Shown here one piece after another: positions 1 to 64,000 of a stretch of 64,000 bases of DNA (positions are counted from its first letter, which is position 1; every line of letters starts with the position of its first letter). This DNA is from Pseudactinotalea suaedae (GTDB lineage Bacteria > Actinomycetota > Actinomycetes > Actinomycetales > Beutenbergiaceae): positions 1 to 64,000 of the forward strand of contig NZ_WNXY01000007.1 in assembly GCF_009733815.1 (NCBI RefSeq), written 5' to 3'. The position numbers were made by a program, and so were the translations under genes. The notes under the pieces are model-generated. The model was given only the letters and a program-made list of their open reading frames with translations. It searched no databases and was not told where the DNA came from.

Positions 1-159
1 GGCCCAGTCCACGGCACCGATCAGGATCTGCACCTCGGCCGCGTCAGCAGTTCGGCGAGCTTCCCTCACCTGACCCAGCAGGTCCACATCACCACCGGCA
101 CCCTCACCACCACCGGCAGCCGAGGCCACGGTGGAGGGAGCAACAGCGGTGGTGGTCAT
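1..159 (-). CDS. DUF222/13E12-family protein, N-terminal fragment
   Basis: Only the first 53 codons are present; the gene runs off the left edge. The peptide starts with an Ala/Ser/Gly-rich stretch and continues into a helix (VDLLGQVREARRTADAAEVQ) ending in DWA. That is how DUF222 ('13E12 repeat') proteins usually begin. Full members of the family are normally several hundred residues with a C-terminal HNH nuclease motif, which cannot be seen here. The ATG (159-157) overlaps the stop of the preceding mini-ORF as ATGA. A LexA-box-like sequence ends three bases upstream of it. Several mycobacterial 13E12 members are known LexA targets, which fits. The family call rests on a short N-terminus and on context, so it is moderate. 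Confidence 0.55.
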   Translation of the reverse strand, partial: MTTTAVAPSTVASAAGGGEGAGGDVDLLGQVREARRTADAAEVQILIGAVDWA

Positions 160-281
160 GACTCAAACCTACGTTCGACCACCGACATCGCACCCGAGCA
201 CCTCACGACCAGCACAGCGCCATCGTCACCACCGGCGGCAGGAGCCGCCAGGGACGAGAGTGGAAGCGCCGGAGTTCTCAT
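156..281 (-). CDS. Mini-ORF C (41 aa) coupled to the DUF222 gene
   Basis: Starts ATG at 281-279 and stops TGA at 158-156, inside an ATGA overlap with the DUF222 start. The peptide begins MRTPALPLSS and ends MSVVERRFES; the C-terminal part is encoded across an SOS-box-like site. It is 41 codons long and matches mini-ORFs A and B almost residue for residue in its second half. It may be a translated leader that couples ribosomes into the downstream gene, or a by-product of tandem duplication of the promoter. No function is recognisable. The open frame in all three units, despite length differences, is the main support. Confidence 0.35.
   Translation of the reverse strand: MRTPALPLSSLAAPAAGGDDGAVLVVRCSGAMSVVERRFES
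163..178 (-). promoter_or_regulatory. SOS/LexA-box-like site 1
   Basis: Reads TCGAACGTAGGTTTGA on the minus strand, one mismatch from the actinobacterial LexA consensus TCGAAC-N4-GTTCGA. It ends three bases upstream of the DUF222 ATG and also lies in the last codons of mini-ORF C. Its position would let LexA block both transcription and leader read-through. Confidence 0.6.
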
Positions 282-400
282 GAGCCAAACCTACGTTCGA
301 CCACCGACATCGCGCCCGAGCACCTCACAGCCAGCAAGGCGCTATCGACACCGGCGGCAGGGGCCGCGGGCGTCGACAGCGGAAGCGCTGGGGTGCTCAT
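278..400 (-). CDS. Mini-ORF B (40 aa) of the tandem array
   Basis: ATG at 400-398, stop TGA at 280-278 within an ATGA overlap with mini-ORF C. The peptide starts MSTPALPLSTPAAPAAG and ends MSVVERRFGS, so it is a close copy of mini-ORF C with one codon fewer. It sits in the middle of the chain of coupled small ORFs leading to the DUF222 gene. No known domain. It could be non-functional repeat sequence that happens to remain open. Confidence 0.35.
   Translation of the reverse strand: MSTPALPLSTPAAPAAGVDSALLAVRCSGAMSVVERRFGS
285..300 (-). promoter_or_regulatory. SOS/LexA-box-like site 2
   Basis: Reads TCGAACGTAGGTTTGG on the minus strand, two mismatches to the LexA consensus. Same place relative to the mini-ORF C start as site 1 has to the DUF222 start. 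Confidence 0.45.
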
Positions 401-516
401 AGATCAAACCGACGTTCCACCACCGACATCCGACCCGAGGACCTCACCACCAGCGGGGCGCTGTCGACATCACCGGCGGCAGATGCCGCGGCGGAGGGAG
501 CAACAGCGGTACTCAT
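397..516 (-). CDS. Mini-ORF A (39 aa) of the tandem array
   Basis: ATG at 516-514, stop TGA at 399-397 overlapping the start of mini-ORF B. Its first residues, MSTAVAPSAAASAAGDVD, resemble the start of the DUF222 protein (MTTTAVAPSTVASAAGG) more than those of mini-ORFs B and C do. This suggests the array arose by repeated duplication of the 5' end of that gene with its promoter. Upstream, the remnant of another unit also ends in a TGA overlapping this ATG. Coding status is uncertain. Confidence 0.35.
   Translation of the reverse strand: MSTAVAPSAAASAAGDVDSAPLVVRSSGRMSVVERRFDL
404..419 (-). promoter_or_regulatory. SOS/LexA-box-like site 3 (degenerate)
   Basis: Reads TGGAACGTCGGTTTGA on the minus strand, two mismatches to the LexA consensus, just upstream of the mini-ORF B start. 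Weaker than site 1. Confidence 0.4.
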
Positions 517-519
517 GGA

Positions 520-535
520 TCAGACCGACGTTCGA
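520..535 (-). promoter_or_regulatory. SOS/LexA-box-like site 4
   Basis: Reads TCGAACGTCGGTCTGA on the minus strand, one mismatch to the LexA consensus, just upstream of the mini-ORF A start. It is the outermost box of the array and could be the principal operator if transcription begins near here. Confidence 0.5.
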
Positions 536-560
536 CCACCGACGTCCCACCCGAGCACGC

Positions 561-810
561 CCCAGTCAAGCCGAGCACGAGCGGACGCCTAGGAGATCGG
601 AGGCCCAGCCGCTCAGGCAGTCCAGCGCCGCCCAGATCGAGGCCCAGATGAGCGAGGCCCGGAGCTGGAGAACGCCGGTGCCGGCTCCCCAGGACCGTCA
701 CCACGGATGCTGGCGCAGTACCGATGGCTTCACGGAGATCGAGGCCACGCCACGATCGGACCCCAACCGTGCGAGAGTCACCCACTCCGACCGCTGCCCA
801 AACCAACGCC
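561..810. other. Spacer between the repeat array and hemL
   Basis: About 250 bases downstream of the hemL stop with no gene I can support on either strand. Open frames here are extensions of alternative frames of hemL. No clear hairpin terminator for the heme operon was found. Confidence 0.5.
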
Positions 811-2133
811 TCACACAGGCGCTGACACCCCTGCCGCAGCCCGCGCCGCCGCTGGGAGAGCCTCGAGGATCTGCCCGACCGCGTCCTCGTGGTGCGCAGC
901 CGAGACGAACCACGCCTCGAACGCCGACGGCGGCAGGCTGACCCCCGCGTCCCGCATCGCGTGGAAGAACGCGGGGAACCGCCAGTGCTCGCTCGTCTGC
1001 ATCCCCGCGTAGTCGCGCGGCCCGGCAGAACCGCCCCACAGGGTCGGCTCACCGAACGCGACAGAGAACAGGTTGCCGGCACGCTGCACGTGCGCCGCCA
1101 CCCCCTCCTCCGCGAGTGCCCGCTCGACGGCGGAGCTCACCTCGTGCGCGACGGCGTCCAGCCGCGCGTAGACGGCCTGGTCGGCAAGCCGCAGCGTGGC
1201 GGCGCCGGCCGCCACGGCCACCGGATTCCCGCTGAGGGTGCCCGCCTGGTAGACGGGCCCGAGCGGTGCGAGCAGGTCCATCAGCGCGGCCGGTCCGGCG
1301 AGCGCCGCGACCGGGAGTCCGCCGCCCACGACCTTGCCGAAGGTCAGCAGGTCGGGCTGCCACCCGGTTTCCCGGTCTCGCTCGATCCCCCACCAGCCGG
1401 AGGCGTGCACCCGGAACCCGGTGAGCACCTCGTCGGCGATCACCAGCGCGCCGTGCGCGTGCGCGAGCGCGGTCAGATCCGTGTTGAAACCGGGGTCCGG
1501 CGCGACCACGCCCATGTTGGCCGCCGCGGCCTCGGTGATGACGGCCGCGATCCTGCCGGGGTGGGCCTCGAACGCGGTACGAACCGCGTCGAGGTCGTTG
1601 TAGGGCAGCACGATCGTGAGCGCGGCGAACGGCTCCGGCACGCCCGCAGAACCGGGCAGCCCGAGCGTCGCGACCCCGGACCCGGCGGCGGCCAGCAGCC
1701 CGTCGGAGTGCCCGTGATAGTGCCCGGCGAACTTGATGATCAGATCCCGACCGGTCGCCGCCCGGGCGAGCCGGATCGCCGTCATCGTGGCCTCGGTACC
1801 GGTCGAGACGAACCGGATCTTCTCGGCCACCGGCACACGCGCCCGCACCAGCTCGGCCAGCTCCGCCTCGCCCGGCGTCGATGCCCCGAACGACAGACCG
1901 CGCGCAGCCGCCTCCTGCACGGCCGCGACCACCTCCGGGTGCGCGTGCCCGAGGATCGCCGGACCCCAGGACCCGACCAGGTCCACGTACTCGCGCCCGC
2001 TCACATCCGTGACACGAGCACCCGACGCCGCCACCAGCATCAACGGGTCTCCCCCGACCGAGCCGTGCGCCCGCACCGGCGAGCTCACACCGCCCGGCAT
2101 CAGGCCCCGCGCGCGCGTCAACGCCTCGCTCAT
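811..2133 (-). CDS. hemL: Glutamate-1-semialdehyde 2,1-aminomutase
   Basis: Converts glutamate-1-semialdehyde to 5-aminolevulinate, the second committed step of the C5 heme pathway, using pyridoxal phosphate in the cytoplasm. At 440 residues it has the usual family length. The class-III aminotransferase core is clear: the N-terminal [12 protein letters not shown] segment, a GHYHGHSDG loop, and the PLP lysine in [17 protein letters not shown]. The start ATG (2133-2131) overlaps the hemB stop as ATGA, so it is translationally coupled and last in the minus-strand heme operon. It pairs with hemA at 12570, which supplies its substrate. An upstream in-frame extension into hemB exists but is the wrong frame for that gene. 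Confidence 0.96.
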
Positions 2134-3116
2134 CGTCTCGTCCACTCCGCCAGCTCCATCGCCCAGTACGTCAGCACCGCGTCGGCGCCCGCGCGCACGA
2201 TCGCGGTCACGGACTCCATGATCGCCGCCTCGCGCGCGATCCAGCCGTTCGCCGCTGCCGCCTCCACCATCGCGTACTCCCCCGACACCTGGTAGGCCCA
2301 CACCGGCACCGGGCTGACGTCGGCGACCTCTCGCAGCACGTCGAGGTAGGGCAGCGCCGGCTTGACCATCACGATGTCGGCGCCCTCCGCCACGTCCAGC
2401 GCGGCCTCGCGCACACCCTCGCGTGCGTTGGCGGGGTCGAGCTGATAGGTGCGCCGGTCGCCCTGCAGCTGGGAGTCGACCGCCTCGCGGAACGGCCCGT
2501 AGAACGCCGAGGCGTACTTGGCGGCGTAGGCCAGGATCGCGATGTCGGTACGGCCTGCGGCGTCGAGGGCCTCGCGCACCGCCGCCACCTGTCCGTCCAT
2601 CATCCCGGACAGCCCCAGCAGGGCGGACCCGGCCTCGGCCTGGGCGAGCGCCATCTCGGCGTACCGCACGAGCGTCGCGTCGTTGTCGACCCGCCCCTCG
2701 CCGTCGAGGACCCCGCAGTGGCCGTGGTCGGTGAACTCGTCCAGGCACAGATCCGTGGATACCACGACGGCGTCGCCCACCTCGGCGGCGACGGCCGCCG
2801 TGGCCCTGTTGAGGATCCCCTCGGGGTCGGTCGCCCCCGACCCGACGGCGTCGCGGTGCTCGGGGATTCCGAACAGCATGACGCCGCCGACACCAGCCTC
2901 AGCCGCCTCGGACGCCACCCGGCGGAGGGAGTCGATCGAGTGCTGCACCACGCCGGGCATCGATGACACAGGGCGATCGTCCGCGTCGTCCGGCCCATCG
3001 ATCACGAACATCGGCAGCACCAGCTGGCTCGCGCGCACCTGCGTCTGGCTCACCAGCCGGCGCATCGCGGCGCTGCTCCGCAGCCGCCGGGGTCGGATGG
3101 GGATCCTGGCACTCAT
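2130..3116 (-). CDS. hemB: Delta-aminolevulinic acid dehydratase (porphobilinogen synthase)
   Basis: Condenses two 5-aminolevulinate molecules into porphobilinogen. The protein has 328 residues, the normal length. Both Schiff-base lysine regions are present: [16 protein letters not shown] and [11 protein letters not shown]. The metal-site segment reads [15 protein letters not shown], keeping two of the three cysteines found in zinc-type enzymes while the middle one is Asp, so metal dependence is not obvious. ATG at 3116-3114 overlaps the hemD stop, and the stop overlaps the hemL start. It belongs to the chdC-to-hemL operon. Confidence 0.96.
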
Positions 3117-3844
3117 ACGACGCCTCCGGTGGAGTCGATGGTCGAGGCGATCGTGCGGGCCGCGCCCAACATCTCGGCGATCGACGGCGCCGCCGCCACC
3201 GCCGAGATCGTCAGCCCGGCGGCGCGGGCGTCCTCGGCGGTCTGGGCGCCGATCGCGACCAGCCGGGTGTCGTCGGGCAGACCGACCTCGGCGAGGCGGC
3301 GCGCCACGCTGCCGCTGATCACGAGCGCGATGTCGGCCTTGCCGGTGCGCAGCGCGTGCTCCTCGCTCGCGCTCAGGCTCGCGGGCGCCGTGCGGTAGGC
3401 GACCACGAGGTCGACGTCCCAGCCCTGGGCGCGCAGGCCGTCGGCGAGCAGCGGCCGCGCCAGGTCCGACTGCACCACCAGCACACGCCCTGGCCCCGGG
3501 GCCGGCCATGCCGCGAGTAGCTCCTGCGCCCCGCCGGACCCGGTCAGGCCGACCGTGAATCCGGCCTCCTGCAACGCGGTCGCGGTCGCGCGGCCGACGG
3601 CGGCCACCTGCGTCCGCTCCGGGATGTCCACGCCCTCCAGGGCCGGCACGGCGGCGGCGCTGGTGATCGCCAGCCAGTCGTAGTCACCGGCCCGCAGCCG
3701 CGCGAGCGCCTCGCTCAGCTCGGCCGACGGCGCCGGCAGCACCTCGATGAGCGGCAGCACCCACGGGACCAGCCCGACCTCGGTGGCCTCGGCAGCGACC
3801 GCAGCACCCCACATCCCGCCACGCGGCACCAGCACGACGCTCAT
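3113..3844 (-). CDS. hemD: Uroporphyrinogen-III synthase
   Basis: Closes hydroxymethylbilane into uroporphyrinogen III with inversion of ring D. The 243-residue protein starts MSVVLVPRGG and has the two-lobed HemD pattern: WLAITSAAAVPAL near residue 60, a VAAVGRATATALQEAGF turn, and LVVAYRTAP in the second lobe. HemD sequences are poorly conserved, so position between hemC and hemB adds much support. The ATG (3844-3842) overlaps the hemC stop, and the TGA overlaps the hemB ATG. The frame stays open far upstream inside hemC, but that extension is hemC in another frame. Confidence 0.9.
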   Translation of the reverse strand: MSVVLVPRGGMWGAAVAAEATEVGLVPWVLPLIEVLPAPSAELSEALARLRAGDYDWLAITSAAAVPALEGVDIPERTQVAAVGRATATALQEAGFTVGLTGSGGAQELLAAWPAPGPGRVLVVQSDLARPLLADGLRAQGWDVDLVVAYRTAPASLSASEEHALRTGKADIALVISGSVARRLAEVGLPDDTRLVAIGAQTAEDARAAGLTISAVAAAPSIAEMLGAARTIASTIDSTGGVV

Positions 3845-4737
3845 GCCGGACCCTCCTGCAACCACTCCTGCACGCCCGCCTCGATCAGCGAGCGGGCGGC
3901 TCGCACGCCGATCTCCGCAGGGTCGCCCAAGCGGTCGTCCAACCGGGTGCCGTGACGTCGCCGTCCATCGGTCGAGTAGGCGACCGCCCGCAGGCTGACG
4001 CGGCCGAACCGTACCGCGGCCGTCGCGGCGACCGGCGCCGCGCAGCCGGCCTCGAGCTCGGCGAGGAAGGCGCGCTCCACCGCGACCGCCTGCCCGGTGC
4101 GCTCGTCGTCGACCTGCCTGACCTGCTCGATCACCTTCTCGTCCCCGGACCGGGCCTCGATAGCCAGCGCGCCCTGCGCGGGCGCCGTCGGCCACTCGAA
4201 GACCTCCGCGGTCAGCTCCTCCCGGCCGATCCGGGCGAGCCCCGCGGCGGCGAGCACCACGCCGTCGAGGTCGCCCTCGGTCACCATGGCGAGCCGGGTG
4301 TCGACGTTGCCGCGGATGTCCACGATCTCGAGGTCCTCGCGCGTCGAGAGCAGCTGGGCGCGGCGCCGCGGCGAACCGGTGCCCACCCGGGCACCCTCGC
4401 GCAGCTCCGCCAGCGGCGTCCGCGCGCACAGCACGTCGCGGTGGTCGGCGCGCGCCGGCGTGGCCACGACCTCCAGCCCCGGGTGCGGCGTGGTCGGCAG
4501 GTCCTTGTAGGAGTGCACCACCACGTCGCACTCGCCCGCGAGCAGCGCCTCCCGCAGCGCCGCCGCGAACACCCCGGTGCCGCCCAGGCTGGACAGCGAC
4601 GCCCGGCTCGAGTCGCCGTGGCTGCTCATCGGCACGAGCTCGACGTCGACTCCGTGCCCGCGCAGCGCGTCCGCGACCATGCCCGCCTGGGTCTGGGCGA
4701 GCACGCTGGCGCGGGTACCGAGACGCATCGTCGTCAC
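3841..4737 (-). CDS. hemC: Hydroxymethylbilane synthase (porphobilinogen deaminase)
   Basis: Polymerises four porphobilinogens to hydroxymethylbilane. It carries RLGTRASVLAQTQAG at the N-terminus, HSYKDLPT in the catalytic region, GTGSPRRRAQL, and the dipyrromethane-cofactor cysteine in LEAGCAAPVAA. I chose the GTG at 4737 (298 residues) because it overlaps the cpfC stop as GTGA, like the other joints of this operon. An ATG three codons further in (4728) is an equally plausible start, and the family's conserved sequence begins right after it. Confidence 0.95.
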   Translation of the reverse strand: MTTMRLGTRASVLAQTQAGMVADALRGHGVDVELVPMSSHGDSSRASLSSLGGTGVFAAALREALLAGECDVVVHSYKDLPTTPHPGLEVVATPARADHRDVLCARTPLAELREGARVGTGSPRRRAQLLSTREDLEIVDIRGNVDTRLAMVTEGDLDGVVLAAAGLARIGREELTAEVFEWPTAPAQGALAIEARSGDEKVIEQVRQVDDERTGQAVAVERAFLAELEAGCAAPVAATAAVRFGRVSLRAVAYSTDGRRRHGTRLDDRLGDPAEIGVRAARSLIEAGVQEWLQEGPA

Positions 4738-5999
4738 GGCGCGACACCTGCCACTGCCGGCGCGAACGGCCGGCGCGCGTTGGCGCAGCACTCCGGCCGG
4801 CACACGTCGATGTCGGGGCCGAGCTCGGTCAGCGCGGCGCGCTGGGAGCGCGGGCGGCCCTCGGCACGCTCCCGCACGAGGTCGGCCAGCCCGGCGACGA
4901 ACGTCGGGTCCGCACCCGGGGTCGGCACGCGGATCGCGTCGAACCCGTGCTCGGCTGCGGTCTCCATCGCCTCGTTGTCGAGGTCCCAGAGCACCTCGAG
5001 GTGGTCGGAGAGGAACCCGATCGGCGCGATCACCAGCGCGTCGGGGCGGTCGGCACCGGTCTCCTGGGCGTCGCGGGCGATGTCAGCGATGTGGTCGTTG
5101 ATGTCCGGCTCCAGCCAGGGCTGGCTCGGCGGGCCCGAGCGGGACTGGTAGACCAGCGCCGAGTCGAGCGCGACGCCGTCGGGCACGCCGGTCCGTTCCA
5201 TGACGACCCTGCCGACGGCGAGGTGCTGGGCCTCGTAGGCCCCTCCCGGTCCGAGGTCGCGCCCGGGCGCGCCGGAGCGCTCGGCGTCACCGGTCGGGAT
5301 CGAGTGGGTCGCGAACAGGACGGTGATGCGCCGCCTGCCCCGCCCGGCCAGCTCGGCCACCGCCCCCTCGACCGCCGTGACGAACGACTCCACGAACCCG
5401 GGGTGGTCGAAGAAGCTGCGGATCTTGTCGACCTCCAGCACGTCGGCGAGCCCGGTGGCCGCGAGGGCGTCCGCGAGGTCCTCGCGGTACTGCCGGCAGG
5501 AGGAGTAGGAGGAGTACGCGCTCGTCGCGAGCACCAGCAGCCTGCGGTGGCCGGCCTCGTGCGCCTCGTGCAGCGCGTCGGTCAGGTAGGGCGCGAAGTT
5601 GCGGTTCCCCCACAGCACCGGCAGCGCGGGCCCGGTGCGCGCGAGCTCCTCCTCCAGCGCCTGCCGCAGCGCACGGTTCTGGGCGTTGATCGGGCTGACG
5701 CCGCCGAAGTGGTGGTAGTGCTCGGCGACCTCGGCCAGGCGCTCGTCCGGGATGCCGCGGCCGGCGGTGACGTTCCGCAGGAACGGCATCACGTCCTCGG
5801 AAGCCTCCGGGCCGCCGAAGCCGAGCAGCAGCACGGCGTCATAGCTGGTCGGCTCGGTGACGTAGGTGGCGCCGCCTCGTGCCGCGGCGGTCGCCGCCGG
5901 CACCACAGCACCCGGCGCATAGGTCGCCTCGGTCGCGCGGGGCGGCTTCCCGCCCGCGCCGGCGCGCAGCCCGACCGTCGGCTGGCTCGCCCCGCTCAT
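4734..5999 (-). CDS. cpfC: Coproporphyrin III ferrochelatase
   Basis: Inserts ferrous iron into coproporphyrin III to give coproheme. After an Ala/Gly-rich extension of about 50 residues the protein shows the ferrochelatase start YDAVLLLGFGGPE, then GVSPINAQNRAL, LATSAYSSYSSCRQYRED and FATHSIP with the metal-site histidine. Cys168 and the C-terminal CRPECC cluster (Cys400, 404, 405) resemble the [2Fe-2S] ligands described in actinobacterial ferrochelatases. The protein has 421 residues, slightly long because of the N-terminal tail. ATG at 5999-5997 overlaps the chdC stop. The adjacent chdC and cgoX place it in the coproporphyrin branch. Confidence 0.95.
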   Translation of the reverse strand: MSGASQPTVGLRAGAGGKPPRATEATYAPGAVVPAATAAARGGATYVTEPTSYDAVLLLGFGGPEASEDVMPFLRNVTAGRGIPDERLAEVAEHYHHFGGVSPINAQNRALRQALEEELARTGPALPVLWGNRNFAPYLTDALHEAHEAGHRRLLVLATSAYSSYSSCRQYREDLADALAATGLADVLEVDKIRSFFDHPGFVESFVTAVEGAVAELAGRGRRRITVLFATHSIPTGDAERSGAPGRDLGPGGAYEAQHLAVGRVVMERTGVPDGVALDSALVYQSRSGPPSQPWLEPDINDHIADIARDAQETGADRPDALVIAPIGFLSDHLEVLWDLDNEAMETAAEHGFDAIRVPTPGADPTFVAGLADLVRERAEGRPRSQRAALTELGPDIDVCRPECCANARRPFAPAVAGVAP

Positions 6000-6679
6000 G
6001 ACAGCACCTCCGCCAGCTCGGCGGGGGTGACCCGGCGGCCCGTGAAGAAGGGGACCTCCTCGCGCACGTGGCGGCGGGCCTCGGTGTAGCGCAGGTCACG
6101 CATCAGGTCGACGAGCTCCATCGGGTCGTCCGCCTCCAGCGGGAGGATCCACTCGTAGTCGCCGAGCGCGAACGCGGCCACGGTGTTGGTCAGCACCCCG
6201 CGGTGCGCGGCGCCCTTGCGTCCGTGGTCGGCGAGCATCGTGCGCCGCTCCTCCTCCGGCAGCAGGTACCACTCGTAGGACCGGACGAACGGGTAGACGC
6301 ACAGCCAGCCCTTGGGCTCCAGGCCGCGCATGAAGGCCGGCACGTGCGAGGCGTTGAACTCGGCGGTCCGGTGCACGCCGGCGGCGTGCCAGGCCGGCGC
6401 AAGCGGTGCGAGCAGCGCGGTGCGGCGCAGCGTGCGCAGGCCCGCCTGCACGGCCGCCAGATCGGGTCCGTGGAGCCAGATCATGACGTCGGCATCGGCA
6501 CGCAGGCCGGAGACGTCGTAGAGGCCGCGGATGCGCACGCCGGTGTCCTCGACGGCGGAGATCGCCTTCTCGAGCTCATCAGACCGGCCACCCGACGGCT
6601 GCTCGAGGCGGGCGAAGGTCGCCCACAACGTGTACTCGGTGGTCTCGCTCTCGGGTGCGGTGGCAGCGGATTCGGTCAC
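5996..6679 (-). CDS. chdC: Coproheme decarboxylase
   Basis: Final enzyme of the coproporphyrin-dependent route; decarboxylates coproheme III twice to heme b using hydrogen peroxide (formerly HemQ). The protein has 227 residues. The segment VYPFVRSYEWYLLPEEERR holds Tyr129, which matches the catalytic tyrosine by motif position, and His152 in LADHGRKG fits the proximal heme ligand by spacing (inference). The start is GTG at 6679-6677, six bases after a -10-like TAGGGT, so a leaderless message is likely. It would be the first gene of the chdC-cpfC-hemC-hemD-hemB-hemL operon, in which every neighbouring pair overlaps by four bases. Confidence 0.95.
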   Translation of the reverse strand: MTESAATAPESETTEYTLWATFARLEQPSGGRSDELEKAISAVEDTGVRIRGLYDVSGLRADADVMIWLHGPDLAAVQAGLRTLRRTALLAPLAPAWHAAGVHRTAEFNASHVPAFMRGLEPKGWLCVYPFVRSYEWYLLPEEERRTMLADHGRKGAAHRGVLTNTVAAFALGDYEWILPLEADDPMELVDLMRDLRYTEARRHVREEVPFFTGRRVTPAELAEVLS

Positions 6680-6685
6680 CCCTCC

Positions 6686-6691
6686 ACCCTA
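6686..6691 (-). promoter_or_regulatory. -10 element of the chdC-hemL operon
   Basis: TAGGGT on the minus strand, then six bases, then the GTG start. This is the geometry of an actinobacterial leaderless promoter. A GC-rich self-complementary stretch (CGTCGCGACGTCGCG, about 6711-6725) lies just upstream and could hold a -35 region or operator. Confidence 0.55.
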
Positions 6692-6748
6692 GGTCGGATC
6701 CCGGAGCAGGCGTCGCGACGTCGCGTCAGGTCACGGGTGGCGCGTGCC

Positions 6749-8068
6749 TCAGGACAGCAGGCGGCCGGCCGCCGCGGAGCCGTCCGCGATCGACCAGGCC
6801 AGACCGGTGCCGGCGAGCCAGCCACCGGCGGCCTCGAGGTCGGGCACCTCGGCCAGGCGGTCGCGCATCGTGTCGCGGTGCTCCGCCATCGAGGGCTCGA
6901 CGGCGGAGCGAGCCATGCTCCATCGCGTCCGGTCGGACGCGCGCAGGTCGGCGACCGACCAGGCGCCGCCCGTGAGGGCGCCGGCGTCGGCGACCGCCTG
7001 CTGCACGAGGTCGTCGTCGGGGTGCTCGAGCGCGTCGTAGGTCAGCCGCAGCACCACACGGCCACCGGCCTCCTGCGCCAACCAGGCCCACTTGGCGCTC
7101 GAGAACGTCAGGGACCGGGCACGGACCCGGCCCCCGCCGTCGGCGACGATGACGCCGGAGCGCTCCGCACCGCCGTCGTGCGCGAGCACGAGCGTGACGA
7201 GGTCGACCGGCCGCGGCGCCGGCCACGAGCGGCCCGTGGCCGCGACCGGCTCGGGCAAGCCGCTGGGCCACCACCAGGGCGGGCACGCGAGCAGCACACG
7301 GTCGGCGTGGATCACCGTGTCGCGCGAGGTGCGCACCCGCCAGCCGCGCAGGTCGCGCTCGAGCGCGGTCGCCGCGGCGGGGACCATCGCCGCCCCGAGC
7401 GTGGTCAGGTCTCCGACCAGCGCGTCGACCACCTGGCCGAGACCACCGACCAGGCCGCCGAGCTGACCGCCGCCGCCTCGGAGCGCCGCCGCGAGCGAAC
7501 CGCGCTCGGCCATCCGGCCCAGCACACCGGGCAGCAGCGTCTCCGGTGGCACCTCGTCGACATCGAGCCGGTGCACACCGCGGACCAGCGGTCGCGGCCA
7601 GGCGTCGAGCACGGCCTCACCCATGCGCGCGCGGACCAGCTCGCCGAGCGTGGTGGCGTCCGCACCCACGGCCGCCGGTAGCGACTCGTCCTGGCGGGCG
7701 CGCCGGTGGGCCGCCTCCCCCAGCACCGCGAGCGCGGGATCGGCGAGGTCCGTGGGGATGCCGAGCGCAGCGCCGTCAGGGATCCGCATCGAGCCCTCCG
7801 GTCGGTGCACACGCGTCCCGACCGGTTCGGGTGAGCAGATCCGGTCGGCCACGCCGAGCTCGGTCAGCAGGGCGTGGACGGTGCCGCCGCGCGTCGCGAA
7901 GCCCTCGGCGCCGACGTCGAGGTCCAGCCCGTCGAGGTGACGCCGGGCGATCGCGCCGCCGAGGTCGTCGGCGTCGAGGACCGTCACGACCTGGCCCTCC
8001 CGCGCCAGCGCGCGTGCGGCCACGAGCCCGGCGATACCGCCCCCGATCACGACGGTGGAGCTCAGCAC
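6749..8068 (-). CDS. cgoX: Coproporphyrinogen III oxidase, FAD-dependent (CgoX/HemY)
   Basis: Oxidises coproporphyrinogen III to coproporphyrin III with FAD and oxygen. The 439-residue protein begins STVVIGGGIAGLVAARALA, a Rossmann GxGxxG motif for FAD, followed by the acidic end of the second strand (VTVLDADDLGG) and the protoporphyrinogen-oxidase-type arginine region VDVGAEGFATRGG. The end includes TGLAWSIADGSAAAGRLL. In actinobacteria this family acts before ferrochelatase, which matches the neighbouring cpfC and chdC. The GTG start at 8068 is preceded by TAGGCT and six bases, so it probably has its own leaderless promoter. It lies 69 bases upstream of chdC. Confidence 0.93.
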   Translation of the reverse strand: MLSSTVVIGGGIAGLVAARALAREGQVVTVLDADDLGGAIARRHLDGLDLDVGAEGFATRGGTVHALLTELGVADRICSPEPVGTRVHRPEGSMRIPDGAALGIPTDLADPALAVLGEAAHRRARQDESLPAAVGADATTLGELVRARMGEAVLDAWPRPLVRGVHRLDVDEVPPETLLPGVLGRMAERGSLAAALRGGGGQLGGLVGGLGQVVDALVGDLTTLGAAMVPAAATALERDLRGWRVRTSRDTVIHADRVLLACPPWWWPSGLPEPVAATGRSWPAPRPVDLVTLVLAHDGGAERSGVIVADGGGRVRARSLTFSSAKWAWLAQEAGGRVVLRLTYDALEHPDDDLVQQAVADAGALTGGAWSVADLRASDRTRWSMARSAVEPSMAEHRDTMRDRLAEVPDLEAAGGWLAGTGLAWSIADGSAAAGRLLS

Positions 8069-8074
8069 CCTTCG

Positions 8075-8080
8075 AGCCTA
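8075..8080 (-). promoter_or_regulatory. -10 element of cgoX
   Basis: TAGGCT on the minus strand, separated by six bases from the GTG start. It sits in the 19-base gap after the ABC permease stop, so cgoX can be transcribed independently of the transporter. Confidence 0.55.
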
Positions 8081-8087
8081 ACCCTGC

Positions 8088-8888
8088 TCATTCCCGCACA
8101 GCACCCTCGACCATGCCGCGGATGAAGTGCCGCTGCAGGAACAGGTAGACCACCACCACGGGCAGCGCCACGAGCACCGCGGCCGCGGCGAGCAGCCCGG
8201 TGGCCTGCACGTGCTGACCCTTGAAGAGCGCGAGCGCCAGTGGGGCCGTCCGGAAGGTGCCGTTGGGGCTCATGACCAGCGGGATCAGGAACTCGTTCCA
8301 CGTCCACATGAACACCAGCAGCACCAGCGTCACGACCGCTGGTCGACCGATCGGCACGAGGATCGACCACAGCGTGCGCCAGGAGCCGGCCCCGTCGAGG
8401 ACCGCGGCCTCCATCACCGGGCGCGGCGCGGCGCGGAAGTAGGCGCGCATCCAGTAGGTGCCGAAGGCGATCGACTGCGCGATCTGCGGCAGCGCGACCG
8501 CCCACAGGGTGTTGGTGAGCCCGAGCGTCCGGAGGTCGTAGAACAGCGGCACCACGATCGCCTCGGCGGGCACCATCAGACCCAGCAGGAAGAGCGGGAA
8601 CAGCCACCCCGAGCCCCGCACCCTCATGGTGCCGAACGCGTACCCGGCCAGGATCGAGGCCAGCACCGCGACCGTGACGACGACGGCCGCCACGGTGGCC
8701 GAGGTCAGCATGTAGCGGCTGAACTCGCCCTCGGTCCAGGCCTGCCGGAACACCTCGAGGCCGCCGGGCGAGGTGGTGCTGGGCGTCAGCGCGGTGCCGA
8801 GCGCGACGACGATCGGAGCGAGCGCGAAGGCTGCGAACAGCACCAGCACCGCGTAGTTGGCTGCGCGCTCGGCGCGGGAGACGATCAC
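8088..8888 (-). CDS. Sugar ABC transporter permease (MalG-type, CUT1)
   Basis: Second membrane subunit of a carbohydrate importer. The 266-residue protein has six hydrophobic segments, and the cytoplasmic EAA loop is recognisable as EAAVLDGAGSWRTLWSILVP. The end is a typical RHFIRGMVEGAVRE tail of MalG-like permeases. The start is GTG at 8888, overlapping the stop of the first permease as GTGA, so the two are coupled. The transported sugar cannot be read from sequence. No cognate ATPase is encoded nearby, so a shared MsmK-type ATPase elsewhere is likely. Confidence 0.92.
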   Translation of the reverse strand: MIVSRAERAANYAVLVLFAAFALAPIVVALGTALTPSTTSPGGLEVFRQAWTEGEFSRYMLTSATVAAVVVTVAVLASILAGYAFGTMRVRGSGWLFPLFLLGLMVPAEAIVVPLFYDLRTLGLTNTLWAVALPQIAQSIAFGTYWMRAYFRAAPRPVMEAAVLDGAGSWRTLWSILVPIGRPAVVTLVLLVFMWTWNEFLIPLVMSPNGTFRTAPLALALFKGQHVQATGLLAAAAVLVALPVVVVYLFLQRHFIRGMVEGAVRE

Positions 8889-9757
8889 GGCTCGACCCGG
8901 TCCACGTACCGGTTCACGACCAGGTTGATCGCGAAGATCAGCACCGTCAGCGTCACCGCGATCGCCGTGGCCGAGCCCACGGCACCCTCGCGGAAGGCGC
9001 GCTGGAACACCTCGTACGCCGGCACGGTGGTCGAGGTCCCCGGACCGCCGCCGGTCGTGACGTAGACGAGGTCGAAGGTCTTGAGCGCCGCCACGATCGT
9101 CAGCGTGAGCGCGACGGCGATCTCGGCGCGGATCGAGGGCAGCGTGAGCGAGAAGAACTCGCGCACCGCGCCCGCGCCGTCCAGCCGCGCGGCCTCGTAC
9201 TGCTCGCGGGGCAGCCGCGCCATGCCGGCGAGCAGCAGCACCGTGACCAGACCCGTCTGCACCCAGGTCCCGACCATGCCCACGGCCGGCAGCGTCCAGG
9301 TGTAGTCACCCAGCCAGCTGCGGGTGAGCTGCTCCAGCCCGACCGCGCGGAGCACCGTGTTGAGGGTGCCCTCGGGTGCGTAGATCTGCCGCCACGCCAC
9401 CGCCACGACCACCATCGCGATCACCTGCGGCAGGAACACCACGGTCCGGAACAGGCCCAGCCCACGCACGCGGCCCCGGTTGAGCACCGCGGCCAGCAGC
9501 AGCCCGATCGCCAGCGGCAGCACCGCGAAGAAGCCGATCAGCACCAGCGCGTGCCCGAAGGCGTCCCGCAGCTGCTCCTCCTGCACGAGCGCGACGTAGT
9601 TGTCCAGGCCGACGAACGTCGAGGCGCCCAGCCCGTCCCAGGAGTACAGCGAGTACTGCACGGACCGCGCCAGCGGGTACAGCAGGAAGCCGCCGAACAG
9701 CAGCAACGCCGGTCCCAGGTAGGCGTAGGGCAACCAGCGGCGCTGACCGCGCCGCAA
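8885..9757 (-). CDS. Sugar ABC transporter permease (MalF-type, CUT1)
   Basis: First membrane subunit of the same importer, 290 residues. It begins with a basic N-terminus and PYAYLGPALLLFGGFLLYP, the usual first helix of CUT1 MalF-type proteins, and carries the EAA loop EAARLDGAGAVREFFSLTLP. The best start is TTG at 9757, three bases after the binding-protein stop at 9761; I see no better ATG or GTG in frame that keeps the first helix. The close spacing indicates one operon: binding protein, this permease, second permease. Confidence 0.92.
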   Translation of the reverse strand: MRRGQRRWLPYAYLGPALLLFGGFLLYPLARSVQYSLYSWDGLGASTFVGLDNYVALVQEEQLRDAFGHALVLIGFFAVLPLAIGLLLAAVLNRGRVRGLGLFRTVVFLPQVIAMVVVAVAWRQIYAPEGTLNTVLRAVGLEQLTRSWLGDYTWTLPAVGMVGTWVQTGLVTVLLLAGMARLPREQYEAARLDGAGAVREFFSLTLPSIRAEIAVALTLTIVAALKTFDLVYVTTGGGPGTSTTVPAYEVFQRAFREGAVGSATAIAVTLTVLIFAINLVVNRYVDRVEP

Positions 9758-9760
9758 CGC

Positions 9761-11131
9761 TCAGCCGCCCTGGGTGAAGGCGCTGTAGTCGGCCTCGAGC
9801 CCCTCGAGGAACTCGGTGGGCGTGGCCTGGCCGCCGATGAGGTCCTGCAGCCCGGCGCCCAGGGTGTCGCCCATGGTCGGCGTCGCCCAGTCGAGGTAGG
9901 GCAGCAGGCTGCCGCTCTCGCTGACCGTGCCGAACGCCTCGAAGATCTCCGCGTTGACGCCCTCCGCCGGCGCGAGCTCGGCGGTGCGGTTCACCGGCAT
10001 GTTGCCGGTGTCGGCCAGCATCTGCATGGCGTCGTCGCTGGTGATGAAGTCGATGTAGGCCGCGGCGGCCGCCGCGTTCGGGCTCTGCGCCGTGATCGCG
10101 AACGGCAGGCCGGTGCCGCCGGTGGTCGCGACCGGTCCCCCGGCCTCGGCCGGCGGCGGAGCCATGAAGCCCACATCCTCAGCCATCGCGGCCTCCAGGT
10201 CCGCGGCCAGCCAGGAACCGCCGATCAGGAAGACGGCGGAGCCCTCGGAGAAGGACTGCCAGGCGGCGTCGTAGTCGGTCCCGTTGGGCCCGTCGTTGAA
10301 GTAGCCCGCCTCGACCCACTGCTGCAGCTCGGCGGCGGCCGCCTCGTTCTCGGGCGTGGTCCACGACGCCCCCGCGTTGCCCATGCCGAGGGCGGCGATC
10401 TCGTCGGCGGGCACGTGCTGGCCCTGGATCGGGCCGAAGACGTGCCCGGCGGGCCAGCCGTCGAGGTTGCCGAGCTGGATCGCCGTCGCGCCGCTGCCCT
10501 GCGCGGTCGCGAGCGCGGCGGTGAAGTCCGACCAGGTGCCGCTGCGGAGCGCCTCCTCGTCGATCCCGGCGGCGGCGAGCGCGGCGCGGGAGTAGAAGAT
10601 GCCGACGATCTCGCCGGTCTGCGGCAGCCCGTACAGCGCGCCCTCGCCGAATGTGGCGCCGCCGTCCCCGTAGGAGGACACCGCGAGCACGGACTCGCTG
10701 TAGCGGTCACGCCAGCCGTAGGCGTCGGCGTAGTCGTCGAGGTCGAGCAGCAGCCCCGCCTCGACGAACGCGCCCATGGTCCCGCGGGTGTTGTTCGCCT
10801 GGACGACGTCGGGCGCGTCGTCGCCGGTGAGCGCGCCGCGCAGCGTGGTCTCCAGGTCGTCGAAGGACGACGAGACGCGGTCGATGGTGACGTTGGGGTA
10901 GAGCTCCTCGAACGCCGCGTTGAGCTGGGTCATCTGCTCGTCCTGCCCGCCGCGGACCTCCTGGTCCCACACCGTCAGCGTGATGTCACCGAGCGCGGCG
11001 ACATCGGTGCTGATCTCCTGCGGCTGCTCCGAGGGGGACTCCTCGGTCCCGGTACCCGGCGCGCACGCCGCCAGCATGAGGGCCAGGGCGAGCCCTCCGG
11101 CGGTCGCAGCGGTGGCGGTGGAGGATCTCAT
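9761..11131 (-). CDS. Sugar ABC transporter substrate-binding lipoprotein
   Basis: Extracytoplasmic binding protein of family 1 (CUT1), 456 residues. A signal peptide ends in the lipobox LAAC with Cys23 as the lipid-modified residue, followed by a Glu/Pro/Ser linker. The mature part starts ITLTVWDQEVRGGQ and has AFEELYPNVTIDRVSSSFDD and APDVVQANNTRG, typical of oligosaccharide-binding proteins. The ATG at 11131 has a good ribosome-binding site (AAGGAG, six bases upstream). It heads the transporter operon inserted between hemE and cgoX. Substrate unknown. Confidence 0.93.
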   Translation of the reverse strand: MRSSTATAATAGGLALALMLAACAPGTGTEESPSEQPQEISTDVAALGDITLTVWDQEVRGGQDEQMTQLNAAFEELYPNVTIDRVSSSFDDLETTLRGALTGDDAPDVVQANNTRGTMGAFVEAGLLLDLDDYADAYGWRDRYSESVLAVSSYGDGGATFGEGALYGLPQTGEIVGIFYSRAALAAAGIDEEALRSGTWSDFTAALATAQGSGATAIQLGNLDGWPAGHVFGPIQGQHVPADEIAALGMGNAGASWTTPENEAAAAELQQWVEAGYFNDGPNGTDYDAAWQSFSEGSAVFLIGGSWLAADLEAAMAEDVGFMAPPPAEAGGPVATTGGTGLPFAITAQSPNAAAAAAYIDFITSDDAMQMLADTGNMPVNRTAELAPAEGVNAEIFEAFGTVSESGSLLPYLDWATPTMGDTLGAGLQDLIGGQATPTEFLEGLEADYSAFTQGG

Positions 11132-11187
11132 CGGTGCTCCTTCAGCGGAATTCGGTGGGGCGTCCGTGCCCGGCGCACAGTCTCCCA

Positions 11188-11211
11188 CGCACGCTCCGCT
11201 CGCGGCGTGCG
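11188..11211 (-). terminator. Possible hemE terminator hairpin
   Basis: Perfect 7-bp inverted repeat CGCACGC / GCGTGCG with a 10-base loop, 21 bases after the hemE stop on the minus strand. No U-tract follows, as is common in high-GC actinobacteria. It would separate hemE from the transporter operon. Confidence 0.4.
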
Positions 11212-11232
11212 CGGCCCGCCGATCCGGTCGCG

Positions 11233-12306
11233 CTACAGGCTGTGCACCAGCTCCACGATGCGGGTGAGCACCGCCGGGTCGGTCTCGGGCGGGACGCCGT
11301 GCCCCAGGTTGACCACATGGCCGGGTGCCGTGCGGCCACGGGCCACGACGTCGCGGACGTGCGCGGCCAGCACCTCCCAGGGAGCACCGAGCAGGGCGGG
11401 GTCGATGTTTCCCTGCAGCGGGACAGCGGGCAGCTGAGCGGCAGCCTCGTCCAGAGGTGTGCGGTGGTCGACCCCCAGGACATCGGCGGCGCGCGACATC
11501 GCCGGCAGCAGGTGACCGGTGGCGGTGCCGAAGTGCACGGTCGGCACACCGCGCTCGCGCGCGGCCTGCAGCGCGGTGATCGAGGCCGGCAGCACCGCGC
11601 GCTCGTAGTCGATCAGCGACAGCGAACCGGCCCACGAGTCGAACAGCTGCACGGCGCCGGCGCCGGCCTCGACCTGCGCCAGCAGGAACGCCGAGGACAG
11701 CTGCGCCGTCCAGGCCATCAGCTGCTGCCACGCCTGCGGGTCGGCATGCATGAGCGCGCGGGCGGCCAGCTGATCCTTGCTGGGTCCGCCCTCGACGAGG
11801 TAGGCCGCGAGCGTGAACGGGGCGCCCGCGAAACCGATGAGCGGTATGCCCCCGGCGCCCTCGAGCTCGGCGACGACGAGCCGCGCGGCCTGGGCGACGG
11901 CGTCGAACATCTCGCTGCTCGCGCCGTCGGGTGCGTGGGCGACCAGCTCGCGCACGTCGGCAGCGGTGCGGACCGGGTGCGCGAGCACCGGGCCCTTGCC
12001 GGGCACGATCTCGACGTCGACGCCGACCAGCTTGAGCGGGACCACGATGTCGCTGAACAGGATCGCGGCGTCCACGCCGTGGCGGCGGACCGGCTGGAGT
12101 GTGATCTCCGCCGCAGTCGCGGGGTCCAGACAGGCGTCGAGCATCCGGGTACCGACCCGGAGCGCGCGGTACTCGGGCAGCGAGCGGCCGGCCTGTCGCA
12201 TGAACCACACCGGCAGCCGTTCGGGCCGCTCGCCCCGGTAGGCGCGCAGCAGCGGCGAGGAGGCCGAGGCGGCGGCGGTGGGCAGGGCGGGCGATGGCGT
12301 GGACAC
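11233..12306 (-). CDS. hemE: Uroporphyrinogen decarboxylase
   Basis: Removes four carboxyl groups from uroporphyrinogen III to give coproporphyrinogen III, the substrate of CgoX. At 357 residues it has the normal length. It has the signature PVWFMRQAGRSLPEYR near residue 33, AAILFSDIVVPLKLVGVDVE, LIGFAGAPFTLAAYLVEGG and FDSWAGSLS. I take GTG at 12306 (MSTPSPALP) as start; a longer frame upstream begins with unrelated sequence. A weak leaderless -10 (CACGAT) sits six bases before this GTG. The gene is divergent from hemA across 263 bases. Confidence 0.95.
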   Translation of the reverse strand: MSTPSPALPTAAASASSPLLRAYRGERPERLPVWFMRQAGRSLPEYRALRVGTRMLDACLDPATAAEITLQPVRRHGVDAAILFSDIVVPLKLVGVDVEIVPGKGPVLAHPVRTAADVRELVAHAPDGASSEMFDAVAQAARLVVAELEGAGGIPLIGFAGAPFTLAAYLVEGGPSKDQLAARALMHADPQAWQQLMAWTAQLSSAFLLAQVEAGAGAVQLFDSWAGSLSLIDYERAVLPASITALQAARERGVPTVHFGTATGHLLPAMSRAADVLGVDHRTPLDEAAAQLPAVPLQGNIDPALLGAPWEVLAAHVRDVVARGRTAPGHVVNLGHGVPPETDPAVLTRIVELVHSL

Positions 12307-12312
12307 GCCCCG

Positions 12313-12318
12313 ATCGTG
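12313..12318 (-). promoter_or_regulatory. Candidate -10 of hemE
   Basis: CACGAT on the minus strand followed by six bases and the GTG start. It keeps the A at position 2 and T at position 6 of TANNNT but lacks the first T, so it is weaker than the elements at cgoX and chdC. Confidence 0.3.
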
Positions 12319-12438
12319 CCACTGCCGAGGACCGTGCAGTCGTGACGCCGTGTCGCTTCCCCGGCCGGCCGCGCCGGCGCGACGCGGCGAGGAGCAGGCC
12401 GGGCAGAACTCGTCGCGCATGGCGCCCAGGTGGCCGTC

Positions 12439-12450
12439 GCAACCGGTTGC
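12439..12450. promoter_or_regulatory. 12-bp palindrome in the hemE/hemA intergenic region
   Basis: GCAACCGGTTGC is perfectly self-complementary and lies between the divergent hemE and hemA genes. It may be an operator for a dimeric regulator; no known consensus is recognised. Confidence 0.3.
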
Positions 12451-12485
12451 CGCTCCGACCGGCGACGAATACTGCCCGCGCCATG

Positions 12486-12511
12486 GCTCGTCCGCGCCGG
12501 CGCGGACGAGC
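12486..12511. promoter_or_regulatory. Perfect 26-bp palindrome upstream of hemA
   Basis: Both arms are 13 bases (left arm GCTCGTCCGCGCC) with no spacer, and it lies 58 bases before the hemA GTG. It could be an operator shared by hemE and hemA, or a hairpin in a longer hemE 5' leader. Its perfect symmetry in otherwise ordinary GC-rich sequence makes chance less likely. Confidence 0.45.
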
Positions 12512-12563
12512 GACCACCTGGCGGACGTGACGGGGCGTCAGCAATCGGGGTGCGTCGGGCGCC

Positions 12564-12569
12564 TACCCT
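12564..12569 (+). promoter_or_regulatory. -10 element of hemA
   Basis: TACCCT lies directly before the annotated GTG (12570) and six bases before a second in-frame GTG at 12576. By comparison with the other leaderless genes in this window, 12576 may be the true transcription and translation start. Confidence 0.45.
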
Positions 12570-13817
12570 GTGAGGGTGCTCGTGTGCCTGGGAGCGAGCC
12601 ACCGCACGGCGACGTTCGACCTGCTCGAGCGGCTCGCCTCGGGGCTCGCAGACGTCGTCGCCCCCGCCGCCGCCCGCGGTCGGGTGGCTCTGGCGACCTG
12701 CAACCGCTACGAGCTCTACCTCGACGTCGAGGAGGGCACGGACCCCTCCGAGCTGCTGGGCGACCTCGCCGCGGCAGCGGACGTGGACGCTGAGGAGCTG
12801 GCCGGCGGCATGCGGGTGATCGAGGGCAGCCGCGTCAGCGCGCACCTGTTCGCGGTGGCCTCGGGCCTCGACTCGATGATCTTCGGTGAGCGCGAGATCA
12901 CCGGCCAGGTGCGCCGCGCGCTGGCCGACGCCCAGCGCGCCGGGGTCACGACACCCGCGCTGGAGCGGCTCTTCCAGGGTGCGACGGCGACGTCGCGCGA
13001 GGTGCGCGCGATCAGCGGCATCAGCCAGGGCGGGCAGTCGATCGTGCAGCTCGCGCTCGACCTCGCGGAGACGCGGGTCGGGCCGTGGCGCACCGCACGC
13101 GTGCTCGTGATCGGCACCGGCAGCCACGCCCGGGCCCTGTGCGGAGCGCTGCAGGAGCGCGGCGTCCCCGCGATGGCCGCGTGGTCGCCCTCTGGCCGCA
13201 CCCTCCCCCACCCCGCCGTGCGCATGGTCGCCGACGACGCGAGCCACGCGCTCGACGCCGAGCTCGGCCAGGCCGACCTGATCATCACCTCGACCACGTC
13301 GCAGTCGCTGACGGCCGCGCGGCTCGCCGCCGCGCGTGAGCGGACGCAGCAGCCGACGCTGGTCGTCGACCTCGGCATGCCCGCGAACGTCGAGCCCGCC
13401 GTCGCCGAGCTGGGTGGCGTCGAGCTCCTCGACCTGCCGACGATCGGGCTGCACGCCCCGGTCCCGGAGCTGCAGGCCAGCGCGCAGGCCCACGACCTGG
13501 TGGAGTCCGCGGCGGGCGCGTTCGACGCCAGCGCCGCGGCCGGCCCGGTGATCGCGGCGTACCGCGACCACGTGAAGCGGCTGCTGGAGCAGGAGCTGGG
13601 GCGCATGCAGGCCCGGCCCGGGACGTCGGCGGAGACCGCCGAGGCCACGGAGCGGGCGCTGCGCCACTTCGCCGGCGTTCTCGTGCACGGCCCGACGACC
13701 CGCGCTCACACGCTCGCGGCCGAGGGCCGGCTCGCCGAGGTGATCGCCGCCGTCGAGACCCTGTACGGCCCACAGCCGGCGCTGGACCAGCAGCCGAGCC
13801 GCGCGGCCACCGGCTGA
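12570..13817 (+). CDS. hemA: Glutamyl-tRNA reductase
   Basis: Reduces glutamyl-tRNA(Glu) to glutamate-1-semialdehyde with NADPH, the first step of the C5 pathway and its usual control point. The protein has about 415 residues. The catalytic cysteine is in LATCNRYELYL near residue 51; ASGLDSMIFGEREITGQVRRAL follows. The NADPH domain shows VLVIGTGSHARALCGALQERG, and the C-terminal dimerisation helices are present. The start is GTG at 12570, or GTG at 12576 if the message is leaderless (removing two residues). It is divergent from hemE and supplies hemL. Confidence 0.95.
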   Translation: MRVLVCLGASHRTATFDLLERLASGLADVVAPAAARGRVALATCNRYELYLDVEEGTDPSELLGDLAAAADVDAEELAGGMRVIEGSRVSAHLFAVASGLDSMIFGEREITGQVRRALADAQRAGVTTPALERLFQGATATSREVRAISGISQGGQSIVQLALDLAETRVGPWRTARVLVIGTGSHARALCGALQERGVPAMAAWSPSGRTLPHPAVRMVADDASHALDAELGQADLIITSTTSQSLTAARLAAARERTQQPTLVVDLGMPANVEPAVAELGGVELLDLPTIGLHAPVPELQASAQAHDLVESAAGAFDASAAAGPVIAAYRDHVKRLLEQELGRMQARPGTSAETAEATERALRHFAGVLVHGPTTRAHTLAAEGRLAEVIAAVETLYGPQPALDQQPSRAATG

Positions 13818-13821
13818 ACCG

Positions 13822-13842
13822 GGCGGGCGCTCCCTGCCCGCC
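13822..13842 (+). terminator. Possible hemA terminator hairpin
   Basis: Inverted repeat GGCGGGC / GCCCGCC (7 bp, 7-base loop) starting five bases after the hemA stop. No clear U-run follows. Confidence 0.45.
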
Positions 13843-13930
13843 GGCGTCTGCTTCCTGCCTCCCCCCGTCGCGTCGCCGCTTTCACCCCGTTCCATCCGTC
13901 CCGAGCCGGCCGGACGATCGAGCGCCTCGC

Positions 13931-13936
13931 TAGCGT
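13931..13936 (+). promoter_or_regulatory. -10 element of the lipoprotein gene at 13943
   Basis: TAGCGT followed by six bases and the ATG; no Shine-Dalgarno sequence. This matches the leaderless pattern seen elsewhere in the window. Confidence 0.5.
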
Positions 13937-13942
13937 CGTCGA

Positions 13943-14572
<630 letters not shown>

Positions 14573-14606
14573 CGTGACCGTGGTGACCCCGGTCGCCGAC
14601 GCGCCG

Positions 14607-14612
14607 TAGGCT
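14607..14612 (+). promoter_or_regulatory. -10 element of the ABC-F gene
   Basis: TAGGCT with eight bases to the GTG at 14621; a -35-like GTGACC lies about 18 bases further upstream. No Shine-Dalgarno sequence, so probably leaderless. Confidence 0.5.
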
Positions 14613-14620
14613 TGACCCCC

Positions 14621-16402
<1,782 letters not shown>

Positions 16403-16434
16403 CTAGCCGAGCACCGGCGACGACCGGGCGTGGC

Positions 16435-17460
16435 TCACGGCTCGGTGACGAACCCCATCTCGACCATGAAGTCGAAGGCCACGTCGGCGGGGAGCTCGCC
16501 GCCCTCGTCGACGCGCAGGTTGAGCTCGCGCAGCCGCTCGTCGGTCAGCTCGGCGGTCACCAGGTCGTAGATCTCCTCGAGCTCGGGGTACTCCTCCAGC
16601 GTCTCGGTGCTGAGCACCGGAGCCACGTTGTAGGCGGGGAAGTAGCCGCGGTCGTCCTCGAGGACGGTCAGGTCGAGGCTGTCGATCCGGCCGTCGGTGG
16701 TGAACACCTCGCCGAAGTTGCAGGTGCCCCGGTCGGTGGCCGTGTACACCGCGCCCGTGTCGAAGATCATGATGTTGTCGTTCGGCACCCCCTCGGGCGT
16801 GCCGCGCGGGATCTCGTAGGCATCGAGCATCGGCCCCAGCCCGTCGGCGCGCGAGTTGAACTCCGCCTCCACGCAGATCGTGCGCTCCGCGACCGGGAGG
16901 TCGGCGATCTCGCTGAGCGTCGAGATGCCGCCCAGCTCCTCGACCGCCTCGGAGCGCACCGCCATGGCGTAGGTGTTGTTCAGCGGTCCCGGCGTCAGCC
17001 ACGTCAGACCGTTCTCGAGGTCGGCGTCCCGCACCGCCTGCCACTGCTCCTGCTGGTCCGGGATGCCTTCGGCCTGTCCCAGGTACGTCAGCCACGCCGT
17101 GCCGGTGTACTCGTAGGTGACGTCCGCCTCGCCCGAGAGCATCAGCTCGCGCACGGGCACGCTGCCCGGCACGTTGGTCAGGTCGGTGACCTGGAACCCG
17201 GCCGCCTGGGCGGCCATGACGGCGATCTTGCCGAGGATCAGCTGTTCGGTGAAGTTCTTGCCGGTGACGGTGATCGAGGCGTCCTCGGGCAGCCCGTCGA
17301 TCTCATCGATCGTCCCGGGCGCGACCGGTGGCGTGTAGGCGGTCGCGGGATACAGCCCGCACCCCGCCAGCAAGCCCGCCGCGAGCGCGGCCAGGGCCCC
17401 ACCGGCGCGCCGGCGGCCCCGGCGTCGTGTGCCCGTGGTCGTGGTCGTGGTCGTGGTCAT
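16435..17460 (-). CDS. Compatible-solute ABC transporter substrate-binding lipoprotein (OpuC/OsmU type)
   Basis: Binding protein for glycine betaine, choline or a related osmolyte, 341 residues. The N-terminus has eight threonines, a basic block and a hydrophobic core ending in the lipobox LAGC (Cys34). The mature domain includes ASITVTGKNFTEQLILGKI, GEADVTYEYTGTAW and LTPGPLNNTYAMAVR, hallmarks of the QAT/OpuAC-like family. The start ATG overlaps the permease stop by one base (TGATG). It is last of the four-gene operon beginning at 20128. The exact substrate is not determinable. Confidence 0.9.
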   Translation of the reverse strand: MTTTTTTTTGTRRRGRRRAGGALAALAAGLLAGCGLYPATAYTPPVAPGTIDEIDGLPEDASITVTGKNFTEQLILGKIAVMAAQAAGFQVTDLTNVPGSVPVRELMLSGEADVTYEYTGTAWLTYLGQAEGIPDQQEQWQAVRDADLENGLTWLTPGPLNNTYAMAVRSEAVEELGGISTLSEIADLPVAERTICVEAEFNSRADGLGPMLDAYEIPRGTPEGVPNDNIMIFDTGAVYTATDRGTCNFGEVFTTDGRIDSLDLTVLEDDRGYFPAYNVAPVLSTETLEEYPELEEIYDLVTAELTDERLRELNLRVDEGGELPADVAFDFMVEMGFVTEP

Positions 17461-18230
17461 CACATCCCCTTCGGCCGGGCCACGTGCTCGACCACGCGGC
17501 CGGCCCAGTCGATCAGCAGCGCCAGCAGCGCCGTCAGCAGGGCACCGGTCACCAGCACCCGGAGCTCGTAGAGGTTCACGCCCGTGGTGATCAGCAGCCC
17601 GAGCCCACCGCCGTTGATGAAGCTCGCCAGCGCCGCCGTGCCGACGAGCAGCACCAGCGCGGTGCGGACCCCGGACAGCATCACGGGGACGGCGAGCGGG
17701 AGCTCGACGCGGAACAGCACCGCGGGTGCCGTCATGCCCATCCCACGCCCGGCCTCGACCAGGCGCTGGTCGACCCCGCGGATCCCGACCATCGTGTTGC
17801 CCAGGACCGGCAGCGCCGCGTAGATGACGAGCGCGATGATCGCCGCCCAGAACCCGTCGGGCAGGAACGGTGCGGCCGCGATCAGCACGATCAGACCGAC
17901 CGCGGGTGCGGCCTGGCCGAAGTTCGCGACCGCGAGCACGCCGCCGGCGAACCTCCGCATCGGGCCTCGGGTCAGCAGCACGCCCAGCGGCACCGCGATC
18001 GCCAGCACGATCACCGTGCCCACGACCGTCAGCCACAGGTGCTGGCCGATCAGCTGCAGCAACGACCTCGCGTTCAGCGTCTCCCGCTCGACCGGGCTGA
18101 GGTCGGCGGTGAGCAACCAGATCACGAGGGCCGCCGCCGCGGCGAGGATCGCCACGACCTGGACGACCAGGGGTCGCCATGCCCGCCTGGTGGGCGCGAG
18201 GTCGGTCGGGCTCGCGAGCGCCTCAGCCAT
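17460..18230 (-). CDS. Compatible-solute ABC transporter permease
   Basis: Membrane subunit (256 residues) of the OpuC/OsmU-type importer. A hydrophilic N-terminus is followed by about six hydrophobic stretches, with the permease motif LVEAGRGMGMTAPAVLFRVELP and the characteristic FINGGGLGLLITTGV loop. It overlaps the ATPase gene by eight bases at its start and the binding protein by one base at its stop, so the operon is tightly coupled. Confidence 0.9.
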   Translation of the reverse strand: MAEALASPTDLAPTRRAWRPLVVQVVAILAAAAALVIWLLTADLSPVERETLNARSLLQLIGQHLWLTVVGTVIVLAIAVPLGVLLTRGPMRRFAGGVLAVANFGQAAPAVGLIVLIAAAPFLPDGFWAAIIALVIYAALPVLGNTMVGIRGVDQRLVEAGRGMGMTAPAVLFRVELPLAVPVMLSGVRTALVLLVGTAALASFINGGGLGLLITTGVNLYELRVLVTGALLTALLALLIDWAGRVVEHVARPKGM

Positions 18231-19461
18231 CGCTGCCCCTGGCTGCCGGGTCCGAGGCGTTGGTGCCGACGGGGGCGCCGGCCATCGCGTCGCTCGCGGC
18301 CGCGCGCACGGCGCTGATGGCGGCCATCACGACCTCGACCGTGATGACGCCGACGAAGGCGCCGCGGTGGCCGGTGACGAGCGCGGCGCCGGCGCTGGAG
18401 ACCAGCATCTCGTCGAGGGCGTCGTTGAGCGTGGCGCCGCTGCCGACCACGGGGGTCTTGGGGTCGGCGGCCTCGGGGATCGATGTCATCCGCTGCAGCG
18501 CACGGCGTGACGGCCAGCTCAGCGGCCGGTCGCGCTCGTCCACGACGACGACGTGGCCGTGGCCGGCTGCCTCGGCCCGGGCGAGCGCGTCGGCGGCGGA
18601 GTCCCCCGGGCGGGCGGTGACCGCTTCGGCCAGGTCCACGTCGCGGACGCGCTGCAGCCCCAGCTGCTTGAGCCCGGCGCCGCTGCCGATGAAGGACTCG
18701 ACGAACTCGTCGGCGGGCTCGGCCAGGATCCGCTCGGGGGTGTCGTACTGCGCGATGTGCGCGCCCTCGCGGAACACGACGATCCAGTCGCCCAGCTTGA
18801 CCGCCTCGTCGAAGTCGTGGGTGACGATGACGATCGTCTTGCGGAGCTCGTGCTGGATGCGGATCAGCTCGTCCTGCAGCCGCTGCCGCGTGATCGGGTC
18901 GACCGCGCCGAAGGGCTCGTCCATGAGCAGCACGGGTGGGTCGGCCGCGAGCGCGCGTGCCACCCCGACGCGCTGCTGCTGCCCGCCCGAGAGCTCCTTC
19001 GGGTAGCGGTCCCGGTAGGTGTCGGGGTCGAGCGAGACGAGGTCGAGGAGCTCGGTGGTGCGCTCCTTCACGCGGGCGTCGTCCCAGCCCAGCATCTTGG
19101 GCACGATCGCGATGTTCTGGGCGACCGTCATGTGCGGGAACAGGCCACCGGCCTGGATGACGTAGCCGATGCGGCGCCGCAGGTCGTCGCCGTCGATGTC
19201 GGTGACGTCCTCCTCGCCGAGGACGATCCGGCCCTCGGTGGGTTCGATCAGCCGGTTGATCATCTTGAGCGTCGTGGTCTTGCCGCACCCGGAGGGCCCG
19301 ACGAGCATCACGACCTGACCGGCCGGGATCTCGAGGGTCACGCCGTCGACGGCGGGGCGCTGCTGCCCGGGGTAGCGCTTGGTCACGCCCTCGAGGCGGA
19401 TCGCCTTGCCGGTGATCGTTCTCTCGTCGCCCTCGGAGCGGGCGGTAGCGGTGTCAGACAC
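18223..19461 (-). CDS. Compatible-solute ABC transporter ATPase with CBS domains
   Basis: ATPase subunit (412 residues). Walker A GPSGCGKTT, Q-loop, signature LSGGQQQRVGVARAL, Walker B VLLMDEPFGAVDP and VIVTHDFDEAVKLGD identify the OpuCA/ProV group. After residue about 265 there are two CBS-like segments (VRDVDLAEAVTARPGDSA and TPVVGSGATLNDALDEMLVSS), which in this family gate transport by sensing ionic strength or nucleotides. The start is GTG at 19461 (MSDTATARSE), overlapping the upstream permease by eight bases; the longer open frame lacks family similarity. Confidence 0.92.
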   Translation of the reverse strand: MSDTATARSEGDERTITGKAIRLEGVTKRYPGQQRPAVDGVTLEIPAGQVVMLVGPSGCGKTTTLKMINRLIEPTEGRIVLGEEDVTDIDGDDLRRRIGYVIQAGGLFPHMTVAQNIAIVPKMLGWDDARVKERTTELLDLVSLDPDTYRDRYPKELSGGQQQRVGVARALAADPPVLLMDEPFGAVDPITRQRLQDELIRIQHELRKTIVIVTHDFDEAVKLGDWIVVFREGAHIAQYDTPERILAEPADEFVESFIGSGAGLKQLGLQRVRDVDLAEAVTARPGDSAADALARAEAAGHGHVVVVDERDRPLSWPSRRALQRMTSIPEAADPKTPVVGSGATLNDALDEMLVSSAGAALVTGHRGAFVGVITVEVVMAAISAVRAAASDAMAGAPVGTNASDPAARGSDG

Positions 19462-20128
19462 GGATACCTTTCGGGGTGGTGAGCCGCCCGATGGCGAGCA
19501 GCGCGAGGTCGAGCACGAGGGCGAGCACGATGACGCCCACCACGGCGGTGACGATCGACTCGATCGACCCGGCACCGCCCATGCGGGAGAGCCCTTGGAA
19601 GATCAGGCCACCGAGACCGGGACCGAGCACGAAGGCGGCGACGGCCGCGATGCCCATCACCATCTGACCGGAGATGCGCACGCCGCTCAGGATCACCGGC
19701 CAGGCGATCGGCAGCTCGACCCTCCAGAAGGTCCGGAACCGGCTCATGCCGATGCCGCGAGCCGACTCCACGACCGCCTGGTCGACCCCGGCGAGACCGA
19801 CCACCGCGTTGCGCAGGATCGGGAGCACGGCGTAGAAGACGACAACCACGACCGCGGGTGTCACGCCGAAGCCGAGCGGTGCGACCATCAGGCCGATGAG
19901 GGCGAACGCGGGGATCGTCAGCCCGATCGCGGTGACGCCGTTCGCGACGGCGCTGAAGGTCGCGTTGCGATAGACGAGCGCGGCGATGCCGACGCCGAGG
20001 ACGGTGGCGATCACGAGGGACTGCGCGACGAGACTCAGATGCTGCACCGAGGCGAAGGCGATCTCCCCGACCCGACCCGTCACGAACTCGCCCATGTTGT
20101 TGCCGACCCCATCGGTTTCGTATGACAT
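19454..20128 (-). CDS. Compatible-solute ABC transporter permease (first gene of operon)
   Basis: Second permease of the importer, 224 residues, with about five to six transmembrane segments and the permease loop VVESARGIGMSRFRTFWRVELPIAWP. AFVLGPGLGGLIFQGL is equivalent to the GGGLG loop of its partner. The ATG at 20128 heads the permease-ATPase-permease-binding protein operon. Two different permeases are usual in OpuC-type systems. Confidence 0.9.
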   Translation of the reverse strand: MSYETDGVGNNMGEFVTGRVGEIAFASVQHLSLVAQSLVIATVLGVGIAALVYRNATFSAVANGVTAIGLTIPAFALIGLMVAPLGFGVTPAVVVVVFYAVLPILRNAVVGLAGVDQAVVESARGIGMSRFRTFWRVELPIAWPVILSGVRISGQMVMGIAAVAAFVLGPGLGGLIFQGLSRMGGAGSIESIVTAVVGVIVLALVLDLALLAIGRLTTPKGIRV

Positions 20129-20181
20129 CTCACGTTCCGTACCCAGCTGGCCCCTCCCGCACGCAGGAGGAACGGCCCAAG

Positions 20182-20187
20182 ACGCTA
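20182..20187 (-). promoter_or_regulatory. -10 element of the compatible-solute operon
   Basis: TAGCGT on the minus strand, about 53 bases upstream of the ATG at 20128, so the message has a short leader unlike the leaderless genes nearby. Confidence 0.4.
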
Positions 20188-20233
20188 GCGGCTCCCTGAG
20201 GACCTGTCCATCCGAGCGGCCGGCCCCGGATGT

Positions 20234-20248
20234 CAGTAACGACTACCG
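20234..20248 (+). promoter_or_regulatory. CIS-locus dyad site a (CAGTA-ACGAC-TACCG)
   Basis: Variant of CGGTA-N5-TACCG, one mismatch in the left arm, followed by ATGCCC. A -10-like TAGCGT (20273-20278) begins after a 24-base gap. It lies upstream of the lipoprotein and PAAR-like genes. The same dyad occurs upstream of the DUF4157, DUF4255 and sheath genes with the same geometry, so it is read as a binding site for a locus-specific activator at about -44. Confidence 0.65.
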
Positions 20249-20322
20249 ATGCCCGCGACGAGGCCCTCCGAGTAGCGTCGAGGTGGCGGGGATCGCCATG
20301 GAGCAGAAGGGGGCCGGCGCCC

Positions 20323-20820
20323 GTGCCCGGAGCAGACAGCACAGCAGCACGAGCGGCGCTCGCGCTGGTGGCGGCGACGCTGCTGGCGGGTTGCTCGAGC
20401 CTCGACGGCGACACCTCGACGACCTCGGTGTTCGACCTCGAGCCGGGCGTCTGCGTGCTGGCCCCGAGCCACGAGGACGTGGCGGTCGAGCTCTCGGAGG
20501 TGGCCACCGTCCCGTGCGAGGAGCCCCATCAGCTCGAGGTCTTCGCGCTCGTCGACTTCCCCGAGCGCAGCGACACCGACACCGAGCAGGCGGGCAGCAC
20601 CTTCCCGGGTGATGCCCTGCTGAAGGACTTCGCCGACGGCGCGTGCGCCGAGCAGTTCGCGGCCTACGTGGGCGTCGACTACCGGGACTCCGAGCTGTTC
20701 TTCACCTACCTCGTCCCGTCGGCGCGCAGCTGGCAGGCCGAGGACGACCGCACCGTGCTGTGCCTGATCACCACCACCGGCGAGGACCTCAGCCAGTCCG
20801 TGGCCGGCACCGGCTGGTGA
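20323..20820 (+). CDS. Septum_form-domain lipoprotein
   Basis: A 165-residue lipoprotein. The GTG at 20323 (MPGADSTAARAAL) has a strong ribosome-binding site (AGAAGGGGG) and gives a proper signal peptide ending in LAGC (Cys24). The exported domain reads SVFDLEPGVCVLAP, VPCEEPHQLEVFALVDFP, FPGDALL and SELFFTYLVPSARSW, which is the Septum_form family pattern with paired cysteines. Family function is unknown beyond its name. It is followed after 25 bases by the PAAR-like gene and preceded by dyad site a, which ties it to the injection-system locus. A longer in-frame ATG at 20230 lies inside the promoter and is rejected. Confidence 0.8.
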   Translation: MPGADSTAARAALALVAATLLAGCSSLDGDTSTTSVFDLEPGVCVLAPSHEDVAVELSEVATVPCEEPHQLEVFALVDFPERSDTDTEQAGSTFPGDALLKDFADGACAEQFAAYVGVDYRDSELFFTYLVPSARSWQAEDDRTVLCLITTTGEDLSQSVAGTGW

Positions 20821-20845
20821 CGGCGCACCGACGAGAGGAACCACG

Positions 20846-21235
20846 ATGGGCAGACCAGCAGGCGCGACCGGCGGCACGCTGATGTGTCCGTTCGGGGCCG
20901 CGACGTCCGCGGTGGTCGGGCTCGCGTCTCCGACCGTCCTCATCGAGGGCAAGCCGGCCGTGACCATGCGGGACAACCTGCCGATGGCCAACGTGCCCTC
21001 GTTCGGTCTGTGCAGCTCGCCGTCCAACCCCACCGTGGTCGCCGCCACGGCGGCCGCGATGGGGGTGCTGACCCCGATGCCCTGCGTGCCTGTGCTGACA
21101 CCCTGGACCGGTACGGCGACCAGGACCCTCGTCGGAGGGGCACCCGCGCTGGCGGCCGGGTCGATGTGCACCTGCGTCTACGGCGGGGTCATCCAGCTGG
21201 TCAACCCGGGCACGGTCAGGACGATGGTGGGCTGA
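20846..21235 (+). CDS. PAAR-like tip protein (DUF4280)
   Basis: A 129-residue protein with the DUF4280 layout: LMCPFGAATSAV, MANVPSFGLCSSPSNPTV, GVLTPMPCVPVLTPWTG and the final AGSMCTCVYGGVIQLVNPG. This family serves as PAAR-like spike tip, the equivalent of Afp10, capping a VgrG-like spike. Regularly spaced cysteines probably bind metal. The ATG has a GAGAGGAA site. Its 3' end overlaps the convergent YbjN-like gene by 20 bases. It lies about 21 kb from the spike gene it should cap. Confidence 0.88.
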   Translation: MGRPAGATGGTLMCPFGAATSAVVGLASPTVLIEGKPAVTMRDNLPMANVPSFGLCSSPSNPTVVAATAAAMGVLTPMPCVPVLTPWTGTATRTLVGGAPALAAGSMCTCVYGGVIQLVNPGTVRTMVG

Positions 21236-21824
21236 GCCTGGCGTCGAGCGTGGAGAGCTCGGCCGCCAGCGCGTCGAGGTCGGCGCCCCGTGCGCTCGCC
21301 GCTGCGTCCGCCGGGCTCGTCTCGCCCGCGGCGACGGCCTCGATCGCCGCCCGGTAGCGCAGCAGCCGGCTCTCGGCCGCGTCGAGCGCGGTGCCGAGCA
21401 GGCCGCCCAGCACGTCCACGGAGATCTCCACGTCGCCGAGACTGACCGAGCTGCGGGCCGCGAACGTCCCGGACGTCAGGTCGACCTCGAACGCGACGTC
21501 GAACTCGGCGTCGGTCGCCCGCATCGCCAGCTCGACCGCCTGCGGCAGCAGCGGCGGCGGCACCGGCGTGGGGTGCACGGCGTAAAAGCTGACGCTCCGC
21601 GCGATCGGACGCACGACACCCAGCACCCGGCCCACCCACGGGTCGGCGGCGTCGACGTCGACCGTGGCGAGGTCGACGTCGAGCTCGAGGTCGTGCCCGC
21701 TCACCACGAGCGCAACCGCGACGTCCCTCAGGAAGGTGGGCTCGACGCCGTCGAGCTGGGCGTACGCGGCCCTGACGTCGACGGTCGACGCCGTCCCGGG
21801 GGTGCCCTCACCGGCGTCGGTCAC
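21216..21824 (-). CDS. YbjN/type III chaperone-like protein, possible cargo partner
   Basis: A 202-residue acidic protein. Segments such as FLRDVAVALVVSGHDLELDVD, RSVSFYAVHPTPVPPPLLPQAV and FEVDLTSGTFAARSSVSLG, then a helical C-terminus, resemble the YbjN/type III secretion chaperone fold. This is by eye and should be tested. The start is GTG at 21824, overlapping the DUF4157 stop as GTGA, so it is coupled to that putative cargo. A chaperone or loading role is inferred from that coupling. Its 3' end overlaps the PAAR-like gene on the other strand. Confidence 0.55.
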   Translation of the reverse strand: MTDAGEGTPGTASTVDVRAAYAQLDGVEPTFLRDVAVALVVSGHDLELDVDLATVDVDAADPWVGRVLGVVRPIARSVSFYAVHPTPVPPPLLPQAVELAMRATDAEFDVAFEVDLTSGTFAARSSVSLGDVEISVDVLGGLLGTALDAAESRLLRYRAAIEAVAAGETSPADAAASARGADLDALAAELSTLDARLSPPSS

Positions 21825-24800
21825 GGGGCGCCCGCCCCGGCCGGGACGGACGAGCCCGACTTCAGCTTGATCAGGTCGCGGATCAGCTCGATGCCTGCCG
21901 GCGAGTTGCGTCGCGGCTTGCGTGCGAGCTCCGCCTCGAGGTCGGCCAGCGTCAGCTGATCCGTCCAGGCGTCCAGGTCCGCCTGGGACGTGTGGCGTCC
22001 GAGTGCGGTGTCTCCGATGATGGCGATCACTCCCTTGGGCAACGGTTCGACGTCAGCGTAGGCCTGCGTGCGCTCGGTCAGCTTGCCGCGCTTCTCGCTC
22101 GAGAGGAACATCCGCACCCGCCAGCCGAAGCCGCGGTCGGTCTTCGCGTTGTCACCCAGGTGACCCTTGGTGGCGAGGTCGTTGCGCTGCTGGGCGAGCG
22201 TCCCGGTGTCCTTCCACGTGGTGCGTGCCGACGCCACCGTGTCCCCGACGGTCTTGCGGACACCCTTCGCCTGCTCGAGATGGCCCATGATCTCGTCATA
22301 GGTGGTCTTGGGATCCGCGCTGGTGCTCATCGAGCCGAGCACCGCCGTGCGGATCTTGGCCAGCAGGATGCTGTGCTCGCCGCCGCCCTCCTCCGGATCG
22401 CTCCCCGGTCGCACCGACGAGGGGGTGATCTGCTGCACGTACGCCGCGGTGATCCGCTTCCCCTCGACGCGGTAGTGGGACAGGAACTCGAGCGCGACCT
22501 CGTCACCCTGTGCGGCGCGCACGACGATGCCGTCGACCGCCATCTTCGGGTGCTGCTTCAGCTCGTCCTCGGCGGCGCCTTCCAGGTGCAGCAGCTCGGA
22601 CTCCTTCTGAGCGCGCTTGGCCATCGCGGCGAGCACGTTGTCCGCGATGAAGTGCCCGAGCGCGTGCAGGTTGTCGAGCACGGCCTTGCCGGACTTGATG
22701 GCGAGCGGGATGCCGTACCCGCCACCGCTGGCGAGCTGCGCGATCGACAGCACGAGGTCGCCGATCCCGGAACCGAGGGTCCAGCAGTGGTTCTCGAGCT
22801 GCTTGGTGTAGACCTGCGAGACCTTCATCAACGGGTACACCGTGACGTCGACCTTGTCGGTGGAGCGCGCCCGCGCGCCGAACATGCTGACGTCGGTCTC
22901 GCGCTGGCGCATACCCGTCATCGTGACGTCCATCGTCGCCTTGACGATCGACAGCACCGCCGAGGCGATGTCCAGCCCCGGCACGACCTTGGCGACGCCG
23001 GCCGAGACACCGGAGTCGATCAGCTTGGCGAGGTTCGCCGTCTGCTTCGCGGCCCCCACCAGCCCGTCGAGACCGGCAGCTCCCGCCTTGGTGGCCTTCA
23101 GGCCCTCGTAGGCGTCGTTGTTCTCCCACGCCGACTTGATGGACGTCACCATCGCGAAGGCCGACTGCACGGCGCCGAGCAGGCTGGTGAAGATGCCCGC
23201 GACCTGGCCGAAGCCGGTCTTGACCTTGGTCGCGTCCGACATCGGCAGCGCCGCCGGACCGTTGAGCTGGTCCTTCGACTTCCAGTCGTGGGCCTGCCGG
23301 CTGTCCCGGACGGCCTGCGAGATGCCCTGGTCGATCTTCGACGGCAGCACCGGGCCGTAGCTGGTCTTCTCGATGCCCTGCTCCTCGCGGAGCTTCTTGT
23401 CCTGGGGCTTGCCGATCTGGCCGGCGATGCCGCCGCCGACCACGTTGATCGCCGTCATCGCGGCGCCGCCGTAGGTCTGGACGTCCTTGAGCACCGCGCT
23501 GCCCTGGGTCAGGGCGTCGTCCTCCTTCTTCTGGAAGGCGACCGGGGTGGCGTCGAGCTCCTGCTGCTTCTCCGCGCGCTTGTCCTGCGGCAGCAGCATC
23601 AGCGAGGTCTCGATCGAGTCGCGGTCTCGCTGCGCCTGCCGCTGCTTGGCCGCGACGCGCTCGGAGGCCTGCGCCCACGCGGCGACGTCGAGCGCGCCGT
23701 CCTTGGGCGGCATCTGGTCCGCGAGCTTGTCCTCGAGGCTCGCGCGCACGGTGGCTGCTGCCTGGTCCTGCGCCAGCGCGGGATGCAGCGAGGGGTCCTT
23801 CGCCAGCAGCTCCCCGCGCAGCACCGCCATCCGCTCGTAGGCGAGCTCGACGTTCTTGCCGAGCATCCGCAGCTTGATCGTGGCGGTGTCGGCGGAAGTG
23901 TCGTCCTCGAGCTGCTGCTGCCGCACCGCACCATCGGTGCGGACCCGACGCACCTGGATCACCAGCCGCTCCGCGGCGGTCTCACGCGGTGGTCGCACCG
24001 ACTCCAGCGCGCGGTACTTGACGTGCCAGGTCTCGTGATAGGCCTGGTCCGCTGCCTCCTGCTCGCTGAGCGGCTGGCCCCCGGACCGCCGGCTGCGCGG
24101 CAGCAGGAGGGTCTTGAACAGGCCGGTCTCGTAGTCGAGCGCCTCCTGGAACTGCTTGTTGACGGCGGCCATCCGGACGCCGGAGTCGTCGTCACCGCTC
24201 AGACCCGGACGGTAGATGGCGTCGCCCAGGGCGGCGCGGCCGGCCTTGCCCTGCTTGCGGGACTCGCTGAGGTTCTTCTTCTCGGTCTTCTCGGTCTTCT
24301 TGCTCTGCTTGGCGGCAGCCTTGCGCGCCTTCTCCTCGTCCTTGGCGCGCTGCTCCTCGGCCTTCTTCTCCGCCTGCTCGCGCTTCTCCTCCTCGGTCAG
24401 CTCCTCCTTGCCGAAGAGGCGCGTGACGAAGTTCCGCCGGACCGCCCGGGTGCCGGCCGGCTCCGAGATCACGTGCGCGATCTCGTGGGCGAGGATCCCC
24501 TCGGCGGCGGGCCCGCCCGCCGCGGCGCGGGACCCGAGGAACACGTCGTCGCCGACCGTGAACGCCTCGGCCGACATCGCCTGGTTCAGGCGCGAGGCCT
24601 CACCCCCGCGATGCACGCGCACCGACGACAGCGAGGTACCGAAGGCGCTCTCCATCCGGGTGCGCTCGAGGCCGCCCAGCCCGGTTCCGGTGGCCCGGGC
24701 CGCCTCGATCCTGCCCGACAGCGCGCCGTCGACCGCACCGCCCGCGGGCCCGACCGCGGCGCCCGGGAGCGCCACCGGTGTCGAGGACCGCCGCAGGTGC

Positions 24801-25087
24801 CCGCACCCGGCACCGTGGCGATGGGCCTCCGCGCCCTCGTGCGCCTCGGGGCTCGCCTCGGGACCGGGATCCCGGCGCAGGCGTGCCAGCGCGGTGTCGG
24901 CGAGTCGGTCGGCGTGGTGCTCGGCGGGATCGTCCGCACGCCCGACGACCAGTCCGCCCTCGGTGGCGGCGACCCCCGCCAGCGGCACCGGTGCGGCCGG
25001 CGCGGGCGCTGCCGAGGCGGCGTCCTCGTTCCGGACCGCGCGGGTCGTTCCCGCAGGCACGTGTGCCCGGGTCTCGTGCGTGCTCAT
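21821..25087 (-). CDS. DUF4157 protein, putative injection-system cargo
   Basis: A 1088-residue protein. Residues about 145-215 form a DUF4157 domain: AFGTSLSSVRVHRGGEASRL, AEAFTVGDDVFLG and the zinc-protease motif HEIAH at 201-205. A highly charged coiled coil follows (about 228-275), then helical sequence with Gly/Ala-rich hydrophobic stretches near 540-560, 625-650 and 680-720 that could insert into membranes. DUF4157 is a known marker of extracellular contractile injection system effectors. The ATG at 25087 has a GGAGGG site and is preceded by dyad site b; the longer frame enters the promoter. A second HExxH-like string, HETWH at 351-355, is present. Target and activity are unknown. Confidence 0.82.
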   Translation of the reverse strand: MSTHETRAHVPAGTTRAVRNEDAASAAPAPAAPVPLAGVAATEGGLVVGRADDPAEHHADRLADTALARLRRDPGPEASPEAHEGAEAHRHGAGCGHLRRSSTPVALPGAAVGPAGGAVDGALSGRIEAARATGTGLGGLERTRMESAFGTSLSSVRVHRGGEASRLNQAMSAEAFTVGDDVFLGSRAAAGGPAAEGILAHEIAHVISEPAGTRAVRRNFVTRLFGKEELTEEEKREQAEKKAEEQRAKDEEKARKAAAKQSKKTEKTEKKNLSESRKQGKAGRAALGDAIYRPGLSGDDDSGVRMAAVNKQFQEALDYETGLFKTLLLPRSRRSGGQPLSEQEAADQAYHETWHVKYRALESVRPPRETAAERLVIQVRRVRTDGAVRQQQLEDDTSADTATIKLRMLGKNVELAYERMAVLRGELLAKDPSLHPALAQDQAAATVRASLEDKLADQMPPKDGALDVAAWAQASERVAAKQRQAQRDRDSIETSLMLLPQDKRAEKQQELDATPVAFQKKEDDALTQGSAVLKDVQTYGGAAMTAINVVGGGIAGQIGKPQDKKLREEQGIEKTSYGPVLPSKIDQGISQAVRDSRQAHDWKSKDQLNGPAALPMSDATKVKTGFGQVAGIFTSLLGAVQSAFAMVTSIKSAWENNDAYEGLKATKAGAAGLDGLVGAAKQTANLAKLIDSGVSAGVAKVVPGLDIASAVLSIVKATMDVTMTGMRQRETDVSMFGARARSTDKVDVTVYPLMKVSQVYTKQLENHCWTLGSGIGDLVLSIAQLASGGGYGIPLAIKSGKAVLDNLHALGHFIADNVLAAMAKRAQKESELLHLEGAAEDELKQHPKMAVDGIVVRAAQGDEVALEFLSHYRVEGKRITAAYVQQITPSSVRPGSDPEEGGGEHSILLAKIRTAVLGSMSTSADPKTTYDEIMGHLEQAKGVRKTVGDTVASARTTWKDTGTLAQQRNDLATKGHLGDNAKTDRGFGWRVRMFLSSEKRGKLTERTQAYADVEPLPKGVIAIIGDTALGRHTSQADLDAWTDQLTLADLEAELARKPRRNSPAGIELIRDLIKLKSGSSVPAGAGAP

Positions 25088-25177
25088 ACGCCCTCCGTCC
25101 GCCGCCGTGCGCGCAGGGTCTTCCCGACGGCCGACCCCGCTGGTAGCAGCGTGGCGCGCAGGGCCACGCGGGGGCAT

Positions 25178-25192
25178 CGGTAACGGCTACCG
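25178..25192 (-). promoter_or_regulatory. CIS-locus dyad site b (CGGTA-GCCGT-TACCG)
   Basis: Perfect 5-bp arms on the minus strand, embedded in AATCTCGGTA...TTACCGATGCCC. A -10-like CACGCT (25153-25148) follows after a 24-base gap, leading to the DUF4157 gene at 25087. It shares extended flanks (AATCTCGGTA and TTACCGATG) with site d upstream of the sheath gene. Confidence 0.72.
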
Positions 25193-25201
25193 AGATTCGC
25201 C

Positions 25202-27175
25202 TCAGCCGCGGGCGCGGCCGCTGCCCCAGCGCGCGTCGCCGATGCGGCGGCCCAGCTTGGCCATCTCGCGCTCGGACGCCAGCCGCAGGTCGCCCATGCC
25301 CACGGGACGTCGCGCGGCCACCGCGTCGTAGGTCGCCGCGAGCACGATGTTGCGGATGTCTCCGCCGGCGATCTCCAGGGCACCGGAGAGCAGCTCCAGG
25401 TCCACCGGGTCCTCGGGGTCGGTCCCGGGCAGCTGCGCGAGGTGGTGCTCCCACAGCCGCAGCCGTGTCGGCGCGTCCGGGTCGGGGAAGTGCACCATGA
25501 AGTGCAGCCGGCGGGCGAACGCCGGGTCGAGGTTGCCGCGGAGGTTGGTGGCCAGCACCGTGATGCCCTCGAACGCCTCCATCCGCTGCAGCAGGAACGC
25601 GACCTCCTGGTTGGCGTACCGGTCGTGGGCGTCGTTGATCGAGGACCGGCTGCCGAACAGGGCGTCGGCCTCGTCGAAGAACAGCACCGCGTTGAGCGAC
25701 TCCGCGCGGGCGAAGGTCCGCTCGAGGTTCTTCTCGGTCTCGCCGATGTACTTGTCGACGACGGTCGACAGGTCGACCTGGAACAGGTCGGCACCGAGGG
25801 AGTCGGCGACGACGTGCGCGGCGAGGGTCTTGCCCGTGCCGGGGCTGCCGGAGAACAGCGCGCAGATCCCGGTGCCCTTGCCACCCTTGCCCTGCAGGTC
25901 GCCCAGCCCCAGCACCTCGTCCCGGTCCCTGGCCCAGCCGATCAAGCGCTCGACCTCGCGCCGGGTGTGGTCGGGCAGCACCAGGTCGGTCAGCGTCGCC
26001 GGCGAGGTCGCGGCGCCCACGCGCGAGCGGTGGCCGGCGCCGAGCCGTCGCACCGCGTCCCGCACGTCCTCGACCGAGGGCGCCCGGTCCGCGCGCGTCG
26101 CGTCGGAGCGCGCGCGCGCACCGACGAGGTCGATCTCCTCCGGCGTGATCCGCATCGCGAGCACCTCCTCGGCGACACCGGCAGGGCCGACCGCGTGCTG
26201 CCACAGGTCCTCGCGCTCGGCGCGGCTGAGCCGCCCCGCGGGCACGGTCGCGGCCAGCCGGTCCGACCAGTGCGGGTCCCACGGCGTGCGTCCCACCGCC
26301 ACGACCGGCACCACGGCTCGCTCGAGCAGGTCCAGGTGGCCGGCCGCGTGCTGGGCTCCGAGGAGCACCAGGACCGAGCCCTCCAACGACGCCTCCAGAA
26401 CCAGCGCGCGCAGGGTCGGCCGCACCAGCGCCGCGCGGGGGCCCTGGTCGGGCTCCGATCCGTCCGACCCGGTCGCGCCCTCCCCCGGTACCCGGTCCAG
26501 ATCGCCCACCAGGCAGCCGACGCCGAGCTCGCGGCAGGCGGCCACCGCGAGGGCGGCCCCGGCCGTCCCCGCCGGTGCGTGCACCCACACCAGCGGCTCC
26601 CCCGCCTCGAGCGCGGTCGCGACCTGTCGGAACCCCTCCACGTCCACGGCGCGCGGCTGCGCGAGCACGCGGACGACCTCCTCGGGCACCAGGGTGGAAC
26701 CGAGCAGGTGCGCACGCACGCGGTCGGGGAGCCGGAGCCGCCGCGACAGCAGCACGTCGTCGCCCTCGACGGCGATCAGGCCGGTGGCACGCAGCACGCC
26801 GCCGGCGTCGAGCAGCGCGTGGGAGTCGGGGTCGACGGTCCCGGTCGCGGCCGACTCCCAGCCCAGCGCCACGCTCGGCCGCGCCGGACCGGCGTCGCCG
26901 GAGAGGAGGCCTGCGAGGAGGTGGGCGCTGGGGTGGGCCTCCGGCAGCACCGCCACGGCGAGCAGCATCCGCTCGCGGTGCTCGAGCCCGAACCGGTCGC
27001 CCAGCGCCGTCAGTCGGACCTCGAGGGTGCGCAGCACCTCGGCGTCGGCCTGCAGCGCGGCCAGGCTGCTGCGGGCCGCGCCAGCAGGCTCCCAGCCGCC
27101 GGCGCTCTCCCGGCGGTCCACCGCACGTTCCCACGCGGTGAGCACGCCGTCGACGAGGCTGCCGGTCGCGGTCAT
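25202..27175 (-). CDS. AAA+ ATPase of the contractile injection system (Afp15-like)
   Basis: A 657-residue protein with a variable N-terminal half and a C-terminal AAA+ domain. Walker A is GSPGTGKT at 443-450 and Walker B FFDEAD at 499-504; DKYIGETEKNLERTF and the arginine-finger region DPAFARRLHF are also present. The family (Afp15/Pvc15) is found in most such clusters and is thought to remodel or assemble particles. ATG at 27175. It is divergent from the DUF4255 gene and shares the intergenic region with dyad site c, though no convincing -10 lies at the standard distance on this strand. Confidence 0.9.
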   Translation of the reverse strand: MTATGSLVDGVLTAWERAVDRRESAGGWEPAGAARSSLAALQADAEVLRTLEVRLTALGDRFGLEHRERMLLAVAVLPEAHPSAHLLAGLLSGDAGPARPSVALGWESAATGTVDPDSHALLDAGGVLRATGLIAVEGDDVLLSRRLRLPDRVRAHLLGSTLVPEEVVRVLAQPRAVDVEGFRQVATALEAGEPLVWVHAPAGTAGAALAVAACRELGVGCLVGDLDRVPGEGATGSDGSEPDQGPRAALVRPTLRALVLEASLEGSVLVLLGAQHAAGHLDLLERAVVPVVAVGRTPWDPHWSDRLAATVPAGRLSRAEREDLWQHAVGPAGVAEEVLAMRITPEEIDLVGARARSDATRADRAPSVEDVRDAVRRLGAGHRSRVGAATSPATLTDLVLPDHTRREVERLIGWARDRDEVLGLGDLQGKGGKGTGICALFSGSPGTGKTLAAHVVADSLGADLFQVDLSTVVDKYIGETEKNLERTFARAESLNAVLFFDEADALFGSRSSINDAHDRYANQEVAFLLQRMEAFEGITVLATNLRGNLDPAFARRLHFMVHFPDPDAPTRLRLWEHHLAQLPGTDPEDPVDLELLSGALEIAGGDIRNIVLAATYDAVAARRPVGMGDLRLASEREMAKLGRRIGDARWGSGRARG

Positions 27176-27217
27176 GGCTGCACCTTGGCACAGCCGCGGA
27201 GCCTCCTGGAGGAACTT

Positions 27218-27232
27218 CCGTAGCGATTACCG
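27218..27232 (+). promoter_or_regulatory. CIS-locus dyad site c (CCGTA-GCGAT-TACCG)
   Basis: One mismatch in the left arm, followed by ATGC. A -10-like TAGCCT (27256-27261) begins after a 23-base gap and leads to the DUF4255 operon at 27313. Being a dyad, it could also act on the divergent AAA+ gene. Confidence 0.7.
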
Positions 27233-27312
27233 ATGCTCGGTGCCGCACGCGTTCCTAGCCTGAAGCAGCCGCGGACGAGGACGCTCTGGCACGGCGCCGC
27301 AGCAAGGGAGAA

Positions 27313-27882
27313 ATGGTGCTGATCTCTGCAGTCGAGGAAGGCATCGAAGACCTCCTGCGACGCACGCTGCCGCTCAGCCGCGAGCAGGGCGACGTCTCCT
27401 TCGAGGCTCCGTCGACCACGTGGTCGGCGACCGTCAACCGGCTGACGGTCAACGTCTTCCTGTACGGCGTGGCGCGATCACCGCAACCGCCCCGGGTCCA
27501 GGCCCCGCAGCGCACCGACGGGCTCGTGACCCGACGATTCGCGCTGCCGATGGTGCAGCTGACCTATCTCGTGAGCGCGTGGGCGGGCTCGCCGCGCGAC
27601 GAGCACGAGCTGCTCGGCGACGTCTTCCTCCGGTTCCTCACGAACCCGATCATCCCTAGCACCGAGGAGGGTGCGCTGGAGACCGCCGTCCAGCTCGCCG
27701 TCGAGAGCGACGAGCACAACCGCCCTCGGGACGTGTGGAGCGCCGTCGGTGGCCACCTCAAGGCCTCGTTCTGCCTGCAGGCGACCGTCGCTGCCGACGC
27801 CTACCCGTGGGAGACCGCCCCGCCGCTGGTCGACCGCATCAGCGCACGCGCGTTCCCCATCCCGGAGCCTCGCCGCCCATGA
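27313..27882 (+). CDS. DUF4255 tail-terminator/cap protein (Afp16-like)
   Basis: A 189-residue protein matching DUF4255, the cap protein that ends the tube and sheath (Afp16/Pvc16). Visible signatures are AVEEGIEDLLRRTLPL, TVNVFLYGVARSP, RRFALPMVQLTYLVSAWAG and DEHELLGDVFLRFL. The ATG has an AAGGGAGAA site. Its stop overlaps the next gene as ATGA, so the cap is co-translated with the first of three membrane proteins. This is an unusual pairing of a structural CIS gene with envelope proteins. Confidence 0.88.
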   Translation: MVLISAVEEGIEDLLRRTLPLSREQGDVSFEAPSTTWSATVNRLTVNVFLYGVARSPQPPRVQAPQRTDGLVTRRFALPMVQLTYLVSAWAGSPRDEHELLGDVFLRFLTNPIIPSTEEGALETAVQLAVESDEHNRPRDVWSAVGGHLKASFCLQATVAADAYPWETAPPLVDRISARAFPIPEPRRP

Positions 27883-30092
27883 GGGTCGCCAGCACCGTCG
27901 AGCGCGCCGAGATCGCTCCCGGGGAGTCCGGGACGATCCCGCTCGACGTCGTCAACACCAGCGCGGTCATCGACGCGCTGAGCGTGCGGGTGCTCGGCTT
28001 CCCCGCCTCGGCGACCGTGCGCAGCCAGCCCGAGCACCTGACGCTGTTCCCGCAGTCCGAGGGTGCGCTCGAGGTGCACATCGGGCTGCCGGCCACGTTC
28101 CCTGCCGGCACCTATCACGTGACGCTGGTCGTCGAGGGTCGGGCTGCGGGCGCGACCGACGCTTACCACGACCTCGAGGTCGTCGTGCCGCCGCAGCCGG
28201 CGGTGTCGGCGAGCGCCACCCCGTCGGTGGTGCGCGCCCGTGGCCGCGCGCTGTTCACGGTCACGGTCGCGAACGAGGGCAACACCCCGCTCGACCTGGC
28301 GCTGCGCGTGGTCGACACCGACCGCAGCCTGCGGACCACGCTGACGCCCTCGACGCTCTCGGTCCCGATCGGCCGCACCGCGGTGACGACCGTGTCGGCG
28401 CGCGGGCCCCGCCAGCTGCTGGGTGCGGACCGGGACCGGCCGCTGCGTGTGGTGGCCGAGGCCGAGGGCGCCGCCGCCGAGGTGGCGCTCACGCTCAAGC
28501 AGCGCTCGACGTTCGGCCGCGGGCTGATCACCGCGCTGATCCTGCTGGTGATCCTGGCGGCGTGGGCGGTGGCGGTGACCGTGGGGATGCGCGCGGTGCT
28601 GGGCGCCGACCCCGGCACCAAGGTCGCGCCCCCCTCCTTCTTCGCCGCGACCGAGGTCCCCGGCGAGGCCGCGGGGGCGGCTCCCGCGGGCGCGCTGCCG
28701 CGCGACGGCCTGCTGCCCGCCGGCGTCGGCGCGACCATCACCGGAACGGTGCAGGGCGCCGAGGACCCGGTCGGCGTGGGCCGGCTCACGGTCGAGGCGC
28801 TCCGGACGTCGGCCGACGGGCTGGTGCTGGTCTCCTCCGCCGCGACCCAGGCCGACGGCACGTACTCCTTGGCGGGCCTGTTCCCCGGCGAGTACCTGCT
28901 GCGGGTCGCCGCCGACGGCTACGAGACCGTCTGGTACCCCGGCGCGGCCGACTCGGCGGGCGCCACCGGCGTGCAGGCGTCCGCGCAGCAGGTCACCACC
29001 GACATCGACCTCGTCGTGGCCGGGGACCTCGCCACGATCACCGGGATGGTCCACGCCGGAGGTGAGGACGACGTCGTCGTCACCGTGACGGCGGTCCCCG
29101 TCTGGCTCGCCGGCGACGACGCAGCAGCCGCCCCGATGCAGGTGCAGGCGGCCGCCGACGGGAGCTACGCACTGCCCGGTCTCGTCGCGCCCGGCAGGTA
29201 CGACCTCACCTTCGAGGCACCCGGCTACCAGCCGACCACCATCACCGAGCAGGTGCTCGGCGGGCAGCAGCGGCTGGCGCTGGACATCACCCTGGGCGCC
29301 GGGCTCGGTCAGATCGAGGGCACGGTCACCGACGGCTTCGCCGCGCTCGGCGGCGTCGAGGTCTCGACCACGCTCGACGGCGAGGAGATCGTCGTCGGGA
29401 CCCCCACCCAAGGTCGGGTCGGCACCTTCGTGATCCCCAGCCTGCCGACACCGGCCACCTACGTGCTGACCGCCAGCAAGGAGGGCTACGGCACCCAGAC
29501 GGTCGTCGTCGCCCTGGCCGCCGGGGAGTCCAAGAGCGACGTGACGCTGCTGCTGACCGGCGGGGTGGGAACCATCTCCGGTCACGTCGTGGGGACCGAC
29601 GGGCAGGGCGTCGGCGGCGTGACGGTCGTGGCCGGCGGCACCTCCGAGGGGGTCAGCGCGACGAGCCTGACCGCCGGTGACGTCGGTGCCTTCACGCTCA
29701 CCGGCGTGCAGGGCTCGGCCACCGTGACGCTGACCTTCACCAAGGAGGGGTACGCGCCTGCGTCGGTCCCCGTCAGCCTGGCCGAGGGGCCACCGGGCGA
29801 CATCCGGGTCACCCTCAGCACGATGCTCGGTGCGGTCCAGGGCCGCGTCACCGACGGCGGTCAGGGCGTGACGGGGGTCCGCGTCGAGGCCACCGACGGC
29901 AGCACCGTGCACAGCACGGTCTCGACGGCGACCGGGTCCGAGGGTTCCGGCTCCTACCTGATCCCCGACCTCCGGCCGGGCACCTACGCCGTGACGGTCG
30001 TGAGCTCCGGCCGTGTCGTGACGACGGCGATCGTGACCGTGCTGCAGGGCAGCACGGCGCAGGTCGACCTCCCGTTCCCGAGCGGGGGCTGA
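27879..30092 (+). CDS. Membrane-anchored carboxypeptidase-regulatory-like repeat protein 1
   Basis: A 737-residue protein without signal peptide. Residues 1-205 form two Ig-like beta domains (TIPLDVVNTSAVIDALSVRVLG; LFTVTVANEGNTPLDLALRV). A basic KQRSTFGRGL segment precedes one transmembrane helix at about 216-236. Outside lie five carboxypeptidase-regulatory-like units, each with I-x-G-x-V at the start, a GSY/GTF-x-LPGL turn and a GY-x-x hairpin. The positive-inside rule predicts a cytoplasmic N-terminus and external repeats. The start overlaps the DUF4255 stop. Role inferred: docking or guiding particles at the membrane; a fibre-like or adhesin role is the alternative. Confidence 0.85.
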   Translation: MRVASTVERAEIAPGESGTIPLDVVNTSAVIDALSVRVLGFPASATVRSQPEHLTLFPQSEGALEVHIGLPATFPAGTYHVTLVVEGRAAGATDAYHDLEVVVPPQPAVSASATPSVVRARGRALFTVTVANEGNTPLDLALRVVDTDRSLRTTLTPSTLSVPIGRTAVTTVSARGPRQLLGADRDRPLRVVAEAEGAAAEVALTLKQRSTFGRGLITALILLVILAAWAVAVTVGMRAVLGADPGTKVAPPSFFAATEVPGEAAGAAPAGALPRDGLLPAGVGATITGTVQGAEDPVGVGRLTVEALRTSADGLVLVSSAATQADGTYSLAGLFPGEYLLRVAADGYETVWYPGAADSAGATGVQASAQQVTTDIDLVVAGDLATITGMVHAGGEDDVVVTVTAVPVWLAGDDAAAAPMQVQAAADGSYALPGLVAPGRYDLTFEAPGYQPTTITEQVLGGQQRLALDITLGAGLGQIEGTVTDGFAALGGVEVSTTLDGEEIVVGTPTQGRVGTFVIPSLPTPATYVLTASKEGYGTQTVVVALAAGESKSDVTLLLTGGVGTISGHVVGTDGQGVGGVTVVAGGTSEGVSATSLTAGDVGAFTLTGVQGSATVTLTFTKEGYAPASVPVSLAEGPPGDIRVTLSTMLGAVQGRVTDGGQGVTGVRVEATDGSTVHSTVSTATGSEGSGSYLIPDLRPGTYAVTVVSSGRVVTTAIVTVLQGSTAQVDLPFPSGG

Positions 30093-30094
30093 GC

Positions 30095-32620
30095 ATGCAC
30101 GTCGATGTCGCGCCCCGTCGGGTCGCCGTCGTCCCCGGGATGTCGAGCGAGCTCCTGGTCACCGTGACCAACACCAGCGAGGTGATCGGCGGCTACTCGC
30201 TGCGCGTCCTGGGCGTCGACCCCGAGTGGGCAGGGTTCGACCAGCCCGAGCCCCGGCTGTTCCCCGGCGAGTCGACGACGGCGCGCCTGAGCCTGCGGCT
30301 GCCCGACAAGTCCCCCGCGGGCGACCGGGCGCTGTCGATCCAGGTGACCGACCTGCAGAACCCTGCCGACGTGGTCGTCGAGGAGGCGATCCTCGAGATC
30401 CCGGCGGCGCCGCGCAGCTCGATCGAGCTCGATCCGCCGACCCTGACCGGCGGCAGCACGGGCGGCTACACCGCCATCGTGCACAACGAGGGCAACACGA
30501 CCCAGCTGCTGCGCCTGGACGCCGTCGACCCCGAGGCGCGCACCACCTTCACCTTCACGCCGCCGGAGCTGCGGCTGACCCCCGGTTCGAGCGCCGTCGT
30601 GGACCTGACCGTGAAGGCACGGCGACCGCTCGTGGGGGACGCCGCGCTGCGTCCCTTCACCGTGCGGGCCGCGGGTCCGCAGGTCAGGGAGACCGACGGC
30701 CCGCCGGCCGTGGCGGGCATGTTCATCCAGCAGCCGATGTTCTCGCGTGGGTTGCTGGGGCTGATGGGGCTGCTGGTGGCGATCACGGTGTTCGCGACGG
30801 TGATCACGATCGCGCTCAGCTCGATCGTGCAGCGCACCGCCGCCGATCGCGACCTCGCGCTGCAGGTCGCCCAGGCCCGTGAGGCGACGTCGCAGACGGG
30901 ACGTTCGGAGGTCGGCGGCTCGGTCGTCGAGCTGAGCACGGGGGCACCGGCGGCCGGGGTGTCGGTCGAGCTGTTCGCCGCCGACGACCCCGGCACCCCG
31001 CTCACGACCACCGCCACCGACGACGCGGGTGCCTTCACCTTCGCCAGGCTCCCTGCGGGCGAGGTCCTGCTCCGGGTCCGCGGCGCGGGTTTCGCCGAGG
31101 TCTGGTACCCGACCGCCGGCGCCGCCGCCGACGCCACACCGCTGACGCTCGTCGAGGGTCAGAGCCTGGACGACCTCGTGGTCATCGTCGGAGGCGTCCC
31201 GGCCGCTGTCAGCGGGGCCGTGGTCGGCGATGACGTGGGTGGGGCGACGGTCCGGGTCGAGCTGCCGCTGGAGGTCGCACCCCTGGCCGGTCAGGTCGAC
31301 CCGGTCGCGGGCGAGGTGCCGTCGACCACCACGGGCGGTGGCGCGCTCGTGCGGAGCGTGCCGATCAGCGAGGACGGCACGTTCGAGATCGCCGACCTGC
31401 CCTCCCCCGCCGTGTACGACCTCGTCGTCACGAAGCCCGGTTTCGCGCCCTCGGCGCAGCGGCTCGACCTGGCCGCCGGCGAGAGCCGTGACGGCATCGA
31501 GCTGGCGCTGCTGGTGGGTGACGGCTCGATCGAGGGCACCGTCAGCGGTCCCGACGGCCCGATCGGCGGGGCCGGCGTGGTCGCGACCGCGGGCCAGGCC
31601 AGGGTCGAGACCGTGAGCCTGACGCAGGACCCGGTGGGCGGGTTCGTGCTGCGCGGGCTGCCCACGCCGGGCTCCTACACGGTGGTCGTCTCCGCCGACG
31701 GCTACGCGACCGCCACGCTGACGCTCTCGCTCACCCCGGGGCAGCAGCTCACCGGAGTCTCGGTGGTGCTCGGACGCGACCAGGGCACCCTCGGCGGCAC
31801 CGTGACCGTGCCCGGCAGCAGCGCGGGCGGGGTCACCGTGACCGTCTCCGACGGCGCGACCACGCTGCAGACCGTGACGCGCTCGACCGACCCGGTCGGC
31901 TCGTGGGAGCTCTCCGGCCTGCGGGTACCGGGTGACTACACGGTGACGTTCTCGCGGACCGACCTGGAGTCACGCGTGCTGTCGGTCAGCCTCGACGGTT
32001 TCGGCCTGGTCACCGCCGGTGCCGCGAGCGCCACGTCGGTGGACGCGACGATGCGCTCCGCCACCGCCGTGCTCACCGGCCGGGTGACGCAGACCCGTGG
32101 CGAGGGCTCGGCCCAGGCGGTGGGCAACGTCGTCGTCACCATCAGCTCGGGCTCGGTCGAGCGCATCGTGACGACCGCGTCGACACCCTCGGGCGACGTC
32201 GGGGTGTACCGGATCGAGAACCTGCCGCCGGGTACCTACACGGTGACGTTCGCGCGCAGCGGCACCCGCACCACCTCGGAGATCGTGGTGCTGAGCGCCG
32301 CTCAGGTGCGCACGCTCAACCCCGTGCTGGTCGCACCCGCGCGCATCACCGGCGTGGTCACCCAGGGCGGTGAGCCGCTGGCGGGCCGCACCGTGTGGCT
32401 GTACCGGGCGGCTGAGTACGGCACCTCGGCCGCTCCCGTGGCGCAGACCACCACGGACGCCTCCGGCGGCTACGCGCTCGACGACATCGAGGCGCCCGAG
32501 CACTACGTCGTCGAGATCCGCACCACCGGAGGCACCGTCGTCGGCTCCTCGGCGCCGTTCACGCTCGATGCGAGCGAAGACCGCACGGTCGACATCGAGG
32601 TCGGAGAGCAGCCCCAGTGA
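30095..32620 (+). CDS. Membrane-anchored carboxypeptidase-regulatory-like repeat protein 2
   Basis: An 841-residue paralogue of the preceding protein, starting two bases after its stop. The same plan holds: two cytoplasmic Ig-like domains (LLVTVTNTSEVIGGYSLRVLG; YTAIVHNEGNTTQLLRLD), the juxtamembrane PMFSRGLLGL, a transmembrane helix at about 220-243 and six carboxypeptidase-regulatory-like units. The first unit ends FAEVWYPTAG, matching YETVWYPGAA in protein 1. Low cysteine and high Thr/Val/Gly content suit an exported beta-rich stalk. Confidence 0.85.
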   Translation: MHVDVAPRRVAVVPGMSSELLVTVTNTSEVIGGYSLRVLGVDPEWAGFDQPEPRLFPGESTTARLSLRLPDKSPAGDRALSIQVTDLQNPADVVVEEAILEIPAAPRSSIELDPPTLTGGSTGGYTAIVHNEGNTTQLLRLDAVDPEARTTFTFTPPELRLTPGSSAVVDLTVKARRPLVGDAALRPFTVRAAGPQVRETDGPPAVAGMFIQQPMFSRGLLGLMGLLVAITVFATVITIALSSIVQRTAADRDLALQVAQAREATSQTGRSEVGGSVVELSTGAPAAGVSVELFAADDPGTPLTTTATDDAGAFTFARLPAGEVLLRVRGAGFAEVWYPTAGAAADATPLTLVEGQSLDDLVVIVGGVPAAVSGAVVGDDVGGATVRVELPLEVAPLAGQVDPVAGEVPSTTTGGGALVRSVPISEDGTFEIADLPSPAVYDLVVTKPGFAPSAQRLDLAAGESRDGIELALLVGDGSIEGTVSGPDGPIGGAGVVATAGQARVETVSLTQDPVGGFVLRGLPTPGSYTVVVSADGYATATLTLSLTPGQQLTGVSVVLGRDQGTLGGTVTVPGSSAGGVTVTVSDGATTLQTVTRSTDPVGSWELSGLRVPGDYTVTFSRTDLESRVLSVSLDGFGLVTAGAASATSVDATMRSATAVLTGRVTQTRGEGSAQAVGNVVVTISSGSVERIVTTASTPSGDVGVYRIENLPPGTYTVTFARSGTRTTSEIVVLSAAQVRTLNPVLVAPARITGVVTQGGEPLAGRTVWLYRAAEYGTSAAPVAQTTTDASGGYALDDIEAPEHYVVEIRTTGGTVVGSSAPFTLDASEDRTVDIEVGEQPQ

Positions 32621-35600
32621 CCGATTCCCCGCCGCGTCGCAGCGGACCCGACGCTCCGAGCGTCACGATCGAGGCCGGCTCGCACACCACGGCCGGCGGC
32701 GTGGCGACGCTGCGGCTGCACGCACGCAACCTGGCCGCCGATGCTCGCGACCTGCAGGTCAGCATCCTCGGGCTCGAGGAGAGCTGGCGCCCGGCGGTCA
32801 GTATCGTGAACGCGGTCGCCGCCGACGAGACCGTGACGCTGGAGCTCGTGCTGACCCCGGGCGCCGGCGCGGCGCCGGGCGACTACCCGTTCCTCGTGAT
32901 CATCGAGAGCGGGGCGGGGCGCACCGTGGCCGACGCGACGCTGCGCGTCGACGGCGCGAGCGACGTCGTGCTCTCGGTGGAGCCCGCCGAGGTCCGTGGG
33001 GTGCGCCGCAAGCGGGTCGACGTCGTCGTCGGCAACACCGGCCTGCACGTCGCCGACGTGATGCTCGACGCGACCAGCGACGCCGGGCTCGAGATCGCGC
33101 TCAGCGAGCCCTCGGTGCGGCTGGGACCGGCCGAGACCGTGCGGATCCCGGCCACCGTGCGCGCGCGGCTACGGCTGGCGGGCTCACGGGAGCGGTACTC
33201 CTACGAGGTGGTCGCGACCGGGCGGGCGGCACCCCGGCGGGCGCAGGGGACGTTCAGCTCTCGGGCGCTGCTCGGCAGCGGCGCGATCCGGCTGACCGCC
33301 GTGGTCGCGGTGATGGCGCTCTGGATCGCCGGCGTCGTGGTCGCGATGCCACGGATCTCCGACTACCTCACCCAGGACAGCTCGACGGCGGCGGAGGGGC
33401 CCGACGGCGGTGACGCAGGCGGCACCGACGGCGCCGACGCCGACGGACAGAGCGGAGGCGCGGGAGGCGACGACGGTGCAGGCGGTGCCGAGGGCGAGGA
33501 GGGCGACGAGGAGGGCTCGACGCCCGTCGACGGCGTCCGCGTCTCGGGCACGGTCGCCGGCGCCGACCCGGGCGGCACGGTGATCGAGGTCGTCCCGACC
33601 TCCAGCCTGTGGTCGACCGCCCTGACCGACGGCTCGCCCGCCTCGCGCAGCGCAGCCGCGCCGGGCAAGGTCGCCGCGGCGGCGATGCCGATGGCGCCGG
33701 TCGGAAGCACCCAGCGCCTGACGACACGCACCAACGACAGCGGCGTCTGGGCGCTCTCCGGGCTGTCGGCCTCCGCGCGCTATCTCGTGACCATCTCGAA
33801 GCCGGGGTTCGCGACGCAGCGCGTGGCGATGACGGGCGCCGAGCTCGCGGCCACACCGCTCGAGACGGCGATGGAGGCGGGCCAGGGCACGATGTCGGGC
33901 GTCTTGTCCGGACCCGGCGGACCCGTCGGCGGCGTCGAGATCACCTTGACCGACGGCACGACGACCGTGACGACCCGCACCGCGACCACGGGGGCGGTCG
34001 GGCGATGGCGGGTCGACGGCCTGGTCACACCCAGCACCTACCTGGTGACGGCGGAGTCGGCGGACCTCGGCACCCAGTCCCGGCTGGTCTCGCTGGCCGC
34101 GGCCGGCAGCAGCGAGGTCGACCTCACGCTGGACGCCGGTGTCGCGGCGATCAGCGGTCAGGTCGTGGGCGTCGACAGCCTCGGCGGAGTCGGCGGCCTC
34201 GGTGGCATCACGGTCACCGCGACCAACGGCACCACGACGCGGACCGCCACCACGGTCACGGGCGAGGGCGCCGGCCGGTTCCTGCTCCCCCGGCTGCCGG
34301 TGCCGGCCAGCTACACGGTGACGATCTCCGGCACCGGATACTCCACCGTCACCCGCGAGGTGAGCCTGACGTCGGCGGGCATCTCCGGGTGGACGGTCTC
34401 GCTCACCTCCTCGGGGGGCGCGGTCACCGGGACCGTGACCGATGACTCCGGGGCGGGGATCGCCGCAGCGGGGCTGGTGCTGACCCACGGGGCTGACACC
34501 GCCGCCGTCTACAAGACCATGTCCTCCTCCGACGGCACCGGCACCTTCCGGTTCTCCGGCGTGGCGCCGGGCAGCTATGTGCTGTCCGCGGCTGCCTTCG
34601 GGCACGAGACCACCTACGCCGAGGTCGTCGTCCGGCCCGGCGGGGTCGTCGACGTCGACCTGGTGCTGCGGCGGATCGCGCGGGACGGCCTCGAGGCCAC
34701 GGCCACGATCGTGGGCCGCGTCGTCGACGCCAGCACCGGCGGCCAGATCACCTGCCCGATCCTCGCCGAGGACCAGGACTGCGTCATCACGGCGCAGGTG
34801 ACCGCCGAGGACCTCGACGGCACCAGCCGCACGATCACCTCGGTGGCCGAACCGGACGACCCGTACCGGCTCCCGGCGACCGGCTCCGCCGTCGACGGCT
34901 TGCTCCCCGGCCGTTACGTCGTCACGATCACGGCTCCCGGTTACGAGCCGGGGCGGGTGACCGTGACCGTGCCGATGGGTGCGGAGGCCGAGGCCGCGAC
35001 CGTCGCCCTCGAGCCCTCGCCGTCGTTGACCGGCGCCATCCTGCCCCGCACCGGTGTGCTGCCGCCGGGGGTCTGCGTGGTCGCCCGGCAGGCCGGCACG
35101 CCGGCGATCGCCGATCCCTGCGGGGCGGAGGTGCCCGAGTGCCACAGCGCGACGGCACGATGCGCACCCGTCGTCGACGGCCTGTACCGGATGGACCGGC
35201 TCAGTGCCGGCGCCTACGTCGTCAGCATCGAGGGTCTGACCGGCGGGTACGTCGCGCCGCCGCCGCAGAACCTCAACCTGCTCCCCGGCGAGGTGCGGCG
35301 GTACGACGTGGTGCTCGAACGGCACGGCATCGTCTCGGTCACCGCGCTGCTCTCGGACGGCGCCGGTTCGGTCAGCCCCGCCGACGGCTACTTCGTGCGC
35401 GCCGAGAGCTCAACAGGCGCGGTGGTCGGCGAGCCCGTGCAGGTGAACAGCGAGGGTTTCGCCCAGCTCACCGACCTGCCTCCCGACACCTACAGCATCA
35501 TCGGTTCCCTCGAGCAGAACGGCGAGGAGATCGCCAGCGCCACGCTCGCGATCGGCCTCAACCAGGAGATCAGCATCCAGCTCGTGCTGGCCTCGACGAT

Positions 35601-38430
35601 CCCCGCCGTCCTCGCGCAGGTGAGCTATCAGACCTCGGGAGGCAGCACGCTGCCGGTCGAGGACGCGACGATCACCGTCGTCGGCGTCACCGGCTACTCC
35701 GGCACCTGGCCGCAGCGTGAGGAGGCGCAGTTCGTCACCGACGGCACCGGGGGCGTGATGATCTGCACCACCGCCGCACCGGGCTGCACCAGCTCGCTGG
35801 GGCTCGTGGAGAACCTCGTGGACGTCCGTGTCAGCGCCGACGACTTCGAGACCTACTCCGCGAACGGTGTCCCGCTCTCCTCGCTCGCCACGATCCTGCT
35901 CGTCCCCTCGGCGCAGCAGTTCTCCGGAACTGTCGCCGTGCTGCCGACCGGGGCCACGGAGAACGTCCGCTTCGAGGTCACCGAGGCGCCGCCCGGCGTC
36001 GTCAGCCCGTCGCTCCGGGCCGATGAGTCCGGCGACGTCACGTTCACCGACCGCGCGCTTCCGCCCGACTCGATCCGTCCCGGCTGGTACACGGTCGTCG
36101 CCCGGCTCGACGGCTACTCGAGCTCGTCGCTGACGTTCCAGATCGGGGTCGGTGGCACCGCGGTCCCCGAGAACCAGCACTGGGAGCTGCTCAAGGACGC
36201 CCGTGTCGGCATCATGGCGGTGGACGGTGCCGGCGCACCCGTCCCCGGCGCGGTGATGACGCTGCGCGGACCGAACGAGATCGTGCTCACCCGGACCGCG
36301 GTGCCGACGCAGACCGTGCTCGACTTCGGCACCCTGCCCTCCGGCAGCTACACGATCGACGCCGCTGCCGCCGGGTACGCACCGGTCACGGCCCGCCCGC
36401 TCGAGGTCCCGGCAGGGCAGACCTTCGCCGTGCCGCTGGAGGTGAGCCTCGAGCAGCTGGGCACGATCGGGGGCGAGGTCGTCACGGTGCTGGGCGACTC
36501 CTGGTCGCAGGCGCTGCCGGGCGCCGCGCTGGTCGCGGACCAGGTGGACGGACCCGGTGAGTTCGACGGGACGACCGATTCCTACGGGGACTACACCATC
36601 ACCGGCACGATCGAGGAGCCGGGGCTGGCGCCGGGTGCGTGGGAGGTCACGGCGACCGCTGCGCAGCACGTCGCACGCCCGGAGGGCAGCGACCCCGCGT
36701 CGTCGGCGACGGTCACGGCCGTCAACGGCGCGACGCTTCCGGTGGACACGATCGGGCTCGCACCGCTTCCGGCCTCGCTGCTCGTGACGGTCGTGGACGG
36801 CACGACCCCGATCGACGGGCTGCAGGCCCAGCTGGTGTACTCCGACCTCACGCGGGTCGTGACGGCCGTGCCGTGCGCCGAAGGCGCCGCCGGGTGCCAG
36901 ACCGATGCCGCCCAAGGGCTCTACCACTTCCGCGACCTGCTGCCGCTGACCTACACCCTGTTCCTCTCCGGCCGCGGTTACATGCCGCTGAGCACACAAG
37001 TCAGCGTGGCGGCCGGCGAGAGCCCGAGCCTGCGGGTGCCGATCACCGCACCCACCGGCTCGATCCAGGGCCAGGTGCTGCGGACCCAGCACGACGGCTC
37101 GACAGCGCCGTTCCCCGGCGAGGGTGATCTCACGCGCGTCGCGCTGCTGCAGGAGGGCACCGAGATCGGTGCCTCCGAGATCAGCGCCACGGGTGCCTAC
37201 CTGCTCGAGGAGGTGGGCGCCGGCACCTACACCGTGCTGGCGCAGGAGCGAGCCGATGACGAGGCCGCCTGGAGCACCGTCGCCACCAAGACGGTGATGG
37301 TGCTCTCGGGCCAGAGCGCCGTCGTCGACCTCGTCGTGCCGCTCGTCTCGCGACCCGTCCGGGTCACGGTGACCTCGACCAGCGGCACCGATCTCGCCGG
37401 TGGTCTCGTCACGCTGCAGGGCACGGTCGACGGCGAGGACCTGACGTTGGGCCCGCAGCCGCTGGGCCGCTCCGGGAGCTCGTTCGCGGCCACGTTCACG
37501 CAGGTGCCGCCGGGCACGTGGCAGGCCTCGGTGGCCGGACCGGCCGGGCACCACGGGAGCTACCTCGGCCCCGTGGTGACGATCACCCCGAGCAGCCCGG
37601 CGACCGTGACGACCAGCATCAGCGTCGCGGAGACCGAGCTGCGCCTGCAGGTGGCGCCGGCGACCGGGCCGCTCACGCCGCCGGGCCAGGTGCTGGCGAC
37701 CGCCTCCCCCGTCGCGCCGCTGCCGACCGGTATCAGCGTCGCCGCCGTGACCACCACCCTGATCCCGGGTGCGAGCGACTCCGTGCTGTACGTGCCGGCC
37801 GTCGGCTGGAGCCTCACGGTCGCCGACCCCGGTGGCCCGTGGGACGCCACCATCGCGCCCGCCGCCGTGGCGGCCGCGACCACGCGGGTGCTCGCCCGGG
37901 TGACGCTGACCGCCGCCCCGATCACCACGGTCACCGCGATCACCGCCACCACGCCGGTCGTCATCCCCGCGACGCTGTCGGTGACCGCCACGGTCACGCC
38001 CAGTCCCGCCGGGAGCCCGGCACCGACCGGTGGCACGGTGTCCCTGCAGTACCGGTTGGGGACGGCCGGTACGTGGACGACCGTCAGCCCTGCCGTGCCG
38101 CTCTCCGGCGGCACCGCCTCCCTGACCGTGGCGACCACCGGATGGACGCCTGGCTCCTACTCCGTGCGGGCCAGCTACGACGCCCCGGCCGGATGGGCTG
38201 ATTCCACGAGTGTCGTCAGCACCGTCGCCGTCGAGGCCGCGGACGAGGGCGGCACCGACCCGGACGCCGGGACGGACCCGGACGGCGGAACCGACCCGGA
38301 CGGCGGGACCGACCCGGACGGCGGGACCGACCCGGACGGCGGGGCCGGCACCGATGGCGCGGGCACCGACGGAGCCGGCACCGATGGCGCGGGCGCCGAC
38401 GGGGCCGGCACGGACGGCGCCGGGCCGTAG
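32617..38430 (+). CDS. Giant membrane-anchored repeat protein 3
   Basis: A 1937-residue paralogue, the largest protein in the window. GTG at 32617 overlaps the previous stop as GTGA. N-terminal Ig-like domains (VATLRLHARNLAADARDLQVSILG; VDVVVGNTGLHVADVML) lead to the juxtamembrane GTFSSRALL and a transmembrane helix at about 224-243. A Gly/Asp-rich flexible stretch precedes a dozen or more carboxypeptidase-regulatory-like units, several with cysteine pairs (ITCPILAEDQDC; GAEVPECHSATARC). Near the end is an Ig-like domain (TLSVTATVTPSP ... YSVRASYDAP) and a DPDGGT/TDGAG tail. It may extend far beyond the cell surface. Ligand unknown. Confidence 0.85.
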   Translation: MTDSPPRRSGPDAPSVTIEAGSHTTAGGVATLRLHARNLAADARDLQVSILGLEESWRPAVSIVNAVAADETVTLELVLTPGAGAAPGDYPFLVIIESGAGRTVADATLRVDGASDVVLSVEPAEVRGVRRKRVDVVVGNTGLHVADVMLDATSDAGLEIALSEPSVRLGPAETVRIPATVRARLRLAGSRERYSYEVVATGRAAPRRAQGTFSSRALLGSGAIRLTAVVAVMALWIAGVVVAMPRISDYLTQDSSTAAEGPDGGDAGGTDGADADGQSGGAGGDDGAGGAEGEEGDEEGSTPVDGVRVSGTVAGADPGGTVIEVVPTSSLWSTALTDGSPASRSAAAPGKVAAAAMPMAPVGSTQRLTTRTNDSGVWALSGLSASARYLVTISKPGFATQRVAMTGAELAATPLETAMEAGQGTMSGVLSGPGGPVGGVEITLTDGTTTVTTRTATTGAVGRWRVDGLVTPSTYLVTAESADLGTQSRLVSLAAAGSSEVDLTLDAGVAAISGQVVGVDSLGGVGGLGGITVTATNGTTTRTATTVTGEGAGRFLLPRLPVPASYTVTISGTGYSTVTREVSLTSAGISGWTVSLTSSGGAVTGTVTDDSGAGIAAAGLVLTHGADTAAVYKTMSSSDGTGTFRFSGVAPGSYVLSAAAFGHETTYAEVVVRPGGVVDVDLVLRRIARDGLEATATIVGRVVDASTGGQITCPILAEDQDCVITAQVTAEDLDGTSRTITSVAEPDDPYRLPATGSAVDGLLPGRYVVTITAPGYEPGRVTVTVPMGAEAEAATVALEPSPSLTGAILPRTGVLPPGVCVVARQAGTPAIADPCGAEVPECHSATARCAPVVDGLYRMDRLSAGAYVVSIEGLTGGYVAPPPQNLNLLPGEVRRYDVVLERHGIVSVTALLSDGAGSVSPADGYFVRAESSTGAVVGEPVQVNSEGFAQLTDLPPDTYSIIGSLEQNGEEIASATLAIGLNQEISIQLVLASTIPAVLAQVSYQTSGGSTLPVEDATITVVGVTGYSGTWPQREEAQFVTDGTGGVMICTTAAPGCTSSLGLVENLVDVRVSADDFETYSANGVPLSSLATILLVPSAQQFSGTVAVLPTGATENVRFEVTEAPPGVVSPSLRADESGDVTFTDRALPPDSIRPGWYTVVARLDGYSSSSLTFQIGVGGTAVPENQHWELLKDARVGIMAVDGAGAPVPGAVMTLRGPNEIVLTRTAVPTQTVLDFGTLPSGSYTIDAAAAGYAPVTARPLEVPAGQTFAVPLEVSLEQLGTIGGEVVTVLGDSWSQALPGAALVADQVDGPGEFDGTTDSYGDYTITGTIEEPGLAPGAWEVTATAAQHVARPEGSDPASSATVTAVNGATLPVDTIGLAPLPASLLVTVVDGTTPIDGLQAQLVYSDLTRVVTAVPCAEGAAGCQTDAAQGLYHFRDLLPLTYTLFLSGRGYMPLSTQVSVAAGESPSLRVPITAPTGSIQGQVLRTQHDGSTAPFPGEGDLTRVALLQEGTEIGASEISATGAYLLEEVGAGTYTVLAQERADDEAAWSTVATKTVMVLSGQSAVVDLVVPLVSRPVRVTVTSTSGTDLAGGLVTLQGTVDGEDLTLGPQPLGRSGSSFAATFTQVPPGTWQASVAGPAGHHGSYLGPVVTITPSSPATVTTSISVAETELRLQVAPATGPLTPPGQVLATASPVAPLPTGISVAAVTTTLIPGASDSVLYVPAVGWSLTVADPGGPWDATIAPAAVAAATTRVLARVTLTAAPITTVTAITATTPVVIPATLSVTATVTPSPAGSPAPTGGTVSLQYRLGTAGTWTTVSPAVPLSGGTASLTVATTGWTPGSYSVRASYDAPAGWADSTSVVSTVAVEAADEGGTDPDAGTDPDGGTDPDGGTDPDGGTDPDGGAGTDGAGTDGAGTDGAGADGAGTDGAGP
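38250..38427 (+). repeat. 18-bp and 15-bp coding tandem repeats
   Basis: Units encoding TDPDGG (18 bp, about five copies) followed by units encoding GTDGA (15 bp, about five copies) form the acidic, flexible C-terminal tail of the giant repeat protein. Such repeats tend to vary in number between strains. Confidence 0.8.
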
Positions 38431-38436
38431 GGCCCG
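38421..38436 (+). terminator. Short hairpin spanning the stop codon of repeat protein 3
   Basis: CGGGCC / GGCCCG stem with a GTAG loop; the TAG stop codon lies in the loop. No U-tract. It lies between two convergent operons, so it may end transcription or only be a by-product of GC-rich sequence. Confidence 0.3.
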
Positions 38437-38470
38437 CGGGCGGACGCGACCGACGAGCGTGGTGCCGGGG

Positions 38471-38938
38471 TCAGGGCCAGAGCAGGAAGGCCGTGACCAC
38501 CAGCACGGCGGTGACCAGCGAGGCGATCGTCGCGACCGCCCAGCTGGGCCAGTGCGCGCACTCCACCACCTGCGCGGGAGGGTTGATGACGATCGGCTGC
38601 GGCGCCTGGGGCGGCTCGGGCGCAGGCGCCGGGGCCGGGTGCAGCTCGGACCCGCAGCGCAGGCAGAGGTCACCGTTCGGGGGGTTCCGCTCGCCGCAGG
38701 CGGGGCACGCGATCGCGGACGGGGCGCTCGCACCCGATGTGCCCGGCGCGCGGTAGAGCGCGTCCTCGGACGTCGTGTCCGTGGCGCCGCGCCCGCCGCT
38801 GCTGCCCGCCCAGAACAACGGGTAGTCGCACGAGGGGCAGAAGTCGCTCGCCGCGCGCCCGGTGGCGCTCACGGTCGTGATCGTGGCGCACTCGGGGCAC
38901 GTCACCTGGGTCATCGACCCGTTCGTCGTCGCCGACAT
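38471..38938 (-). CDS. Tail-anchored double zinc-ribbon protein
   Basis: A 155-residue protein with two four-cysteine zinc ribbons: Cys14/17/34/37 (CPEC ... CPSC) and Cys78/81/92/95 (CPAC ... CLRC). A Pro/Ala linker follows, then one C-terminal hydrophobic helix (about 130-154, ending AFLLWP). That arrangement predicts a cytoplasmic zinc domain held at the membrane. It is the last gene of the structural operon, its ATG overlapping the tail-protein stop by one base. A link between particle and membrane is inferred. M9 is an alternative start. Confidence 0.72.
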   Translation of the reverse strand: MSATTNGSMTQVTCPECATITTVSATGRAASDFCPSCDYPLFWAGSSGGRGATDTTSEDALYRAPGTSGASAPSAIACPACGERNPPNGDLCLRCGSELHPAPAPAPEPPQAPQPIVINPPAQVVECAHWPSWAVATIASLVTAVLVVTAFLLWP

Positions 38939-39555
38939 CAGTCGCCTCCTGGTGGGGTGGTCAGCGGGGTCGTCGCGGGCCAGACCCGCACCCCGGCGAC
39001 CACGATCTCGGTACGGACGTGGGCGGGCACCTCGTCGAGCACGAGCGCGACGAAGTCGTCGGTGGGCAACGGTCCGGTGGAGGTGACCTCCAGGCGCACC
39101 CAGGCGACGTCGTCGGGGACGCGGTTCTCCTCGAAGACGCCACCACCCTCGGAGAGCGTGGCCGGCGCGCCCGAGTAGAGCTCGAGCAGCCGGAGCAGCG
39201 CGTACCGGGTGCCGCGCCACGGCAGGGTCTTGGCGACCATGCCCAGCACGGCGCGCTGCGCGGCCTCACCGTAGGAGTCGTCGATGCTCTCGGTCCCGAG
39301 CCACCGCGCCATGTAGCGCACCATCTCGATCGGTGCGATGCGTGCATCGGCCAGGTGCGGCAGCGTGTCGGCGTGCGCCAGCAACGTCTCCGCCTGAGCC
39401 TGGAAGATCCTGACGAACCGCACGAAGAAGTCGTCGGCGAGCATGCCGGCCGGCAGCTGGTTGACCAGCCAGTCGCCGCGGCGGGCGGGCGGCGTGGTCG
39501 GCGGGACGAGGGCTTCGGGCACGTGCTGCCCGACCGCCGTGACGGCGTCGTTCAT
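38938..39555 (-). CDS. Phage tail protein I-like baseplate component (Afp12-like)
   Basis: A 205-residue protein with the tail-protein-I signature: WLVNQLPAGMLADDFFVRFVRIFQ, LPHLADARIAPIEMVRYMARWLG and LPWRGTRYALLRLLELYSGAPA. In contractile systems it forms part of the baseplate wedge with the J protein. The ATG overlaps the baseplate J stop as ATGA and the stop overlaps the zinc-ribbon gene. No fibre-binding extension is evident, in line with the missing tail-fibre gene. Confidence 0.85.
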   Translation of the reverse strand: MNDAVTAVGQHVPEALVPPTTPPARRGDWLVNQLPAGMLADDFFVRFVRIFQAQAETLLAHADTLPHLADARIAPIEMVRYMARWLGTESIDDSYGEAAQRAVLGMVAKTLPWRGTRYALLRLLELYSGAPATLSEGGGVFEENRVPDDVAWVRLEVTSTGPLPTDDFVALVLDEVPAHVRTEIVVAGVRVWPATTPLTTPPGGD

Positions 39556-41498
39556 CTGACCACGACCCGATGGTCGGCAGCGAGGAACAGTGCGTTGTCG
39601 TTGAGCGAGACGCTCTCGCGGCCCTCCCCCAGCCGGCGTCCGTTGCGCAGGTCGTAGGAGAACAGCTGCAGCTCGTCGACCGCCAGCACACCCTCGACCG
39701 ACTCCACCACGCGGGTCGCGGCAGCCATCGTCAACGCCTGGCCGAACGGCCAGCCGGTGCCGTCCGACCCGCCCACGAGAGGGTGGACGAACCGGGTCAG
39801 GGCCTCGGAGACGCGCTGCCGCACGGCCGCCGCGGGCCGGCCGGGCAGCACCCGGATCAGCGTCGCGACGCTGACGCCCTGGTAGTAGGGGGTCCCGATC
39901 TCGACGGCGACGCCGACCGTGCGGCGCTCGTCGATCGCTGCGGCGACCTCCTCGAAGAGGCGCGTCGAGAGCGCGTAGTCGTCGATGCCGTGGGTCTCGA
40001 TCCGGGTGCGCACCTTCGGCACCACGAGCACGCGCACGGCTCCGGACCCGGTGCTCTGGCTGGGCAGGCACCGCGCCCGCGCGACCTCGATCGAGGCCTG
40101 TCGGGCCACCTGCTCGAAGTCACCGGCCGTGACCGCCCGCTGGCCGGTGCGCAAGGTCAGCGGTCCGCGGATCTTGGCCTCCTCCACGGTCTCGGCGTCG
40201 ACGCCACCCACGGCCGCCAGCGGGTTCGAGACCGAGGCCACGAACGGCACCGCGGAGCGCAACGAGGTCAGCGTGCGCGCACCCACGTTGCCGCGGGCAC
40301 CCCCACCGGTGCGGTAGTCGGTCACACGGACGCTCGCGCCGTCGGGCGGCACGGCGCCGTGCTGACGGTTGGTGCCGTCCGGCTGCCGCACCGAGGGGCC
40401 GAACCGCACCTCCCCGGTGTTGGAGTCCCACACCACGTGCCGGTCGCGCGGTCCCGACGCGGCGAAGTCGGCGACCTCGGTCCAGCGGTGGGTGCCGGTC
40501 TGGTCGGTGACGAGGACTCCCTCCTCGCCCCGCCGGGCGGCCACCGGGGCCGTCGAGACGGTGAAGGACTGCCCCGGCACCCCGGTCGAGCGCCCGAGCA
40601 CCTCGCTCGGGACCGTGGTGGCGTGCTCGGTCGGGATGCTGACGCCGACCGTGCTGAGCGCCACCGAGCCGACGCGGGGAGAGGCCTCGTAGCCGGGCCG
40701 CTCGGGCGTCGCCCGCAGCAGCCGCACCCGGATCCAGTAGGCGCTCACACCTCCCAGGACGAGCGAGGCGTGCTCCTGCCCGATCACGAGCACCACCTCG
40801 CCGTCGGTGTTGAGACCTCCGGTGCTGTCACGCTCGACGACGGCGGGGATCCACGCCTGGCCCGACCACACCTCCCAGCTCAGCGGCGGCCGGCTCGGGT
40901 CCACCCCGATGCCCTCGGCGTGCGCGCTGATCTCCAGCCGGACGGCCTGCCGCGCGAGCGAACCGCGGGTGCCCAGATAGAGGGCGTCGCCCTCCACCAG
41001 GCGGTCGCTGAAGCAGACCACCTCGGCGCCCGGGACGTGCAGCGACTCCCAGACGTCGAGCATCTGCTCGCTCTCGGCAGCACGCGTGTGGGCCGCGACG
41101 AGCTCGGGCGGCTGGGCGAGCGCCTCGACCGAGGTGGTGAACACGACGGACGACTCCCCCGATCCCGCGGTGGTGGCGACCTGGGTGCCTGCGGGGACCA
41201 CGATGGGCCGGATCGCTGGTGCCGAGAGCCAGAAGGTGACGTCGGTCCTGGCCACGCTCGGCGGGAACGGCTCGACGCCCACGAGGTTGAGGAAGTGCAC
41301 GTAGAGGCGTTCGGGCACCTGGTTGACCCGGTACAGCACCATCTCGCTCATCCACGCGAACAGCTCGATCAGCGCGACGCCCGGGTCCGACAGGTTGTGG
41401 TTGGTCCACTCGGGGGTGAAGCGAGGAATCAGTCGCTTGGTCTCGTCGACGATGTCCTGGAAGCGACGGTCGTCGAGGTCCGGGGGGTCGATCGGCAT
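39552..41498 (-). CDS. Baseplate J-like protein (Afp11-like)
   Basis: A 648-residue wedge protein. The start PDLDDRRFQDIVDETKRLIPRFTPEWTNHNLSDPGVALIELFAWM is the standard N-terminus of this family; the C-terminal half has GGVDAETVEEAKIRGPLTLRTGQRAVTAGDFEQVA and GTPYYQGVSVATLIRV. It assembles with gp25 and tail protein I to form the baseplate that triggers sheath contraction. The ATG overlaps the gp25 stop by one base. Confidence 0.92.
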   Translation of the reverse strand: MPIDPPDLDDRRFQDIVDETKRLIPRFTPEWTNHNLSDPGVALIELFAWMSEMVLYRVNQVPERLYVHFLNLVGVEPFPPSVARTDVTFWLSAPAIRPIVVPAGTQVATTAGSGESSVVFTTSVEALAQPPELVAAHTRAAESEQMLDVWESLHVPGAEVVCFSDRLVEGDALYLGTRGSLARQAVRLEISAHAEGIGVDPSRPPLSWEVWSGQAWIPAVVERDSTGGLNTDGEVVLVIGQEHASLVLGGVSAYWIRVRLLRATPERPGYEASPRVGSVALSTVGVSIPTEHATTVPSEVLGRSTGVPGQSFTVSTAPVAARRGEEGVLVTDQTGTHRWTEVADFAASGPRDRHVVWDSNTGEVRFGPSVRQPDGTNRQHGAVPPDGASVRVTDYRTGGGARGNVGARTLTSLRSAVPFVASVSNPLAAVGGVDAETVEEAKIRGPLTLRTGQRAVTAGDFEQVARQASIEVARARCLPSQSTGSGAVRVLVVPKVRTRIETHGIDDYALSTRLFEEVAAAIDERRTVGVAVEIGTPYYQGVSVATLIRVLPGRPAAAVRQRVSEALTRFVHPLVGGSDGTGWPFGQALTMAAATRVVESVEGVLAVDELQLFSYDLRNGRRLGEGRESVSLNDNALFLAADHRVVVR

Positions 41499-41938
41499 CA
41501 GGACTCCTCGCGGGGGATGACGTAGAACGGGTAGACGAGATTGCGACGGTCGTTGGTGGCGCGCACCCGGTAGTCGATGCGGATCCTCACGAGGCCGGTG
41601 GCGTCCTCGTCCTGGACCGGTTCCACGCCCAGGACCTCGATACGCGGTTCCCACTGGGCGAGCGCGTCACGCACGGCCTCGCGGATCAGGCCGATGAGGT
41701 TGGCGGTGATCGGTTCGAACAGCAGGTCCCAGATGCGGCAACCGAACTCGGGCCGCATCACGCGCTCACCGGGCGCGGTCAGCAGCACCACGCGGATGGC
41801 GTCGTCGAGGTCGCTGCTGCCGCTCGTGAGCGCGAGCGCGCCGGTGTGGTCGACGCGCATCGGCCAGGCGAACCCCCGCCCGACGAAGTCGACGGTCTGG
41901 CCTGTGGCCCCGGAGCCCGGAGCCGGTTGGATCGACAT
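41498..41938 (-). CDS. GPW/gp25-family baseplate wedge protein (Afp9-like)
   Basis: A 146-residue protein with the gp25 core: GRGFAWPMRVDHTGALALTSGSSDLDDAIRVVLLTAPGERVMRPEFGCRIWDLLFEP. This conserved component links baseplate to the first sheath ring. It starts 12 bases after the spike gene with a GGGGGA ribosome-binding site. Confidence 0.93.
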   Translation of the reverse strand: MSIQPAPGSGATGQTVDFVGRGFAWPMRVDHTGALALTSGSSDLDDAIRVVLLTAPGERVMRPEFGCRIWDLLFEPITANLIGLIREAVRDALAQWEPRIEVLGVEPVQDEDATGLVRIRIDYRVRATNDRRNLVYPFYVIPREES

Positions 41939-41949
41939 CGTGGTCCCCC

Positions 41950-43716
41950 TCAGTTGATCTTCACCAGGGAGCCGCTGATCTCGACGATCGCGCCCTTCAC
42001 GGTCACCGGCCCGCTGCCGCTGATGGTGGCCTGCGCGCCAGAGGCCTCGAACTTGCCGGACGCCTTGCCGGTGACCTCGACTCCTTCGAGCCGCACCGAC
42101 TGCTTCGCCTTGATCGTCACGGTGCTCGCGTCGATCGTGATGCCCCCCGAGCCGTTGAACTCGATCGAGGCACCGCCGGAGGAGATGGTCAGCGGCTTGT
42201 CACCGGCTGCGATCTCCGAGGAGTCCTTGCCGATGCGCATCCGCTTCTGGTTGTCCGCCAGCGCCATCTGCACGAACTCCCCGTTCCGCCCCTCGCCGTC
42301 GGCGAGCTCCAGCCGGTGGCCCCGACCGGACACCAGGTGCCGGGACACGACGCGGTCGCCGTCGATGGCAGGCGGCCCGGCGACCTGAACCGTCTTGCTG
42401 AAGAGGCCGCCGAGCACCACGGGGCGGCGTACGTCGTCGTCCTCGAACGCCACGAGCACCTCGTCGTTGACCTCGGGGAGCACCACCAGGCCATGGTTCG
42501 CCCCACCCCCCAGGGAGAGCACCCGAGCCCAGGCCGAGGACGTCGTCTCCGAGATCCCGGGGAGCGCGACCCGCACCCGCCCCAGCTTGTCCGGGTCCTT
42601 GACGTTGTCGACGACACCGATCGTCAGCCCGCTGCGCCGCATGCTCGACGAGCGCGGCGGGCCGCCCCAGGGGTCGCTCAGCTGGATGGGTGCCCGGTCC
42701 CCCACCACGAAGGAGGTCCGCAAGGAGCCGGCATCGACCTGGTGGCTGACCTCCCGCACGTAGTACGTGCCGTCGGCGCTGCCCGTGCCACCGATCCTGA
42801 TCTCGCTGCCGGGCACCAGCTCCGGGTCGAAGGCCGACCGACCGCGACCGCTGATCCGACCTGCCGCCGCGGCCAGGCCTGCGGCGACCGCCCTGACCTC
42901 GTCGTTCGAGGATGTGACCTCGTGGGTCGCCAGCACCTTCGCCGGCGCCGAGGCCCTCGAGGCGCCGCGGGGGGCGAAACCGTCGCGAGCCGACGTCGAC
43001 TCCACGGTCGCGGTCCGTGCCCGTCGGATGCTGCTGTCCCAGCCACGGACCGTGAACGATGTGGGGCCCAGCTCGGCCCGCCGTGCGGAGAACGTCATCA
43101 GCTCGGCACCGAGGCGCATCTGGCGCGACGTCGCGTGCGGGGCGGTCTCGGTGACCGACCACAGAGCCAGCGTGTTGTCATCGACCGCCCAGTCGAGTCC
43201 GAAACGTCCGGCGATCTCGTCGACGAGGCCGAGGTGCGAGTCGACCTGCAGCAGCCAGTCGAACCGTTCGCTCAGACCCCCGTTGGGGAGCTTCGCCTTC
43301 ATCCCCGCGCTCGTCGCGATCTTCGAGATCACGTCGCGGTAGCTCTGCTCGCTGAAGGTGTCGGCGCCGCGGCTACGTGTCAGCTTGTGCGCGTGGTCCT
43401 GGACGGTGGCGGTCACGGTCGTCCCGCTGAGGTCGGCCTCCATGTCGAGCGCCGTGATGGTTCCGGTCAGCAGGACCTTCTTCGGCAGGACGGAGGCGAT
43501 CGTGACGCTCGTCCCGACCTCCAGCAGCGACGGCCCGGTCTGGCCGTCGCGGTCGAGGAAGGTCAGCTGCGCCCGGCCCACCGCGCGCACGCCGAGCTCG
43601 ACCCGGACCTCGACCAGGTCGCGGGCGTGGTCCAGGCTCAGCGACTGGCCGTCCAGCGTGATGGCGAGCTGGGTCTGGGTGTGCGGGTGCACCCGCGGCT
43701 GCCCGGTCACGCTCAC
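41950..43716 (-). CDS. VgrG/gpD-like spike protein (Afp8-like)
   Basis: A 588-residue central spike. The N-terminal half is gp27/gpD-like (DLVEVRVELGVRAVGRAQLTFLD; SYRDVISKIATSAGMKAKL). A gp5 OB-fold segment follows (GVVDNVKDPDKLGRVRVALPG ... NDEVLVAFEDDDVRRPVVLGGLF), and the end is a beta-prism of short repeats (TVTIKAKQSVRLEGVEVTGKASGKFEASG). The GTG at 43716 overlaps the LysM-protein stop as GTGA. It would carry the PAAR-like tip encoded at 20846. Confidence 0.92.
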   Translation of the reverse strand: MSVTGQPRVHPHTQTQLAITLDGQSLSLDHARDLVEVRVELGVRAVGRAQLTFLDRDGQTGPSLLEVGTSVTIASVLPKKVLLTGTITALDMEADLSGTTVTATVQDHAHKLTRSRGADTFSEQSYRDVISKIATSAGMKAKLPNGGLSERFDWLLQVDSHLGLVDEIAGRFGLDWAVDDNTLALWSVTETAPHATSRQMRLGAELMTFSARRAELGPTSFTVRGWDSSIRRARTATVESTSARDGFAPRGASRASAPAKVLATHEVTSSNDEVRAVAAGLAAAAGRISGRGRSAFDPELVPGSEIRIGGTGSADGTYYVREVSHQVDAGSLRTSFVVGDRAPIQLSDPWGGPPRSSSMRRSGLTIGVVDNVKDPDKLGRVRVALPGISETTSSAWARVLSLGGGANHGLVVLPEVNDEVLVAFEDDDVRRPVVLGGLFSKTVQVAGPPAIDGDRVVSRHLVSGRGHRLELADGEGRNGEFVQMALADNQKRMRIGKDSSEIAAGDKPLTISSGGASIEFNGSGGITIDASTVTIKAKQSVRLEGVEVTGKASGKFEASGAQATISGSGPVTVKGAIVEISGSLVKIN

Positions 43717-44378
43717 GATGCGTCCATCCTCGGGACGGCGAGCAGCGCGCCGGGTCGGACGGCGAGCGGGTCGGAGATCCCGTTGGCGTCGGCCAGCAGC
43801 CGCCAGCGGGTGGCGTCGCCGTAGTACCTGGCCGCGATGCGATCGAGGGTCTCCCCCGCGAGCACCCGATGGACGCGGTGCGGATCCGGTGTGCCCGACG
43901 TCGGGTTCTGGGGTCCGAAGGCGCGGGACTCCTCGTACTGGCGCAGCACGAGACCGAGCCGCGCCCGCAGCGGCGTACCGGTCGAGGAGAAGTAGGTGAA
44001 GGTGAGGTCGAGCGAGGCGACCACCGCCTTGAAGGAGTGCAGGTCACCCCAGTGGAACGTCACGGCCGGGGGACGAGCGTTGCCGCTCGGCTCGTCCGTC
44101 CCCGGCAGCGACGGGTCGATCTCCATCAGCTGAAGGATCTTGCCCGTGTACCTGGTGACCGCTGTGCCGTCATGGGTGGTGTCGAAGAACAGGTCGACCA
44201 CGAGCGACCCGGACTCCGAGCCGGCGTACCGCAGCCGCGGCACACCGCGGCCAGGGCGCGACTGCCCCTCCCAGCGGTTGACGCGCGTCAGCTGGAGCTG
44301 CGCCGGGTTGAACAGGCAGGGCAGCTTGTCGCCGCCCTCGACCTCGAGGAACGCCTTGACCGGTCCGGCGCCAGCCAT
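43713..44378 (-). CDS. LysM-containing tube-baseplate adaptor (Afp7-like)
   Basis: A 221-residue protein of the CIS tube-adaptor family. It opens PVKAFLEVEGGDKLPCLFNPAQLQLTRVNRWEG, has a gp53-like middle (YAGSESGSLVVDLFFDTT), and a C-terminal LysM-like module HRVLAGETLDRIAARYYGDATRWRLLADANG. In phage and CIS this connects the inner tube to the spike. The ATG overlaps the preceding stop by one base. Confidence 0.9.
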   Translation of the reverse strand: MAGAGPVKAFLEVEGGDKLPCLFNPAQLQLTRVNRWEGQSRPGRGVPRLRYAGSESGSLVVDLFFDTTHDGTAVTRYTGKILQLMEIDPSLPGTDEPSGNARPPAVTFHWGDLHSFKAVVASLDLTFTYFSSTGTPLRARLGLVLRQYEESRAFGPQNPTSGTPDPHRVHRVLAGETLDRIAARYYGDATRWRLLADANGISDPLAVRPGALLAVPRMDAS

Positions 44379-44596
44379 CAGAACACCCCCGGTCCACCGC
44401 GCCACACGCGGCGCTCGGTCTCGTCGCGGAGCCTGTTCTCGACGATCCTGATGACGCGGTCGTCCAGCTCGGCGGAGAACCACTCGTCCACGCGGTCGAG
44501 GATGCGCCGCTCGACCTCCCCAGCCCAGGCGGGCTCGGACGGCGATGCACCGGGCGCTCCTGTCCGGTCGGCGTCGGGCAGGAACGTGTAGCTCAT
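44378..44596 (-). other. Possible internal start: 72-residue C-terminal domain
   Basis: An in-frame ATG at 44596 (MSYTFLPDADRTG) is preceded by GAGAGGG about seven bases upstream, a better ribosome-binding site than most in this operon. It marks exactly the border between disordered and ordered sequence. A separate short product containing only the helical domain could therefore be made. Alternatively, the small gene is the ancestral unit and the long frame an extension. Confidence 0.35.
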
Positions 44597-47500
44597 GGTG
44601 GTGCCCTCTCGTGAAGGGGATCCAGGGTGGCTCGCGGGGGCTGCGGCGGCTGCTGGGGGTGCGGCTGACGCGGGTACCGGCGGGGCGACGACGCTCCCGG
44701 TGGTGCTCCGGGAGGATCTCGGGGCGAAGGGTGCAGCTGATCCGGCGGACCTCCTGGGCCCGCCGAGCGTGCGTGGTGGGAGCACCGCCAGCCCGGCGGC
44801 GGCTCCCGCGACCGCGCCAGGAAGGCCTGCCGCGGCAGCGCCCCCGCGGGTCCCGCGCGAGCCGGCCGTCCCGGTCGCACCGGCCTCACCGGTGCGGCTG
44901 CTGCCGCTCCGACGCTCGCCCAGCAGCGGCCCCTGCACGTCCGCCACGGCCGGCGCGCTCGCGGTGGCGGCGGGGACGCCACGATGTCCGCCGAGGCGAC
45001 CTGCGGGGCGGGGTGTGCCGGGCGCTCGGTCCGGACCGTGGGTCGTCGGGACGCCGTGGCGTTGTTGCGGTCCCTGCTGCCGGGGGGAGGCCGGGACGGC
45101 GGGCCAGGCCGCTGCCGGCCGGGGCTCGCGATGGTGACCGAGGCGGGGCGTGTCCACACCGAGACCGGTCGCGACCCGACGTCGGACCACGGTCGCCGCT
45201 CGCCGGTGCCCGACACCCGGGAAGGAGGGCGCATGACCGGGCTGCGTCGCCGCCGCCGCTGCCGCGTCGCGGACCGCGGGTGGACCGTCGGGCGTCGTGC
45301 GCGACATCGCCGTGCTCGAGGGTGTCGGGAGAGACCGGGTCATCGCCGGGGGCGCGGCCCAGGACCGAGCACCCGCCGACCGGACGGGGCCGGGTGCGCC
45401 GCCAGCCCCCGCCGTTCGGACGTGCACAGCGAGCTCGCCGGCGGGACCCACCGTCGCGCTGCTCGTGCTGAGGCGTCGCACGATCGACCGGGCGAACCCA
45501 CCGGTGCGGGGACCGCTCTGCGGCTGCCGCCCCGTCATCGCGGCGGCCATGCCGGGCAGGTCGCCGGGCACCCGCGGTGACGTGGCAGCCGGTCGCGCTC
45601 CGACATCACCCTCGGCCCCACCGATGGCGCCGGCGCGGCGCACGGCACCAGGCAGACCCGCCAGGGCCGACGACGCCGACCACGCACCGGCAGCGGTCGC
45701 GACGCCCGGCAGGTGCGAGCGCGCCGAGGAGGAGTCACCCATCGAGTCGGCGACCGAGCCGCTCGACGGCGTGCCCGGCGTCGGCGTACCGGGCACGGAC
45801 GCTGTCGACCCCGCCGTGGTCGACCGGACCGGTGCCCCTGTCGCCGCCTTCGGTGCTGGAGTGGACGAGGACGCCACCGGTCCGGCCGGTGACGACACCG
45901 AACCCGCCGAACCCGCGGGCGCCGATCCCGTCCCCACCGGCTGGGCTGAGGCCGACACGGCGCCCGCCGGAGCCGCCGGCGACGACGACGGGCTCGCGGT
46001 CCCCGCGGGACCCGGTGCGGGTGCCGGCGGCGACAGTGGCGCTGCGGAGGACGCCGACGACGGCGTCGACGTCGGTGACGAGGTCGACGCCGACCGCGCG
46101 GACGAGGCCGGCTGTGCCGCCGCCGGGGTCGGCGCCGTCTGTGCCGCTGACGTGAGCGGAGCCGATGTCGCCGTCGATGACGGGCTCGAGGTGGAGCTGG
46201 ACGGCGGGTGGGAGCTCGAGGTCGAGCTCGACGAGGTGGTCGCGCTGGACGGCGCGTCGGCGCGGCCGGTGCGCGCCAGCCCGGGCGGCCTGGCTGTCGG
46301 CAGCGCGGAGCGTGTCGTCGCGGAGCCGCTCGCCGACCTCGCGGCGCTCCCCGCGCGTGCACCCGCGTTCGCGCCGGGGCGGACGGCGAGCGCGGCGGAG
46401 CTGCCGCCGATCGACCCGGCGCGCGCCGTGGACCGCCGCACGATCGCACCTGCGGCTGCCGGCTGAGCCGTGGGGTGCAGGGCACGTGCGACACGGGTGA
46501 TCGGGCCGACCCGCAGCGGCGACCGCGCGAAGGAACCTGGCGCTGGGAATCCGGCTGCCGCGGCAACCGAGTCCTCGGCGAGGACGGACGACGTCGTGGT
46601 GGCAGAGGCCACGGTCCCGGTGCGAGCCGCGGTGCCGGTGGCGGTTGGCGCGGTGCCGGTGGGAGCCACGGTGCCGGCCGTAGCCACGGTGCCGGCCGTA
46701 GCCACGGTGGCCGTTGGCGCGGCGGTGCCGGTGAGAGCGGTGCCGGCAGGTGAGGCGCCGCCGACCGGAGCCCCAGCCGCGCCGCGAGCAGCCGCGGTCG
46801 TGGTGGTTGCCGTGGTGGCTGACGCGGCCGTGCCCCCGGAACCGGCGTTCGCGGCGGGGGCCGCGGCAACGGCGGCGGTCGCGCCGGTGCTGCCCGTGTT
46901 CCGGTTCAGATCGGCCGACCCGGCACGCGGCGCGGCTGGGGCCGCTGCTGCGGGGTTCGCGCTCCGGCTCGGCGCGCGGCGAGGCGTGCTGGTGCGCGAG
47001 GTCGGCGCGTTCCCGGCCGGGTGCGCCGATGCCGGCCGTGGCGCCAGCGCGTCGAGGCTCTCGCGCACGCGTGCCCGGCGCCGCACGAGCTGGGAGGCGA
47101 GCGCCGGTCGAGGTGCGTGCGAGGTGCCGGCGGCAGTCGTGGCTCGAGCAGGCTCCGCAGGGGCGTCGGGATCGGCGGCCGACCCCGCACGGTTCGCTGC
47201 GGCGCCGCGCTCCCCCGGTCCTGCTGCCGGCCGCGGCGCTCGCGAGGAGACACGGCGAGTACGGGCGTCAGCGGGCGTGGTCATGCGGCCGACCGCCGCG
47301 ACCTCGTCCGGGAGCGCCATCGGGACCACGCGGGCCGCCAGGCCCGCGGGCACGGTGCCCGGGCGTCGCGAGCCCTCGGCCGGGACCGGTCCGACGGCGC
47401 GTCGCAGCCCACGCGGGGGCAACGGGTCCTCGGTGGTGCCGTCACCGGACCACCACCGCGGCGGCCGCACACCGGCGTCACCGATCTCGACCTCGGGTCG

Positions 47501-47707
47501 GACCGTGCCCTCCGGCTGAGCCAGGAGCCGTCGCACCATGCCGGTGCGCCCCCAGCTGCGGGCGAACCGCACCGACGACGACGCCACGTCACCGATCCTC
47601 GTCAGCCGCCTGCCACCGGCAGGACCCGGTCGGCGGAACCTCCGCGCGACCTCCACGCCGAGACGAGGCGTGGGCTCGGATGCGCCCTCGGCAGGCTCGG
47701 TGCTCAC
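44378..47707 (-). CDS. 1109-residue low-complexity CIS protein (possible tape measure)
   Basis: A single open frame that begins with GTG at 47707, overlapping the tube-2 stop as GTGA, and ends in a one-base overlap with the adaptor gene. This makes it a genuine operon member. The first ~130 residues are basic (VARRFRRPG; VRFARSWGRTGMVRRLL). The long middle is almost only Ala/Ser/Thr/Pro/Gly and predicted disordered. The last ~70 residues are an ordered helical domain (EVERRILDRVDEWFSAELDDRV ... GGPGVF). Short motifs of the form hydrophobic-V-R-R recur four times. It occupies the place where a length-determining protein is expected, but does not look like a classic helical tape measure. Function unknown. 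Confidence 0.7.
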   Translation of the reverse strand: MSTEPAEGASEPTPRLGVEVARRFRRPGPAGGRRLTRIGDVASSSVRFARSWGRTGMVRRLLAQPEGTVRPEVEIGDAGVRPPRWWSGDGTTEDPLPPRGLRRAVGPVPAEGSRRPGTVPAGLAARVVPMALPDEVAAVGRMTTPADARTRRVSSRAPRPAAGPGERGAAANRAGSAADPDAPAEPARATTAAGTSHAPRPALASQLVRRRARVRESLDALAPRPASAHPAGNAPTSRTSTPRRAPSRSANPAAAAPAAPRAGSADLNRNTGSTGATAAVAAAPAANAGSGGTAASATTATTTTAAARGAAGAPVGGASPAGTALTGTAAPTATVATAGTVATAGTVAPTGTAPTATGTAARTGTVASATTTSSVLAEDSVAAAAGFPAPGSFARSPLRVGPITRVARALHPTAQPAAAGAIVRRSTARAGSIGGSSAALAVRPGANAGARAGSAARSASGSATTRSALPTARPPGLARTGRADAPSSATTSSSSTSSSHPPSSSTSSPSSTATSAPLTSAAQTAPTPAAAQPASSARSASTSSPTSTPSSASSAAPLSPPAPAPGPAGTASPSSSPAAPAGAVSASAQPVGTGSAPAGSAGSVSSPAGPVASSSTPAPKAATGAPVRSTTAGSTASVPGTPTPGTPSSGSVADSMGDSSSARSHLPGVATAAGAWSASSALAGLPGAVRRAGAIGGAEGDVGARPAATSPRVPGDLPGMAAAMTGRQPQSGPRTGGFARSIVRRLSTSSATVGPAGELAVHVRTAGAGGAPGPVRSAGARSWAAPPAMTRSLPTPSSTAMSRTTPDGPPAVRDAAAAAATQPGHAPSFPGVGHRRAATVVRRRVATGLGVDTPRLGHHREPRPAAAWPAVPASPRQQGPQQRHGVPTTHGPDRAPGTPRPAGRLGGHRGVPAATASAPAVADVQGPLLGERRSGSSRTGEAGATGTAGSRGTRGGAAAAGLPGAVAGAAAGLAVLPPRTLGGPRRSAGSAAPFAPRSSRSTTGSVVAPPVPASAAPPAAAAAPASHPGSPSREGTTMSYTFLPDADRTGAPGASPSEPAWAGEVERRILDRVDEWFSAELDDRVIRIVENRLRDETERRVWRGGPGVF

Positions 47708-48177
47708 TTCGTCACCGACCGGAAGCCGTTGTGGGCGACCTCGAGGGTCTCGTTGAGAGCCTCGTCGGAGTCCGCGAGCAGCTGGGGTCCGCTCCAGCTG
47801 ACGGCGAAGACGCCGTCGAGCTCCCACGAGCGCAGCCGCACTCCGGTGTGGTTGATGACCGTGACCGCGCCCGTGGAGCGGGTCAGCTTGTTGTCGTTGC
47901 CGGAGAACCCCTCGCCCGAGGACCTGCCCACCCAGGCGAACAGCGCGTCGGACTGCACCAGGCCACGCGTGAACATCAGGTGAGGCCACCGCATCACGCC
48001 CGGGAGCTGGTGCACGTAGCCGTTCTGACCCCCCTCGACGTACTCCTCGACCGTGACGTCGAGACGCAGCCCGGAGACCTCCCGGAACATGCCGATCTCC
48101 ACGCCGTCGACCTCGAAGAGGAATCGACCGGCGGTGGAGGGCTCGCCACCGAGAGGTGACGAATCAGACGTGCTCAC
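47704..48177 (-). CDS. Second tail-tube protein (gp19 family, Afp5-like)
   Basis: A 157-residue tube paralogue: RFLFEVDGVEIGMFREVSGLRLDVTVEEYVEGGQNGYVHQLPG is the standard T4 gp19-like opening, and the end FAVSWSGPQLLADSDEALNETLEVAHNGF resembles Afp5 rather than the main tube protein. In Afp/PVC particles such paralogues form the first tube ring above the spike. The start is GTG at 48177, overlapping the DUF6760 gene by 14 bases. Confidence 0.9.
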   Translation of the reverse strand: MSTSDSSPLGGEPSTAGRFLFEVDGVEIGMFREVSGLRLDVTVEEYVEGGQNGYVHQLPGVMRWPHLMFTRGLVQSDALFAWVGRSSGEGFSGNDNKLTRSTGAVTVINHTGVRLRSWELDGVFAVSWSGPQLLADSDEALNETLEVAHNGFRSVTK

Positions 48178-48337
48178 GGACCATCTCCCAGGCGTGCTCG
48201 TTCATCGTGGAGACCGCGCGGACCATGCGCACCCGGTCGAGGTGCTCCAGATCGAGCAGGTCAGCGAGAGGCCAGTGCAAGTGGTAGGCGAGGTAGGCGA
48301 TCTCCTGCCAGAGCGCTTCCGGCGGGTAGTGCAGCAT
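48164..48337 (-). CDS. DUF6760-family small protein
   Basis: A 57-residue protein: MLHYPPEALWQEIAYLAYHL, then HWPLADLLDLEHLDRVRMVR and a helical end. It matches the small DUF6760 proteins always found beside eCIS tube genes; they resemble the second product of phage tail-assembly frameshift pairs in position. It lies six bases after the tail-assembly stop and overlaps the second tube gene by 14 bases. Its role is probably chaperoning tube or tape-measure assembly (inference). Confidence 0.8.
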   Translation of the reverse strand: MLHYPPEALWQEIAYLAYHLHWPLADLLDLEHLDRVRMVRAVSTMNEHAWEMVREHV

Positions 48338-48343
48338 CCCCGA

Positions 48344-48838
48344 TCACCTGATCTCGGCCGGGATCTCCTCGATCGCCGACCGTCGGGCCCGACTGAACGA
48401 GCCCTGCTCGGGAACGGGGTCGAGCCGAGGAGTGCTCTCGAACCCGTCGCTCTCCTCGGCCGCCGGCGCAGGCTGCGCCGGGACCGCCGCGGGAGCGGGC
48501 GTCTCGACCTGCTGGGCCGCGACGAACTCCTGGAACTCCGCCTCGGTGCCGAAGTTGATGACACCGTAGAAGTCCTGCAGGTACGCCAGGTCCGCCGCGA
48601 ACAGCCCCTCGATCTCGTGCGGTGTCACCAGGGTCAACGACCCCAGCGACGTGACCACCCGCGCCAGCACCACGATCGTCAGCCGCGGGTCGTCCGGGCC
48701 GGAGATCGTGGGGTCGCGCAGCGGCTCCAGCTCGTCGCGTGCCGTCGCGAGTCGCATGATGCCGGTGCGGTGGACCGCCCCGTGGTCGTCGACGTAGCCG
48801 CGCGGGAGCGTGAAGTCGTAGGTGGTCCGGAGACTCAC
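48344..48838 (-). CDS. Phage tail assembly-like protein of eCIS
   Basis: A 164-residue protein with FTLPRGYVDDHGAVHRTGIMRLATARDELEPLRDP and TLVTPHEIEGLFAADLAYLQDFYGVIN, the pattern of the small assembly protein encoded between tube and DUF6760 genes in actinobacterial injection systems. An Ala/Pro-rich tail of about 45 residues follows. GTG at 48838 overlaps the tube stop as GTGA. With the DUF6760 protein it takes the place of the gpG/gpGT assembly chaperones of phage tails (inference). Confidence 0.8.
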   Translation of the reverse strand: MSLRTTYDFTLPRGYVDDHGAVHRTGIMRLATARDELEPLRDPTISGPDDPRLTIVVLARVVTSLGSLTLVTPHEIEGLFAADLAYLQDFYGVINFGTEAEFQEFVAAQQVETPAPAAVPAQPAPAAEESDGFESTPRLDPVPEQGSFSRARRSAIEEIPAEIR

Positions 48839-49308
48839 TTGATCCGCTCGAGCCGCTCGATGACGATGGTGATCGTCTCCTTCAACGCGTCGGCGCCGTC
48901 GACCGAGAGCTGGTCGGTGGAGATCTTGCTCGGCCAGCCGTTGAAGAAGTTGAAGCGAGCGACCTCCTTCTGAGCGGCGTCGTACAGCACGACCGAACCG
49001 TTCTTGCGGTTCTTGGCGCGGTCGCCCGCGAGCCCGCCCTCACGGACGGCCTTGAACCACTTCCAGAGCTCGTCCGCGGTGATGTCGGCGGGTGCCACGC
49101 GGGTGAGCGACAGGTCGGGGACCTCGACGGTCTGGCCGAGGAACTTGACCTGCTGCTTCTGGCCGTTGGCACCGAGCTGGGTGGACTTGCTGACACCCAC
49201 CTCGACGTCGAGGCCGGAGACGGTCATGAGGGCGGAGACGACCTTGCCGTCGATCTCCAGGAAGAAGTTCTGCGTGATGATCGGGTCGGCGGTGAACAGG
49301 CCAGCCAT
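48835..49308 (-). CDS. Main tail-tube protein (gp19 family, Afp1-like)
   Basis: A 157-residue inner-tube protein: FTADPIITQNFFLEIDGKVVSALMTVSGLDVEVGVS at the start and KEVARFNFFNGWPSKISTDQLSVDGADALKETITIVIERLERI at the end, both typical of T4 gp19-like tube subunits that stack as hexamers. The ATG has an AAGGAG site six bases upstream, the best in the operon, as expected for an abundant subunit. It lies 67 bases after the sheath gene. Confidence 0.93.
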   Translation of the reverse strand: MAGLFTADPIITQNFFLEIDGKVVSALMTVSGLDVEVGVSKSTQLGANGQKQQVKFLGQTVEVPDLSLTRVAPADITADELWKWFKAVREGGLAGDRAKNRKNGSVVLYDAAQKEVARFNFFNGWPSKISTDQLSVDGADALKETITIVIERLERIK

Positions 49309-49375
49309 GGGGTGCTCCTTGTGTGGTTCGAGACGTGGGGTTTGTCGCTGGTGCGGCTGATCGGCGGCAGCGTGA

Positions 49376-50941
49376 TCAGGCGGCGCTCAGCTTGTTCTGG
49401 CTGACACGGAAGATGACGAACTCAGCAGGCTTGACCGGCGCGAGACCGACCTCGACGACGAGCTTGCCCGCGTCGATCGACTCCGGCGGGTTGGTGCTCT
49501 CGTCGCACCGCACGAAGTACGCCTGGTCGGGGGTCGAGCCGAACAGCGCGCCCTCCTGCCAGAGCCCGTGAAGGAACCCGGTCAGCGTGCGCTTGACGCC
49601 CTCCCACAGCGTGACGTCGTTCGGCTCGAACACCGCCCACTGGGTGCCCTCGAGGATGGTCGCCTCGACCATGTTGAACAGGCGACGCACGTTGAGGTAG
49701 CGCCAGTCGGTGTCGGAGGCGAGCGTGCGTGCGCCCCAGATCCGGATGCCGCGGGTGCCGAACGGACGGATCGCGTTGATGCCGATCGGGTTGAGGACCG
49801 ACTGCTCGTTCTGGGTGATCGAGCGCTCGACGTCGAGGACGCCACGGATGGTGTCGTTGGCCGGCGCCTTCCAGACCCCGCGGGAGTCGTCGGTGCGGGC
49901 CCACACGCCGGCGACGTGGCCGGACGGCGGGATCAGCAGCTCGGCGGTGCCGTTGGTCCCGGTCGGGTTCTCGACCTTGATCCACGGGTAGTACAGCGCG
50001 GCGAAGGCGGAGTCGTACTGGGCCACCTCGGCGCGCCAGTCCCGCATCTCCTGCGGCGAGAGCCCGGGGGGCGAGTCGAGCAGCGCCATGCGGTTGGAGT
50101 GCTGCTCGCAGTGCGCGATCAGCGCCGTCTGCACGGCCTTCCACATGCCGAGGTCGAGCGAGCCGTCAGCCTTGGTGGCTGCGGTGACGAGGTCGGGCAC
50201 GGCCACGATCGTGACGTCCTCGGCCAGCGCGAGGCCGTTGATGCCGCTCCGTGCGGCCTCGGAGCCGGCGAACTTGCGCCCGGTCACGGGCACCGGGACC
50301 GGTGCCGCCTTCTCCAGCGGGTACAGGCCCGGCTTCAACAGCTCGAGCTGCTCCTCGATCGAGACGGCGTCGTCGATCTCGACGGCCACCTTCACCTTGG
50401 TGGAGCCGTCGTTGACGATCGTCGCCGCGTCGCGCTTGCCGCCGAAGCCGAGGTTGGTGAAGGTCTCGACGACCTCGCCGTTCTCCAGCACCGTGAGGTT
50501 GAAGGGGGTCGGACCCTCGAGGTCGTCGGGAGCGTCCGTGCTCTCGATGGCGATGGTGATGTCGGCGTCGGGCTCCGTGGACTCGACCAGCAGCGGCATG
50601 CCGAGCGCACGGTCGGCGGCCGGCAGCGCCAGCTTCGCCGGCTCCCCTGAGGGCTCCGCGTTCGGCACCCGCACGATGTAGGCGAGCGAGCCCCCGTTGA
50701 GGAAGTACCCGTAGACCGAGAGGGGCAGCATCGCGCCCTCGACGAAGCCGCCGTAGAGGCTCTCGAACTGGGACCAGCTGGTGACGAGCCGAGGAGCGAG
50801 GCCCTGCGGGTCGTTCTCGTCGGTCGGCGCCGTCGCGGTGAATCCGACGAACGCGGTCACCGCCGTCGGTGCAGCGGTCAGGACCTTCTGTGACGACGGG
50901 ATCTCTTCGACGTAGACGCCGGGCGCGGTGTAGGTGGGCAC
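49376..50941 (-). CDS. Contractile tail sheath protein
   Basis: A 521-residue sheath protein: YTAPGVYVEEIPSSQKVLTAAPTAVTAFVGFTATAP at the N-terminus; the C-terminal conserved half includes HSNRMALLDSPPGLSPQEMRDWR, YYPWIKVENP, PPSGHVAGVWARTDDSRGVWKAPAND, GIRIWGARTLASDTDWRYLNVRRLFN and the donor-strand end VVEVGLAPVKPAEFVIFRVSQ. It contracts to drive the tube. Only one sheath gene is present, whereas Afp/PVC have three. The GTG at 50941 has an AAGGA site. It is the first gene of the twelve-gene structural operon, with dyad site d upstream. Confidence 0.95.
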   Translation of the reverse strand: MPTYTAPGVYVEEIPSSQKVLTAAPTAVTAFVGFTATAPTDENDPQGLAPRLVTSWSQFESLYGGFVEGAMLPLSVYGYFLNGGSLAYIVRVPNAEPSGEPAKLALPAADRALGMPLLVESTEPDADITIAIESTDAPDDLEGPTPFNLTVLENGEVVETFTNLGFGGKRDAATIVNDGSTKVKVAVEIDDAVSIEEQLELLKPGLYPLEKAAPVPVPVTGRKFAGSEAARSGINGLALAEDVTIVAVPDLVTAATKADGSLDLGMWKAVQTALIAHCEQHSNRMALLDSPPGLSPQEMRDWRAEVAQYDSAFAALYYPWIKVENPTGTNGTAELLIPPSGHVAGVWARTDDSRGVWKAPANDTIRGVLDVERSITQNEQSVLNPIGINAIRPFGTRGIRIWGARTLASDTDWRYLNVRRLFNMVEATILEGTQWAVFEPNDVTLWEGVKRTLTGFLHGLWQEGALFGSTPDQAYFVRCDESTNPPESIDAGKLVVEVGLAPVKPAEFVIFRVSQNKLSAA

Positions 50942-51035
50942 TGGTCATCCTTCTCTGGGGCGAACCGGCTTGCGAACGGCCCCGGTTCTCGACTGCGGCC
51001 GGAGCTGGCGGATCCTGCAGGACCCGCTCCGGGTC

Positions 51036-51041
51036 AGCGTA
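51036..51041 (-). promoter_or_regulatory. -10 element of the sheath operon
   Basis: TACGCT on the minus strand, beginning 24 bases after dyad site d. Transcription would start near 51029, giving a leader of roughly 90 bases before the sheath GTG. Confidence 0.5.
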
Positions 51042-51065
51042 GGAACGGCGCCATGAACACCTCAT

Positions 51066-51080
51066 CGGTAATCGGTACCG
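51066..51080 (-). promoter_or_regulatory. CIS-locus dyad site d (CGGTA-CCGAT-TACCG)
   Basis: Perfect 5-bp arms on the minus strand in the context AATCTCGGTA...TTACCGATGAG. It sits at the standard distance from a -10 hexamer for the sheath operon. The flanks match site b (DUF4157) on both sides. Confidence 0.72.
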
Positions 51081-51166
51081 AGATTTCTCGCAGGCCCTCG
51101 GCGTGCTCCTGAAGGCATTCCAGGACGGCCGTCAGGACCGCTCGCGCGGGTGTGGACGACCTGTCT

Positions 51167-51181
51167 AGGTAATTACTACGG
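51167..51181 (-). promoter_or_regulatory. CIS-locus dyad site e (CCGTA-GTAAT-TACCT), weaker
   Basis: On the minus strand the flank GGAACCTCCGTAG...ATTACC closely follows site c (GGAACTTCCGTAG...ATTACC), but the right arm has one mismatch and no good -10 lies at 24 bases. It lies about 111 bases upstream of the LuxR1 start, so it could be an autoregulatory site for the regulators or an auxiliary site for the sheath promoter. Confidence 0.45.
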
Positions 51182-51233
51182 AGGTTCCGCTGCCAGCGCT
51201 GGAACGTGGATGCGTGATGCTTCAACTCTGCCC

Positions 51234-51239
51234 TAGGAT
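51234..51239 (+). promoter_or_regulatory. Candidate -10 of the LuxR gene pair
   Basis: TAGGAT, about 52 bases before the ATG at 51292, which has its own ribosome-binding site. No clear -35 hexamer; dyad site e lies 53 bases further upstream. Confidence 0.4.
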
Positions 51240-51291
51240 GCGGGCTTGAGGACGCCGGATGTCGTCCAGACACCACCTCCGGGGGAGGATC

Positions 51292-53871
51292 ATGCGTGTC
51301 GCCAGCAGCTCGGCGGAGTCGCCGATGGGCGAGCGCGAGCGCGCCGTCACCGACGTCGCACGCACGCTCCGGGGCGGCCGCGGCACGCTGGTGCTCGGCG
51401 GCGCCGGCGTCGGCAAGACGCACCTGGCCGCGCGCGCCGTCGAGGCCAGTGCGCTTCCCGTGCCCGGCGCCGACCGGATCGCACCGCACCTGACGGCCCG
51501 GGCCACCGCACCGTACGAGGGCATCGCCCAGCTGCTCGGCTCCGATCGGTCACCGCGCTCGGACGCGGCCGCCGGGCACGCCCTCCGGGACCGGCTCGCC
51601 GTCGAGGGGAACGGTCGCGCGCCGCTGCTGCGGATCGAGGACGTCCACCTGCTCGACCGGCAGAGCGGCGAGGTGATCGCCGGGCTCGCCCGTCGCGGAG
51701 AGCTGGTGCTGCTCGCGACAGCGCGCCCGGTCGCGGGGGCGATGTCTCCCTGGCACGAGCTCTGGCGCGACGACGTCGTCGACCGGCTCGACGTCCACGA
51801 CCTGTCCGCGGGCGATGCGGGGCTGATGCTGGTCTCGCTGCTCGGCGGGCCGGTGCACCGGGACAGCGTCGAGATCCTGTGGAACGAGACGAGCGGCAAC
51901 CCGTTCCACCTGCGTGAGCTGGTGGCGGACCAGCAGGCGGCCGGAACGCTGGTGCAGCGCGCCGGCGAGTGGGTCCTCACCTCCCCACCGGCGGTCGGTC
52001 AGCGCCGGCTCGACGCGACCCGCGAGGAGCTGCACGGGCTGTCCGAGGACGGTGTGCTCGCGCTGCAGACTCTCTCGCTGCTCGGACCGCTGCAGCTGTC
52101 CTGGGTGCTGGACGCCGTCGGGCGCGCACCCGTCGAGGAGGTGCTCCGGCGCGGGCTCGTCCGCACGACCTCACCTCGCGAGCTGCCCGACGTCATGGTC
52201 GAGATGTCCCACCGGTTGCTCGCGCACGCGGTGCGCAGCGACATCCCACCCGAGGTGCGCCGCGACATCCTCGAGCAGGCCGCCGCACCCCAGGCGCATC
52301 TCGCTCTCGCTCCGCAGACCGTGCTGCTGATGCTCGACGACGGGGTCCGGATCCCCGCCGCGACCGTCCGCTCCGCGGTCGCGGAGGCGCTGGCTCGGCA
52401 ACGTCCGCAGGACGCCGTCTCGATCGTGGACGCCGCGCTCGCTGCGACCGGTCTCACCGACCTCGACGACGTCGCGACCGCGGGCCTGATGACCGCCCGG
52501 GCCCAGGCTCACGAGCGGCTGCAGCGTCCCCTCGCCGCGCTGGCCGATCTCGAGGACGCTCTCCCCCGCCTGCGACGCGCGACCGGCGCGGCGCACGACG
52601 GCGAGCTGCCGCGGCTCGTGGTCACGGCGACGAAGCTCCGTGCCGACCTCGCTCGGCGGCAGAGCGAGGCTGACGGCGACGCCGGCGTCGACATCGCGCT
52701 GGCGGTCCTGTCCGACGGGGTGTCGTGGCTGGGCGCCTTGACCGAGCAGCCCGACCGGGCGCGCCGGGAGCTCGAGCTCGAGGTGGCACGGCTGACCTTG
52801 CTGGGCTACGCGGGTCGTCACCAGCGGGCTCAGCGGGAGTCGGTGGGGCTGCTCGACAACAGCCCCGACGCGCAGCTCACGCTGCCGCTGGTGTGCCCCA
52901 CCGGGCTCGGGCTGCTGCAGGCCGGTCGGTTCGAGGACGCGCGGCGGATCGTCACCCGGTACCGCCCCTGGGCGAGCCGCGACGTGGCGCGCGACGCCGC
53001 GAGTGAGATCGCCGTCGTGGCCTTCTTCGCCCAGCTGTGGTCGGGCGAGATCGCCAACCTCGACGGTCCGGCGTCCTCGGCGCTCGACGTGCCCTACGGA
53101 ACGATCCCGTGGGCCGGCTCGCGCGTCAGCCGCGGTCTCGTCGCGGCCGCCAACGGTGCGTGGTCGCCCGCTCGGCGCGAGCTGCACGCGGCCAACGCGA
53201 GCGCAGCCGCCCAGGGACGTCATGCCGCCGCTCGGTACGGGCTGGCCGTCGAGGCACTGGCTGCGGCCGCGTGCGGCCAGGGCGCCGACGCCCGAGCGCT
53301 GCTGGCCGAGCTGGACGCGCTCCCGACCGACGCGACCGCGGTGCTCGACGGCGAGATCCGGCTGCTGCGCCTCGACACGCTGGTCTGGTTGCGGGAGCCG
53401 AACGCGCTCGCGACGGCCCGCGCGCTGGCGGAGGGGGCCCGGGTCGACGGGCTCACGAGGATCGAGCTCGAGGCGCTCCACCGCGTCCTGGTGGTGCGGC
53501 GCTGGACCGACCTGGCACCGGAGCCGGTGGTGCTCGCCCGTATCGAGCAGCTGCGCCCGCGGGTGCGGTCAGCCCGGGCGACCGCCCTCGTCAAGCACGC
53601 CTACGCGCTCCAGCACGAGGACGTCGACCTGATCGAGATCGCTGAGCGCGAGCTCAACCGCCGTGGGTTGTGGCTGCCACCCGGGCGGCAGGCGCTCGCC
53701 CTCACGCACCGCGAGCGCGAGATCGCCGCGCTGGCGCGGGCTCGGCTGACCAGCCGCGTCATCGCCGCCCGCCTCGGTCTGTCGGCACGCACGGTCGACA
53801 GCCACCTCGCGAGCGTGTTCAGCAAGCTCGGCGTCTCCTCGCGGGAGGACCTGAGCCATGCGCTCACCTGA
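51292..53871 (+). CDS. Large LuxR-family ATPase regulator 1
   Basis: An 859-residue regulator of the LAL/MalT-like type. The N-terminal NTPase has Walker A GGAGVGKT at 36-43 and a Walker B-like LLRIEDVHLLD. A long alpha-helical, TPR-like middle follows. The C-terminal LuxR helix-turn-helix reads LTHREREIAALARARLTSRVIAARLGLSARTVDSHLASVFSKLG. The ATG at 51292 is chosen for its GGGGGAGGA site; an ATG 11 codons upstream lacks one. It is divergent from the sheath operon and directly followed by a second regulator, so control of the injection-system genes is a reasonable inference. Confidence 0.9.
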   Translation: MRVASSSAESPMGERERAVTDVARTLRGGRGTLVLGGAGVGKTHLAARAVEASALPVPGADRIAPHLTARATAPYEGIAQLLGSDRSPRSDAAAGHALRDRLAVEGNGRAPLLRIEDVHLLDRQSGEVIAGLARRGELVLLATARPVAGAMSPWHELWRDDVVDRLDVHDLSAGDAGLMLVSLLGGPVHRDSVEILWNETSGNPFHLRELVADQQAAGTLVQRAGEWVLTSPPAVGQRRLDATREELHGLSEDGVLALQTLSLLGPLQLSWVLDAVGRAPVEEVLRRGLVRTTSPRELPDVMVEMSHRLLAHAVRSDIPPEVRRDILEQAAAPQAHLALAPQTVLLMLDDGVRIPAATVRSAVAEALARQRPQDAVSIVDAALAATGLTDLDDVATAGLMTARAQAHERLQRPLAALADLEDALPRLRRATGAAHDGELPRLVVTATKLRADLARRQSEADGDAGVDIALAVLSDGVSWLGALTEQPDRARRELELEVARLTLLGYAGRHQRAQRESVGLLDNSPDAQLTLPLVCPTGLGLLQAGRFEDARRIVTRYRPWASRDVARDAASEIAVVAFFAQLWSGEIANLDGPASSALDVPYGTIPWAGSRVSRGLVAAANGAWSPARRELHAANASAAAQGRHAAARYGLAVEALAAAACGQGADARALLAELDALPTDATAVLDGEIRLLRLDTLVWLREPNALATARALAEGARVDGLTRIELEALHRVLVVRRWTDLAPEPVVLARIEQLRPRVRSARATALVKHAYALQHEDVDLIEIAERELNRRGLWLPPGRQALALTHREREIAALARARLTSRVIAARLGLSARTVDSHLASVFSKLGVSSREDLSHALT

Positions 53872-56482
53872 TCGGACGCACCACGTCGCGGTACCGACGC
53901 GGGCGCACCTGCCGGAGCCAGGCTCCGCCGTCGATCAGGAGCAGCTGAGCCGGACCCAAGGGACCCCAGGGACCCCAGGGATCCGGGCGGCGCTGGAGGC
54001 GGGCAAGCACGTCGTCGTGCTCGGCGAGGCAGGGATCGGCAAGACGCACCTGGTCAACGCCGCGCTGCGCCCCGGGCCGCCCGCAGGCACCCGCCTCGTC
54101 AACCTGACCCCGATGGTGCACGGTCCGGGTGATCAGCCCGGTCCCGGCACGCTCGACCACCTGCTGGGCGCGCACACGGTCCGCACCGACCCCGACGCGG
54201 CGGCCGACGCCCTGTGGCGATGGGCGAGCTCGGGCACCGAGGGCACGCGGGTGCTGCTCCGACTGGAGAAGGCCCACCTCGTCGACGAGGCCAGCCTCGC
54301 CGTCGTCAGGCGTGTCGCCGAGCGACCCGAGGTGACCCTGGTGGTCACCCATCGCTCCGACCCGAGCCTGCCGCCGCTGCTCGGCGACCTCGCCGATGTC
54401 GCCCGGTTCACGGTGCGGCCCCTGGACACCGCGGGGGTCGAGACCCTGCTCGTCGAGCTGCTCGGCGGCTTTCCCACCGCCGACACCGTGCACCGGCTCT
54501 GGGTGGCGACGCGCGGCAACCCGTTCTATCTCTGCGAGCTCGTCCGCGACCAGCGTGCCCGTGGCGCGCTCAGCGCAGACGACGGCATCTGGGTCTGGAC
54601 CGGCGCGCCCGCGCTGAGCCTGCGCCTGCTCGACTCGACACTGCACGACCTGGCCCATCTCAGCACCGACGAGCGCCACGTCGTCGAGCTGGCCGCCATC
54701 GCCGGGCCGATCCCCGCTGACGCGATGACGTCCGCGGTCCGGGACCGGCTGCTGCGGCTCGGCATGCTCCGGCCCACACGCGCGCCTGCCGACCGGGTTC
54801 CCGCCGCACGGTTCGAGGTGGTGCACCCGCTCCAGGCCGACGCGATCTGCGCGCAGATCGGCACACGGCGTCGACGCGAGCTGCTGAGCCAGGCACGTGC
54901 CTGGGAGGACCGGGCGGAAGCCGCCACCGACGAGCTGGTGCGGTCGGTGATCCAGAGCGTCGGCGCGCAGGTCGAGGTCGCGCTCCCCGAGCTGCTCCGC
55001 GCGTGCGGGCACGCCGTGCGCGCGGACGACCCGCACGCGGCGGTCGAGCTCACCAGCGCGGCCCTGCGGACCACCACCGCCGACCTCGACAGCGTCGCGA
55101 TCCTCACCGCGCGCGCCGACGCGCACCTGCACATCGGCGACATCGACGCCGCGCTGCGCGACCTCGGCGAGGTACGTCGCACCCTGGAGGCGCTCGACGC
55201 CGACGGCCGAGGCGTCCTGGACGCCTACCTCCGCTCGGTCAGGCTCGAGGCGATGGTCCGGCACTTCCTGAGCACCGACCTGGCCTCCACGCTGGCGATG
55301 CTGGACCGGTCGGCAGCCTGGCTACGACCGCACGCCAGCACCCTCGAGGCGGCTGCACGCGCGCTGCAGACCGTCGAGGCGCTGCGCCTGGCGCACGTCG
55401 CCTGGGGCGGGCGGCACCCGGAGATGCTCGAGGTCGCGCTCGAGACGTTGCGGCGCGCCGAGCACGCCGAGGACGTGGTGCCGCTGGTCGCACCGACGGT
55501 GTTCGCGCTGTCGCTCGCGGGCCGCCCCGCCGAGGCCGAGCAGCTGAGCCGGCGGTACCTGCCGGTGATCGCCGAGCACCCCGCGCTGCACCGGTGGGAG
55601 CCGGGCACCTTCACGCTGACCCGGTTCTTCACGCTGGTGCTCTCGGGCGAGATCCAGGCCGCCGAGCAGACCTCGCCCCTGACCGGCGGCATGGTCGACA
55701 TGGTCAGCCGGCACCAGCGGCGCGGCGTCGTCGCCGCCGCCCGGGGCGACTGGACCATCGCCCGGCACGAGCTCCGGGCCGCCAACGCCCGGCTGCGGCT
55801 GCGGGACTCGCTCGGCGTCCTGCCGTACACGCTCGGCGTGGAGGCGATGGTCGCCGCCGCGGCCGGTGAGGCGGTCAGCGCGCGCGCCCTGCTCGCCGAG
55901 CTGCGGTCCACCCCGCGCCGCTGCTCCCTGGTGACCGGTGCCCATCTGGACATGCACGTCGTCGACGCGCTCATCTGGCTCGGCGACCCGGCCGCCGTCA
56001 CCCTCGCGACGCGGCTGGCCCGCGCAGCCGCGCGCGACGGCCAGTGCGCGATCGAGCTGGAGGCGCTGCACCGGATCGCGGTGGCAGCCGGCACCGCGGC
56101 GGCACGCCGAGCAGTGCCCACGGGTTCTCTCGAGGAGCGGGTGACGTGGTTGGCCGACCGCACGGACGGCCGCCGCCACGCCGTGCTGGTCGACCACCTG
56201 CGAGCCATGCTGGGCCGGCGCGCACACGCGGTCGAGGAGGCCGCCGCGATGCTGCAGGAGGTCGGGATCGGGCTGCCGGCGACCGTGGCACCGACCCGGC
56301 TGACGCGCCGCGAGCGCGAGATCGCGACGCTCGCCGCGGGTGGGATGACCAGCAAGGCGATCGCGCAGCGTCTCGTGCTGTCGGTCCGGACCGTCGACTC
56401 CCACCTCGCCGGTGCCTACGCCAAGCTCGGCGTGCACTCACGGGAAGGTCTGCAGGAGGCGCTCGCCGAGACCTCCGGGTGA
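53858..56482 (+). CDS. Large LuxR-family ATPase regulator 2
   Basis: An 874-residue paralogue of regulator 1, overlapping it by 14 bases. Walker A is GEAGIGKT at 56-63; the AAA-type ATPase region continues with LLRLEKAHLVDEASL and TRGNPFYLCELVRDQ. The middle is helical and repeat-like. The LuxR helix-turn-helix LTRREREIATLAAGGMTSKAIAQRLVLSVRTVDSHLAGAYAKLG ends the protein. The N-terminus has a short TQGTPGTPG stretch from a 9-bp DNA repeat. Co-translation with regulator 1 suggests they act as a pair or hetero-oligomer. Ligands unknown. Confidence 0.9.
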   Translation: MRSPDRTHHVAVPTRAHLPEPGSAVDQEQLSRTQGTPGTPGIRAALEAGKHVVVLGEAGIGKTHLVNAALRPGPPAGTRLVNLTPMVHGPGDQPGPGTLDHLLGAHTVRTDPDAAADALWRWASSGTEGTRVLLRLEKAHLVDEASLAVVRRVAERPEVTLVVTHRSDPSLPPLLGDLADVARFTVRPLDTAGVETLLVELLGGFPTADTVHRLWVATRGNPFYLCELVRDQRARGALSADDGIWVWTGAPALSLRLLDSTLHDLAHLSTDERHVVELAAIAGPIPADAMTSAVRDRLLRLGMLRPTRAPADRVPAARFEVVHPLQADAICAQIGTRRRRELLSQARAWEDRAEAATDELVRSVIQSVGAQVEVALPELLRACGHAVRADDPHAAVELTSAALRTTTADLDSVAILTARADAHLHIGDIDAALRDLGEVRRTLEALDADGRGVLDAYLRSVRLEAMVRHFLSTDLASTLAMLDRSAAWLRPHASTLEAAARALQTVEALRLAHVAWGGRHPEMLEVALETLRRAEHAEDVVPLVAPTVFALSLAGRPAEAEQLSRRYLPVIAEHPALHRWEPGTFTLTRFFTLVLSGEIQAAEQTSPLTGGMVDMVSRHQRRGVVAAARGDWTIARHELRAANARLRLRDSLGVLPYTLGVEAMVAAAAGEAVSARALLAELRSTPRRCSLVTGAHLDMHVVDALIWLGDPAAVTLATRLARAAARDGQCAIELEALHRIAVAAGTAAARRAVPTGSLEERVTWLADRTDGRRHAVLVDHLRAMLGRRAHAVEEAAAMLQEVGIGLPATVAPTRLTRREREIATLAAGGMTSKAIAQRLVLSVRTVDSHLAGAYAKLGVHSREGLQEALAETSG

Positions 56483-56514
56483 GGCGCCGGCGCGGACCTG
56501 GCTCGCGCGGGCCG

Positions 56515-56520
56515 TAGGCT
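56515..56520 (+). promoter_or_regulatory. Candidate -10 of the helicase gene
   Basis: TAGGCT, 32 bases before the helicase ATG, which has a GGGAGGAG ribosome-binding site. It lies in the 70-base gap after the LuxR gene, so the helicase is probably outside the injection-system regulon. Confidence 0.4.
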
Positions 56521-56552
56521 CGGGTCGACAGCGCGCAACCGGGAGGAGCGTC

Positions 56553-59090
56553 ATGAGCCTCGCCGGGGTACGGAACGGCACTCCGGACGACGCGGCCGAC
56601 AGAGCCGTCGTGGCGGTCACCGAGTGGGCCGCCGGTCGCGGCCTGGAGCTGTACCCGCACCAGGAGACCGCGCTGCTCGAGGTCGCCTCGGGTGCGAACG
56701 TGATCTGCTCGACGCCCACCGGTTCGGGCAAGTCGCTGATCGCGATGTCCGCCCACACGGTGGCGCTCGCCGAGGGCCGCCGCAGCTACTACACCGCGCC
56801 GCTCAAGGCGCTGGTGAGCGAGAAGTTCTTCGACCTCGTCGAGGTGTTCGGCGCCGACCTCGTCGGGATGGTGACCGGCGACGTGTCGATCAACGCCGAC
56901 GCCCCGATCATCTGCTGCACGGCCGAGATCCTCGCCAACCTCGCCCTGCGCGAGGGTGAGCTGGCCGACGTCGGCCAGGTGGTCGCCGACGAGTTCCACT
57001 ACTACGCGGACCCGCAGCGCGGGTGGGCGTGGCAGGTGCCGCTGCTGGAGCTGACGCAGGCGCAGTTCGTGCTGCTGTCGGCGACCCTGGGCGACGTCAC
57101 CCCGATCGCCGACGACCTCACCCGGCGCACCGGCCGCCCCACGGCCGTGATCGACGACGCCGTCCGCCCCGTCCCCCTCACCTACGCGTACTCGCTCGAA
57201 CCGTTGCCGGAGCTGCTGCAGGAGCTGGTGAGCACGCACCGCGCGCCGGTGTACGTGGTGCACACGAGCCAGGCCGCCGCCGTCACCACGGCGCAGGCGC
57301 TGACCTCGGCCCAGGTCGCCACCCGCGCCCAGCGGGACGCGGTCGCCGCCTTCCTCGATGCCCACCGGGTGAGCTTCTCGCGCGGCTTCGGGAGCACCCT
57401 GTCCCGGCTGCTGCGTCACGGCATCGGTGTCCATCACGCCGGCATGCTCCCCCGCTACCGCCGGCTCGTCGAACGGCTCACACAGGCCGGGCTGCTCCCG
57501 GTGATCTGCGGCACCGACACGCTCGGGGTCGGCATCAACGTCCCGATCCGCACCGTGGTGCTCACCTCGCTCGTCAAGTTCGACGGCGTCCGGCAGCGGC
57601 ACCTGAGCGCTCGGGAGTTCCATCAGGTCGCCGGGCGCGCTGGCCGCGCCGGGTACGACACCAAGGGCGAGGTGATCGTGCAGGCGCCCGACCACGTCAT
57701 CGAGAACGCGAAGGCGCTCGCCAAGGCAGGTGACGACGAGCGCAAGCGCCGCAAGATCGTGCGCAAGCAGGCTCCCTCGGGCCAGGTGAACTGGACCGAC
57801 AAGACCTTCGAGCGGTTGCGCGACTCGGCACCGGAACCGCTGACCTCGCAGATGCGCGTGACCCACGCGATGGTGCTGTCGGTGCTGTCCCGCTGGGGCG
57901 ACCCGGTCGAGGCGATGGCCAAGCTGCTCACCGACAACCACGAGCCTGCGACGCCCCGGAACCGGTTGGTGCGCGACGCCGTCAGGATCTATCGCTCGCT
58001 CCGGGCCGCAGGGATCGTCGAGCGGCTGGCCGAGCCCGACGCGCAGGGCCGGCGCCTGCGGCTGGCCACCGAGGTCCCGCTCGACGTGGCGCTCGACGCG
58101 CCGCTGTCGGTGTTCGCGCTGGCGGCGCTGGAGCTGCTCGACCCCGAGGACCCGGGCTACGTGCTCGACGTCGTGTCGGTCATCGAGGCGACGCTCGAGG
58201 ACCCCCGCCCGATGCTGGTCGCGCAGGAGAAGGCGGCGCGCGGCGAGGCGGTCGCGGCCATGAAGGCCGACGGCGTCGAGTACGTCGACCGCATGAACGC
58301 CCTCGACGAGGTCACCTATCCCCGGCCGCTGGAGGAGCTGCTGAGCGCCGCGCTCGCCGAGTACGCGCAGGCCCACCCGTGGGTGAGCGACCACGAGCTG
58401 AAGCCGAAGTCGGTGGTGCGCGAGATGCTCGAGCGCGCGATGACGTTCGGCGAGCTGATCTCCGCCTACGGGATCGCCCGCAGCGAGGGCGTGCTGCTGC
58501 GCTACCTGACCGACGCCTACCGCGCGCTGCGCCGGATGGTGCCGCCGCACCTGCGCACCGAGGAGCTCGAGGACGTCGTCGAGTGGCTCGGTGCCACCGT
58601 GCGCGGGATCGACTCCTCGCTGCTCGACGAGTGGGAGGCGCTCGCCGACGGCGGCCTCGCGCGACCGGCAGCCGACGGCGACGGCGTCCTCGATCTCGCT
58701 CCCCCGGTCCGCCCCGTCACCGACAACGTGCGCGCGTTCCGTGTGATGGTGCGCAACGCGATGTTCCGGCGGGTGGAGCTGCTGGCCCGGGAGGCCTACG
58801 GCGAGCTGGGCGAACTCGACGGCGAGTCGGGCTGGGACAGCGAGGCCTGGCGCGCGGCCGCCGACCCGTACTGGGACGAGTACGAGGACCTGGGCATCGG
58901 CCCCGACGCGCGCGCCCCCTCGATGCTCAGCATCGACGAACGTGGTGACGCCTGGGTGCTCACGCAGGTGCTCGACGACCCTGCCGGCGACAGGGACTGG
59001 CGGCTCGTCGCCGTCGTCGACATCGCCAGGAGCGCCGAGACCGGCGAGCCGGTGCTGACGGTCGACTCCCTCGCACCTGCGACCGGATGA
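56553..59090 (+). CDS. DEAD/DEAH-box helicase with DUF3516 domain
   Basis: An 845-residue superfamily 2 helicase. Motif I is STPTGSGKS, motif II VADEFH, motif III LLSATLG, and the second RecA domain has GIGVHHAGMLPRYR and HQVAGRAGRAGYDT. The C-terminal ~300 residues match the DUF3516 region of actinobacterial Ski2-like helicases. Its substrate is presumably RNA, but that is from family placement. The ATG at 56553 is chosen for the adjacent GGGAGGAG site; upstream in-frame sequence belongs to the LuxR gene in another frame. Confidence 0.92.
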   Translation: MSLAGVRNGTPDDAADRAVVAVTEWAAGRGLELYPHQETALLEVASGANVICSTPTGSGKSLIAMSAHTVALAEGRRSYYTAPLKALVSEKFFDLVEVFGADLVGMVTGDVSINADAPIICCTAEILANLALREGELADVGQVVADEFHYYADPQRGWAWQVPLLELTQAQFVLLSATLGDVTPIADDLTRRTGRPTAVIDDAVRPVPLTYAYSLEPLPELLQELVSTHRAPVYVVHTSQAAAVTTAQALTSAQVATRAQRDAVAAFLDAHRVSFSRGFGSTLSRLLRHGIGVHHAGMLPRYRRLVERLTQAGLLPVICGTDTLGVGINVPIRTVVLTSLVKFDGVRQRHLSAREFHQVAGRAGRAGYDTKGEVIVQAPDHVIENAKALAKAGDDERKRRKIVRKQAPSGQVNWTDKTFERLRDSAPEPLTSQMRVTHAMVLSVLSRWGDPVEAMAKLLTDNHEPATPRNRLVRDAVRIYRSLRAAGIVERLAEPDAQGRRLRLATEVPLDVALDAPLSVFALAALELLDPEDPGYVLDVVSVIEATLEDPRPMLVAQEKAARGEAVAAMKADGVEYVDRMNALDEVTYPRPLEELLSAALAEYAQAHPWVSDHELKPKSVVREMLERAMTFGELISAYGIARSEGVLLRYLTDAYRALRRMVPPHLRTEELEDVVEWLGATVRGIDSSLLDEWEALADGGLARPAADGDGVLDLAPPVRPVTDNVRAFRVMVRNAMFRRVELLAREAYGELGELDGESGWDSEAWRAAADPYWDEYEDLGIGPDARAPSMLSIDERGDAWVLTQVLDDPAGDRDWRLVAVVDIARSAETGEPVLTVDSLAPATG

Positions 59091-59103
59091 GCGGCGGGCT
59101 TCC

Positions 59104-59625
59104 TCACCGCTCGCGCACCGTGAGGAGGCTGGCACCGTGCTCGGAGCGTCGCTCGACCTGCCCGGTCACGCGGAAACCGAGCTTGTCCAGGACCCGCAGC
59201 GAGGCCACGTTCCAGTCCCAGACTCCGGCGCGCAGACGGCGATAGCCGGCCTCGTCGGCCCACGCGACGACCGCACGGGCGGCCTCGGTCGCGTAGCCCT
59301 GTCCATGGCAGTCGCAGAGCAGCTCGTACGCCAGCTCGGGTTCCTCGGGGGTCCCGCTGCCGTGCCCGTTCAGACCGCAGTAGCCCAGGACCTCACCGCC
59401 CTGCGTGCGCACCACGGTGAGCAGTCGCAGCCGCGCGGACTGGCTCTCCGCCCGGATCGACGCGGCGACGTCCTCCACGGTGGGTCGCCCGCCGGCATCG
59501 ATCCGCCGGTGCGGCGGCACCCGGTGATCGCGCTCCTTCCAGAGCGTCCGGAACGTCACGGCGTCCTCCGGCCGCTGCGGGCGGAGCGTCAGCCGCTCGG
59601 TCTCGAGGGTCTCCAGGCGTGCCAC
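59104..59625 (-). CDS. GNAT-family N-acetyltransferase
   Basis: A 173-residue acetyltransferase of the RimJ/RimL-like type. It begins LETERLTLRPQRPEDAVTFRTLW and carries the acetyl-CoA-binding region ELLCDCHGQGYATEAARAVVAWA and the C-terminal NVASLRVLDKLGFRVTGQVERR. The acceptor substrate is unknown. The start is GTG at 59625; GACGAT lies six bases before it, a weak candidate for a leaderless -10. It converges with the helicase gene. Confidence 0.88.
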   Translation of the reverse strand: MARLETLETERLTLRPQRPEDAVTFRTLWKERDHRVPPHRRIDAGGRPTVEDVAASIRAESQSARLRLLTVVRTQGGEVLGYCGLNGHGSGTPEEPELAYELLCDCHGQGYATEAARAVVAWADEAGYRRLRAGVWDWNVASLRVLDKLGFRVTGQVERRSEHGASLLTVRER

Positions 59626-59749
59626 GCCACCATCGTCTCAGCCGCGTCGGTCCGAGAACGGCCGTGGCTGAGCAGGCACGCCCCTGCCGGACGAGCACGT
59701 CGGACCGAGGTCAACCATCGCAGCGTGCGGCGCATCGCGATCACCCTGT

Positions 59750-59773
59750 TAGGATACGATACGTGCCGTATCC
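59750..59773 (+). promoter_or_regulatory. TetR autoregulatory promoter/operator
   Basis: -10 TAGGAT (59750-59755) followed by seven bases and the GTG start at 59763. Overlapping it is an inverted repeat GGATACG / CGTATCC (59752-59758 and 59767-59773) with an eight-base spacer. The palindrome covers both the -10 and the start codon, so bound repressor would block its own leaderless message. Confidence 0.65.
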
Positions 59774-60419
59774 CAATGACCCACCCCGCCGACCCGGTCG
59801 TCCACGTGACGAGGCTCGCGAACGCGAGATCCTCGGCGTCGTCCTGGCGCTGATGGCCGAGTCGGGCGTCGACGGTGTGACGTTCGAGGAGGTCGCGCGT
59901 CGAGCCCATGCGTCCAAGCGCACGCTCTACCGCCGCTGGGTCACGAAGCAGGAGATGGTGGTTGCCGCGATCAAGGCGGGTCCCGCCGCCGGCAACCGGC
60001 CCGACCCGATCGACACCGGGTCGCTGCGCGGCGACCTCCTGGCGTTGCTGGCCCGTCTGGACGACCAGATGAGCGCCGGGTCGCCGGTCGGTCTCACGAT
60101 CCTGCAGGCGGGCCTGCGCGACCCCGAGCTCTGCCAGCACATCGAGGACACCGTGGGTCCGACCGGCGCCCGGCTCACGGACACGGTGCTGCGGTCGGCC
60201 GTGGCACGAGGAGAGCTCCCCGCCTCGGCCGATCCGTTCGCGTACGAGGAGGTCGGCGCCGCTGTGCTGCTGATCCGCAAGCTCAACGGCCTCAGCACCG
60301 ACGAGGCCTACCGCGAGGCCCTGGTCGACGCCGTGCTCATACCCGCGCTGCGCAGCGGCGTCGACGCAGGGCAGCACGGCATCTTCTCCGGCCGCCCCAC
60401 GCCTGCCGCGTCGACCTGA
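59763..60419 (+). CDS. TetR-family transcriptional regulator
   Basis: A 218-residue repressor. The N-terminal helix-turn-helix is GRPRDEAREREILGVVLALMAESGVDGVTFEEVARRAHASKRTLYRRW; the C-terminal half is an AcrR-like ligand domain. The GTG at 59763 is favoured by the -10 seven bases upstream and gives a normal N-terminus; upstream in-frame codons read unrelated sequence. It is followed after 52 bases by the hydrolase gene on the same strand, which it probably controls together with itself. Confidence 0.9.
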   Translation: MPYPNDPPRRPGRPRDEAREREILGVVLALMAESGVDGVTFEEVARRAHASKRTLYRRWVTKQEMVVAAIKAGPAAGNRPDPIDTGSLRGDLLALLARLDDQMSAGSPVGLTILQAGLRDPELCQHIEDTVGPTGARLTDTVLRSAVARGELPASADPFAYEEVGAAVLLIRKLNGLSTDEAYREALVDAVLIPALRSGVDAGQHGIFSGRPTPAAST

Positions 60420-60471
60420 TCCCCACCGACCGACCCCAGACCAGCCACCCGTCACCGATCAAGGACATCTC

Positions 60472-61353
60472 ATGACCGCTCTCACCATCCCCGCACTCAG
60501 CTACGACCGCATCCCTGGGACGGACGGCGTCGAGCTCAACGTCGCGCACGGCGGCCAGGGCTCGCCCGTGGTCCTCCTGCACGGCTTCCCGCAGACCCAT
60601 CTGATGTGGAGCGAGGTCGCCCAGGACCTCAGCCGCGAGCACACCGTCATCGTTCCGGACCTGCGCGGCTACGGCGACAGCGACAAGCCCGCCGCCTCCT
60701 CCCCGGACACCTACTCCAAGCGCACGATGGCAGCGGACCTCGTCGAGGTGCTCTCCCGGCTGGGTCACGACCGGTTCGCCCTCGTCGGCCACGACCGCGG
60801 GGCGCTCGTCGCCGTCCGCGCCGGGCTCGACCATCCCGACACCGTGACCCACGTCGGGATCCTCGACGTGCTCCCGACCATGGACACCTGGGACGTGCTG
60901 CGCGGCGTCGACGCCAAGGTGGCCTGGCACCTCTACCTGATGGCGCAGCCCGAGGGGCTGCCCGAGAAGATGATCGGCGCCGTGGCCGAGGAGTTCTTCG
61001 CCTCCTTCCTGGACGCCTGGGACCCCTCCGGGACCACGTTCTCGCCCGAGCTGCGGCAGCACTACGTCCGGTCCTCCTCCAACGCGGTGCCCTCGATCGT
61101 CGCCGACTACCGGGCCACCGCGAGCGTCGATCTCGACATGGATCGAGCCGACCGCGCCGCCGGACGCCAGCTCGCGATGCCGGTCGCCGTCGTCTCCCAG
61201 GACTGGGGAAGCCAGCTCGGCTTCGACCCCACGCAGATCTGGGGCGCCTGGGCGCCCGACTTCACCTACGAGGCGATCGACGCCGGTCACTTCATGGCCG
61301 AGGAGAAGCCGGACCGCATCGCCGGGTTCGTGCGTCAGCTGCTGGCGCGGTAG
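60472..61353 (+). CDS. Alpha/beta hydrolase, haloacetate dehalogenase/epoxide hydrolase-like
   Basis: A 293-residue hydrolase with the oxyanion motif HGFPQT (37-42), DLRGYGDSDKP, the nucleophile elbow GHDRGA (Asp108) and the catalytic His273 in DAGHFMAEE. The sequence YSKRTMAADLVEVLSRLGHDRFALVGHDRG is very like haloacetate dehalogenases. The second arginine that binds the carboxylate in fluoroacetate dehalogenase is replaced: HDRGAL rather than HDRGxR. The substrate may thus differ. The ATG has an AAGGA site. Probably controlled by the TetR gene upstream. Confidence 0.82.
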   Translation: MTALTIPALSYDRIPGTDGVELNVAHGGQGSPVVLLHGFPQTHLMWSEVAQDLSREHTVIVPDLRGYGDSDKPAASSPDTYSKRTMAADLVEVLSRLGHDRFALVGHDRGALVAVRAGLDHPDTVTHVGILDVLPTMDTWDVLRGVDAKVAWHLYLMAQPEGLPEKMIGAVAEEFFASFLDAWDPSGTTFSPELRQHYVRSSSNAVPSIVADYRATASVDLDMDRADRAAGRQLAMPVAVVSQDWGSQLGFDPTQIWGAWAPDFTYEAIDAGHFMAEEKPDRIAGFVRQLLAR

Positions 61354-61355
61354 AC

Positions 61356-62333
61356 CTAGACGTCGCGGTGCCGGAAGGTGAGAAGTGCGACCACCGTGAC
61401 GACGAGCACCATCGCGAGGGTGACGACGCCGCCCTGCGACATCGAGACCGTGCGCTCGACCCAGTCGCACACCGTCCCGCCCGCCTCGACGGTGCAGCTG
61501 TCCTCGTAGTAGGACACCGGCCGCCCCGTGATCCAGGCGGTGATGTTGTTGACGAGCGTCCATCGTTGTCCACCCGGCACCACGGCGCCCAGCAGGATCA
61601 TGTCGACGCCGATCAGGTAGCCGATCGCGATGCCGAGCGCAGCCGCCGTGTGCCGCACCACGAAGGCGAGACCGGCACCGGCCACCGCGACCGCCATGGC
61701 CAGCACCGCCGCACGCGCCACCGTGTGGACCTGCGTGGCGGCGATCGTCACCTCGCTGCCTGCCAGCGCGTAGCCGGCGGCGTTGGCCGCCATGAACAGG
61801 GCGGTCCAGACCAGTCCGAACAGCAGGCCCGCGAGGGCGGTCGCGCCGATCTTCGAGACGAAGACCGGGATCCGGCGCGGCTCGAACGTCAGCCACGTCC
61901 CGATCGAGCCGCTGGCGAACTCCGCTGCCACGAACGTGACGCCCACCATGAGCGCGACCAGGCACAGGATCATCTGCCCTGACGACAATGCCGCGCCGAC
62001 GAACTCGTCGAACGGTGGCGGCTGCCAGAAGAACCACTCGCGCTGCGGCGCCAGCTCGTCGCACCCGAAGTCGAGCTCCTCGCCGGCGGCCTCGGACTCT
62101 GCAGCCTCGGCCTCCTCGCACGAGGCGACCTGCTCGTCACCGGTCTCCTCCCAGTCCTGGCGAGCGAGCTCCCACTGCGTCTCGGCCTCCGCGAGCTGGG
62201 CGTCGGTCATCGGCTGTGCCGAGCCGAACGCCGCCCACGCGAACAGGGCCGTGCTCGCCAGCCCGATCGAGAGCAGGAGCACGATGGCCAGCCGCGACCG
62301 CAACCGCGTCAGCTCCACCCCGAGCAGCCTCAT
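61356..62333 (-). CDS. ABC-2-type transporter permease
   Basis: A 325-residue membrane protein: one N-terminal helix (AIVLLLSIGLASTALFAWAAF), an acidic external loop of about 90 residues with cysteines, then five further helices including FVAAEFASGSIGTWLTFEPRRIPVFVSK, the conserved EFxxGT-like turn of ABC-2 exporters. It ends in VVALLTFRHRDV, usual for this family. The ATG overlaps the ATPase stop as ATGA. Substrate unknown. Confidence 0.85.
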   Translation of the reverse strand: MRLLGVELTRLRSRLAIVLLLSIGLASTALFAWAAFGSAQPMTDAQLAEAETQWELARQDWEETGDEQVASCEEAEAAESEAAGEELDFGCDELAPQREWFFWQPPPFDEFVGAALSSGQMILCLVALMVGVTFVAAEFASGSIGTWLTFEPRRIPVFVSKIGATALAGLLFGLVWTALFMAANAAGYALAGSEVTIAATQVHTVARAAVLAMAVAVAGAGLAFVVRHTAAALGIAIGYLIGVDMILLGAVVPGGQRWTLVNNITAWITGRPVSYYEDSCTVEAGGTVCDWVERTVSMSQGGVVTLAMVLVVTVVALLTFRHRDV

Positions 62334-63280
62334 GACCGCTCACCTCCCTCGGGTGCCACGTGCGGCGGCGCGCCCAGCTCGTGCCCCGAGGTGAGCTCGA
62401 GGAACACCGACTCCAGCCCGGCGCCGACCTGGCTCAGGCTGTTCACGTACCGACCCTGCTGCGCGAGCAGGTAGGTGACCCGCGCCGGATCCCGTTCCCC
62501 CTCCACCACCAGGGCCTCGCCGTCGCGACGCACGACCAGGCCGGCGGTGCCGAGCACCTGGGCGGCGCCGTCCGGATCGGCGATGCCCACCCGCACCGCA
62601 CCCGAACGGTCCCCCACGACCTCGGCCACCGACCCCGAGGCGAGCAAGCGACCACGGCCGATGATCGACACCGTGTCGGCCACCTGCTCGACCTCGGCGA
62701 GGATGTGGCTGCTGACCAGCACGGCGTGGCCCTCGTCGGCCAGCCTCCGCATGGTCCCGCGGATCTCGTGGATCCCGGCCGGGTCGAGCCCGTTGGTCGG
62801 CTCGTCGAAGATCAGCAGGTCGGGCGACTTCAGCAGGGTCGCGGCGATCGCCAGCCGCTGCTTCATGCCCAGGGAGTAGCCGCGGTACGGCTCGTTCGCG
62901 CGGTCGCGGAGCCCGGTCCGGTCCAGCACGTCCTCGACGGCGGTACGCGGCGCGCCGATCGCGCGGGCCAGCAGGTCGAGGTTGCGTCGCGCGGTGAAGG
63001 TGGGGAAGAACTTCGGCGACTCGACGATCGCTCCCACCCGGTTGATCACCTCCGGCAGCGCACGCGGCACCGACGTCCCGAAGATCCGCATCCGCCCCGA
63101 GTCCGCCCGGACGAGCCCGAGCAGCATCCGGATGGTGGTGGTCTTGCCGGAGCCGTTGGGCCCCAGGAAGCCGTGGACGCCGTGCGCAGGGACTCGCAGG
63201 TCGAGGCCGTCGACGGCGGCCCGTCCCCGGTAGCTCTTGCGCAGGTCCTTCGTCACGATGGCCCAGTCGCCGTCGGTCAT
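62330..63280 (-). CDS. ABC transporter ATP-binding protein (exporter)
   Basis: A 316-residue ATPase of the bacitracin/DrrA-like exporter group: Walker A GPNGSGKTT, signature YSLGMKQRLAIAATL, Walker B LLIFDEPTNGLDPAG, switch histidine in VLVSSHILAEVEQ. The ATG at 63280 is preceded by GAGGGG; the upstream in-frame extension lacks similarity. It forms a two-gene exporter with the downstream ABC-2 permease. Confidence 0.92.
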   Translation of the reverse strand: MTDGDWAIVTKDLRKSYRGRAAVDGLDLRVPAHGVHGFLGPNGSGKTTTIRMLLGLVRADSGRMRIFGTSVPRALPEVINRVGAIVESPKFFPTFTARRNLDLLARAIGAPRTAVEDVLDRTGLRDRANEPYRGYSLGMKQRLAIAATLLKSPDLLIFDEPTNGLDPAGIHEIRGTMRRLADEGHAVLVSSHILAEVEQVADTVSIIGRGRLLASGSVAEVVGDRSGAVRVGIADPDGAAQVLGTAGLVVRRDGEALVVEGERDPARVTYLLAQQGRYVNSLSQVGAGLESVFLELTSGHELGAPPHVAPEGGERS

Positions 63281-63365
63281 CTCGTCCCCTCGAGGTCGCC
63301 TGGTGCAGCACGCTATCGGGAACCTCTGCCCGCAGCCGTGACGCCGGGCGACCGGCGTGGCCACC

Positions 63366-63371
63366 TACCAT
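63366..63371 (+). promoter_or_regulatory. -10 element of the DUF2510 gene
   Basis: TACCAT with seven bases to the GTG at 63379, the leaderless geometry seen elsewhere in the window. An in-frame ATG at 63370 lies inside this element and is therefore unlikely. Confidence 0.5.
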
Positions 63372-63378
63372 GGGCGGG

Positions 63379-64000
63379 GTGAGCGACAAGGCCGCGGGCT
63401 GGTACCCCGACCCCGACGGCGAGAACCGTCAGCGGTACTGGGACGGCGACTCCTGGACCGAGTACTTCACGCCGATCGCACCCCGGCAGGCAGAGCTGCA
63501 CGGGTCGAGCACCGCGTCCGCCGACTACCCGTACCTGGTCGCCAGCCGGAGCGGCCCTCACCCCGACCTCATGGCGCCACCGGTCCCGGTCGGTTCGACG
63601 CGGGGCTGGCCGGCCGCCCCGGCACAGGCCGGCGACGGCGAGACCCAGGAGTTCAGCGGCGGCGGCAAGCGTTCCCGCGCGAGCGTCTGGGCCCTGATCG
63701 CCGCGAGCGTCCTGGTGGTGATGCTCGTTGTCGGCGTCGGCTGGTGGGCCTTCGGTCCCGAGGGTGCACCCGTCGACGACCCCACCGGGGCCGGGACGAC
63801 CCAGCCGACCGACGGCGGCGAGACCGTCACCGCCGAGCTGGACCTCGGCACCTCGACGAGCGCCACGGTCCCCCAGGCCGGTCTGTGGGTCGGCATGCTC
63901 ACGCTCGACGCCGACGCGACGATCCTCGTCGACGCCCGCGGCGAGCGCCGCGAGGACGACCTGCGCATCGCCATCGTCCCCGAGGGCGGCGGCGACCCGG
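63379..64000 (+). CDS. DUF2510 membrane protein, 5' part
   Basis: The gene runs off the right edge; 207 residues are visible. The start holds a DUF2510 domain (AGWYPDPDGENRQRYWDGDSWTEYF), a Pro-rich linker follows, then one transmembrane helix (about residues 100-122, VWALIAASVLVVMLVVGVGWW) and an exported, acidic Thr/Gly-rich region (TGAGTTQPTDGGETVTAELDLG). Function unknown. The GTG at 63379 is chosen because of the -10 seven bases upstream. Confidence 0.8.
   Translation, partial: MSDKAAGWYPDPDGENRQRYWDGDSWTEYFTPIAPRQAELHGSSTASADYPYLVASRSGPHPDLMAPPVPVGSTRGWPAAPAQAGDGETQEFSGGGKRSRASVWALIAASVLVVMLVVGVGWWAFGPEGAPVDDPTGAGTTQPTDGGETVTAELDLGTSTSATVPQAGLWVGMLTLDADATILVDARGERREDDLRIAIVPEGGGDP

Follow-up and report, generated by a model that had tools for sequence, protein, structure and literature searches.

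The genome of Pseudactinotalea suaedae (GCF_009733815.1) contains a locus in which genes for a sheath, a tube, a hub/spike, a baseplate J protein, an AAA ATPase, a Pvc16 protein and an eCIS_core protein occur together, which identifies it as the locus of an extracellular contractile injection system (eCIS), a phage-tail-like injection machine. All coordinates refer to the window, the whole stretch of 64,000 nt that was analyzed (NZ_WNXY01000007.1, positions 1 to 64,000), and are collected in Table 1. The AAA ATPase is presumably Pvc15-like, judging from its context. An Rfam search of the window gave nothing at gathering level.

Table 1. Genes, predicted operators and inferred promoter elements of the locus
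Feature	Position	Strand	Remarks
Site a, ATGT-CAGTA-ACGAC-TACCGATG	20230..20251	+	Predicted operator, lipoprotein-PAAR unit; conserved in G014, G016, G019
Inferred -10 TAGCGT, promoter a	20273..20278	+	21 nt past site a
Lipoprotein gene, lipobox LLAGC, Septum_form domain	20323..20820	+	Likely GTG start
PAAR-like / DUF4280 gene	20846..21235	+	Domain search
202-aa protein, second gene of unit b	21216..21824	-	No family match
DUF4157 / eCIS_core protein, first gene of unit b	21821..25087	-	Start with GGAGGG upstream
Inferred weak -10 CACGCT, promoter b	25148..25153	-	21 nt past site b
Site b, ATCT-CGGTA-GCCGT-TACCGATG	25175..25196	-	Predicted operator; pattern match and conservation
AAA ATPase with variant winged-helix domain	25202..27175	-	Domain search
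Site c, ACTT-CCGTA-GCGAT-TACCGATG	27214..27235	+	Predicted operator; present in 10/10 genomes
Inferred -10 TAGCCT, promoter c	27256..27261	+	20 nt past site c
Pvc16_N (DUF4255) gene, first gene of unit c	27313..27882	+	Domain search
Three large CarboxypepD_reg-repeat proteins	27735..38430	+	785, 841 and 1937 aa as longest ORFs
Sheath gene, first gene of unit d	49376..50941	-	Domain search
Inferred -10 TACGCT, promoter d	51036..51041	-	21 nt past site d
Site d, ATCT-CGGTA-CCGAT-TACCGATG	51063..51084	-	Predicted operator; counterpart in 25/25 LuxR-bearing named loci
Site e, weak second site	51164..51187	-	Matrix match; ~101 bp upstream of d
LuxR1, 859-aa LAL-type regulator	51292..53871	+	P-loop GGAGVGKT; C-terminal GerE helix-turn-helix with RTVDSHL
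LuxR2, 874-aa tandem paralogue	53858..56482	+	P-loop GEAGIGKT; same RTVDSHL

A first-pass annotation of this DNA had aligned five intergenic sites, at 20234, 25178, 27218, 51066 and 51167, to the dyad CGGTA-N5-TACCG. All five sequences are present at these positions, with one, no, one, no and two mismatches, respectively. In their common orientation, sites a to d are preceded by ANNT and followed by ATG, and each lies ahead of a separate transcription unit, as had been proposed. For the unit described as DUF4157-YbjN, the DUF4157 assignment held, while the 202-aa protein taken for YbjN had no Pfam or NCBIfam match; similarly, DUF4255 was retained in its unit, while the supposed membrane proteins behind it consist of CarboxypepD_reg repeats, for which a simple hydropathy scan gave isolated borderline peaks only. 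The inclusion of the lipoprotein in the locus was supported by gene order in related loci that lack a LuxR gene, where a lipoprotein gene (29/35) and a PAAR gene (33/35) lie upstream of the sheath gene on the same strand. The AAA ATPase gene had no strong operator in its own direction, the best reverse score being 7.1 at site c. ORFs starting inside sites b and d are by-products of the ATG that ends the motif; better starts are found ~70-125 nt downstream of the sites, at 25087 (DUF4157 gene), 50941 (sheath) and 20323 (lipoprotein).

In its loose form, with up to 2 mismatches to CGGTA-N5-TACCG, the motif gave 33 matches in the window against 18.7 expected, a number reached in 0/100 shuffles; these statistics are weak evidence, as the pattern is too permissive, and were set aside. 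The exact 15-mer occurs at 4 places in the genome, 2 of which are outside the locus (C15:92233 and C16:131612); by eye, these 2 copies appear to be coding. Extension of the motif restricts it to the locus, so that the concern of a motif common throughout the genome did not materialize. Sites a to d are the only perfect genomic matches to ANNTNNGTA-N5-TACCGATG, and they account for the 4 matches to the 18-mer CNGTANCGATTACCGATG with up to 2 mismatches in the 4.54-Mb genome. With 3 mismatches, the 18-mer matched another 25 times (29 in total, against 12 for the reversed control), while the 22-mer ANNTNNGTANNNNNTACCGATG gave 4 exact matches (a to d), none with one mismatch and 8 with two (reversed control, 3). 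These whole-genome searches used patterns; matrix scans covered the window and locus stretches.

The second concern, a lack of conservation, did not materialize either: the same promoters carry the motif in related genomes. All 4 Ruaniaceae genomes with this kind of sheath, i.e., that of the window and those of 3 relatives (G014, G016, and G019), have sites a to d. Among 6 genomes of Cellulomonas kin (f9), sites c and d were found in 6/6 and site b in 4/6, with degenerate sites only at the lipoprotein promoter; c and d are thus present in 10/10 genomes across both groups, all of which have a LuxR gene adjacent to the sheath gene. Held-out tests across the two families agreed: in 14 f9 stretches, a matrix built from Ruaniaceae sites gave the top ranks to all 16 f9 sites, and a matrix trained on f9 sites only picked a, b, c, d, and then e (19.5) in the window, with nothing else scoring at least 6. 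Site e ranks last here and was rightly called weaker; it has no -10 element at the usual distance and no counterpart at a score of at least 8 in G014, G016, and G019, and is lineage-specific. Across the family, the 18-mer with up to 2 mismatches gave 23 matches in 12 of 24 genomes versus 9 for the control, and only matches with at most one mismatch were therefore taken as evidence. Twelve such matches in sheath-less genomes of the order had matrix scores of 11.1 to 24.8; a score on the level of site e (18.5) is therefore no proof by itself. Within the aligned promoters, identity was 80-100% in the motif versus 44-59% in its surroundings.

Downstream of the sites, at 20-21 nt, lies a candidate -10 element, of the form TANNNT at a, c, and d, and NANNNT at b. 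This holds for 24/24 a, c, and d sites and for 8/8 b-type sites, and in named loci, TANNNT was found at this distance in 25/25 sheath promoters versus 48 of 100,000 random positions. A bidirectional promoter at site d was considered and rejected, as TANNNT occurred at 20-21 nt on the LuxR side in 0/25 loci. Constant distance to a -10 element could also mean that the conserved block serves as the -35 region for an alternative sigma factor and is no regulator site. We consider this highly improbable, as a gap of 20-21 nt is too long for a -35/-10 pair, which is usually spaced by about 16-19, conservation extends over 17-22 bp and includes both arms of the block, and the -10 element is of the ordinary TANNNT kind.

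In the aligned promoters, no -35 consensus was conserved under or beside the site. If the -10 element starts at -12, the axis of the dyad would lie near -43/-44, within the range of -41 to -44 that, together with a -10 element and the lack of a -35 consensus, characterizes class II activator-dependent promoters. In LuxR-type class II activation, the lux box is found near -42.5. The two arrangements are alike in that a GerE-type dimer, proposed here, sits on a dyad overlapping the -35 region; sequence, spacer, and sensor domain differ. The overlap of the promoter-proximal arm with the -35 position would also suit a LuxR protein that represses by covering this region, but the lack of a -35 consensus fits activator-dependent promoters, and the LuxR-type gene slpR of Streptomyces lividans is described as needed for particle formation (PMC8505568), making repression improbable.

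LuxR1 and LuxR2 both have a C-terminal GerE/LuxR helix-turn-helix (Pfam GerE, 1.8e-11 and 3e-13) and an N-terminal P-loop ATPase motif, GxxGxGKT (residues 36-43 and 56-63), as is typical of LAL regulators; G36, G39, G41, and K42 of the P-loop are invariant among 24 aligned rows. LAL regulators are typically about 800-1000 aa long with a middle part of helical repeats. The middle part of LuxR1 and LuxR2 had no Pfam match and gave weak profile matches to pentatricopeptide-type solenoids, and one homologue, from among the related regulators found in family f38, showed a weak TPR_7 match. The recognition helix, with a conservation of 0.89 versus 0.52 for the whole protein, was the best conserved among the segments measured.

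A LuxR query against the named genomes found no relatives, whereas a sheath alignment did. In the 60 named loci whose sheath gene is related, the site and the LuxR gene go together: the site was present in 25/25 loci with an adjacent large LuxR gene and in 0/35 without LuxR. On a tree of the sheaths (omitting L225, which has a stop in its reading, L226, and L234), LuxR and motif were gained once, so this contrast counts as a single event. The matrix test on this set is not fully held out, as L176, L183, and L227 are apparently the training genomes G019, G080, and G171; the 60 also include L180 and L181, which belong to one MAG, partial LuxR genes in L180 and L190, partial sheaths in L226 and L234, and L196, whose 86 bp ahead of the sheath gene are too short to show a site. 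In stretches of 17-40 kb from 18 further eCIS loci with no LuxR match (sheath identity 46-50% in 13, and 54-71% in 5), no site scored above 10.7. Together with the shared site at four separate operons, the co-occurrence of site and LuxR gene makes a single dedicated switch for the machine very probable.

These comparisons make the LAL-type LuxR protein encoded next to the sheath gene the likely regulator: it would bind the site and thereby activate the locus as a whole. Alternatively, the site could be a true operator of the eCIS regulon that is bound by another, unlinked regulator, with the LuxR genes as mere neighbors. Site-LuxR co-occurrence goes back to a single gain, LuxR genes were the only regulator genes compared across loci, and in G013, a strong site precedes a lone DUF4157 gene in a genome that lacks a full related sheath and in which no relative of LuxR2 was found at E 1e-30. 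However, confinement of the operator to the locus points to a locus-specific regulator, and in f38, 12/12 related regulators have a similar site opposite them, again with TANNNT at 20-21 nt, while in the stretches examined from five of these 12 genomes, queries for sheath, PAAR, eCIS_core, ATPase, and Pvc16 found none of these genes. An unlinked regulator is therefore unlikely. The same five stretches led us to drop the idea that the f38 regulators correspond to Streptomyces SlpR. Rfam searches found four TPP riboswitches elsewhere in five f38 stretches and nothing more, and nothing at E up to 1 in the f38 stretch of G512.

The binding mode of such a LuxR regulator may be that of a dimer on a dyad, or of a LAL oligomer on tandem 7-bp repeats, TASCGAT-TACCGAT; MalT is known to bind direct repeats. 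For the d sites, the repeat is no worse a fit than the dyad, with mean matches of 6.10 of 7 and 5.30 of 6 positions, respectively. Mean matches to dyad and repeat were 5.00 and 5.00 for a, 4.57 and 4.14 for b, and 5.40 and 5.40 for c, while f38 sites alone clearly favored the dyad (4.83 of 6 versus 3.08 of 7). Moreover, the two arms, TNNGTA and TACNNA, both show hardly any variation. Because in the f38 sites and in the b sites of the Ruaniaceae the inverted arms are better preserved than the repeat, we retain the latter as a rather unlikely rival only.

In the mechanism we propose, a large LAL regulator, whose gene lies next to the sheath gene in divergent orientation and which is represented here by the tandem pair LuxR1 and LuxR2, would respond to a presumed signal and bind, most likely as a dimer, the 17-bp dyad TNNGTA-N5-TACNNA within the conserved 22-mer. 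Its promoter-proximal half would cover the place of the missing -35 element, and the bound regulator would recruit the housekeeping polymerase to the TANNNT -10 element. In this way, the four eCIS units (lipoprotein-PAAR, DUF4157, Pvc16, and the sheath operon) may be switched on together. The earlier proposal of one regulon on both strands is thus well supported as a sequence-based prediction, by confinement, conservation, and co-occurrence with LuxR.

With a defined 22-bp operator and a fixed promoter geometry, gel shift, DAP-seq, or reporter fusion could test the eCIS regulon directly. The operator would place a Septum_form-type lipoprotein and the CarboxypepD_reg proteins in a common regulon, and it offers an independent criterion for membership in the machine that can be used to find unlinked members in genomes. 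The single gain of a regulator and of operators at several promoters in one clade would be a clean case of a change in control of a whole locus. More tentatively, regulator and operator may form a portable pair, of which one acquisition by an eCIS locus placed four promoters under one regulator, while the f38 pair drives a conserved, apparently non-coding transcript; the operator could then mark regulon members elsewhere in a genome, one candidate being the solitary DUF4157 gene of G013.

Among characterized LAL regulators, SCO6993 (606 aa) reportedly represses antibiotic genes and has footprinted palindromic sites (PMC9628970). The proteins of our window resemble it as LAL-family members that, by our prediction, bind a palindrome. 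Its two target sites reportedly lack mutual homology and, as printed there, are unlike the site in the window (PMC9628970). SlpR/SCO4263, which regulates the phage tail-like particles of Streptomyces, is by its description likewise of the LuxR type and acts on a contractile injection locus in actinobacteria: deletion of slpR in S. lividans left no particles, and four eCIS promoters of S. coelicolor followed one temporal pattern (PMC8505568, PMC10020575). The passages describing this regulator give no operator (PMC8505568, PMC10020575), unlike the case predicted here. GerE regulators beside eCIS loci are already known, and we found no earlier report of this operator. The survey of Geller et al. 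(2021, PMC8213781) notes that GerE/LuxR regulators adjoin eCIS loci and, where it discusses them, calls their signals unknown. Both studies thus describe a LuxR-type DNA-binding regulator beside an eCIS locus; what that survey describes in these passages is adjacency, with no binding site given there, whereas our analysis adds a site, four promoters, and a probable link to one LAL subgroup.

The five dyads of the form CGGTA-N5-TACCG that the first-pass annotation had proposed as a common mark of the promoters of the extracellular contractile injection system (eCIS) locus are all present in the window (sites a to e; see the table). The plain 15-mer is not decisive evidence: with up to 2 mismatches it has 33 matches in the window vs 18.7 expected, and exact copies occur at two further places in the genome beyond the locus, both in what by eye seems to be coding sequence. 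When all sites are read in one direction, a longer common pattern emerges, and its extended forms single out a to d, which bears out the motif's rarity in the genome. The 18-mer CNGTANCGATTACCGATG, with up to 2 mismatches, matches exactly a, b, c, and d among 4,539,704 bases, and ANNTNNGTANNNNNTACCGATG has these four as its exact matches across the whole genome, no match with a single mismatch, and eight with two (3 for the same pattern reversed as a control). A position weight matrix built only from sites of f9, a family of Cellulomonas kin, found all five sites in the window and nothing else scoring at least 6. The sites are almost certainly a genuine shared operator. The weaker site e scores 18.5, to be compared with a maximum of 15.7 in one random 4.5-Mb sequence and with chance matches of up to 24.8 when picked across the whole order; it lies 101 bp upstream of d, has no -10, and has no counterpart that could be found in three Ruaniaceae relatives.

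Coordinates of the operator sites and associated features
Feature	Position	Content or downstream unit
ABC transporter genes	window 17460-20128	two BPD_transp_1 permeases and a CBS-domain ATPase; immediately adjacent to the eCIS locus
Site a	window 20234	lipoprotein gene (lipobox LLAGC, Septum_form) and PAAR-like/DUF4280 gene
DUF4157 unit promoter	window 25148-25196	example of a b-type promoter
Site b	window 25178	DUF4157/eCIS_core gene and 202-aa gene
AAA ATPase gene	window 25202-27175	located between sites b and c; lacks a strong operator oriented toward it
Site c	window 27218	Pvc16_N gene plus three large proteins with CarboxypepD_reg repeats
Site d	window 51066	sheath operon, including tube, hub, and baseplate genes
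Site e	window 51167	
LuxR1 and LuxR2 genes	window 51292-56482	
Site in G013	L069:13582-13605 (-)	lone DUF4157/eCIS_core gene
Site, -10, and conserved stretch in f38 loci	L282:14387, L284:13419, L287:6522, L288:12363, L293:2833	

The labels YbjN and membrane proteins, previously attached to members of these units, were not confirmed. The motif ends in ATG, which accounts for the spurious open reading frames that open within sites b and d; better start codons lie approximately 70-125 nt downstream. Among 60 eCIS loci with a related sheath gene, collected via sheath alignment (the named loci), the 35 that lack a LuxR gene (within L196-L235) have a lipoprotein gene (29/35) and a PAAR gene (33/35) ahead of the sheath gene, in the same orientation and no more than about 3.2 kb away. 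The lipoprotein thus seems to be a regular component of this group of eCIS.

The consensus drawn from 32 sites reads RANNT-SSGTA-GCGAY-TACCGATG. Its invariant positions are T(-1), G2, T3, and A4, plus T10, C12, G14, A15, and G17 of the right arm. The core can be read as the dyad TNNGTA-N5-TACNNA; perfect 8-5-8 palindromes occur among the sites (CATCGGTA-GCGAT-TACCGATG). For the a, c, and d sites, the fit of a 7-bp direct repeat is comparable to that of the dyad; sites from f38, a family with related regulators, favor the dyad (4.83 of 6 vs 3.08 of 7 for the direct repeat). The sequence TANNNT starts 20-21 nt past the motif in all 24 a, c, and d sites. It does so in 25 of the 25 named sheath promoters vs 48 of 100,000 positions drawn at random within those loci, and on the opposite side of the site in none of the 25. 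In b-type sites, NANNNT, which is a weaker -10, takes its place (8/8). If the -10 is assumed to start at -12, the axis of the motif falls at -43 or -44. There is no conserved -35 sequence.

All four sites a to d also recur at the corresponding promoters of G014, G016, and G019, which with the window genome form the Ruaniaceae set, and the motif is 80-100% identical there vs 44-59% over the remaining aligned promoter. Among the 24 genomes of the window's family, matches with at most 1 mismatch were found in five (G000, G013, G014, G016, and G019), four of which carry the LuxR pair. Sheath matches occur in 14 of the 24, and only those four reach at least 87% identity to the window's sheath. With 2 mismatches allowed, there were 23 matches in 12 family genomes and 9 control matches, and the pattern was no longer specific. 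Throughout the order, 23 of 396 genomes have a match with at most 1 mismatch (32 matches vs 7 in the reversed control), including all ten genomes with a sheath at least 74% identical: the four with the LuxR pair and six of family f9. Twelve of the remaining 13 gave no sheath match at E 1e-8, and the thirteenth is G013, of the window's genus. Its strong site (32.7) lies approximately 70 bp upstream of the likely start of a lone eCIS_core gene; no LuxR2 relative was found in this genome at E 1e-30, and its sheath search gave only a partial match, 53% identical, on another contig, with no full related sheath. This site could represent either a relic or a distant member of the regulon.

In f9, sites lie upstream of the sheath gene (6/6), of Pvc16 (6/6), and of the DUF4157 gene in the four genomes where that gene was detected in the stretches (4/4), the one in G218 being assigned by its position between ATPase and DUF4157 matches. 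A matrix trained on Ruaniaceae sites ranked all 16 f9 sites at the top in 14 f9 stretches. The f9 lipoprotein promoters carry only degenerate sites, with TANNNT at 20-21 nt, assigned by position and with scores that overlap chance (G080 22.5, G373 13.3, and G355 11.3 with the Ruaniaceae matrix; G171 15.0 with the full matrix); no convincing site was found at this promoter in G207 or G218.

Two tandem genes adjoin the sheath gene on the opposite strand; their products, of 859 and 874 aa, have a P-loop at the N terminus and a GerE domain at the C terminus and are LuxR regulators of the large ATP-binding (LAL) type. LuxR genes are adjacent and divergent to the sheath gene in 10/10 genomes with a sheath at least 74% identical, as two copies in Ruaniaceae and one in f9. 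A site lies within 700 bp upstream of the sheath gene in 25/25 named loci with a LuxR gene vs 0/35 without one (best score 2.7; one of the 35 has too little upstream sequence). A further 18 eCIS loci, with sheaths 46-50% (13 loci) or 54-71% identical (five, family f15), had no LuxR match, and the best site score in their stretches (17-40 kb) did not exceed 10.7; G136 (f15) is counted both here and among the 60. In the sheath tree, all rows with LuxR fall into a single clade of 26 (support 98/88), and thus regulator and motif were gained together once; the division of 25/25 vs 0/35 shows retention, not repeated invention.

Both window LuxR proteins contain the helix RTVDSHL, as do all aligned relatives apart from one RTIDSHL and one truncated reading; among the segments measured, this helix has the highest conservation (0.89 vs 0.52 for the whole). 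Of 36 GerE matches in the own genome, 30 were examined as loci and showed no further helix of this type, a partial test because roughly twelve of them were translated from the wrong strand; no site scoring at least 8 occurred in these 30 short loci. The best explanation, and a probable one, is that the adjacent LAL regulator binds the sites and activates through them. Since the recognition helix is identical in the two copies, the Ruaniaceae pair could possibly act as a heterodimer.

A LuxR1 search of the class (394 genomes) gave matches in 15: the own genome, 12 of family f38 (31-34% identical), and two further genomes. A similarly built site, AATTTRCGTA-N5-TACGGATG in most cases, is present in each of the 12 f38 loci, oriented divergently to the regulator gene and with TANNNT 20-21 nt after it; none was found at the two other distant homologs (G514 and G088). 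The eCIS queries had no match in five f38 genomes examined at length, and the f38 loci thereby link the regulator family to the site beyond the injection locus. Past the f38 site and -10 lie approximately 200 nt of conserved, apparently non-coding sequence (table). Five aligned genomes show no shared open reading frame in this predicted transcript, and one genome gave no Rfam match at a low threshold; the stretch is a candidate regulated small RNA.

GerE genes are reported to adjoin 25.8% of eCIS loci, with signals stated to be unknown (PMC8213781), as a 2026 review restates (PMC12961389); deletion of slpR in S. lividans reportedly left no particles (PMC8505568), and four eCIS promoters of S. 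coelicolor are reported to have one temporal pattern in common (PMC10020575). No operator for an eCIS regulator was found in the literature searched, which covered few subscription papers. The eCIS operator and LAL member described here are therefore new as far as searched, within the already known kind of cluster-situated LuxR regulators with a conserved operator.
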